Shown here: positions 1-32,624 of the stretch, piece by piece
How the letters are laid out: each line of letters begins with the position of its first letter
Numbering within the stretch: position 1 is the stretch's first letter
Assembly: GCA_017432075.1 (NCBI GenBank)
Contig: JAFRJV010000142.1
Span: 1 to 32,624 of the forward strand
Source: Mogibacterium sp.
GTDB lineage: Bacteria; Bacillota; Clostridia; Peptostreptococcales; Anaerovoracaceae
Length of the DNA stretch: 32,624 nt
Reading direction: 5' to 3'
Notes under the pieces: generated by a model
The model's database searches: none
What the model saw: only the letters and a program-made list of their open reading frames with translations
What the model was told of the DNA's origin: nothing
Position numbers and translations under genes: made by a program

Positions 1-2516
1 CCGATTATCTCCCTCATCCTGCGTGTCGTTTCAATGCCGTCCATTTCAGGCATCTTCCAGTCGACGAGTATCAGATTGTAAGGATCACGCCTTGCATGGC
101 GGAGCTTCACCTTTTCTATGGCTTCAGGTCCGGAATAAGCGATCTCAGCGGCTATTCCGGCTTTTTCGAGTATCAGCTTTGCATGTTCGCAGGCGACCGG
201 ATCATCATCGACCACCAGCACGGTCATTTCATCAGGACGTACAACGATTTCAGTATCTGCGTTCTTATGATCGGCGGCATTGAGCAGGGTGACAGTAACA
301 TAGAAAGTAGAGCCAACGCCCTTTTCACTCTCCACTTCGATGCTGCCGTTCATCATCTCGACAATGCTCTTGGTGATAGCCATTCCGAGACCTGAGCTGC
401 CGTATTTGTTAGTCATCGATGAGTCTTCCTGGGTGAACGTTTCAAACAGCTTAGGCAGGTAGTCTTTGCTCATTCCTATGCCTGTATCGGCTATGGTGAA
501 GCGCAGAGTCGACTGTTTCTCAAACTTTGCGATTCTTTCGACCGTGAGATCCACCTTACCTCCCTCAGGCGTGAACTTGACAGCGTTGCCGAGTATGTTT
601 ATAAGTACCTGGCGAAGTTTCATCTTATCGCCGACATAGTAGTGGTCAACATCTCCGATTATATGGCATTGATAGTCGAGTCCCTTGTCGGCACACTGGC
701 CGCTGAACATCGTATTTACCGTCTCCAGGAGTTCCGAGAACGGGAACTCTTCGTTTTTAAGTATCATGCGTCCTGATTCGATGCGTGACATGTCGAGAAT
801 ATCGTTGATGAGGTGCAGAAGGTGCTCTGCCGATGCTCCAATCTTTTCCAGATACTCTCTTGTCTTTTCCGGAATATCCGGATCATTCAGGGCTATGTTG
901 TCAAGACCGATGATAGCGTTCATCGGCGTCCTTATCTCATGGCTCATGTTGGAGAGGAATGCCGTCTTGGCTTTGTTGGCCTGCTCGGCGCTCTCAAGAG
1001 CGTCCGTCAGCAGCTGTCTCTGCTCGAGTTCGCTCTTTGTCTCATCATTGATATCCGCGAAGCATGCTCCGACCGTATGTACAAGATGGTCGTCACGCTG
1101 ATCCGGATGACGGACGCCGGCAAACTTGACGGCCTCCCAGGATTCCTTTCCGTTCACATTGATCATGTAGCGGTACGAAATGATCAGATGATCCTCCAGA
1201 CCTTTCCGGATGTTGTCAGGCTGTATGAAATTCAGGAATTCCTCCCTGTAAGGCTCTTTTACGTAAGCATTGCAGTAGTCCGTAACAGACTTAAGGTATT
1301 TGAACCTCTCGCCCTGTTTGAAGCCCGGCAGGTCCTGACGCGCCTGATAGCAGATGCCGTCATCCTTATCAAGCTCCAGATAGTAAACGCTCCGGTAGTC
1401 AGATGAGAGAGCCCGTATCATGCGGTCCTGCTGCTCTCCCTGGGCCCTCTCGGCAAGCAGCTCCTCCTGAATGGCAAGGCGGTGTTCCATCTCTTCCTGC
1501 CTGACTCTCGCAGCGGCCTGTGCAGCCTCATGGTCAGCCATGGCTTTTGCATTCTTGCGGTTCTGCCTGAGTATGTATCCGAACATAAGCACAAGAGCCA
1601 GTACCGTAAGCAGCGACTGTATGGTGCTTCTGATTATAGTGCCTTCTGTTATCTCGCTGATCTGATCGCTTATGTACGATTCTCTGATCAGATAAGTAAG
1701 CAGCCAGTCGGTACCATCAACAGGCACATAAGCGAGTGTTTCTTTTCTGTCATTATATGAGAATGATGCCTCGCCTCTTTCTCTCCCGGCAAAGTCCTCT
1801 TTTATCTTTTCCAGTGAATAACCTTTGTCAAATTCAGCTTGCTCAAGAGCGCTCAGAAGATTATCTTCGCTTGCATAGCCACCCAAAACCGCGTTGCTGA
1901 GCGGATAGCCATCTTCCGTATAAATGTTGCAGAAAGTCGCTGAATCCTCTCCCGAATCCATCGATACACCGTTGAGCATGCTTTCCATACCCATTTCCAT
2001 AAAGCAGACCAGAAGCTTATCATCCTGGAAAGCTCTAGGAGATATAGGCACCGCTATGACAACAGTCTTTTCCTCGCTCTTCATGTTGAGGATGGATATG
2101 TCAGGCTCGGTCATGTTTTTGTAGTCGAACGAGTACCTGTCTATCTCATCTGATGGCCCGCTGGATGTGTAAACAATGCCGCTCTCACCCACAAATGCGA
2201 AGCGCTCCAGATCATAAAGAGCCTTGATCCTCTTCTGATAAGCCTGTCGATGCTCCTCGTCGCTCAGGTCTTCATCAGTCATGAGATTGACCGCCTTCTC
2301 GATGGTCGCGATTTTACCCGAAAGATTTGAAGCCACTACCTGCTCGCGCCTGCCGGCAAGCTCATCCAGGTACAGAAGGCTCACCTTGTGCACGGCTTTT
2401 TCAGTGTCTTCGCTTGCAGCACGTCCCATCCAGAGCGTTCCTGCGATCAATATCAGAAGTACGACCGCTATACCGGCAGCCACAACCGGAAAAATATTTT
2501 TCTTTTTATATTCCAT
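1..2516 (-). CDS. Membrane hybrid sensor histidine kinase, C-terminus cut by window edge
   Basis: This gene encodes a membrane sensor kinase that would autophosphorylate on His and pass phosphate to its own receiver domain. About 838 residues are visible, and the reading frame is open to base 1. Residues 10-30 form a first membrane helix. An extracytoplasmic sensor region of about 250 residues follows, then a second helix near 290-310, a coiled stretch, and a PAS-like segment. The HisKA motif NMSHEIRTPMN has its His at residue 526. The ATPase domain shows the N box (NILGNAVKFTPEGG), DTGIGM and GSSGLGMAI. A receiver domain follows with the phospho-acceptor Asp at about 819 in LVDWKMPEMDG, where the sequence runs out. 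A second receiver or HPt could lie outside. The ATG at 2516 has a GGAGG site just upstream and lies 21 bases after the preceding REC-GGDEF-EAL gene, so co-transcription is likely. Confidence 0.93.
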   Translation of the reverse strand, partial: MEYKKKNIFPVVAAGIAVVLLILIAGTLWMGRAASEDTEKAVHKVSLLYLDELAGRREQVVASNLSGKIATIEKAVNLMTDEDLSDEEHRQAYQKRIKALYDLERFAFVGESGIVYTSSGPSDEIDRYSFDYKNMTEPDISILNMKSEEKTVVIAVPISPRAFQDDKLLVCFMEMGMESMLNGVSMDSGEDSATFCNIYTEDGYPLSNAVLGGYASEDNLLSALEQAEFDKGYSLEKIKEDFAGRERGEASFSYNDRKETLAYVPVDGTDWLLTYLIRESYISDQISEITEGTIIRSTIQSLLTVLALVLMFGYILRQNRKNAKAMADHEAAQAAARVRQEEMEHRLAIQEELLAERAQGEQQDRMIRALSSDYRSVYYLELDKDDGICYQARQDLPGFKQGERFKYLKSVTDYCNAYVKEPYREEFLNFIQPDNIRKGLEDHLIISYRYMINVNGKESWEAVKFAGVRHPDQRDDHLVHTVGACFADINDETKSELEQRQLLTDALESAEQANKAKTAFLSNMSHEIRTPMNAIIGLDNIALNDPDIPEKTREYLEKIGASAEHLLHLINDILDMSRIESGRMILKNEEFPFSELLETVNTMFSGQCADKGLDYQCHIIGDVDHYYVGDKMKLRQVLINILGNAVKFTPEGGKVDLTVERIAKFEKQSTLRFTIADTGIGMSKDYLPKLFETFTQEDSSMTNKYGSSGLGMAITKSIVEMMNGSIEVESEKGVGSTFYVTVTLLNAADHKNADTEIVVRPDEMTVLVVDDDPVACEHAKLILEKAGIAAEIAYSGPEAIEKVKLRHARRDPYNLILVDWKMPEMDGIETTRRMREII

Positions 2517-2537
2517 ACCGGTTATCCTCCTTACAGA

Positions 2538-5500
2538 CTAAACTGCACTATCATGCAGCTCGTTTTCAGAGCCGAACACCGCGCATCCTCTGCGGCCACT
2601 CTTCTTTACAGTGTAAAGCGCGCGGTCAGCATCGCCGAAGATATCACCCTGAGGGTTTTCACGGTCTGAAAAAGCGATGCCCACGCTCAGAGAAACTGAA
2701 GGCAGATCATCATCAGACTGCTGCAGCAGCTCATTGACATGATTCATCTTGCTGATAACGAGCTGTTTCATCGAGCTGTTGACACGGGTCATGATCACGG
2801 CGAATTCGTCTCCGCCTATGCGGCAGAGCACGTCCACAGAGCGGAAGCTTCCCTTCAGAAGCTCTGCCACCCTCTGCAGCACACGGTCTCCGACTGCGTG
2901 CCCGTATGTATCGTTGACCTCTTTGAAGTAGTCCACATCTATGAGGATAAGCGCCATATGCTTTTTATCGACACTTTCCATCATCAGATCATAAGCTCCC
3001 CGGTTGAAAAGTCCCGTGAGAGCATCATGTGACGCCTCATGGCGCAGCCTCTCACGCGCCTCGATATTTTCTTTAAGTATCTGATTATATGTTCTGGTGA
3101 CGAAGCGCAGCTCCTCTGCTCCTGTCGGAGGTATCATCTCCTGCTTTCTCATAAGGCGTACCATATCGGACAGCGGCTTGCGTATCATTGAAGTGATCAA
3201 AGTCACCATTCCGAACACTATCAGCAGGAACAGTATGCTCAGCCATGTCTGCAGATTTACGAGAACGGACAGCTTTGCCGAAGACCTCTCGAGCTCGCGG
3301 CTCGATGACTGGATCAGTGTCTGCGTGCAGAGGCCGACATTCTCCCTTATTCGGTCTTTATAATGCATATAATTGTTATCGAACACCAGGGTCTCGGCTT
3401 CTTTTCTCAGCTGAGCAGCACTCATGCCGCGTTCCGCCTTTGTCAGCTGCAGTCCTGCTATGTTCGCAGGCACTTCGCTCATGTCGTACTCTTCAGCTTC
3501 GAGGATAAGCCTCATGGCCCGGTTCTCATACTCTACAAGCTCGTTTGAGAGCGCGAGCGCGGCATTGAGACTGTCTATGGCGATGCTGTCTTCCTCACCA
3601 AGAAGGTTCTCAAGACTCTCAACAGCCTTGTCCCTTCTCCTGGTAACTTCGATTTCTTCTATGAAATCCTCGAGATATCCCATCTCACCTGTCACCACGA
3701 AGCAGCGAACTCTGTCAGTCAGATAGTCAGAGCCTGCCTCCATATCTGTGGCGGCCCTCTGCGCTTCGATATATCTGTCGCTGGCTCTCTCCATCTGGTC
3801 ATAGCCCTTGCTGACAGCGATATCTGAAATGATAAGGGCTACAGCAGCTATCAATGCAAGTATCGAGAACACCACCGTGGCGGTTTTGAGCTTCAGTGCG
3901 CCCCGCTCCTTAGGCAGTTCTTCCTGATCATCAGGCACCGTAACAGGATCGATCTCAGTGATCGTATTCCTCTCTATAAGAGTCTTTTTAAATGCCGGTT
4001 CATCAGGAGATTCCTTCTTCTGCAGTATGAACGGCTCAAATTCAGACGCAGGCACAGGTTTTGAGAAAAAGTAGCCCTGTACTATGTCGCAGCCGAGATC
4101 CTTCAGGGCCCTGAGCTGTTCACCGGTCTCGACTCCCTCGGCTATTACAGGAACCGACAGGTAGTCAGCCAGTCCTATTATTACCTCGAGCATGTGCGTG
4201 CTGCCGCCCTCTTTAAATGCGCTTCTTATGAACTGCATATCAAGCTTCAGGGCATCGATAGGCAGTGCAGAGATCATGTTCAGCGAGGAGTAGCCCGTTC
4301 CGAAGTCATCCATCTCGATCTGGAATCCGAGTTCTCTGAGCCTGTGCGCAGTTTCGATTATCTGCTCAGGGTCCTGGGTATAGGCAGACTCAGTAACTTC
4401 AAGCAGCAGATCGTGCCCTGTCAGCCCGTATTTCCCGACTATGCCGGTCAGGGTATCCACGATGCCCGGGTCATACATATCTATACGCGATACGTTGACC
4501 GAGACCGGGATCGAATAATGGAGTCTGCGCTTCCACTCGCTTACCTGGCGGGCTGCTTCCTCCCACACGTAGTGGTCGAGCTGCTGTATCAGTCCATTGT
4601 CTTCAAACAGCGGAATGAACGCACCCGGGCTTATCATGCCCAGTTCAGGATGTATCCATCTGACAAGCGCTTCTGTGCTTGTCAGTACAGGAGTATCAGG
4701 CCTTACGTCAAACTTAGGCTGATAATATACCTGGAACTGCTTCTCTCTTATAGCAGCCGGGAACGCTTCTATCAGCTGTTCATTGTATATCTGTTTTTTA
4801 TGCAGACCGTCATCGTAGATTCCGACCGTTTTTGCAAAGGTGCCCTTTACAGAGTCAGCGGCCATTTTCGCACGGTCAAATCTTCTCTCTATATCTATGC
4901 TCTTATCTGCGCACTCATATACACCCATGCGCAGTCTTATCCTGTTATCTGATGAACTCTCTGCGGTCAGGATCTTTGTTATCTCATCGAGCAAAGCCCC
5001 GGGGTCTTCCATATGCGGGCAATAAAGGAGGAATGTATCAGCTTCCTTCCTGCACGCAAGTCCTCCATGCGCTTCAGTCGTCCCGAGGAGCTGCTGCCCT
5101 ATTACCCGCAGCACATCATCGCCGTAGGCCTTGCCGTAGCGCTCATTTACCATATGGAAGTGGTCCACGTCGATAAGTATGGCATCCATCTCATCATCTT
5201 TGTGATAGCTGTCATACTGTTCCGCGTAGCGGTAAAAGAACTCTTTATTATACAGACCGGTCAGACCATCCTTTTCAGTCGACTGAATGATATCTCTGTC
5301 CTCAGACAGCTCTATGGTACGCAGCACTCTCGCGCGCACCACATCGACAGCAGGGTACGGCTTCGGGATAAAATCCGCAGCACCCAGCCTGAGACTCTCG
5401 ACTTCTGTATCCCTCTCCGCGGTCATTACAATGACAGGGATATGTGACAGCAGCTTGTCACCCTTGGCCTCCCTCAGCACATCCATGCCCGACATTTCAG

Positions 5501-5708
5501 GCATGAGAATGTCAAGAAGCACCAGGGAGAGAGTTTCCCTGTTCTGCCGCATCGTTTCAAGTGTCCTGACCCCGTCCTCAGCAAACATCACATCATAGTC
5601 GTCGCTGAGCATAGCGCCGAGTATCTCCCGGTTGATCATCTCATCGTCGGCTATCAGTATCTGTCTTTTGCCGTTCACAGAGTGGAACACTTTGTGACTC
5701 TTCAGCAT
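2538..5708 (-). CDS. REC-GGDEF(degenerate)-EAL-TM-sensor-TM-GGDEF cyclic-di-GMP turnover protein
   Basis: This 1056-residue protein joins what are normally two proteins. Residues 15-130 are a receiver domain with Asp66 in LLDILMPEMSG. Residues 145-295 are a GGDEF fold whose signature is degenerate (CRKEADTF at 219-226), so it is probably inactive. Residues 305-560 are an EAL phosphodiesterase. Its catalytic set looks complete: E346 in EAL, N405, E437, D467-D468 in DDFGTGYSS, K488, E524 and E527 in EGVE, and Q544. A membrane helix (608-630), an extracytoplasmic helical region (631-820), a second helix (822-843) and a HAMP-like linker follow. The C-terminal diguanylate cyclase has an intact GGDEF at 965-969 and an RxxD inhibitory site (RSVD, 956-959). 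The protein could therefore both make and degrade c-di-GMP. The ATG follows AAAGGAG and lies 30 bases after the hybrid kinase gene. I found no internal ribosome binding site and start at the junction near residue 600. Confidence 0.95.
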   Translation of the reverse strand: MLKSHKVFHSVNGKRQILIADDEMINREILGAMLSDDYDVMFAEDGVRTLETMRQNRETLSLVLLDILMPEMSGMDVLREAKGDKLLSHIPVIVMTAERDTEVESLRLGAADFIPKPYPAVDVVRARVLRTIELSEDRDIIQSTEKDGLTGLYNKEFFYRYAEQYDSYHKDDEMDAILIDVDHFHMVNERYGKAYGDDVLRVIGQQLLGTTEAHGGLACRKEADTFLLYCPHMEDPGALLDEITKILTAESSSDNRIRLRMGVYECADKSIDIERRFDRAKMAADSVKGTFAKTVGIYDDGLHKKQIYNEQLIEAFPAAIREKQFQVYYQPKFDVRPDTPVLTSTEALVRWIHPELGMISPGAFIPLFEDNGLIQQLDHYVWEEAARQVSEWKRRLHYSIPVSVNVSRIDMYDPGIVDTLTGIVGKYGLTGHDLLLEVTESAYTQDPEQIIETAHRLRELGFQIEMDDFGTGYSSLNMISALPIDALKLDMQFIRSAFKEGGSTHMLEVIIGLADYLSVPVIAEGVETGEQLRALKDLGCDIVQGYFFSKPVPASEFEPFILQKKESPDEPAFKKTLIERNTITEIDPVTVPDDQEELPKERGALKLKTATVVFSILALIAAVALIISDIAVSKGYDQMERASDRYIEAQRAATDMEAGSDYLTDRVRCFVVTGEMGYLEDFIEEIEVTRRRDKAVESLENLLGEEDSIAIDSLNAALALSNELVEYENRAMRLILEAEEYDMSEVPANIAGLQLTKAERGMSAAQLRKEAETLVFDNNYMHYKDRIRENVGLCTQTLIQSSSRELERSSAKLSVLVNLQTWLSILFLLIVFGMVTLITSMIRKPLSDMVRLMRKQEMIPPTGAEELRFVTRTYNQILKENIEARERLRHEASHDALTGLFNRGAYDLMMESVDKKHMALILIDVDYFKEVNDTYGHAVGDRVLQRVAELLKGSFRSVDVLCRIGGDEFAVIMTRVNSSMKQLVISKMNHVNELLQQSDDDLPSVSLSVGIAFSDRENPQGDIFGDADRALYTVKKSGRRGCAVFGSENELHDSAV

Positions 5709-5738
5709 TTTGACTACGCTCCTTTGCCTCTTCGTTAT

Positions 5739-8700
5739 CTACTTAAGTATTTCAGACAGTGTTTCAAGCATTTTAGGGATATCGTACGGCTTTGCCAGGT
5801 GTCCGTTCATACCGGCAGCCAGAGCAAGCCTGCGGTCTTCTTCAAACGCATTGGCCGTGACCGCTATGATAGGAATGCCCGCCTTATCAGCGTCATCAAG
5901 CTTCCTGATGGCGGAAGCCGCCTCATATCCGTTCATATGAGGCATCTGTATATCCATGAGTATCACATCGTATGTGCCGGCAGGCGACTCCTTCATCTTT
6001 TCGACCGCGATTCTGCCGTCTGAAGCGATATCGATCTCAAAGCCAACCTCTGTGAGGATAGCCTCGGCTATCTGCTGGTTCATCTCGTTGTCTTCGGCCA
6101 GCAGGATACGCTTGCCCGCAAAGTCGATAATCTCCTCAGAGTCATCTTCGGCCTCTTGCTTAATGAACGGCTCAGCCAGCACGCGGTTCAGCTCTGACAT
6201 GAACAGCGGCTTGGAGCAGAAAGCAGTGACGCCTGCCTCCTTTGCCTCTTCTTCTATATCCGCCCAGTCGTAAGCTGTAAGGATTATCACAGGAGCGTTA
6301 TCGCCCGCTATCTTTCGTATCCTTCGTACAGTCTCAACACCGTTCATGTCAGGCATCTGCCAGTCAATAATATATATCCGGAAAGGATCGCCCTGGTCGA
6401 GTGCCTGTTTTGTTCTGATCACAGCTTCCTTGCCGTAATTCGTCCAGTCGGCGCGCATGCCCATATCGCTGAGCATATTGCATATCGATAGGCATGTATT
6501 TGTGTCATCGTCAGCAACAAGTGCCCGCAGCCCCTGTATCTCAGGGATCACCTCGGCCTTTACAGGATGGCTGCCCACCTTGCACGGTATCGTCACGATG
6601 AATTCTGTTCCCATTCCCTCTCTGCTGTTGACCGAAATGGTGCCGCCCATCATGTCGACTATGTTTTTGGTGATGGCCATTCCGAGGCCTGTACCCTGTA
6701 TGCCGCTTACGGTGCTTGTTTTCTCTCTTGTGAACGCGTCAAAGATATTCTTCTGGAACTCCTCGCTCATTCCTATTCCGCTGTCTTTGATCCGGAATTC
6801 GAATGAGGTCATGTCATCTGAAAGAGAAGGTTTTTCGATCACCCTGAAGCTTATGGATCCGCCGCTCGGAGTAAACTTTATAGCGTTCGAAAGAATGTTA
6901 AGGAACACCTGATTGAGGCGCAGTTTGTCGGTTATGATGTCTTCATGTATGACATCCTGAGTATCTATAAACAGGTCGAGCTGCTTTGCAGAAATGTTGG
7001 CCTGGATTATCAGGTGCAGCTCGTGTATCAGCTCAGGCAGATGGACCTCGGCTTCTTCAAGAGTCATCTTGCCGCTTTCGATGCGGCTCATGTCGAGCAC
7101 GTCATTGACGAGGCTCAGCAGATGCTGGCTCGAGATTGAGATCTTGCTGAGGTAGTCCTCCACCTGTTCTTTGTTATCTATATGTGAGGCTGCAAGCGCG
7201 GTGAAGCCCACGATCGCGTTCATCGGCGTACGGATGTCGTGTGACATATTGTTGAGGAACGAAGTCTTGGCTCGGTTCGCGTGCTCGGCCGCGGTAAGCG
7301 CGTTGGAGAGAGCTTCCCTCTTTGTCATTTCATCCCTGACAATCTCCGTAACATCGCTGTGATATCCTCTGAGCAGCTGCTGCGTTCCGTCCTGTGTCGC
7401 AGTGCCTCCGCAGCGGACCCACAGAGTTCCCCACTCCGGATGCTCCCAGCGGTAGGTGTTCTCCGCGAACTGCCCGGCCAGCATCTCCGCTACGTGGTTC
7501 TGCACCGAAGGGATATCCGCCTCTATGATACGTGAATACCAGCCAGCGTATACTTCCTCTTCGGTCAGCTCCTGCCCGGTAATGCCCAGGAGCTCTTTCA
7601 TCTTTTCGTTGCCGCGCATCCTCGGCTCCTTGCCGTCCTCGAGCACGATATGCCACATGCCAAAACCCGCCTCGGCGATTATATCCTCGGCGTCTGCCAG
7701 CTCCTTCTTGCTGTATTCGAGCTCTCTGGCGTTCTCCTCCTGGCGTTTCTGCTCGAGTCTTACCTCTGTGGTGTCGGTCTTGAGCACTATGCAGTACTCA
7801 GATTCCGGGTCTACAGAGTAGAAGTCAAAGCGCTTGTAGAATACGCCCTCAGGCATCTCGACCTCGATATCCACTGAATACGGCTCTCTCACCTGCAGCA
7901 TGCGGAATACGGTATCGAGGCTCATCGCCTCCCTTATCTGCTGCCTGTATTCCTCATCGCCCTTAAGCGCCGGTATTATCTGGGATTCGATATAATTTAT
8001 GTATGATCCCGATCTTTCCTTCGGGAAGATATTTCCGTGTTCTATGAGATTGCTGTCACCTATCGCGACGTCGTATCTGTCGCGGGCGATATAAGCAACG
8101 AGGTCGAACTGCTTCGCGAGTATCTTGCCTCTTATGGTTGACAGCAGTTTTTCAGGATTGTTTGGCTCCTCTTTAATAAAGACGATCATGTCATCCGTTA
8201 CAGGATGGCGCGTCACATTGGTCGTGATCTTTACATAAGAAACAGAATCATCAGGCAGCCTTGAATACAGCACCATGCTCGATGAGACCTCTCCGTCAAG
8301 ATACGCCCTGATAAGCTTTTCTGAGCTCAGCGCATTCAGGAATTCGCCCTGCTCCTCCTCTATAGGAAAATAGACCGCGCGCTTTTTTAGCGCGTCCGCG
8401 AATGACAGCCCCGGTTCGGCGATGGAGAAATCCGCAGAGCCCTTCACATCCTCGATCCTGTCTTTTGTCAGGTTCGCCTGCAGCAGAACCAGCGTATCCT
8501 CATCCAGCTGGTAGAAGTTCTCACCCAGGTTCATGTAGATGCTCTGAAGCTGATCCTCATACCTTTTGAGCTTATCCACATTGGCATATGTGCAGTAGAC
8601 ATAGTGCTCGCCCCATTCATCTATGAAGGCGTAATGCGCGTTGCACCATACCTCATTGCCCTTTTCGCTTATCTTGCGCAGTGTGATGCCTTTTGAACCT

Positions 8701-9305
8701 GCTTCCGCGTCGCGGTTCTTAAGGATTCTGAGGACTTTCTCTCTGTCATCCCTGTGCGTGCTGTTTATATAGCCGTTTCCGTCCATAAAGCTGCAGGCGT
8801 CATGCAGGCTTTTGCACTCCATCAGATCGCAGAAGGCCTGTGTCGCGTACACTGTGGTAACGCTCCCGTCATCATTCTGCTTTATCAGGCAGGCTATGTT
8901 ATTCATCTGCGAAATTGCCCGCATAAAATGAACCCGGGACTCCTGCTCATCAAAATCCGCGATATCCGTTACTACGTATCCTATCTGTCCTTCAGGAAGT
9001 CCGGGCAGAGGTTCCATGTGCACGTGAAGGCTGATATGCGGGATATACGTGGAGAAAGCCTCAGGCTCGCCATCCAGGCTTTTATCCATCATGCTCAGTG
9101 TATAGTCGTCTATGAGCCATTTCTCGACCGCAAGCGCCCCAAGGTAATCGTTCTTTCCGTATATGGCGGTGTAATCCTTCGAGAAGTGCTTATTTCCATA
9201 AACGATCCTGTAATCGATACGGTTCCCGTCGCTATCTCTCAGCACTTCATAAATGATGATCGAGAGCGGGAAGTTGTCATATATTATCTCTTCATATTTA
9301 TCCAT
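5739..9305 (-). CDS. Cytosolic PAS hybrid histidine kinase with two receiver domains
   Basis: This 1188-residue phosphorelay kinase has no obvious membrane helix, so it should act in the cytoplasm. Its N-terminal 660 residues look like several PAS-type sensing modules (roughly 130-250, 260-390 and 540-660). The HisKA box NNMSHDIRTPMNAIVG has the phospho-accepting His at 689. The ATPase domain carries NILSNAIKFTPSGG, DSGIGM and GTGLGMAITK. Two receivers follow, with acceptor Asp at about 981 (IIDWQMPDMNG) and about 1118 (MDIQMPHMNG). The ATG at 9305 was chosen because AGGTG lies 9 bases upstream. The in-frame GTG at 9317 lacks a good site. The gene lies 46 bases after the HPt gene and 30 bases before the c-di-GMP protein, so the likely flow is kinase, internal receivers, HPt, then output receiver. 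The input signal is unknown. Confidence 0.95.
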   Translation of the reverse strand: MDKYEEIIYDNFPLSIIIYEVLRDSDGNRIDYRIVYGNKHFSKDYTAIYGKNDYLGALAVEKWLIDDYTLSMMDKSLDGEPEAFSTYIPHISLHVHMEPLPGLPEGQIGYVVTDIADFDEQESRVHFMRAISQMNNIACLIKQNDDGSVTTVYATQAFCDLMECKSLHDACSFMDGNGYINSTHRDDREKVLRILKNRDAEAGSKGITLRKISEKGNEVWCNAHYAFIDEWGEHYVYCTYANVDKLKRYEDQLQSIYMNLGENFYQLDEDTLVLLQANLTKDRIEDVKGSADFSIAEPGLSFADALKKRAVYFPIEEEQGEFLNALSSEKLIRAYLDGEVSSSMVLYSRLPDDSVSYVKITTNVTRHPVTDDMIVFIKEEPNNPEKLLSTIRGKILAKQFDLVAYIARDRYDVAIGDSNLIEHGNIFPKERSGSYINYIESQIIPALKGDEEYRQQIREAMSLDTVFRMLQVREPYSVDIEVEMPEGVFYKRFDFYSVDPESEYCIVLKTDTTEVRLEQKRQEENARELEYSKKELADAEDIIAEAGFGMWHIVLEDGKEPRMRGNEKMKELLGITGQELTEEEVYAGWYSRIIEADIPSVQNHVAEMLAGQFAENTYRWEHPEWGTLWVRCGGTATQDGTQQLLRGYHSDVTEIVRDEMTKREALSNALTAAEHANRAKTSFLNNMSHDIRTPMNAIVGFTALAASHIDNKEQVEDYLSKISISSQHLLSLVNDVLDMSRIESGKMTLEEAEVHLPELIHELHLIIQANISAKQLDLFIDTQDVIHEDIITDKLRLNQVFLNILSNAIKFTPSGGSISFRVIEKPSLSDDMTSFEFRIKDSGIGMSEEFQKNIFDAFTREKTSTVSGIQGTGLGMAITKNIVDMMGGTISVNSREGMGTEFIVTIPCKVGSHPVKAEVIPEIQGLRALVADDDTNTCLSICNMLSDMGMRADWTNYGKEAVIRTKQALDQGDPFRIYIIDWQMPDMNGVETVRRIRKIAGDNAPVIILTAYDWADIEEEAKEAGVTAFCSKPLFMSELNRVLAEPFIKQEAEDDSEEIIDFAGKRILLAEDNEMNQQIAEAILTEVGFEIDIASDGRIAVEKMKESPAGTYDVILMDIQMPHMNGYEAASAIRKLDDADKAGIPIIAVTANAFEEDRRLALAAGMNGHLAKPYDIPKMLETLSEILK

Positions 9306-9351
9306 ATTGCTGTACACCTGCTGTTATTGTGTGCGCACCCCTGCTGTCTTT

Positions 9352-9693
9352 TCAGCTGAGAAGTGCTCTGTATTTGCCGAGCTCAGCGTCTATCCTTTCG
9401 AGAAGCCCTGAGTAGTCGATGTCATTTTTTGCTCTGAGCTCCTCAGTGATCTCTATGACAGGCTCTGCCAGTGATGTGAGCGCTACATTGGACAGTACGC
9501 CCTTCAGAGCATGCGCCCTTTCGAAACCTTCATCAAGGTCCCCCTTCTGAACAGCATCTTTCAGCTTTTCGAACCCATCATCAGCAAGAGCCATACTGAC
9601 CATTCTGAGATAAAAATCTTCCTTGCCAAGGCATCTCGTAAGTCCTTCATCGGTATTCGCACCAAGCGATTTAAGATTGTCGATCGTAAGCAT
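9352..9693 (-). CDS. HPt-domain phosphotransfer protein
   Basis: This 113-residue protein is little more than one histidine phosphotransfer domain. The acceptor His lies in ERAHALKGVLSNVALTSLAE, which matches the HPt helix consensus (AHxLKGxxxNxG/A). Such proteins shuttle phosphate between the receiver of a hybrid kinase and that of an output protein. The neighbours supply both sides: a hybrid kinase with two receivers directly downstream, then a REC-GGDEF-EAL protein. A clear AAGGAG site sits 7 bases before the ATG. It is 35 bases after the BTAD regulator gene and probably belongs to the same transcript. The role assignment is firm at domain level, but the actual partners are inferred from position. 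Confidence 0.9.
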   Translation of the reverse strand: MLTIDNLKSLGANTDEGLTRCLGKEDFYLRMVSMALADDGFEKLKDAVQKGDLDEGFERAHALKGVLSNVALTSLAEPVIEITEELRAKNDIDYSGLLERIDAELGKYRALLS

Positions 9694-9728
9694 TGTGTTT
9701 CTCCTTGTAATTAATTATCAGTCTCAGG

Positions 9729-10931
9729 TCAGCGGTTTGATACAATAATGTTGCTGACCGAATAGCTGAGGCTTGTTCGTTGTCCTTCACGGATGAAGCG
9801 CGAGCTGATTCGCTTCGACACTACAGAACAGTCCTCCTCAGTAGTGTTTATCAGAAGTACAAGATACTGGCCTTTTCCATATCTGGTAACGGTATCAGTA
9901 TGTCTTACACTTTCTATGATCGTTTGTCTGAGTCTTTCAGAAAGCTCTTCAAGGCGGCTTCCCTCACGCATCGGATTGCCCTTGCTGTCAAGTATTGTGC
10001 AGAGCATCAGGAATATCTTCTCTCCTGATCTTTCCATCATACGCTCGGTCATCCTATATATCTCCTGGAACACAGGAAGCGAGCAATAGTATCCTTCACG
10101 CGGGTAATCCTCAGGATTACTTATCTTCCTCTGAATTTCCTCAAGAGATTCATGTCCAACAACGAGCTTGAGACCGATACGGTTTATGAACTCTCTTACA
10201 TAAATGTTGGCACGGCCGCCGTACTCCTTGACGTACATATCGACAGTCTTCCTGTAGAAGCTTTCAGTTCTGTCGAATTTTCCCAGTCTCCCGAGCGCTT
10301 CCAGGGTCAGTATCTCCCATTCAGAGAAAGGATCCACCTTGCTGGCATAAGTGCTCACATCAAGGAGCTGTTTGTATTTATGCGCATCTCTCAGCATATC
10401 AGTAAGCTCGATCATACAGTCTGAAAAGATTTCCCTGTATCTTTCTGCTTCCTGGGCGCTCCATACACTGGATTCGTTACCGGCCAGGAATCTCCCTGCG
10501 TACATATAGCACGCATCCGTCAGCATGTCGATCTTCTGCTCATTGTCTTCACAGTTCATAGCATCGTCGAAAGCTGTTTCGAACTCCGCAGCATCTTCTA
10601 TGACTTTTATATCGTCACACCAGAAATAGACGCCCTTTTTCTTTACAACATACTGGCTGTCCGGAAGTCCGAGCGCTCTGAGCCTTTTGCGCAGATTGTA
10701 TATTATGTTTCTTATTGAATGTGAAACATCGTCAACATCACGGTCCCCGAACAAAGCCGCTTTGGCAAGATCCCTCGACAGCCCCTGCTTTCTGAAATGA
10801 AGCAGCAGCTGCAGAAGCTGGACCATCTGCGATTCATTCTGATTTCCGAATGAGAGTTCGGAGTCTTTGTATCTGATCGAAAAGCCTCCGAAAGTTTTCA
10901 CATGGATAGTATATTCTTCGTTGCCGGTCAT
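9729..10931 (-). CDS. SARP/BTAD-type transcriptional regulator with degenerate GGDEF tail
   Basis: This 400-residue cytosolic regulator has three parts. Residues 8-105 resemble an OmpR/SARP winged helix (start HVKTFGGFSIRY; SIRNIIYNLRKRLRALG as the recognition region). Residues 110-255 are an all-helical BTAD domain (for example FSEWEILTLEALGRLGKFD). Residues 280-398 look like a GGDEF fold. In it, the segment VRHTDTVTRYGKGQYLVLL sits where a cyclase has DxxxRxGGDEFxxLL, so the catalytic residues are lost. This tail could bind a nucleotide or simply dimerise. The gene starts 14 bases after pilT, and its GGAGG site overlaps the pilT stop region, so the two are translationally close. It probably regulates the surrounding surface-machine operon, though that target is inferred. 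Confidence 0.88.
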   Translation of the reverse strand: MTGNEEYTIHVKTFGGFSIRYKDSELSFGNQNESQMVQLLQLLLHFRKQGLSRDLAKAALFGDRDVDDVSHSIRNIIYNLRKRLRALGLPDSQYVVKKKGVYFWCDDIKVIEDAAEFETAFDDAMNCEDNEQKIDMLTDACYMYAGRFLAGNESSVWSAQEAERYREIFSDCMIELTDMLRDAHKYKQLLDVSTYASKVDPFSEWEILTLEALGRLGKFDRTESFYRKTVDMYVKEYGGRANIYVREFINRIGLKLVVGHESLEEIQRKISNPEDYPREGYYCSLPVFQEIYRMTERMMERSGEKIFLMLCTILDSKGNPMREGSRLEELSERLRQTIIESVRHTDTVTRYGKGQYLVLLINTTEEDCSVVSKRISSRFIREGQRTSLSYSVSNIIVSNR

Positions 10932-10945
10932 GGTATCACATCCTC

Positions 10946-12004
10946 CTACGCTCCGACTTTCTTCACCATGAACTCGTAGTTATTGCATGAAGAAAGAAGT
11001 GTGTTCTTGCTGATCCGGCCTTTATTGTACAGATCGAGAAGGCTTGAATCCATGGTGACCATCCCGTCAGCAGATGCTGCCTGCATAGCTGACTCGAGCT
11101 GGTGAAGCTTGCCTTCTCTTATCATGTTGTGTATGGCCGGAGTCGACTTCATTACCTCGAATACCGGGATCAGATGCCCGTCAACAGATGTAACGAGCTG
11201 CTGGCATACAACGCCCTTTATCAGCTGGGCAAGCTGTCCTCTTACCTGCACCTGCTGGTTTGCAGGGAATACATCCACGATCCTGTTGATCGTGTTTGCC
11301 GCACTGGATGTATGGAGAGTACTGAAAAGCAGCACTCCTGTCTCAGCCGCGGTGATGGCAGATGATATCGTATCAAAATCTCTCATTTCTCCGAGCAGAA
11401 TGACATCCGGACTCTCTCTGAGAGCGGATCTCAGAGACTCCAGATAACCCGGAGTATCGATAAATATCTCGCGCTGGCTTACAATGCTCTTGTTATGCGA
11501 GTGCAGATACTCAAGCGGATCCTCCATCGTAATGATGTGGGCTTCGCGGCTTCTGTTGATCCTGTCGATCATGCAAGCCAGAGTAGTCGACTTGCCGGAG
11601 CCTGCTGCTCCTGTGACCAGCACAAGCCCGGTCTTGTTATCAGCAAGGGAGAGCACGTTCTCAGGTATGCCGAGAAGTGCCGGATCAGGCACGCCGAATT
11701 TGATGACTCTTATTACGGCAGCCAGCGAGCCTCTCTGTCTGAACACATTCACTCTGAATCTTCCGAGATCTCTGATCGAAAAAGAGAAATCATCATCATT
11801 GTTCATTTCAAGGTTTGTCTTGGCACGGCGGCCAGTCACATATATCTCATCGATCACCGCATTGATGTCATCAGGCTTCAGGATGCTGTCACCGTGTCTG
11901 TCCTGCGTTCCTTTTATCTTATACGTCACAGGGATACCGGCGATGATAAAAATGTCTGATGCCCCTTTCTGTATCGCTGCTGTCAGTATTTCATTGAGGT
12001 TCAT
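10946..12004 (-). CDS. pilT: PilT-type pilus retraction ATPase
   Basis: This is a 352-residue hexameric ATPase of the type IV pilus/type II secretion family, acting at the inner face of the membrane. It has the Walker A motif GAAGSGKST (132-140), an Asp box (ITMEDPLEYLH, about 158-168), an atypical Walker B (DVILLGEMRD, 200-209), and a His box (STLHTSSA). The C-terminal AIHNMIRE (290-297) matches the AIRNLIRE signature of PilT rather than PilB. Its length and its short N-terminal domain (from ASDIFIIAGIP) also fit PilT/PilU. No long N-terminal extension or zinc-binding tetracysteine typical of PilB is present. It lies 37 bases after a small pilin-like gene and 14 bases before the BTAD regulator. 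No partner extension ATPase is visible in this window. Confidence 0.93.
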   Translation of the reverse strand: MNLNEILTAAIQKGASDIFIIAGIPVTYKIKGTQDRHGDSILKPDDINAVIDEIYVTGRRAKTNLEMNNDDDFSFSIRDLGRFRVNVFRQRGSLAAVIRVIKFGVPDPALLGIPENVLSLADNKTGLVLVTGAAGSGKSTTLACMIDRINRSREAHIITMEDPLEYLHSHNKSIVSQREIFIDTPGYLESLRSALRESPDVILLGEMRDFDTISSAITAAETGVLLFSTLHTSSAANTINRIVDVFPANQQVQVRGQLAQLIKGVVCQQLVTSVDGHLIPVFEVMKSTPAIHNMIREGKLHQLESAMQAASADGMVTMDSSLLDLYNKGRISKNTLLSSCNNYEFMVKKVGA

Positions 12005-12041
12005 TATCTTTTCCTTCTTTCTCTGATATATGCCGCCGCTG

Positions 12042-12443
12042 TCAGTTGCCCGGCCATATGCTGTTCATAGGATCGGATGCGTTCCAGATCTTTGTAAGCT
12101 TCCATTTTGTCACTTCATATCTTCCGGATCCGGCCTGCCGCGTCACAGCGACTTCAAGTCTGTAGCCGCCGTCCTCAGCGGTGAACTCATATCCGTTTCC
12201 GGTCTCCGTTACACCGTTCATATGATCGGCCGGATTTGAGGTGCCGGCTGATTCCGTATAACTCAGGAACTCTTCCCCCTGAGCTTCAAGCCCGTATCTG
12301 ATCTTTGTTATATCAGCAAATCTCTTTGCCATGATCACGTCTGCATTCGATGTGGCTACAGTGAGTACTGCCAGTGTTGTTATGACCATCGTCACTATCA
12401 CAAGAAAGATGGCGATCGGACCGAGTCTGGTTTTATGAGTCAT
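12042..12443 (-). CDS. Small pilin-like membrane protein
   Basis: This 133-residue protein has a short positive N-terminus (MTHKTRLG), one long hydrophobic helix (about 9-30), and then a soluble domain with an amphipathic start and beta-rich C-terminal half. That shape fits a pseudopilin or minor pilin. However, the residue after the candidate Gly is Pro, and there is no Glu at position +5, so it is not a canonical prepilin signal. Its ATG overlaps the stop of the upstream gene (ATGA), and GGAGG sits 7 bases ahead. Placement between PilC and PilT supports a structural role. I do not recognise the family. An unrelated single-pass membrane protein remains possible. Confidence 0.7.
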   Translation of the reverse strand: MTHKTRLGPIAIFLVIVTMVITTLAVLTVATSNADVIMAKRFADITKIRYGLEAQGEEFLSYTESAGTSNPADHMNGVTETGNGYEFTAEDGGYRLEVAVTRQAGSGRYEVTKWKLTKIWNASDPMNSIWPGN

Positions 12444-12907
12444 GATCCCACCTCCTCTGCAGTAAAGTGGCTTCCGGCACTGAGATCGTATAGCTTCCCT
12501 TCATGCTGTCCCGGAACGCAGTAATATACTTCGATGCTGTCCGTGGTATATACACCGGACTCTCTCTCCTCTTCAGCCCTGTGAAGGACTATACAGAAGT
12601 CCTTCCCCTTCAGGTTACCGTCAGTATCGAACACGATGTCAAGCGAGCCGCCGGAAACATCTGCTACGGCTGACTGCACATTGTCCATGCCTTTGAGCTT
12701 TTCCGCAAGGAGAGACAGATCATGCTCTGATGATGCCGCCTCAGCAGTGCTCTGGGCCATCATAACAGCCTGAGTCAGATGCCTTGCTTCTATGGTCCTG
12801 GCTCTGCTCATCACAAATACCTGCGTGATCATAACGATCACCAGTATCAGCAGTATGAAGAGCCCGAGGAGCTCAACTGTAAATGCAATACTTCTCTTAT
12901 TGTTCAT
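12440..12907 (-). CDS. Small pilin-like membrane protein with FTVELL motif
   Basis: This 155-residue protein begins MNNKRSIAFTVELLGLF and continues into one hydrophobic helix ending near residue 32. The AFTVE stretch resembles the FTLIE start of mature pilins, with Glu near +5, but the residue before the cleavage point would be Ile rather than Gly. The rest is a soluble domain of about 120 residues with no recognised motif. The ribosome site is weak (AAAGAG), and only 3 bases separate it from the upstream gene, so translational coupling is likely. It overlaps the next gene by 4 bases. Best reading: a minor pilin or pseudopilin of the PilC/PilT machine, inferred from context and topology. Confidence 0.72.
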   Translation of the reverse strand: MNNKRSIAFTVELLGLFILLILVIVMITQVFVMSRARTIEARHLTQAVMMAQSTAEAASSEHDLSLLAEKLKGMDNVQSAVADVSGGSLDIVFDTDGNLKGKDFCIVLHRAEEERESGVYTTDSIEVYYCVPGQHEGKLYDLSAGSHFTAEEVGS

Positions 12908-12910
12908 CTC

Positions 12911-13354
12911 TTATCTCTTTGTATTGACTACAGAAACACCTTCATCTGTTGTAACTGACAAAAGCCCGTCGTTTCCGAGTTCAGGAACGAATGTATTTGT
13001 AGTACCTATCTCAAGAGCAGTCTCAGGATCAAGCGGGAGCCCTGCTTCAACATACTCTTCCATCAGTTTTCCTTCTATCATGAATATGCGGTGCTCATAT
13101 CCGTCGCTGCTCCTGATCACGAGGCAGTCCGTTCCGGATATGTTTTCGACCGCTACTTCACTGGTATTGCTGTCTTTGACACAATTGACCACATAAGAGC
13201 CGACAGCTCTGGAGTTGCTGTTCATGTTCTGAACTTCCGAAGCGTGCTGATATCCTCTTGCGGCGAACACAACAAGACTGAGGATGACCACAAACAGAAC
13301 TGTCACCGTGATAGTCGATATTATGTCTCCTATGCCTCTTTTGCTCTCAAGCAT
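12911..13354 (-). CDS. Small pilin-like membrane protein (possibly DUF4860-like)
   Basis: This 147-residue protein starts MLESKRGIGDIISTITV and has one membrane helix (about 13-32), followed by a soluble beta-rich domain. A basic KRG before a hydrophobic stretch resembles a prepilin leader, but Glu at +5 is absent. Small proteins of this shape, annotated DUF4860 in some Clostridia, sit beside type II secretion F proteins. I suggest that match only tentatively from memory of the family. AAGGA lies 10 bases before the ATG, and only one base separates it from the upstream stop, so it is almost certainly in the pilC operon. Confidence 0.7.
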   Translation of the reverse strand: MLESKRGIGDIISTITVTVLFVVILSLVVFAARGYQHASEVQNMNSNSRAVGSYVVNCVKDSNTSEVAVENISGTDCLVIRSSDGYEHRIFMIEGKLMEEYVEAGLPLDPETALEIGTTNTFVPELGNDGLLSVTTDEGVSVVNTKR

Positions 13355-13355
13355 A

Positions 13356-13673
13356 TTATCTGTCCTTCTTATATATCACTTTGACTTCAGGAGGAAGATT
13401 CTCTGCATAAGGTATATACACGATCTTGTAATCCTCCATGTTGACTGCCAGTCCGTAGTTATCCACCAGATAATCCAGACTTTCAGGATATGCACCCTCG
13501 ATAACGTAGCACTGAAGCGCACGCCTTGATACGGTATCCTTTATAGCCTGTGCCTGCTCCTCAAAGCTGTCCTCTGCAGCCTTTTCAGCCCATACGAAGA
13601 CGGCTGCGATCAATATGACCGCAATAATGACGATCGTCACTATCAATCTTCTGTAGTGGTTACTTCTTTCCAT
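13356..13673 (-). CDS. Small pilin-like membrane protein
   Basis: From the ATG at 13673 this is a 105-residue protein with a basic start (MERSNHYRRL), one membrane helix (about 10-28), and a soluble part. The soluble segment AIKDTVSRRALQCYVIEGAY continues with PESLDYLVDNYGL. Alternating helix and a GxYP step of this kind recalls the start of the type II pseudopilin globular domain (as in GspG). The ATG at 13673 has GAGGAG 7 bases upstream. The in-frame ATG at 13688 has no site, so the shorter form is preferred. It lies 24 bases after pilC. No canonical G/FTLIE signal exists, so processing by a prepilin peptidase is uncertain. Confidence 0.75.
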   Translation of the reverse strand: MERSNHYRRLIVTIVIIAVILIAAVFVWAEKAAEDSFEEQAQAIKDTVSRRALQCYVIEGAYPESLDYLVDNYGLAVNMEDYKIVYIPYAENLPPEVKVIYKKDR

Positions 13674-13697
13674 ACCGGAGCTCCTCATCTGAAACGT

Positions 13698-14762
13698 TTA
13701 TCCGATGGAATTCATGATGCCGATCAGCGGCACCATCAGGCTTATGAGCATGATTCCGATGAAGATCATCAGAACACCTGTAAGAAGAGGTTCGACAGTA
13801 TTGGCAATACGGCCTATGCTCTTTTCGATGCTTACCATGAGATTGGAGAGTATCTTCTGCATGATAGCATCAAGCATGCCGCTCCTCTCAGCAGGTATCA
13901 GCATTCTGTTGTTGGTCTGATCGTAAAGATGCTCCTCGTAAGCGGTCTGAGAGAAGCTCATGCCTCCCGCCATCTTCTCTTTGCAGCGTTGAAGCAAAGA
14001 CCTTAGAGCTTCAGTCTGAACTACAGGCATACTCTTTACAAGTGCCTCATCCTGGTGCTCTCCGCTTGAAAGGAACATGTCAAAGCAGGACGTGAATCTG
14101 TAGAGATCCATGCTGCTGAAAAGCTCTCTGAATACCTGGAATTTTGACAGGAAATTCCTGACTGTATCCTTTTTGCCGTTCTTCCACATCGCGATCCCGG
14201 CAACCATGGCTGCAAGAAGCGCTATCATGATACCCAGCATCACTTTTGTCAGAGTGAATGACACATTGATATACCCGTATGACGATGCCGACAGACTTCC
14301 GGCAAGATTCTCATACACACCGTAAAATGCCGGGAATACAAGCGCCAGCATCACTATAAGTACCGCTATTACCATAAGCAGAAGTATCACCGGATATCTC
14401 ACTGCTGATACCAGCGTTGTCTTCATGCTGTTTTCAGTCCGGTAATAATCTGCAAGATGGAACAGCGTACTCTCGAGCTTTCCGGTATATTCTGAGGTGC
14501 TGATCATATCTACGGAATAGTCAGGAAAAGCTCCGGTATCCCTCATGGCGTCACCGAAAGGCTTCCCCATGTAAAGATCATCTGCCATAGTATCAAAGGC
14601 ATTTTTCAGTACCTGCTCTGATGCCGGAGTCTCCTCTTTCAGAAGCGACATTGCTTCACTTACCGAAATACCGGATTTTATCATCATTCCCATGTTTTCG
14701 AAGAATGATGTGAGCTCGGTATAGTTCAGCATCCTGGAATCCGCTTTTTTCTCAGAACTCAT
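13698..14762 (-). CDS. pilC: PilC/GspF-type inner membrane platform protein
   Basis: This 354-residue protein of the type II secretion F family forms the membrane platform that the pilus ATPase turns. It has two repeats of the F domain. The first covers about 12-135 (FFENMGMMIKSGISVSEAMSLL, with a helix starting near AVRYPVILLLM). The second covers about 215-350 (YRFTSCFDMFLSSGEHQDEALV, then the C-terminal helix TVEPLLTGVLMIFIGIMLIS). Three membrane helices are visible near 125-150, 172-192 and 328-350. The AAAGGAG site is well placed before the ATG. It follows the transglutaminase-like gene by 31 bases and precedes four pilin-like genes and pilT. Assignment to the family is firm. Whether it serves a pilus or a secretion device is open. 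Confidence 0.92.
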   Translation of the reverse strand: MSSEKKADSRMLNYTELTSFFENMGMMIKSGISVSEAMSLLKEETPASEQVLKNAFDTMADDLYMGKPFGDAMRDTGAFPDYSVDMISTSEYTGKLESTLFHLADYYRTENSMKTTLVSAVRYPVILLLMVIAVLIVMLALVFPAFYGVYENLAGSLSASSYGYINVSFTLTKVMLGIMIALLAAMVAGIAMWKNGKKDTVRNFLSKFQVFRELFSSMDLYRFTSCFDMFLSSGEHQDEALVKSMPVVQTEALRSLLQRCKEKMAGGMSFSQTAYEEHLYDQTNNRMLIPAERSGMLDAIMQKILSNLMVSIEKSIGRIANTVEPLLTGVLMIFIGIMLISLMVPLIGIMNSIG

Positions 14763-14793
14763 TAGTCTAAGCTCCTTTCATTTATATGCATTT

Positions 14794-15750
14794 TCAATAC
14801 TGGAATACGTCCATGTAATTGGAACCATCACCAATGAAACGGCTGTCAGATCCATTGGCAGAAAAAGTAAGATCGAGGCGGTTCCATTCATCTTCGTGAA
14901 CCTCGAATTCAACGGCGACCCATCCGGACTCCTTTGTGTAGTACATGTTCCACGCATGATAGAGATCACCGTTTTCACCTACATATCCGAAAATGATCTT
15001 TGTCGGAATACCATGGCTCCTGAGCATTGCCGCCGCAAGGGACGCATAATCAATACAGATACCCTTGCCGGTATTCATGGTCTCATCAGGGTCAGGGATA
15101 TATCCTGACTGTACGGTCTCTGCCTTCTTTTTATCGTATTTAACTTTTTTGCATACGAATTTGAAGACATTTGTAATGAAGTCGTTGGCGTCTGTCGACT
15201 CCGCAGCGAGTTCATCCGCCTTGAGCACACATGCTGACTCCTTGGTATAGTCTGCATACTGACTCGGCCTGAGGAAAGGATCGAATTCATCCTCCAGTTC
15301 CACATATACCGATGTAGCATAAAGCTCGCTGTACTTGGTATCGGCAATGTTCTTCATGACCTTGATCGTATAGTTGCCGTCCCCGAGCTGGAACGGATAG
15401 ATCTGGTCTTTTCCGGTAACGACATCGTAGGTGTAGACCTCATCGTCCTTGAACACCTGGACTTTGATTTTTTTATCCGACACGCAGTGGATACCGAAAA
15501 AGCCTTTGTCGCTCCTTGAGGTATCTACAAGCACTTCGTCATTGCCATAAGACTCCTCTTCATGGAAATTAGCACCCCTGAATTTAGGTACTTTATATCT
15601 TTCGACAGTCTCATCAGCCGGAGCCTCGGCCTCTGCAGCCGTTCCGCCGGCTGCCTCACTGCTTCCGCATGCAGGAAAACACGCAAAAATGGAAGAAATC
15701 AGCAGGCAGATGATCAGATATTTTGCTGTCTTTTTCATCTTATGCGGCAC
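14794..15750 (-). CDS. Transglutaminase-like lipoprotein
   Basis: This is a 318-residue exported protein. The GTG at 15750 is the likely start because GGAGG lies 6 bases ahead. An in-frame ATG four codons later is also possible. A positive start and hydrophobic helix end in FPAC followed by GSSEAAGG, so Cys28 would be the lipid-attached residue and the protein would sit on the outer face of the membrane. The C-terminal half is a transglutaminase/protease-like fold with the expected triad: Cys232 in GKGICIDYASLAAAMLRSHG, His265 in YHAWNMYY, and Asp near 293 in NRLDLTF. Such enzymes act on amide bonds, often in cell-wall or surface proteins. The substrate here is unknown. It sits 31 bases before pilC and may be the first gene of that operon, possibly modifying or anchoring the surface machine. 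Confidence 0.88.
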   Translation of the reverse strand: MPHKMKKTAKYLIICLLISSIFACFPACGSSEAAGGTAAEAEAPADETVERYKVPKFRGANFHEEESYGNDEVLVDTSRSDKGFFGIHCVSDKKIKVQVFKDDEVYTYDVVTGKDQIYPFQLGDGNYTIKVMKNIADTKYSELYATSVYVELEDEFDPFLRPSQYADYTKESACVLKADELAAESTDANDFITNVFKFVCKKVKYDKKKAETVQSGYIPDPDETMNTGKGICIDYASLAAAMLRSHGIPTKIIFGYVGENGDLYHAWNMYYTKESGWVAVEFEVHEDEWNRLDLTFSANGSDSRFIGDGSNYMDVFQY

Positions 15751-15794
15751 TTCATTCCTCCATTTCAGATAATTCGTATAGATATCTAATTTTA

Positions 15795-15818
15795 GCAATT
15801 ACTGCCTCATATTGTAAA
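15795..15818 (-). promoter_or_regulatory. Possible promoter for the transglutaminase-pilC operon
   Basis: On the minus strand TTTACA (15818-15813) is followed after 18 bases by TAAAAT (15794-15789), about 40 bases before the GTG start. It follows the glgA terminator, so a new transcript is expected here. The match is reasonable but the stretch is AT-rich. Confidence 0.4.
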
Positions 15819-15851
15819 TAGAATTCGTCATTTTATCCGTCATCAAACAAT

Positions 15852-15886
15852 AAAAGAGACCCATTAAATGAGTCTCTTTTTTCGAT
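15852..15886 (-). terminator. Terminator after glgA
   Basis: The arms AAAAGAGAC (15852-15860) and GTCTCTTTT (15872-15880) pair perfectly, with a further CAT/ATG pair inside the loop. Read on the minus strand it ends transcripts from glgA. On the plus strand it has an even longer T run, so it may work both ways. It separates the glycogen genes from the long pilus-signalling cluster. Confidence 0.8.
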
Positions 15887-15920
15887 CTTAAAAAGAAAAG
15901 TTATATGAATAGTGTTTTCA

Positions 15921-17432
15921 TTACGGTCTCAGCTCAAGATACAGATCCCTGTACCTCCATGCCGAGGCTTCCCACGATACGTCCTTCGCCATGTTTCTCT
16001 GCACCATCTCGTCCCAGTGCCAGCGGTCATTGAAATACACTGTCTTCGCGCGGTTGATGGCGTCATAGAGCAGTCCCGCTTCATATCTGTCAAATGTGAA
16101 GCCGTTTCCGCTCTGATAAAATACATTGTATGGCTCGACTGTATCTTTCAGGCCGCCGGTCTCACGGACCACCGGAACAGTTCCGTAACGCATGGCGATA
16201 AGCTGTGTAAGTCCGCATGGCTCAAACAGAGAAGGTACCAGCAGAGCATCCGCGCCGGCATAGATCCTGTGCGCTCTGCCCTCATCGTACATGATGCACG
16301 AGCAGACACTGCCCTTGTACCAGTTTTCAAAGTTGCGGAAAGATCCCTCATACACGGCATCGCCTGTACCGAGCACTGCTATCTGTGTATTGCCGTCAAT
16401 AAGCCCCGGAAGGATCTCATTGACCAGATCGAGTCCCTTCTGATTAGTCAGGCGTGAGATAAGACCTATCACGAACTTGCTGTCATCGACCTCAAGTCCG
16501 AGCTCCTCCTGCAGTGCACGCTTGTTCTCTTTCTTTTTATCCAGCACTTCCGTGATATCGTAAGGCGCAGCGATCCTTGTATCAGTCTTAGGATCCCACT
16601 GCACTACATCTATGCCGTTAACGATTCCGCGCAGCTTTCCGGAATGGTGGCGTATATGTGCGTCCAGACCATCGCCGAAGAACGGAGTCTGTATCTCTCC
16701 TGCATAAGTTTCGCTGACTGTAGTGATAGCATCAGCATATGCAAGCCCCGCTTTTAACATGTTGGCATCTTCATAGCCTGTCTTGAATACATCGATGCTG
16801 AAAACATCGTCAGGCAGGTTTGTCCAGTAGCGGATGGTAGAAATATTGTACACGCCCTGGAAGCGCAGATTATGTATTGTCAGGACTGTCTTTGCATCCC
16901 TGATCGCTGTTTCTGCGAACTGGGTGCGCAGCATGACCGGTACCAGGCTTGCCTGCCAGTCATGGCAGTGGATGATATCCGGGATCCAGTCCATGTAGTT
17001 CAGCGCAGCAAGAGCTGCCTTGCAGAAATAGCAGTACTTAGGGATATCATCAACAAGGTTGAGGTACGGATTGCCGCTGGAAAAGAACTCATCATTATCG
17101 ATGAAGTCATATACAACGCCCTCATGCACATATTCCATGATTCCTACATAGTAGGTTTTTCCATCAGCACAAAGGTCCATGTTGAACGAACCGCGGTATA
17201 CCATCTTCTCCTGATATTCCCAAGGAATGCAGTGATAACGCGGAATGATGACCTTGACATCGCAGTTGAGTGCAGCCAGTGCCTTAGGCAATGCATACAT
17301 TACATCGCCGAGTCCTCCGGTCTTAACGAACGGATAGCACTCAGAACCGATAAAAGCGATGCTTCTTCTCGGCTGTGGGAGTACAGTCTCTGCTGCCATA
17401 TTCTCAGTGTTCATTGTTTCTTCGTTTGCCAT
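15921..17432 (-). CDS. glgA: Glycogen synthase
   Basis: This 503-residue enzyme transfers glucose from ADP-glucose to the end of a growing alpha-1,4-glucan. The bacterial GT5 hallmarks are present: the ADP-glucose binding loop KTGGLGDV at residues 37-44, GSECYPF before it, HCHDWQASLVP in the first Rossmann half, IVNGIDVVQWDP, GLISRLTNQKGLDL, and the acid/retaining-site segment SLFEPCGLTQL with TGGLKDTV. The length is normal for the family, apart from a slightly longer N-terminus of about 22 residues before the first strand. CAGGAGA precedes the ATG, which lies 22 bases after the upstream GH13 gene, so both are probably one transcript. A terminator follows. Confidence 0.96.
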   Translation of the reverse strand: MANEETMNTENMAAETVLPQPRRSIAFIGSECYPFVKTGGLGDVMYALPKALAALNCDVKVIIPRYHCIPWEYQEKMVYRGSFNMDLCADGKTYYVGIMEYVHEGVVYDFIDNDEFFSSGNPYLNLVDDIPKYCYFCKAALAALNYMDWIPDIIHCHDWQASLVPVMLRTQFAETAIRDAKTVLTIHNLRFQGVYNISTIRYWTNLPDDVFSIDVFKTGYEDANMLKAGLAYADAITTVSETYAGEIQTPFFGDGLDAHIRHHSGKLRGIVNGIDVVQWDPKTDTRIAAPYDITEVLDKKKENKRALQEELGLEVDDSKFVIGLISRLTNQKGLDLVNEILPGLIDGNTQIAVLGTGDAVYEGSFRNFENWYKGSVCSCIMYDEGRAHRIYAGADALLVPSLFEPCGLTQLIAMRYGTVPVVRETGGLKDTVEPYNVFYQSGNGFTFDRYEAGLLYDAINRAKTVYFNDRWHWDEMVQRNMAKDVSWEASAWRYRDLYLELRP

Positions 17433-17454
17433 TTTTATTCTCCTGTATTTCTTA

Positions 17455-19029
17455 CTAGCGGAAGCTCTTTACCCAGTTCAGTAATGAATCTCTGTATACG
17501 TTTTCACTTACTTCTCTTTTCATCCGGTCAGTCAGCGGACCGTTGGCAGAAAGCTTTGCAAGTATCTCAGCCTGAAGTTCTTCTATACTCATATCTTCAT
17601 AGCTCTTTCCTGCTTCAGCCCTCTGCGGCATTTCCGCAAAGCTTTCCTCTGAGTCATTCCTGCTAACTGTCTTTTCCGGACTGTGCTTCAGCGGTTCGTA
17701 GTGCTTCTTATCCGAAACCGGGATCCATATCTCAGCACTGTTACCTTCAAGGGTGAACCGCAGTCTTCCCTGATCCGAAGAGATCTCTCTTCCGTGAAGC
17801 GCGCCTGTATATGATCCGTCAAGCCCCAGATCGAAGCTCTCCTCCCTGTCACTGTTAGTGACCGTTACAAGTATATCACCGCGCATGAACGCGTATTTTG
17901 TCGTAGTCAGATCTGCCTCACGGTATTCTCCGTACCACAGAGCGGACTCCTTACTATATATGTTACCAAGCGCGCTGATGATATGCAAAGGAATATTATC
18001 CCGCGACGAAAGATCCCCCAACGAAAGTGCAGGGCGGAGCGATGCGTCTGATCCTCTTTCCTTTCTTCCCTCGATACCGAACTCTGAGCCGTAGTAAACT
18101 GACGGTATCCCCGGAAGAGTGTACAGAAGAACATGCACAGGCAGGAAATGCCTCTTGTCACGAAGTTTTGTCATGATGCGTTCGACATCATGGTTATCTA
18201 CGAAATCGTAGAGATGCACGTTGTCTCCGAGGCCCATATCCCTCTGGCGTTTAACAGTATGTGCTATCTCGAAATAGTTGTGATCGTTGTGTGCGCTGTA
18301 AAGTGCCTTGTGCAGGGCATAATTTGTCACCGAGTGCAGCGTATTGTCGTTCACCCAGCGGCCGTATTCACCGTGTATCACTTCACCCATCAGCCAGAAG
18401 TCATCCTTCAGGCCGTCTGCGACACCTCTGAGTTCACGCATGAATCCGTGCTCAAGCACATCTGCAGCGTCGAGTCGCAGACCGTCTATGTCGAATTCCG
18501 ATACCCAGAAGCGCACGGTGTCAAACAGGTACTGTCTTACCTCAGGTTCATACAGATTGAGTTTAGGGAGCATATTATGACCTCCCCAGTTCTCATAGGA
18601 AAAGCCATCGTTGTATTCGTTATTTCCCCAGAAATTCACATTGCAGTACCAGTTCCTGAAACGGCTGCCCTCACGGTACTCCTTCAGATCACGGAAAGCA
18701 AAGAACCCCCTTCCGGTGTGGTTGAACACGCCGTCAAGGATCACATGTATGCCGTTTTCATGACAGTACCTTACAAGTTCCTTAAGATCTTCATTGTCCC
18801 CAAGTCTCTCGTCGAGCCTGCGGTAATCTTCAGTATCATATCCATGCAATCCGGAAGAAAAGCAAGGTCCGAGGTAAAGCGCCGTGAAACCGCACGCCTT
18901 CATGTGATCGACCCATTCCTTAAGTCCCGGAAGTCTGTGTACAGGCTGACTGTGATCATTCAGCTCAGGGGCGCCAAGCAGCCCTAACGGATATATATGA
19001 TAAAAAACAGCTTCTTCATACCAAGCCAT
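17455..19029 (-). CDS. GH13 alpha-amylase family enzyme
   Basis: This 524-residue protein is a cytosolic glucan hydrolase or transglycosylase of family GH13. It lacks a signal peptide, and its (beta/alpha)8 barrel begins at once (AVFYHIYPLGLLG). The catalytic residues are visible: nucleophile Asp187 in IDGLRLDAADV, acid Glu216 in LMGEVIHGEYG, and Asp278 in FVDNHD. Conserved region I appears as DGVFNHTGRGF. After a C-terminal beta domain, a charged 80-residue tail of unknown role follows the usual end of the fold. The ATG at 19029 has AAAGGAG 8 bases ahead. An upstream in-frame TTG lacks a site. Being paired with glgA suggests work on intracellular glycogen or maltodextrins. The exact specificity (amylase, neopullulanase-like or transferase) cannot be fixed by eye. 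Confidence 0.92.
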   Translation of the reverse strand: MAWYEEAVFYHIYPLGLLGAPELNDHSQPVHRLPGLKEWVDHMKACGFTALYLGPCFSSGLHGYDTEDYRRLDERLGDNEDLKELVRYCHENGIHVILDGVFNHTGRGFFAFRDLKEYREGSRFRNWYCNVNFWGNNEYNDGFSYENWGGHNMLPKLNLYEPEVRQYLFDTVRFWVSEFDIDGLRLDAADVLEHGFMRELRGVADGLKDDFWLMGEVIHGEYGRWVNDNTLHSVTNYALHKALYSAHNDHNYFEIAHTVKRQRDMGLGDNVHLYDFVDNHDVERIMTKLRDKRHFLPVHVLLYTLPGIPSVYYGSEFGIEGRKERGSDASLRPALSLGDLSSRDNIPLHIISALGNIYSKESALWYGEYREADLTTTKYAFMRGDILVTVTNSDREESFDLGLDGSYTGALHGREISSDQGRLRFTLEGNSAEIWIPVSDKKHYEPLKHSPEKTVSRNDSEESFAEMPQRAEAGKSYEDMSIEELQAEILAKLSANGPLTDRMKREVSENVYRDSLLNWVKSFR

Positions 19030-19103
19030 TCGTCTGTCTCCTTTCTCTGCAGCATAATACTCCAAAAAAAAGATTTTTTAAACCTTTAATTATCATTTAA
19101 AAC

Positions 19104-19135
19104 AAATATGCCGGAGCAATCAGTGCTCCGGCACT
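19104..19135 (-). terminator. Terminator after the XRE-desulfoferrodoxin gene
   Basis: A 9-bp perfect stem (GCCGGAGCA at 19110-19118 and TGCTCCGGC at 19124-19132) with a 5-base loop lies just after the stop at 19147. On the minus strand it is followed by a T-rich stretch (ATATTTGTTTT), so it probably ends the oxidative stress transcript. Confidence 0.75.
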
Positions 19136-19146
19136 TATGGATCTTA

Positions 19147-19731
19147 TCAGACTTTCAGCCGGAAAAGTCCGTGTCTGTTGCAGTATGCGTACAGTTTTCT
19201 GACCCGGCTGATTTTGAACCTTGCCTCTGCAGGTCCTTCCGGATACAGCTTTACAAGCTGTATTCCCTGATCGGATAACGCTGCGAGGAACGATATATAA
19301 TGATCCTTTGTCATCGGATGATCGACCGTAACATAGTACTCGTCCTCTGCGATCTCTTTCCGGATCATATGCTGTCCGTCTGCGCTCTCCGGTTCGAGAG
19401 GCGGAAGTGTTATCCCGCAGCAGCTTATAACGGCCTCACCTGTCGACTGTATCACGTTACCGCATACCGGGCAGACATAGAACTTCGCCCTGGCCATGTT
19501 CGATGATCTGTTCAGGTTTCTGATGTCCTCACCGGACAGAAGTTCGATCACTGAGATATCGAGCGCATCCGCGAGTGGCTCAAGCAGGCTGACGTCAGGA
19601 AATCCCTGTCCGGTCTCCCACTTGCTCACCGCTTTGCTGCTGACAAATATCTTTTCCGCCAGCTCTTCCTGCGTCATTTTTTTGTTCTCCCGGAGCTTAC
19701 GTATGACAGCTCCTGTAACATATCTGTCCAT
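19147..19731 (-). CDS. XRE-family regulator fused to a desulfoferrodoxin-like iron domain
   Basis: This 194-residue protein has an N-terminal helix-turn-helix (residues 8-62; KMTQEELAEKIFVSSKAVSKWE) joined to what looks like a whole desulfoferrodoxin. Center I: a rubredoxin-type Cys4 site, Cys87 and Cys90 (CPVCG) with Cys104 and Cys105 (SCCG). Center II: the superoxide reductase iron ligands appear as His121, His138 (DHPM), His144 (KDHYI), Cys184 and His187 (YCNRHGLF). The residues before the first His, Glu-Lys in true superoxide reductases, are Gly-Gln (DGQH), so enzyme activity may be lost while metal binding is kept. The likely role is a transcription regulator sensing iron, superoxide or peroxide. 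It follows the OhrR, glutathione peroxidase and CDF genes, with AAGGAGG before its ATG. Domain calls are from visible motifs, and the sensing role is inferred. Confidence 0.88.
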   Translation of the reverse strand: MDRYVTGAVIRKLRENKKMTQEELAEKIFVSSKAVSKWETGQGFPDVSLLEPLADALDISVIELLSGEDIRNLNRSSNMARAKFYVCPVCGNVIQSTGEAVISCCGITLPPLEPESADGQHMIRKEIAEDEYYVTVDHPMTKDHYISFLAALSDQGIQLVKLYPEGPAEARFKISRVRKLYAYCNRHGLFRLKV

Positions 19732-19784
19732 AATGTTTTGCCTCCTTACGATGCAAAGCTATCATATAGACAGTACATCTGCTA

Positions 19785-19799
19785 TCCACGCATAGTGGA
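19785..19799. promoter_or_regulatory. Short inverted repeat upstream of the XRE fusion gene
   Basis: TCCAC (19785-19789) and GTGGA (19795-19799) flank GCATA in the 79-base gap between the CDF gene and the regulator. It lies about 55 bases before the ATG. A candidate -10 (TATGAT) lies between it and the start. It may be an autoregulatory operator, but a 5-bp arm is weak evidence. Confidence 0.3.
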
Positions 19800-19810
19800 G
19801 TCTATTCGCT

Positions 19811-20965
19811 TCAGTCCGCGATATCTGCATCCGGAACGATCTGTATCGTATAATCCGGATACATCTCCTGAACTTCCTTCATCATGATGCCGATGGCTTC
19901 TTTATAGTCTATATCGAAGCTTATTACTACATCAAAGTGCATCGTTTTCTTTTCAGTATCTACATAGAATCCATGCAGCTGGAGCGCCCAGTCATGGGAC
20001 AGCACCGTCTTCTGAACGTTGTTGCGTATCTCCGCAGCTTCCTCATTTGTCGTATTGTATGAGTAGACACCTATACCTGTAAGTATCACTCCGGTTTCGC
20101 GGAACACCTTGCGCTGCACTCTTCTTGTCAGCAGGTCCGCTTCCTCTATCGTCATGGTATCAGGAAGCTCCATGTGAACAGACCCATAATACTTGTCCGG
20201 GCCATAGTTGAACAGGGTCAGATCGTAGGCACCGCGTATCTCCGGCTCCGCGTTGATGAGCTGTCTGATCTGCCTGCTGATCTCGGCATCCGAACGCTGT
20301 CCGATGATATCATTAAGCGTTTCGTTCATCATCTCGATACCCGCTTTTATTATAACGATCGAGATGACCACGCCTACGTAAGCTTCCAGTGAAATGCCCC
20401 ATATCAGGTATATGACCGCTGAAGCGAGAACAGATGAGGACAGTATCGCATCGAATGACGCATCCTTTCCGGAGGCGATCAATGCGCCTGAGTTTGCCTT
20501 CTCTCCCTGGGCTTTCACATATCTGCCAAGCACCAGCTTCACGATGACCGCTACTACTATGATGATAAGTGATACCTTACTGTAATCAGCGGCCTCCGGA
20601 TGGATGATCTTCTTAACGGATTCAACCACAGACGTGATGCCGGCATAAAGGACTATTGCTGCAACAAGCATGGAGCTCAGATATTCTATCCTCCCGTAAC
20701 CGAGCGGATGCTTCTTGTCAGGTTTCTTAGCTCCGAGCTTGGCACCTATGATCGTGATCACAGAAGACAATGCGTCTGAGAGGTTATTTACCGCGTCCAG
20801 TATTACTGCTATGGAATTTGAGATCAGACCAACAGCCGCCTTGAATGCGGCAAGCAGCACATTCGCTATGATACCGATAATACTGGTCCTTACGATTATT
20901 TTTTCCCTGTCGTATGCCAGAGATGCAATATTAGCGTTTTCGTTGTTTATTTCCGGATCCTTCAA
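19811..20965 (-). CDS. Cation diffusion facilitator, manganese-type (MntE-like)
   Basis: This 384-residue membrane transporter exports divalent metal in exchange for protons. About six membrane helices occupy residues 28-215. A cytoplasmic domain of the CDF fold follows, then an extra C-terminal segment of about 80 residues (from about 305) shaped like a second such domain. The transport site on helix 2 is Asn60/Asp64 (NNLSDA) and on helix 5 Asp168/Asp172 (KDASFD). This N-D-D-D set is typical of Mn exporters such as MntE, whereas Zn exporters use His. KKHPLGYGRIEY follows helix 2 as expected. The start is TTG at 20965, with GGAGGGG upstream and no nearby ATG. It sits 28 bases after the glutathione peroxidase gene. 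The metal choice is inferred from motif only. Confidence 0.9.
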   Translation of the reverse strand: MKDPEINNENANIASLAYDREKIIVRTSIIGIIANVLLAAFKAAVGLISNSIAVILDAVNNLSDALSSVITIIGAKLGAKKPDKKHPLGYGRIEYLSSMLVAAIVLYAGITSVVESVKKIIHPEAADYSKVSLIIIVVAVIVKLVLGRYVKAQGEKANSGALIASGKDASFDAILSSSVLASAVIYLIWGISLEAYVGVVISIVIIKAGIEMMNETLNDIIGQRSDAEISRQIRQLINAEPEIRGAYDLTLFNYGPDKYYGSVHMELPDTMTIEEADLLTRRVQRKVFRETGVILTGIGVYSYNTTNEEAAEIRNNVQKTVLSHDWALQLHGFYVDTEKKTMHFDVVISFDIDYKEAIGIMMKEVQEMYPDYTIQIVPDADIAD

Positions 20966-20993
20966 TTGAGGTCCCCTCCTTGTAATTTTTCGA

Positions 20994-21539
20994 TTAAAGC
21001 GCTGCCTGAACAGCTTTTTTCACCTCAGCCATATCAACTGTAGGCTCGAATCTTGCGATGACATTGCCTTCTCTGTCGACCAGGAACTTGGTGAAGTTCC
21101 ACTTGATGTAAGCTTTGTCGCCGAACTTCTTGTTGTTTGCGTTTGCGAATTTGGTCAGAGCTGCCATCTTAAGGCCCTTTCCGAATCCTTCGAACGGTTT
21201 TTTAGTTGCCAGATATGCAAACAGCGGGTCTGCTGTTTCTCCGTTTACATCGATTTTCGCAAACTGAGGGAACTCAGTTCCGAACTTCAAAGTGCAGAAC
21301 TCGTGGATCTCTTCGTCAGAGCCCGGAGCCTGATCTGCAAACTGGTTGCATGGGAAGTCCAGGATCTCAAATCCCTGATCCTTCATTTCCTTGTACATTG
21401 CTTCGAGCGGATCATAGTGAGGAGTGAAGCCGCATCCTGTAGCCGTATTTACGATAAGCAGCACTTTACCTTTGTAATCTGCGAGGCTCACTTTATTGCC
21501 GGATCTGTCCTTTACTGTAAAATCATAAACATTACTCAT
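20994..21539 (-). CDS. gpx: Glutathione peroxidase-family thiol peroxidase
   Basis: This 181-residue cytosolic enzyme reduces hydrogen or organic peroxides using thiols; in Firmicutes the donor is usually thioredoxin. The peroxidatic Cys36 lies in NTATGCGFTPHY, a plain Cys where animals have selenocysteine. DFPCNQFADQ (61-70) supplies the Gln, and KWNFTKFLVD supplies the Trp and Asn of the active site. Cys64 and Cys82 may resolve the disulfide. The ATG at 21539 is preferred over the one at 21545 because AAAGGAG sits 7 bases ahead. It begins right after the stop of the OhrR-type regulator, so the pair is translationally coupled. Confidence 0.95.
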   Translation of the reverse strand: MSNVYDFTVKDRSGNKVSLADYKGKVLLIVNTATGCGFTPHYDPLEAMYKEMKDQGFEILDFPCNQFADQAPGSDEEIHEFCTLKFGTEFPQFAKIDVNGETADPLFAYLATKKPFEGFGKGLKMAALTKFANANNKKFGDKAYIKWNFTKFLVDREGNVIARFEPTVDMAEVKKAVQAAL

Positions 21540-21541
21540 TT

Positions 21542-21985
21542 TCATTCTCCTTTCTTTCCCAATAACTCATACAAGAGCTCATAGAGTTTCATAGCTTTTT
21601 CAGGGGGCAGATCGATGCACGCTCCTACTTTTTCAGGAATGTCCTTTGCTCTTTTCTGCATCTCTCTTCCCTGCTCTGTCAGCGTGATCACGACTACACG
21701 GTCATCTTCCGCACTCCGTGATCTGGTGATATATCCTGCGTTTTCCATCTTCTTCAGCAGCGGCGATACGGTACCGTTATCGAGCATAAGCTTTTCGCAT
21801 ATCTCTCCGACAGGTATGCCGTCCTTTTCCCACAGCACCAGGAATGTGATGTACTGTGTGTATGTCAGGCCAAGCTGTTTCAGCCATGGCGTATACAGAC
21901 CGGTGACGCTTCTCGCTGCCGCATAAAGAGGAAAGCACAGCTGGTTTTCCAGTTTCATTGTTGCATTATCTTTCTTTGCGTCCAT
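21542..21985 (-). CDS. ohrR: OhrR-type MarR peroxide-sensing repressor
   Basis: This 147-residue winged-helix regulator of the MarR family is likely a dimer. OhrR hallmarks are visible: the reactive Cys17 in ENQLCFPLYAAAR, Tyr at about 31 (GLYTPW) and about 42 (LTYTQY), and the wing helix LMLDNGTVSPLLKKME with DDRVVVITLTEQG. In the known system, an organic peroxide oxidises this Cys and releases the repressor from DNA. The gene directly precedes the glutathione peroxidase, which fits repression of its own operon. AAAAGGG lies before the ATG. A promoter with a direct repeat lies just upstream. Only the N-terminal Cys is present in that region, and one further Cys lies near residue 123, so it is likely a one-Cys type. 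Confidence 0.92.
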   Translation of the reverse strand: MDAKKDNATMKLENQLCFPLYAAARSVTGLYTPWLKQLGLTYTQYITFLVLWEKDGIPVGEICEKLMLDNGTVSPLLKKMENAGYITRSRSAEDDRVVVITLTEQGREMQKRAKDIPEKVGACIDLPPEKAMKLYELLYELLGKKGE

Positions 21986-22006
21986 GGCAATTCCCTTTTC
22001 TTGTAT

Positions 22007-22051
22007 ATATTTAACACAATTATATTTTACACAATATATTTATTCTGTCAA
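22007..22051 (-). promoter_or_regulatory. Promoter and candidate OhrR operator for the peroxide operon
   Basis: On the minus strand TTGACA (22051-22046) and TAAAAT (22029-22024) are 16 bases apart, a strong promoter match. Two near-identical 14-base copies (ATTGTGTAAAATAT at 22035-22022 and ATTGTGTTAAATAT at 22020-22007, one mismatch) repeat every 15 bases across the -10 and start region. This placement is suited to a repressor site, so I propose it as the binding site of the OhrR-type protein. Confidence 0.6.
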
Positions 22052-22066
22052 GCACTTTCCGGCCTG

Positions 22067-22097
22067 AAAAAAAAACAGACAGTCCGAAGACTGTCTG
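22067..22097 (-). terminator. Strong terminator closing the envelope-gene run
   Basis: A perfect 9-bp stem (CAGACAGTC with GACTGTCTG) has a UUCG tetraloop on the minus strand and is followed by nine T. It begins 9 bases after the stop at 22107. Confidence 0.92.
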
Positions 22098-22106
22098 AAG
22101 TCAGCA

Positions 22107-23297
22107 TCATGGCGCCTGTTCCGGTTCTTCTGACCCTGCGGTTACTTCAGTTTTTTTTTCAGGCACCGGGACAAGATCGTCCATTGTAAGAGTCGTTCCG
22201 TCACCTTTGTATTCCGTTATGAATACGCGGCAGTCACTTACATCGCCGAAAATGCAGATGTGAAGTCCGTTTCCTTCTTTTACCTTGAGCACCGTTGCGA
22301 CATCATCGGGATTATCGCTGAGAGATGCCTCAGATTTGTCATCGGTCCGCAAAGGGAAGCCGGCTTTTTCATAGATCACGAGTCTCGGATCTCCGCCGGA
22401 TATAGTATACACGGCGAGGTCGCAGTCCTTTTCCGCGAAATATTCGATCACACTGTCTCCTTCCAGATCCAGCGAGCATATGCCGTTCGCCTTTTCGGTC
22501 TTCAAAGGTCTGCATGAAAGCTCTATAACGGAATTTCTGCTGTCGGTCTCATTCGCAGTTACCCAGACCAGGTACTCCATGCCCTTCTGAAGCATGCATA
22601 TATCACTCGCCAGACCAACCTTGAGATTGTTGGAAGATCTTACCGATGACAGACTCGAATAGCCCTTGGAATAATCTCTGGATACTATGGTGTGCTCAAA
22701 TCTGTAATATCCTGTCTCGGCCGGCTTGAATGCAGCACATGCCTGGCCTTCTGCATCTACCCTTACAGTAACAGACTCACCCGTTGTAAGAATCGGAGGC
22801 CCGTCATCATCAGCATCTCTTGTTACTTTCACCTTGAACGATCCGGAGAACTGAGCAAGGTCTTCATCAACCGGATCTACAGTAAATATCACATAACACG
22901 GCTTCGACGCCTGGAGTGTAGTTGAGCCTGAGATCGTGTTATTCTGTCGTTTTGCTTTGCGACGGCGGTTATCGGCCACAAAATAGTCATCAATGTACTT
23001 GTCCGTAACACTCATGGTAATACGCACATCGCTGCTGCTTTCAATGTCGAAAACGCTGAAAGTATAGTTGCCGCTTTCTGAAGGTGTGAAGTAATAATAT
23101 GGAACTGTCTTGATTTTTGAGGTATCGTCAAAATCATAATTGTAATAAGCCTCAGTGACCTGATCTTCGCTGAGTTTTTCTGACACCACTCTTAATATAA
23201 GTCCCGGATCGCGGAAAATCACCACGACCATGGCAATTACAACCAGCAGGATCAGCAGAAGGACTACTCCGATAATTTTCAGTATCTTCTTTTTCAT
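22107..23297 (-). CDS. Membrane-anchored protein with repeated PPC-like beta-sandwich domains
   Basis: This 396-residue protein is of no recognised family. Residues 5-27 form one hydrophobic helix, which acts as an uncleaved anchor or a signal. The outside part seems to hold three similar beta-rich modules (about 60-160, 170-265 and 270-370). Two contain phrases typical of pre-peptidase C-terminal domains: YYYFTPSESGNYTFSV and CAAFKPAETGYYRFE. The C-terminal tail is Pro/Glu/Thr-rich (PVPEKKTEVT). Such modules often bind or support extracellular enzymes. AAGGGG precedes the ATG, and the gene starts 9 bases after the upstream propeller-like gene, so they are probably co-expressed. A terminator follows. 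Confidence 0.75.
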   Translation of the reverse strand: MKKKILKIIGVVLLLILLVVIAMVVVIFRDPGLILRVVSEKLSEDQVTEAYYNYDFDDTSKIKTVPYYYFTPSESGNYTFSVFDIESSSDVRITMSVTDKYIDDYFVADNRRRKAKRQNNTISGSTTLQASKPCYVIFTVDPVDEDLAQFSGSFKVKVTRDADDDGPPILTTGESVTVRVDAEGQACAAFKPAETGYYRFEHTIVSRDYSKGYSSLSSVRSSNNLKVGLASDICMLQKGMEYLVWVTANETDSRNSVIELSCRPLKTEKANGICSLDLEGDSVIEYFAEKDCDLAVYTISGGDPRLVIYEKAGFPLRTDDKSEASLSDNPDDVATVLKVKEGNGLHICIFGDVSDCRVFITEYKGDGTTLTMDDLVPVPEKKTEVTAGSEEPEQAP

Positions 23298-23306
23298 CGC
23301 TTCCCC

Positions 23307-24386
23307 TTATCTTCTCCTGCCCCATAGTGACAGATCAACGGCAAGTACTCTGTCAGTATTCATAAGCGCCAGCCTCCAGTACGATGCGCCGGATTCGAAA
23401 TTGATATACACGGTCGAATCGTCGACGATTATCTCCTCATTCATCTTCGGTACCTCCACCCTGTTCGTTTCATGCCCTTCGACAAGATAATCACCTGTGC
23501 CGGTCTGTGAACTCTTAAGGTTGTATTTGGTTATGAAAGATGTTTTCATGCGTGAAGTAGAGTTGTAGGAGCTTGAGACATACAGATAATCACCTGCGAT
23601 ATCCGCACCCTGAGCGCTGGAATCGAGTCCCGCGATGATGGAATACATTAAAGTATTCAGTCTGCGGTTTCCCGGCTCACCTATTATGTCATAACCGTAC
23701 ATATAGGAGTCTTTCGTGTTCTTTCTTCCGGCGTAAGTTCCTACCCACAGTACTCCCTCATCGTATTCGAGAAAGGACGGTTTGTTTTTGATATATATGT
23801 ACCGTGACAGTTCAGGTTCCTTCACTTCGCTCACCGGCTCATCCAGGTGGCTCAGGAATGTCTCGTATGGCAGATACTGAACGAACGGATCTCCTTTGTA
23901 TTTATCCGAAGTCTCTCCGGTCATCCAAATGTTTTCCCCGTCAAATGCGATCCCTCCGGCATGAAACTTATTTGGCATGGTGAGCGTCGACACAAGCTCC
24001 ATACCGTTCATGTCGACGACATAGATCACCGAGTTATGTTTCTTCCTGACGTCATAGGCTGTTACCAGCAGATAGTGATCCGCACGGCACAGACCCTGCG
24101 GGACGTACTGTTTCGAAGTGCTGTCTTCACCTTCCGTTCTGATACATGTCTCTACCAGTCCCGGGATCGGTATGGTTTTATCGTCAAATGTCCTGCCGTT
24201 GAAATCGTCATACACTCCGGCCATGGATCTCTGCAGAGCCCGTCCGTACATCTCCGGATCTTTGTAATACTTGTACTCAAAAGATGACCCGGTATCTGCA
24301 TAGCTCGCAGCACAAGGAACTGAAGCTGCCGTTATCGCGGTCATCAAAACTATCAATATGAAATGTCTTGCTTTTCTTACTTTCAT
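23307..24386 (-). CDS. Secreted propeller-like protein, function unknown
   Basis: This 359-residue exported protein has a signal peptide (MKVRKARHFILIVLM start, likely cut after SYA near residue 31). The mature part repeats segments of about 45 residues that look like propeller blades, for example KQYVPQGLCRADHYLLVTAY, FHAGGIAFDGENIWMTGE, LEYDEGVLWVGTYAG and GADIAGDYLYVSSSY. No catalytic motif was recognised. The region before the ATG has no good ribosome site, so its translation may be weak or coupled to the P1 peptidase gene that ends 24 bases upstream. I would call it a cell-surface or secreted protein of unknown role. Confidence 0.72.
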   Translation of the reverse strand: MKVRKARHFILIVLMTAITAASVPCAASYADTGSSFEYKYYKDPEMYGRALQRSMAGVYDDFNGRTFDDKTIPIPGLVETCIRTEGEDSTSKQYVPQGLCRADHYLLVTAYDVRKKHNSVIYVVDMNGMELVSTLTMPNKFHAGGIAFDGENIWMTGETSDKYKGDPFVQYLPYETFLSHLDEPVSEVKEPELSRYIYIKNKPSFLEYDEGVLWVGTYAGRKNTKDSYMYGYDIIGEPGNRRLNTLMYSIIAGLDSSAQGADIAGDYLYVSSSYNSTSRMKTSFITKYNLKSSQTGTGDYLVEGHETNRVEVPKMNEEIIVDDSTVYINFESGASYWRLALMNTDRVLAVDLSLWGRRR

Positions 24387-24410
24387 CTACTGTACGTTAA
24401 CGATTTACCT

Positions 24411-25618
24411 TTAATTCTTCAGGTTTTTAGCGGATTTGAATCCGTAGGCGCTGTCAGCGCTGTAGACCGCTCTTTTGATTGCTTCACTCATGACCACTGC
24501 GGAAAGCGATCCGACAAGATCCTGGTCCGCTTCCACATTTCCTACCGATACAGCATAGATGCTGTCACCGTCCGCAGTAGTGTGTACAGGCCTGATGGAA
24601 CGGGCATATCCGTCGTGTGTCATCCCTGCGATCTTACACAGCTGCGATTTGCTGAAAGAGGCGTTTGTCATGACTACGCCAAGCGTGGTATTACCGGTAA
24701 ATTTATTGTCTTTGACTGCGGTATCCATGGCCATGTATTCGAGAGTATCCCTGAAGCCCTTACCGTCCTCCGTCAGCAGCCCTGCTATTTTCTTTCCTGT
24801 GTTCCAGTCGTAGATATCTCCAAGAGCGTTGACGGCTACTACTGCTCCGATCTTCAGATCGCCTATCCTTATTGCATAACTTCCGATGCCTGCCTTCATG
24901 CATGTGTCCATGCCTGCTATCTTGCCGACAGTAGCTCCGCATCCTGCTCCGTAGTTGCCGTCCTTATAATTAGGTGACTCCATCGCAATACGGGCAGCTT
25001 CATACCCCATATCCGCATCCGGGCGGACCGACCCGTCACCGACTGACAGATCAAAAAGATCTGACTGTGCTACCAGAGGAACCTTTGCAACTCCTGTGTC
25101 ATAGCCTATGTCCTTTTCTTCGAGGTATTTCATTACACCATCAGCAGCACCGAGCCCAAAAGCACTCCCCCCCCTGAAAGCACTATCGCATGGATACCTG
25201 AAGCTGCGGCAAGAGGATCCAGCAGTTCTGATTCGCGTGAAGCAGGTCCGCCGCCGCGCACATCAAGTCCGGCCGGCATACCGTCCTTGCTTATGAAAAC
25301 AGTACAGCCTGTTCCGGCTTCGGAATTCTCTGTCTGTCCTATCGAGACTGCTCCGATATCCGTAATAGAGATCTCTTCCGCTTCAGCTGTCACATCAGCA
25401 GATTCAGCCGGCTCAGCAGGTTCATCCGGCGTTTTGGCTTCTTCTGACTGCTCCTGAGGCTGCTCCTGCTCAGGAGTTTCGATCACGGCAGACGCGTCAT
25501 TTGGATCTCCTTCCGGGGCTGCGAATCCGGCGGTATTACCGCACCCCGCTGTGGTCCATGCAAGCATCAGCATTAAGCACATCACAATTGCCGATTTGCC
25601 AAGTCTACTCCTTTTCAT
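24411..25618 (-). pseudogene. P1-family (DmpA/NylC-like) peptidase lipoprotein, frameshifted
   Basis: The two reading frames together make one P1-family peptidase. The first part (25618 to 25133) has a lipoprotein signal with Cys26 in TTAGCGN, a Pro/Glu-rich linker (about 45-80), and the start of the enzyme (SITDIGAVSIGQ, GLDVRGGGP, HAIVLSGG). It then leaves frame at a run of eight G and stops at 25133. The other frame continues the expected motif SAFGLGAADGVMKYLEE, then GAGCGATVGK and GNTTLGVVMTN, the autocleavage site of N-terminal nucleophile relatives such as NylC. The usual motif LSGGSAFGL would need six G, and nine would also restore frame with an extra Gly. GAAGGAA precedes the ATG. 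Either the gene is off, it is phase-variable, or the read is wrong at the run. Confidence 0.85.
25167..25174 (-). repeat. Homopolymer of eight G (coding strand) inside the P1 peptidase gene
   Basis: Eight C on the plus strand sit exactly where the P1 peptidase reading frame breaks. Removing two or adding one restores a single long protein, so the tract is a natural slippage point for polymerase, and also for sequencing. Confidence 0.9.
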
Positions 25619-25622
25619 CTCT

Positions 25623-26435
25623 CTATTCCTTCTCGACTTCTCCGGTAGGTGTTACGTATTCTGAATTTAACCATCCGTACTGGCCGTCATAGTTTACATA
25701 TATCCAGCCGTTATCCCATCCTTCTTCAACTACTTCTGTTTTATGAGGAACAACCATAAGAATATTGTAATCCGTACCCGGGCCGCAGCGCAGGTTAAGA
25801 CCGTCTTCTGAATTCACCGTAGCATGATAGCCGGTTCCGATATGTCTGGACGGTTCTACAAGCCTGCCCTTATCTTCTTCAGACTCGGGCTTTGTTTCCG
25901 TCAGCTTTATCTCTTCATTGTTTCCGGTCAGCAAATCAGCAGAGCACCATCCTGAAAGCCCGTCAACTGTAGTATAAGCCCAGCCGTCTTCGACCTTGTC
26001 GACCTGTATCTCGCGGCCGTAGTTAAGATGATGGATCGCCTTGCTGCCTGTTCCGGGTTCTTCCCACAAAAGCAGACCGTCTTCCGTTGATACATACATA
26101 TTCTTCGGAAACCCGATATTCTCCTCTGCTTCTGAACCGGCACGGTCATCTGCATCAGGCCATGGCTCTTCCCCTAAATAAGGTTTCGCAAAATGCATTA
26201 TGGCTGCGAACGCTCCGACAACGAAGACGATAGCAGCAATGACAGATATAAGAGCCTTTACCAGTCTTTTTCCTTTTGACTCTTCATATTCATATTCAGC
26301 TTCAGGCTTATACTCAAATTTTTCTTTCTCTTTTTCCCTGTCCTCTTCACGCAGATGCGCTTCTATTCTCTTCCCGCAGGAAGGACAAAAGCTCGAACCA
26401 TCCGGTATCTTTTTACCACAGTATCTGCAGGTCAT
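25623..26435 (-). CDS. Zinc-ribbon, membrane, double SH3b protein
   Basis: This 270-residue single-pass membrane protein has a cytoplasmic N-terminal zinc ribbon (Cys3, Cys6, Cys17, Cys20), a charged linker rich in Glu and Lys, and a membrane helix (about 57-80). Two bacterial SH3 domains lie outside. The first (about 113-170) has DGLLLWEEPGTGSK and WAYTTVDGLSGWCS. The second (about 203-262) has DGLNLRCGPGTDY and WIYVNYDGQYGWLNSEYV. SH3b domains often bind peptidoglycan, so it may sense or hold the cell wall. The start at 26435 is used because GGAGG lies 6 bases ahead, and the GTG at 26441 sits too close to it. It is 4 bases before the peptidase lipoprotein gene. Confidence 0.85.
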   Translation of the reverse strand: MTCRYCGKKIPDGSSFCPSCGKRIEAHLREEDREKEKEKFEYKPEAEYEYEESKGKRLVKALISVIAAIVFVVGAFAAIMHFAKPYLGEEPWPDADDRAGSEAEENIGFPKNMYVSTEDGLLLWEEPGTGSKAIHHLNYGREIQVDKVEDGWAYTTVDGLSGWCSADLLTGNNEEIKLTETKPESEEDKGRLVEPSRHIGTGYHATVNSEDGLNLRCGPGTDYNILMVVPHKTEVVEEGWDNGWIYVNYDGQYGWLNSEYVTPTGEVEKE

Positions 26436-26474
26436 TTTCACCCTCCAATTCGCTCAGATTTACAAAACATATAA

Positions 26475-27956
26475 TTAATCCAGTATCGAAAGTACGTTAT
26501 TCAGAAGTTCAGGGGCATCGAGTATCACCAGCGCAAGGTGCTCCCTCACACGTGTGATGCCCGGATAAAATATGTTCGGATACGGATGTCCGGGATCCGG
26601 AACAGGTATCCCTTTGAGGCATCCATTATCGTCATATGAGAATGAGCCATCCATAAGCATTACCACGCTGTTGTATTCCCGTCCGGCTATATGCCGCCCG
26701 AAGGATTCCTCAAGATCCTCAAAATGATCATCAGCATTTCTGTTAGCGTTAATGAACACGTAACCCTTATTGCGGAAATATCTGATTATCTTGCGCGCTT
26801 CATCCCTGTTATTGGCATAGTTGACCGAGACATGTTCAAACTCATAGTTTTTTTCGGTTTTACAGTTCAGATTTTTGAGCTTCAGGATGAATGTCTGTAT
26901 TTCCATGTTCAGCCTCATTCTCTCCGAAAGCTCATATTCGCCGGTCAGACCAAGTGCCTGTATCCTTCCTTCTATATCGTTTCCGCGCTCCGGATCAGTC
27001 AGGATAGCAGACGGGTCTGTGGAAAAAATGCAGACCTGCTCATAAGTCTCGGCAGTTTTTACGATTATGCTGAATGATGCCGGATCGACGCGCAGAGCTT
27101 CATCCACCAGTATAAAATCATATCCGCTGATCAGATCAGGTGCAGTGATATCCGATACCGAAATAAAATCCAGGTTATCTATCGCTTCGCTTATATACAG
27201 CAGCCCGCCTGACGGTTCTTCTCCGCATGTGATCAGCGTTCTGCCGCAGCCCGACAGATGCTTTGCAAGATCATATAAAAGCAGGGTCTTGCCCGTACAT
27301 GGATTCCCGTAAATATGGAAGAACGCACAGTAGGGCGTGTTTGCTATATCCCTGAGCAGTTCAGACTTTACATAGTCCTGTGCAGGAGACAGGAAATACT
27401 GTCCCTGCAGGAACCGTTCCGGATTCTCTTCGGGAGATATCAGATACTCTGACCTGCGGAACAGTTTAGCGATATTTCCGTGGTATGCTGCCCGGCACTT
27501 TCTGACAGCTCTTGCTATATCCGCGGCATCTGCCGATTCCAGTTCGTCGTCGTCAGAGAGCCTGTAGCATTTAAGCGTATCTGTAACAACAGTGAACAGC
27601 ATGAGTTCTCTTCCGAGGAGAGTGAGATAATGGCGGTTTTTCCTTAACTGTGCGAGGATCTGCTCTTCACCCACATCCTGTGATTTCAGCTCGATATTAA
27701 GGCAGTATTTCCCGGTGACCTTGAGCAGGTCAAACTCCTTGCCTATAAGAGGGATCACGAACCCGAAATAGAACCCGTCTGTATCCTTCACAGTTATTCC
27801 GTGTCCGGCAAGTGCATCTGTAAGTATGCGAAGAGAGTCGATCTCATGGATGCGGATCCTGTGATTGTCATGATCACTGGCCTCATGTTTCTCCATGATA
27901 TTGAACAGTCTCTCGTCACGTATTCTGGATACACGGAAAATATTAACAGGTTTCAT
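26475..27956 (-). CDS. ATPase with helicase-like motifs and an N-terminal nuclease-like domain
   Basis: This 493-residue protein resembles the DUF2075 (Schlafen group 3-like) helicase group. Walker A is GNPCTGKT (217-224), Walker B is FILVDEALRV (Asp285, Glu286), and a later FSTDPSAIL could be motif III. HIAGREYNSVVMLMDGSF and GITRVREHLALVILD resemble the last helicase motifs. In the N-terminal part Asp76 (KEFDLL) and Glu89-Leu-Lys91 (NIELKS) fit a PD-(D/E)xK nuclease core. It may therefore cut and unwind nucleic acid, as in some defence proteins, but both the activity and the role are inferred. It begins only 6 bases after guaA with no clear ribosome site, so translation is probably coupled to guaA. 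This is an unusual place for such a gene. Confidence 0.8.
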   Translation of the reverse strand: MKPVNIFRVSRIRDERLFNIMEKHEASDHDNHRIRIHEIDSLRILTDALAGHGITVKDTDGFYFGFVIPLIGKEFDLLKVTGKYCLNIELKSQDVGEEQILAQLRKNRHYLTLLGRELMLFTVVTDTLKCYRLSDDDELESADAADIARAVRKCRAAYHGNIAKLFRRSEYLISPEENPERFLQGQYFLSPAQDYVKSELLRDIANTPYCAFFHIYGNPCTGKTLLLYDLAKHLSGCGRTLITCGEEPSGGLLYISEAIDNLDFISVSDITAPDLISGYDFILVDEALRVDPASFSIIVKTAETYEQVCIFSTDPSAILTDPERGNDIEGRIQALGLTGEYELSERMRLNMEIQTFILKLKNLNCKTEKNYEFEHVSVNYANNRDEARKIIRYFRNKGYVFINANRNADDHFEDLEESFGRHIAGREYNSVVMLMDGSFSYDDNGCLKGIPVPDPGHPYPNIFYPGITRVREHLALVILDAPELLNNVLSILD

Positions 27957-27962
27957 AAGCGT

Positions 27963-29507
27963 CTACTCAAGTTCCACAGTCCCCGGCGGTTTGCTTGTCA
28001 GGTCGTAGAACACTCTGTTTACATGATCTACCTCATTGACGATCCTTGTCATCACTCTCTGCAGGACAACCCATGGGATCTCAGCAGCTGTTGCAGTCAT
28101 GAAGTCCGATGTTATAACAGCTCTCAGAGCTATGGCATGATCATAAGTCCTGAAGTCACCCATGACTCCCACTGTCTGCATATTAGTAAGAGCTGCATAG
28201 TACTGGCTGATCTCACCTGCGAGGCCGGCCTTGTCTATCTCTTCTCTGTAGATCGCATCCGCTTCCTGCACGATGCGCACCTTCTCAGCTGTTACATCTC
28301 CTATGATCCTTACACCGAGTCCCGGTCCCGGGAAAGGCTGCCTGCTGACAAGATATTCCGGCAGTCCGAGCTCGCGTCCGAGCTGCCTTACTTCATCCTT
28401 GAACAGCATCCTCAGCGGCTCGATTATCTCCTTGAAGTCAACATAGTCCGGAAGTCCTCCCACATTGTGGTGCGATTTGATGACTGCAGACTTTCCAAGC
28501 CCGCTTTCGATAATATCCGGATAGATGGTTCCCTGTGCCAGGAAGTCGACAGCACCGATCTTCTTTGACTCCTCTTCGAATACCCTAATAAACTCCTCGC
28601 CTATGATCTTGCGCTTTCTCTCAGGTTCGGTCACGCCTGCAAGTCTGGCATAGAACCTCTCAGCCGCGTCTACTCTTACAAAGTTCAGGTCGAACTGCCC
28701 TTCTTTTCCGAATATGGAGGATACCTCATCAGCCTCGTTCTTTCTCATCAGGCCGTGGTCAACGAATACACAGGTAAGCTGCGGACCGATCGCTTTAGCA
28801 AGCAAAGCGGCTACGACCGATGAATCAACACCGCCTGACAGCGCGAGCAGGACTTTGCCGTCTCCGACTTTTTCCCTGACCGCGGCTATCTGTGTTTCAG
28901 CAAATGAATCCATCTGCCAGTCCTGATCACACCCGCACACATCAAGCACGAAGTCTCTGATGAACTCTGCGCCATGCTGCGTATGATTGACCTCAGGGTG
29001 GAACTGCACAGCATAGAATCCTCTGGAACGGTCTTCCATCGCAGCAACCGGGCAATCGTCCGTATGAGCTGTGATAATGAAACCTTCCGGCGGCTCGCTT
29101 ATGTAATCGGTGTGGCTCATCCAGCATACGTTGACATCGTCAGCTGTTCTGAGTATCCCATCCTTGCCGTCAACCGCAACTTCTGTACGCCCGTATTCGC
29201 TGGTAGGTGCAGACTCTATTTTCCCTCCGAGTCTGTATGCCATGAGCTGTGCTCCATAGCAGATACCGAGAATCGGAATGCCCAGTCCGAAAATTCCGTC
29301 ATTTATCGATGGTGCATTCTCGCCATATGCGCTCTGCGGCCCGCCGGTGAAAATGATACCCTTAGGGTCGAACCCGCGTATGCAATCCGGATCAACGGAT
29401 TCGTAACCCTTGATTTCTGAATAAACACCGCATTCCCTTACCCGCCTGGCGATCAGCTGATTGTACTGTCCGCCGAAATCTACTATAAGGATCCTGTTCT
29501 CTGCCAT
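27963..29507 (-). CDS. guaA: GMP synthase (glutamine-hydrolysing)
   Basis: This 514-residue enzyme makes GMP from XMP using glutamine and ATP, the last step of guanine nucleotide synthesis. The glutaminase half shows the nucleophile Cys83 in GICYGAQL, with His170 and Glu172 in [10 protein letters not shown]. The ATP-pyrophosphatase half has the SGGVDSS loop (224-230), [14 protein letters not shown], and the dimer domain ending in [11 protein letters not shown]. All parts look complete. The ATG at 29507 has GGGAGG 8 bases ahead. The upstream in-frame TTG is inside that site. The gene lies 14 bases after metY, so the two are likely on one transcript. Confidence 0.98.
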
Positions 29508-29521
29508 AGAATTCCTCCCGG

Positions 29522-30799
29522 TCAATCTTCAAGCGCCTGTCTGATATCTTCGATCAGGTCTTCTTTATCTTCGAGCCCGCAGGACATTCTTACAAGTCCT
29601 GCAGGAATGCCTGCAGCCTGAAGCTGCTCATCTGTCATCTGGCGGTGCGTTGACGTAGCCGGATTCAGGCAGCATGTCCTTGCATCAGCAACATGGGTCT
29701 CGATCGCAGCGAGTCTGAGACGTCCCATGAACTTCTCTGCAGCCTGTTTGTTTTCAAGTTCAAACGACACGACTCCGCAGCCGCCGTCAGGCATATATTT
29801 CTGTGCGATCTCATAATACGGATCATCCGGCAGTCCGGAATAGCTTACCTTCCTGACCTTAGGATGCTTCGCCAGAAACTCGGCAACGGCCTGCCCGTTC
29901 TCTACATGCTTTGGCATACGTACATGCAGTGACTCGAGACCCAGATTGAGCAGAAATGCATTCTGAGGTGACTGGATGCTTCCGAAATCTCTCATAAGCT
30001 GTGAAGTCGCCTTTGTTATAAAAGCTCCTTCATTTCCGAATTTCTCTGCGTAAATGATCCCGTGATAGGATTCGTCCGGTGTCGTGAGGCCGGGGAACTT
30101 GTCCTTATGAGCCATCCAGTCGAACTTGCCTGAATCGATAATGGCTCCGCCGACTGCGGCACCATGTCCGTCAAGGTACTTGGTAGTTGAATGTGTAACG
30201 ATATCTGCTCCCCATTCTATAGGCCTGCAGTTGACAGGAGTCGGGAAGGTGTTGTCTACAATAAGAGGCACACCGTGCTCATGCGCAGCCTTTGCAAACA
30301 TCTCGATGTCAAGGACAGTCAGTGCAGGGTTAGCTATGGTCTCACCGAAAACTGCCTTTGTATTATCCCTGAACGCCGCGTTCAGTTCTTCTTCTGTACA
30401 GTCCGGAGAAACGAAAGTTGCACTGATGCCCATCTTGGCCATTGTCACCGAGATCAGGTTGAACGTCCCCCCGTAGATCGATGCAGATGAGACGATGTGA
30501 TCCCCTGATTCACAGATATTAAACAAGGAAAAGAAATTAGCCGCCTGACCGGATGATGTAAGCATCGCTGCTGTTCCGCCCTCAAGAACTGCGAGCTTGG
30601 CTGCGACCATGTCGTTGGTCGGATTCTGAAGTCTGGTGTAAAAATAACCTGATGCCTCCAGATCAAAAAGCTTGCCCATATCTTCACTGGTATCATACTT
30701 GAAAGTCGTTGACTGTATGATCGGGATCTGTCTTGGTTCTCCATTACCAGGTGTATATCCTGCCTGAACACATTTTGTGCCGAGTTCGTAATCTTTCAT
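29522..30799 (-). CDS. metY: O-acetylhomoserine sulfhydrylase
   Basis: This 425-residue cytosolic PLP enzyme converts O-acetylhomoserine and sulfide into homocysteine in methionine synthesis. Its Cys/Met-metabolism family features include [38 protein letters not shown] and the PLP-lysine Lys207 in [12 protein letters not shown]. The length and the [18 protein letters not shown] end fit MetY rather than the shorter MetB/MetC. GGGAGG lies 11 bases before the ATG. It is divergent from metA, which makes the O-acetylhomoserine substrate, so the two form one pathway pair. A promoter and a 7-bp inverted repeat lie between them. Confidence 0.96.
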
Positions 30800-30836
30800 G
30801 TTCTCTTATACCTCCCTTTTCTTTCTCATGATAAAA

Positions 30837-30865
30837 ATCATACTTAATTAGCGAAACTCATGCAA
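30837..30865 (-). promoter_or_regulatory. Promoter for metY
   Basis: Minus-strand TTGCAT (30865-30860) and TATGAT (30842-30837) are separated by 17 bases, and lie about 40-65 bases before the metY ATG. This is a good match to a housekeeping sigma factor site. Confidence 0.65.
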
Positions 30866-30887
30866 GAGAACTGACTCCGTTTTCGCT
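30850..30887. promoter_or_regulatory. Inverted repeat between metY and metA
   Basis: AGCGAAA (30850-30856) and TTTCGCT (30881-30887) pair perfectly across 24 bases. One arm lies in the metY promoter spacer, so a shared regulator of the divergent pair could bind here. I saw no S-box or T-box leader in this 174-base gap. Confidence 0.35.
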
Positions 30888-30898
30888 GCAAATACCAT

Positions 30899-30928
30899 TT
30901 GACAGCATGTGAAACGGCATAATATCAT
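30899..30928 (+). promoter_or_regulatory. Promoter for metA
   Basis: TTGACA (30899-30904) is followed by TAATAT (spacer 15) or TATCAT (spacer 18), ending at 30928, 46 bases before the metA start. The exact -10 cannot be chosen by eye. Confidence 0.55.
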
Positions 30929-30973
30929 TGTTTTCAGCAACATTTCCCGCATTGAATGGGACAGGAGAAGCCA

Positions 30974-31930
30974 ATGCCGATAAAAATACAGAACGATCTT
31001 CCGGTCAAGAAGATTCTGGAAGATGAAAACATATTCGTAATGGATGAGAGCCGTGCGGTCTCTCAGGATATCAGACCGCTGGAGATCGCCATACTCAATC
31101 TGATGCCGCTGAAGGAAGATACCGAGCTTGATATACTGAGAGTTCTTTCAAATTTTCCCATACAGCTGGAGATCACATTCCTTACTACAGCAACTCACCG
31201 CGGGACTCATGTGGACAGATCCCATCTCAACAAGTTTTACCAGACATTCAAGGATGTCAGGTACAAACGCTTTGACGGACTTATCATCACAGGCGCGCCG
31301 GTGGAACAGCTGGAATTTGAGGAAGTAAACTACTGGGACGAGCTTTGCCAGATCTTCGAGTGGTCTAAGACCCACGTTTATTCCACATTCCACATTTGCT
31401 GGGGTGCCCAGGCAGCGCTGTACTATCACTACGGGATACAGAAGCGGATGCTGCCTGAAAAGCTGAGCGGCGTATATCTGCACCGTGTCATTCACAGAAA
31501 GAAAATACTTATGCGGGGGATGGACGACGAATTCTATGTTCCTCAATCCAGGTATACAGGACTTGACGAAGAGAAAGTCAGAAGCAACCCGGAACTCTAT
31601 GTGGTTGCGGAAAGTCCCGAGGCCGGAAGTTATCTGATCCTTGCAAACTCTTCAAGGCAGGTATTCGTTACAGGGCACTCGGAATATGACAGGTATGATC
31701 TTGATAAAGAATATAAAAGGGATCTCGCAAAAGGCCTGAACCCGAAAATACCGGTGAATTACTATCCGGACGATGATCCGACCCGGGAGCCGGTCCTCTC
31801 GTGGCGTTCAAGCTCAAACTGCACCTATACCAACTGGCTCAACCTCGTATATCAGGATACGCCATATGACCTCAGCGAGCTCAGGCCGGTCGAAGAAGAC
31901 AGTTACCTAATAAAGAACACACTGGAATGA
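30974..31930 (+). CDS. metA: Homoserine O-acetyltransferase (MetA type)
   Basis: This 318-residue enzyme activates homoserine for methionine synthesis. The catalytic Cys142 (STFHICWGAQ), His235 and Glu237 (GHSEYDR) fall at the positions known from the family. The choice of acyl donor is marked by residue 111, which is Glu here (TGAPVEQLEF). Published work on Bacillus MetA links Glu111 to acetyl-CoA and Gly111 to succinyl-CoA. Acetyl use agrees with the divergent metY next door. The ATG at 30974 has AGGAG 6 bases upstream; the ATG at 30956 has no such site. A strong terminator follows. This is the only confident plus-strand gene. Confidence 0.96.
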   Translation: MPIKIQNDLPVKKILEDENIFVMDESRAVSQDIRPLEIAILNLMPLKEDTELDILRVLSNFPIQLEITFLTTATHRGTHVDRSHLNKFYQTFKDVRYKRFDGLIITGAPVEQLEFEEVNYWDELCQIFEWSKTHVYSTFHICWGAQAALYYHYGIQKRMLPEKLSGVYLHRVIHRKKILMRGMDDEFYVPQSRYTGLDEEKVRSNPELYVVAESPEAGSYLILANSSRQVFVTGHSEYDRYDLDKEYKRDLAKGLNPKIPVNYYPDDDPTREPVLSWRSSSNCTYTNWLNLVYQDTPYDLSELRPVEEDSYLIKNTLE

Positions 31931-31951
31931 TCCGGATAAACACAAATAGAA

Positions 31952-31990
31952 AGAGAGACAGGGAATCATCCCCTGTCTCTTTAGTTTTTG
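31952..31990 (+). terminator. Terminator after metA
   Basis: AGAGACAGGG (31954-31963) pairs with CCCTGTCTCT (31971-31980) over a 7-base loop, followed by TTAGTTTTT. It ends the metA transcript 20 bases after its stop. Confidence 0.9.
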
Positions 31991-32303
31991 ATGAATACTT
32001 TTGTTGCTGATCAAATAGTATAGTTGTGAAAACCATAACATGCGAAGAATTTTTTATTATAATAACCATATTCACAAAACCGGTTAACAAACAATTTGGT
32101 TATATCTACAAAGCTTTTTGGGATTATCGCATATTTTTCTACTCATATACAATCTCAATTGTGGGGGAGAGCACACCCTTCCACTCCCTTACAGACAGGC
32201 TGACCATTCCCTCTCTCTCATATACGGGGGCGGTTCTTACGCATCGCTCACGTAATAAGTGTAGTCACCAATGACTCGGTGGGTTTTGGGCATTATTTGC
32301 CAC

Positions 32304-32347
32304 CGGATGCGTCTCTATGGTCTGCCTCACATAACCGGACGCATCCG
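32304..32347. repeat. Perfect 10-bp inverted repeat, 24-base loop
   Basis: CGGATGCGTC (32304-32313) and GACGCATCCG (32338-32347) form a stem. Inside the loop TATG and CATA can extend it beyond a small internal bulge. Such a GC-rich stem in a gene-free stretch suggests RNA structure or a protein binding site. Confidence 0.75.
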
Positions 32348-32355
32348 ACAATAAT

Positions 32356-32448
32356 CGGACCGGGCAGCGTACTTTCAACTATAGTTCGCTGTATTTCTAT
32401 AGTTCGCTGTACTCCGGGGGAGATTGGTCCACATTGCTGCCCGGTCCG
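32356..32448. repeat. Perfect 13-bp inverted repeat enclosing a doubled motif
   Basis: CGGACCGGGCAGC (32356-32368) pairs with GCTGCCCGGTCCG (32436-32448). The 67-base interior carries the two 15-base copies. This is a very stable outer stem for an RNA, or terminal repeats of a tiny element. Confidence 0.8.
32379..32411. repeat. Two copies of a 15-base motif, period 18
   Basis: CTATAGTTCGCTGTA occurs at 32379-32393 and again at 32397-32411, separated by TTT, with no mismatch. The first copy lies in a 10-base palindrome (AACTATAGTT). They sit in the middle of the 13-bp stem, in the place of a loop. Confidence 0.9.
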
Positions 32449-32551
32449 GTAGAATATCCTGCAACTGATTATATAAAAAAGAAGGGGCTGTCGCATTTGA
32501 AAAATGAACCGCTACCCGTCAAGAGGACAGTGAAAAATCAAAAGATTTTGG

Positions 32552-32585
32552 CAACCAGTAACAGAAATGTTGCTGGTTGTTTTTT
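32552..32585 (+). terminator. Strong plus-strand terminator with no gene upstream
   Basis: CAACCAGTAACA (32552-32563) pairs with TGTTGCTGGTTG (32568-32579), with one G-U pair, over a GAAA loop, followed by six T. Since metA already has its own terminator, this one implies a separate plus-strand transcript that starts in the gene-free region. Confidence 0.85.
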
Positions 32586-32624
32586 GTGGAAAGCAGACAC
32601 TGTTTCACAGAGTCTGCAATGAAA

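Follow-up and report, generated by a model that had tools for sequence, protein, structure and literature searches.

Do the genes of a pilus-like machine and the signalling genes that follow them on a contig of Mogibacterium sp. belong together, and what kind of machine do they encode? A first-pass annotation of the window analysed here (the entire contig C63, 32624 bp, from a draft genome that is 83% complete) had proposed a self-contained module of twelve co-directional minus-strand genes, in which a machine, sensors, a phosphotransfer protein and c-di-GMP control lie side by side.

Organization of the gene run

All twelve ORFs are present and their stated domains were confirmed (Table 1), the twelfth, HK2 (the annotation's second hybrid kinase), being cut by the contig end. 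Gaps of 1–46 bases hold for the run except at pil3/pil4, which overlap by 4 bases instead; the 46-base gap assumes that HK1 starts at 9305, not at a GTG farther upstream (9317). From reading the sequence, the run's given end (15750) is a GTG with GGAGG before it. The scan of the region found no terminator-like site between genes of the run, four minus-strand terminator-like matches deeper in it all lie within ORFs, and the best-scoring promoter-like site (15818–15789) sits just upstream of the first gene (TGlip). Counted over both strands of the scanned region, terminator-like matches were above chance (24 vs 12.3 expected) and promoter-like matches were not (15 vs 22.6 expected). Riboswitch control of the cassette was considered and rejected, the window containing no Rfam c-di-GMP riboswitch and, where readable, neither of the two c-di-GMP-I aptamers found across 16 scanned cassette loci (L048 and L177) continuing into the cassette.

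Table 1. Genes of the run and sites at its upstream border.
Feature	Position	Strand	Basis
HK2, membrane hybrid kinase (cut by contig end)	1..2516	-	Pfam HisKA, HATPase, REC
REC-GGDEF-EAL-TM-TM-GGDEF protein	2538..5708	-	Pfam
HK1, PAS-HisKA-HATPase-REC-REC hybrid kinase	5739..9305	-	Pfam
HPt phosphotransfer protein	9352..9693	-	PF01627 1.4e-07; candidate His61
BTAD (SARP-like) regulator	9729..10931	-	PF03704 5.6e-07, above cut-off
PilT-type ATPase, the cassette's sole motor	10946..12004	-	NCBIfam TIGR01420 400 bits, cut-off 319
pil4, GspK/PilX-like pilin-like protein	12042..12443	-	Gly8 retained
pil3, pilin-like protein	12440..12907	-	Glu(+5) retained, Gly(-1) not
pil2, DUF4860 pilin-like protein	12911..13354	-	PF16152 3.6e-11
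pil1, pilin-like protein	13356..13688	-	motif QCYxxEGxYPxxxxYL, no prepilin motif
PilC/GspF platform protein, short form (354 aa)	13698..14762	-	PF00482 9.3e-35
TGlip, transglutaminase-like lipoprotein	14794..15750	-	PF01841 1.4e-22; GTG start after GGAGG
Promoter-like site	15789..15818	-	10/12 matches, TG ahead of second hexamer
Terminator-like hairpin	15852..15880	-	separates run from upstream starch-synthase-like gene

Parts of the cassette

The ATPase is clearly of the PilT family (E 1e-127 against PDB PilT), scoring only 121 bits against ComGA (cut-off 300). PilC falls under all NCBIfam cut-offs, its match to ComGB (118 bits, cut-off 240) extending over the full length. TGlip homologues keep the catalytic Cys-His-Asp (C in 100, H in 100 and D in 99 of 101 rows), while a lipobox-like Cys was recognized, by a crude pattern, in only 50 of the 101.

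A pilin fold of the small subunits is suggested by two AF2 models together with motifs. The pil1 model (pLDDT 91.5) has a 56-residue N-terminal helix, a small helix and two strands, and residues C60, E64, P68, Y78, N97 and P100 are invariant (alignment A3, n = 53); the pil2 model (pLDDT 93.8) has a 54-residue N-terminal helix and eight strands. Profile searches of pil1, pil2 and pil4 against PDB sequences matched no pilin, and pil3 gave weak matches to type IV pilins (E 0.04–0.7), a de novo protein scoring better (0.011). Across 111 loci, pil3 retains Glu(+5) in 110 and Gly(-1) in 17, and pil4 retains Gly8 in 110 with an AEE pattern in its consensus; it presumably resembles GspK/PilX.

Conservation of the cassette core

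The six-gene core (PilC, the four pilin-like genes and PilT) is intact, gene order included, in 111 fetched loci (with 109 distinct PilT; two duplicate pairs are counted) from at least nine families, a recurrence beyond chance that bears out the machine part of the proposal. These counts are lower bounds, as the core-calling script may overlook a small gene beneath an overlapping ORF; it overlooked L161, the locus of G341, which proved complete on re-inspection, with pil4 at 9154–9633. TGlip, which together with the core makes up the seven-gene cassette, is present in 103 of the 111 loci, just upstream and on the same strand in 91. The family-level sample (98 fetched PilT places, not all of those listed, plus the window and two downstream stretches, i.e. 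101 loci) divides into 68 loci with an intact core, 18 canonical, 13 truncated or atypical and 2 downstream pieces; four family loci have PilT and no recognized core (L043, near a contig start, L050, L137 and L138). Cassette PilT forms one clade (45 rows; UFBoot 99, SH-aLRT 98) nested among canonical PilT, L165 and L168 branching away from the main cassette clade. The cassette is common among gut and rumen Clostridia.

The full twelve-gene order is not conserved across relatives: of the closest ones, G169 has the run only as far as HPt and G135 only as far as the BTAD gene.

Seven large neighbours of cassettes, picked by size and signal peptide, matched Ig-like, InlB-repeat, MBG, VWA, MucBP, DUF11 or similar domains. 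Such adhesin neighbours are not enriched relative to canonical type IV pilus (T4P) loci (14/111 core vs 14/44 canonical) and were therefore not used to argue for a client.

A single motor and the probable loss of prepilin processing

'Pilus-like machine' understated how odd the set is: PilT is its only motor, PilB is missing, PilD is not encoded locally and the pilins are for the most part non-canonical. Among 28 family genomes with cassette-type PilT (26 with an intact core, G106 with one gene unrecognized and G140 with PilT alone), a PilB-type ATPase, i.e. a full-profile T2SSE match, is absent from 27, including that of the window (G000). Of 22 further cassette genomes, 10 lack such a match and 12 carry it elsewhere in the genome. 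Pseudobutyrivibrio ruminis AD2017 (L204) has the cassette and gave neither a PilB-type nor a PilD-type match. Candidates for PilB, ORFs of ~561 aa that precede the core in L206 and L167, were rejected, as their sequences appear to be of the oligoendopeptidase F type.

The PilD N-domain (PF06750) was present in 22 and missing from 59 of 81 genomes assigned cassette-type PilT by match strength (E <=1e-103, G056 excepted) rather than by viewing the core in each; it was found neither in G000 nor in four congeners searched. An A24 peptidase domain of some sort occurs in 181 of 197 family genomes, the G000 protein being short and devoid of the PilD N-domain, and these peptidases could process some subunits, pil4 having retained its Gly. 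That the short A24 gene marks a shared housekeeping locus was not borne out: its truA-scpA setting was unseen in L144, L143 and L091–L094, of which L144 held only a 25% A24 match and L091, L092, L093 and L094 are short stretches.

The class III signal GxxxxE is in none of the window's four pilin-like proteins and, over the 111 loci, in 0 pil1, 3 pil2, 17 pil3 and 0 pil4, whereas 36 of 46 canonical loci hold at least one ORF with it; some prepilin-motif gene lies within three genes of 20 of the 111 cores. In all seven early-branching or order-variant loci inspected, the pil3 motif looks canonical, with G or A at -1, and a PilD-type match occurs in 6 of these 7 genomes vs 6 of 15 others; G261 keeps the pil3 motif with no PilD detected. 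Such early-branching members offer a natural series for the loss of processing.

Signalling genes and their association with the cassette

Both domains of what had been called a BTAD-GGDEF regulator are recognizable, the GGDEF being degenerate (GKGQY; Pfam 0.0034, under the cut-off) with an intact RxxD site. R343, D346 and Q355 are invariant in all 26 aligned sequences, and among 49 regulators the 47 readable ones all have RxxD and none the GGDEF motif, i.e. the dead GGDEF with RxxD that characterizes I-site-type effectors. A BTAD gene lies within four genes of 33 of the 68 family cores (34 before a weak match in L066, to a REC protein, was dropped) and was absent from the fetched stretch in the other 35, where some contigs are short. 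By genome, it is present in 44 of the 81 with cassette-type PilT vs 6 of 107 others (nine genomes with ambiguous PilT left out; the genome lists here and for PilD were transcribed by hand from the PilT, PilD and BTAD searches), the best match in the 44 being on another contig in 8 and 17.6 kb away in one more. More broadly, a GGDEF, EAL or BTAD gene occurs within five genes of 56/111 core vs 3/44 canonical loci. The proposed pairing of machine and c-di-GMP control thus holds up beyond the window.

In the multidomain REC protein, annotated as REC-GGDEF-EAL-TM-GGDEF, the domain order stands, the first GGDEF is degenerate (CRKEADTF), and the EAL and C-terminal GGDEF motifs look intact; TM-like segments span residues 603–636 and 812–844, and Asp66 was correctly placed, as counted on the sequence. 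HK2 has TM-like segments at 5–35 and 292–313, and a hydropathy scan of HK1 gave none. The modules of a phosphorelay are all present with their putative phosphoryl residues (HisKA motif, HPt His61 and REC Asp66).

It is improbable that these signalling genes lie next to the machine merely by chance in one draft genome. In the stretches fetched from G169 and G135, the cassette indeed has no fused EAL/GGDEF gene beside it and neither HK1 nor HK2 has a match, the only kinase seen beside a close relative's cassette is a 39% relative of HK1, and in G149, G169, G158 and G184 the orthologue of the fused gene is on a different contig from the cassette. However, BLAST of its halves indicates that the fused gene corresponds to two genes that relatives keep separate, side by side, and the split pair (TM-GGDEF and REC-GGDEF-EAL) adjoins the cassette in G046, G117, G145 and G156, while HPt is near cassette PilT in 9 of the 12 HPt-bearing genomes, G000 included. 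HPt is present in 12/13 genomes with a close cassette vs 0/9 congeners without, and REC-GGDEF-EAL (at least 48% identity, matches of 30–37% in G021 and G103 being left uncounted) in 13/13 vs 0/9, kinship being accounted for in the co-occurrence counts by the within-genus design only. In two distant cassettes, L070 and L180, a hybrid kinase resembling HK1 adjoins PilT on the opposite strand, in L070 together with HPt and REC-GGDEF. As a feature of the window's lineage, HPt and REC-GGDEF-EAL co-occur with the cassette even where not adjacent to it. The self-contained module is supported in part: the machine is conserved, a BTAD regulator accompanies it in about half of the family cores and HPt/REC-GGDEF-EAL co-occur with it in the lineage, whereas the twelve-gene order is not conserved and the two kinases had no match in the stretches fetched from the closest relatives.

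What the machine may do

We regard as an even call the explanation, taken whole, that the run encodes a reduced type IV filament machine with BTAD/c-di-GMP control and a lineage-specific phosphorelay. A hexameric PilT-family ATPase would turn the PilC platform, which would assemble and disassemble (or push and pull) a short, membrane-anchored stack of the four pilin-like proteins, pil4 and pil3 forming a tip-like pair, and TGlip may modify a client or the cell wall from the outer side. This machine probably arose from a T4aP-type set by dropping PilB; most lineages would also have dropped PilD and the prepilin motif. The BTAD regulator would set expression, its dead GGDEF presumably binding c-di-GMP through the RxxD site, and in this lineage phosphotransfer, predicted to run from a hybrid kinase via HPt to the REC domain of the EAL/GGDEF protein, would set c-di-GMP through the enzyme activities predicted for that protein. 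If PilT works without PilB, either it drives both directions, as we infer for a filament or piston action, or the machine has a task other than pilus extension. A more specific form of the latter, speculative and rather unlikely as we see it, is a force-generating or surface-sensing envelope device that never extends a pilus: PilT would pull on uncleaved pilin-like proteins that are anchored in the membrane as a short stack and coupled to TGlip, with output and expression tied to c-di-GMP by the dedicated receptor-regulator.

Two other machines deserve weighing. A piston that carries DNA or a secreted client across the wall, in the manner of a T2SS endopilus or a ComG DNA-uptake device, appears unlikely to us, given an ATPase that belongs to the PilT family rather than to ComGA or GspE, and large secreted neighbours that are no more frequent than at canonical loci, even though PilC matches ComGB end to end and all seven large neighbours scanned have surface-type domains. 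T2SS and ComG have one ATPase each, and the four pilin-like proteins presumably resemble a G/H, J, I, K set. That the cassette is a satellite pilin-PilT locus of an ordinary type IV pilus, with PilB and PilD supplied in trans, would suit the early-branching or order-variant genomes, with a PilD-type match elsewhere in six and a PilB-type match in five of the seven, as well as G195 (of the family) and [Clostridium] asparagiforme, which have PilB elsewhere in the genome. Against it stand the 27 family genomes without PilB, a cassette that encodes its own PilC and, in particular, G341 (single contig, 100% complete, full cassette), where the sole T2SSE match is the cassette PilT and no PilD-type match was found; we consider supply in trans unlikely as well.

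Comparison with known systems

From its sequence features, we read the cassette as an apparently new variant within the type IV filament superfamily, its function being a prediction. PMC6668835 gives the generic model of this superfamily as an ATPase, a PilC-type platform and a pilin; the cassette has the first two, and its candidate pilins are proposed from AF2 shape and motifs. It shares with the T4aP of monoderms a TIGR01420 PilT (nested among canonical ones), a PilC platform and several pilin-like proteins, and differs in lacking PilB, PilD and, mostly, the prepilin motif; the window's proteins have no Pfam match to PilM/PilN/PilO. In the same source assembly by PilB is essential in all families, in contrast to PilT, and PMC6916266 has assembly requiring prepilin peptidase, platform, extension ATPase and PilM/N/O, with PilT dispensable for piliation. 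The Tad assembly ATPase is implicated in retraction as well, without PilT (PMC6668835); the window has no Tad genes, although a separate T2SSE protein of TadA size (judged by size alone), or a fragment, occurs in 27 of the 28 family cassette-type genomes, not in G135.

Given its single motor and its pilins, we take the cassette to be unlike the Clostridioides-type T4P. We assume a likeness to the Com pilus in the one ~350 aa ATPase, the short platform protein and the small gene set, differences being the PilT rather than ComGA identity of the ATPase, the missing canonical prepilin motif and, presumably, the position of the ATPase gene, last in the core and first in comG. To the T2SS pseudopilus we assume a likeness in the tip-like minor pilin set, with Glu5 on the I-like and Gly without Glu5 on the K-like subunit, whereas the window's proteins include neither GspE nor a secretin and most members have no canonical cleavage site.

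In our literature search, titles and abstract beginnings held no description of a PilT-only cassette, no paper found named DUF4860, and none was found combining the full name of BTAD with GGDEF and c-di-GMP. The regulator presumably resembles SARP/BTAD proteins in its DNA-binding and BTAD domains, and c-di-GMP receptors in its degenerate GGDEF with RxxD. It differs from both in combining them as one family linked to a pilus-like cassette, a candidate c-di-GMP receptor in a large group of commensals.

Gene organization of the window

The window is one entire contig, 32624 bp long, of a draft genome (83% complete). Twelve minus-strand ORFs extend to the contig end with an intergenic spacing of -4 to 46 bases, which bears out the co-directional run of the first-pass annotation, there given gaps of 1-46 bases. 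The run carries transglutaminase-like, PilC/T2SSF, DUF4860, T2SSE, BTAD and HPt Pfam domains, with two hybrid kinases (HK1 and the truncated HK2) and a REC-GGDEF-EAL-GGDEF protein; pil1, pil3 and pil4 had no Pfam match. Its first gene has a GTG start preceded by GGAGG, and a terminator-like hairpin and a promoter-like site lie directly 5'. No intergenic terminator-like site was found on the minus strand of the run, and no element reached threshold in an Rfam scan of the window. Elsewhere in the window, a desulfoferrodoxin-like domain is fused to an HTH domain (a candidate redox-sensing regulator), and a Peptidase S58 family match is spread across two overlapping ORFs with a run of eight G near the junction, where slippage or a sequencing error is possible.

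Coordinates of features in the window and in fetched loci
Feature	Sequence	Position	Strand
First gene of the run (start)	window	15750	-
BTAD regulator	window	9729-10931	-
HK1	window	5739-9305	-
REC-GGDEF-EAL protein	window	2538-5708	-
Desulfoferrodoxin-like/HTH fusion	window	19147-19731	-
Split Peptidase S58	window	24411-25618	-
Short A24 peptidase	L140 (G000:C125)	7098-7865	
pil4	L161 (G341)	9154-9633	
c-di-GMP-I aptamer	L048	17066-17162	

A conserved six-gene core

The window's PilT matched 102 of 197 Anaerovoracaceae genomes at E 1e-30 or better, and 101 family loci were fetched and annotated with profiles made from the window's proteins. PilC-pil1-pil2-pil3-pil4-PilT was ordered and co-directional in 68; the others comprised 18 canonical PilB-PilT loci, 13 cut short or atypical and two downstream pieces. 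Four of the 13 (L043, L050, L137 and L138) have a PilT with no recognised core adjoining; in L050 a BTAD gene adjoins it. Beyond the family, DUF4860 had matches in 42 of 391 genomes across the class (window's own included), and 12 of 20 fetched and 31 of 80 named loci held the core. Carriers include [Clostridium] asparagiforme DSM 15981, Pseudobutyrivibrio ruminis, Tyzzerella sp. An114 and a Blautia MAG. The resulting 111 core loci (109 distinct) are a lower bound, the script having overlooked at least one complete cassette (L161, with its BTAD gene directly 3' of PilT). The transglutaminase-like lipoprotein gene lay near the core in 103/111 and in 91 directly preceded it in the same orientation; its catalytic residues were kept across 101 aligned rows (Cys 100, His 100, Asp 99).

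Pilin-like proteins and prepilin peptidase

The AF2 models of pil1 (pLDDT 91.5) and pil2 (pLDDT 93.8) have N-terminal helices of 56 and 54 residues carrying a small and an eight-stranded head respectively, which we take to be the lollipop shape of pilins. The GxxxxE prepilin motif occurred in none of the 111 core loci for pil1 and pil4, in three for pil2 and in 17 for pil3, while 36/46 canonical loci had at least one GxxxxE ORF. In pil3 the Glu was kept in 110/111 loci and Gly(-1) in 17/111, and in pil4 the Gly at the helix border was kept in 110/111; the signal's two halves therefore persist on separate subunits. Genome G572 holds three cassettes, the early-branching L155, whose pil2 and pil3 carry prepilin motifs, and L153 and L154, which lack them.

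The PilD N-terminal domain was found in 40/197 family genomes and 22/81 genomes with cassette-type PilT, and in none of five from the window's genus. Any A24 domain was present in 181/197 (108/108 of high quality), including genomes, G002 among them, in which PilT had no match. The window's genome has a short A24 peptidase without the PilD N-domain, adjoining truA and scpA/scpB (a truA setting not seen in L144). Because this short form is present, it may process the pilin-like subunits. Loss of processing probably postdates cassette formation, because seven early-branching or order-variant loci keep a canonical-looking pil3 motif (L206, L155, L166, L165, L168, L160 and L167, of which L160 and L167 are outside the PilT tree) and 6/7 of their genomes have a PilD-type match versus 6/15 other cassette genomes compared.

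A PilT motor, mostly without PilB

The cassette motor scores 400 bits against TIGR01420 (cut-off 319) and its best PDB match is PilT; judged by these matches, it is a true PilT. Cassette sequences form one clade of 45 rows among canonical PilT (UFBoot/SH-aLRT 99/98), within which L206, L155 and L166 split off first from a clade of the remaining 42 (100/100); L165 and L168 are placed apart. Among 28 family genomes with cassette-type PilT, only G195 had a PilB-type full-profile T2SSE match, and 27 had an additional T2SSE protein, TadA-sized or a fragment of one. The cassette PilT was the sole T2SSE match above the curated cut-off in G135 (97% complete). Ten of 22 further cassette genomes lacked a PilB-type match. 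In G341 (one contig, 100% complete), the cassette PilT is the only T2SSE match, making this the cleanest genome in which to test a PilT-only machine.

Regulators and phosphorelay genes at the cassette

A GGDEF, EAL or BTAD gene lay within five genes of 56/111 core loci versus 3/44 canonical loci, and a BTAD regulator that includes a GGDEF-like domain within four genes of 33/68 family core loci versus 0/18 canonical loci. Strong BTAD-regulator homologs occurred in 44/81 genomes with cassette-type PilT versus 6/107 others (Fisher 2.4e-14; hand-compiled lists, nine ambiguous genomes left out), the best match being less than 12 kb away from the cassette PilT in 35/44. The GGDEF motif is destroyed and RxxD kept in all 47 readable sequences (of 49); R343, D346 and Q355 are invariant across 26 sequences, most 19-29% identical to the window's. 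Eight loci (L042, L045, L055, L173, L174, L176, L179 and L190) instead carry alternative control genes upstream of the lipoprotein gene, including a TM protein whose GGDEF is degenerate (GGNKF in most), a gene that by motif is presumably an ECF sigma factor, and a membrane gene judged by eye to be anti-sigma-factor-like. c-di-GMP-I riboswitch aptamers lie near the cassette in L048 and L177, the former immediately 5' of an 809-aa protein that combines DUF11-type repeats with an LPXTG-type anchor, adjoining the lipoprotein gene.

Twenty-two genomes from six genera were searched for phosphorelay genes, each genus including genomes with and without a close cassette (PilT at least 70% identical). 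HPt was found in 12 of the 13 close-cassette genomes and REC-GGDEF-EAL (at least 48% identity) in all 13, two partial at contig ends; the nine others had neither, except 30-37% REC-GGDEF-EAL matches in G021 and G103. Both genes are a feature of the close-cassette lineage. HPt was near the cassette PilT in 9/12 genomes and adjoined REC-GGDEF-EAL in G046, G117, G145, G098, G114, G135 and G017. The window's 1056-residue protein is a fusion, in swapped order, of two separate neighbours in G046, G117, G145 and G156; fused orthologs (65-67% identity) occur in four genomes, on other contigs. The fetched parts of G169 and G135 gave no match to HK1 or HK2. L171, where the contig begins within a PilT sharing 80% identity with the window's, encodes TM-GGDEF, HPt and a hybrid kinase with 39% identity to HK1, and in the distant cassettes L070 and L180 an HK1-like kinase (45% and 55% identity over the C-terminal half) adjoins PilT on the opposite strand, L070 additionally having HPt and REC-GGDEF. 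Given this lineage co-occurrence and these kinase matches, the HPt and EAL/GGDEF pair is tied to the machine and the hybrid kinase is recurrent, not fixed: the proposed joining of machine, phosphorelay and c-di-GMP control is supported for the pair (12/13 and 13/13 versus 0/9) and, in the loci fetched, not for a fixed kinase.

Proposed mechanism and comparison with known systems

Most probably the cassette encodes a type IV filament machine in reduced form, whose expression would be governed by a regulator that senses c-di-GMP; in the window's lineage the phosphorelay would presumably set c-di-GMP. We infer both the motor's working direction and the lipoprotein's role. In the parts considered of each source, Gram-positive operons are sorted into pil, tad and com (PMC3244431) and PilT is dispensable for piliation in monoderms (PMC6916266); no mention of a PilT-only set was found in those parts or in that of PMC6668835. 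The cassette differs from the type IV filaments in that part of PMC6668835: its motor is PilT, whereas there PilB-driven assembly is essential in all families and PilT is not.
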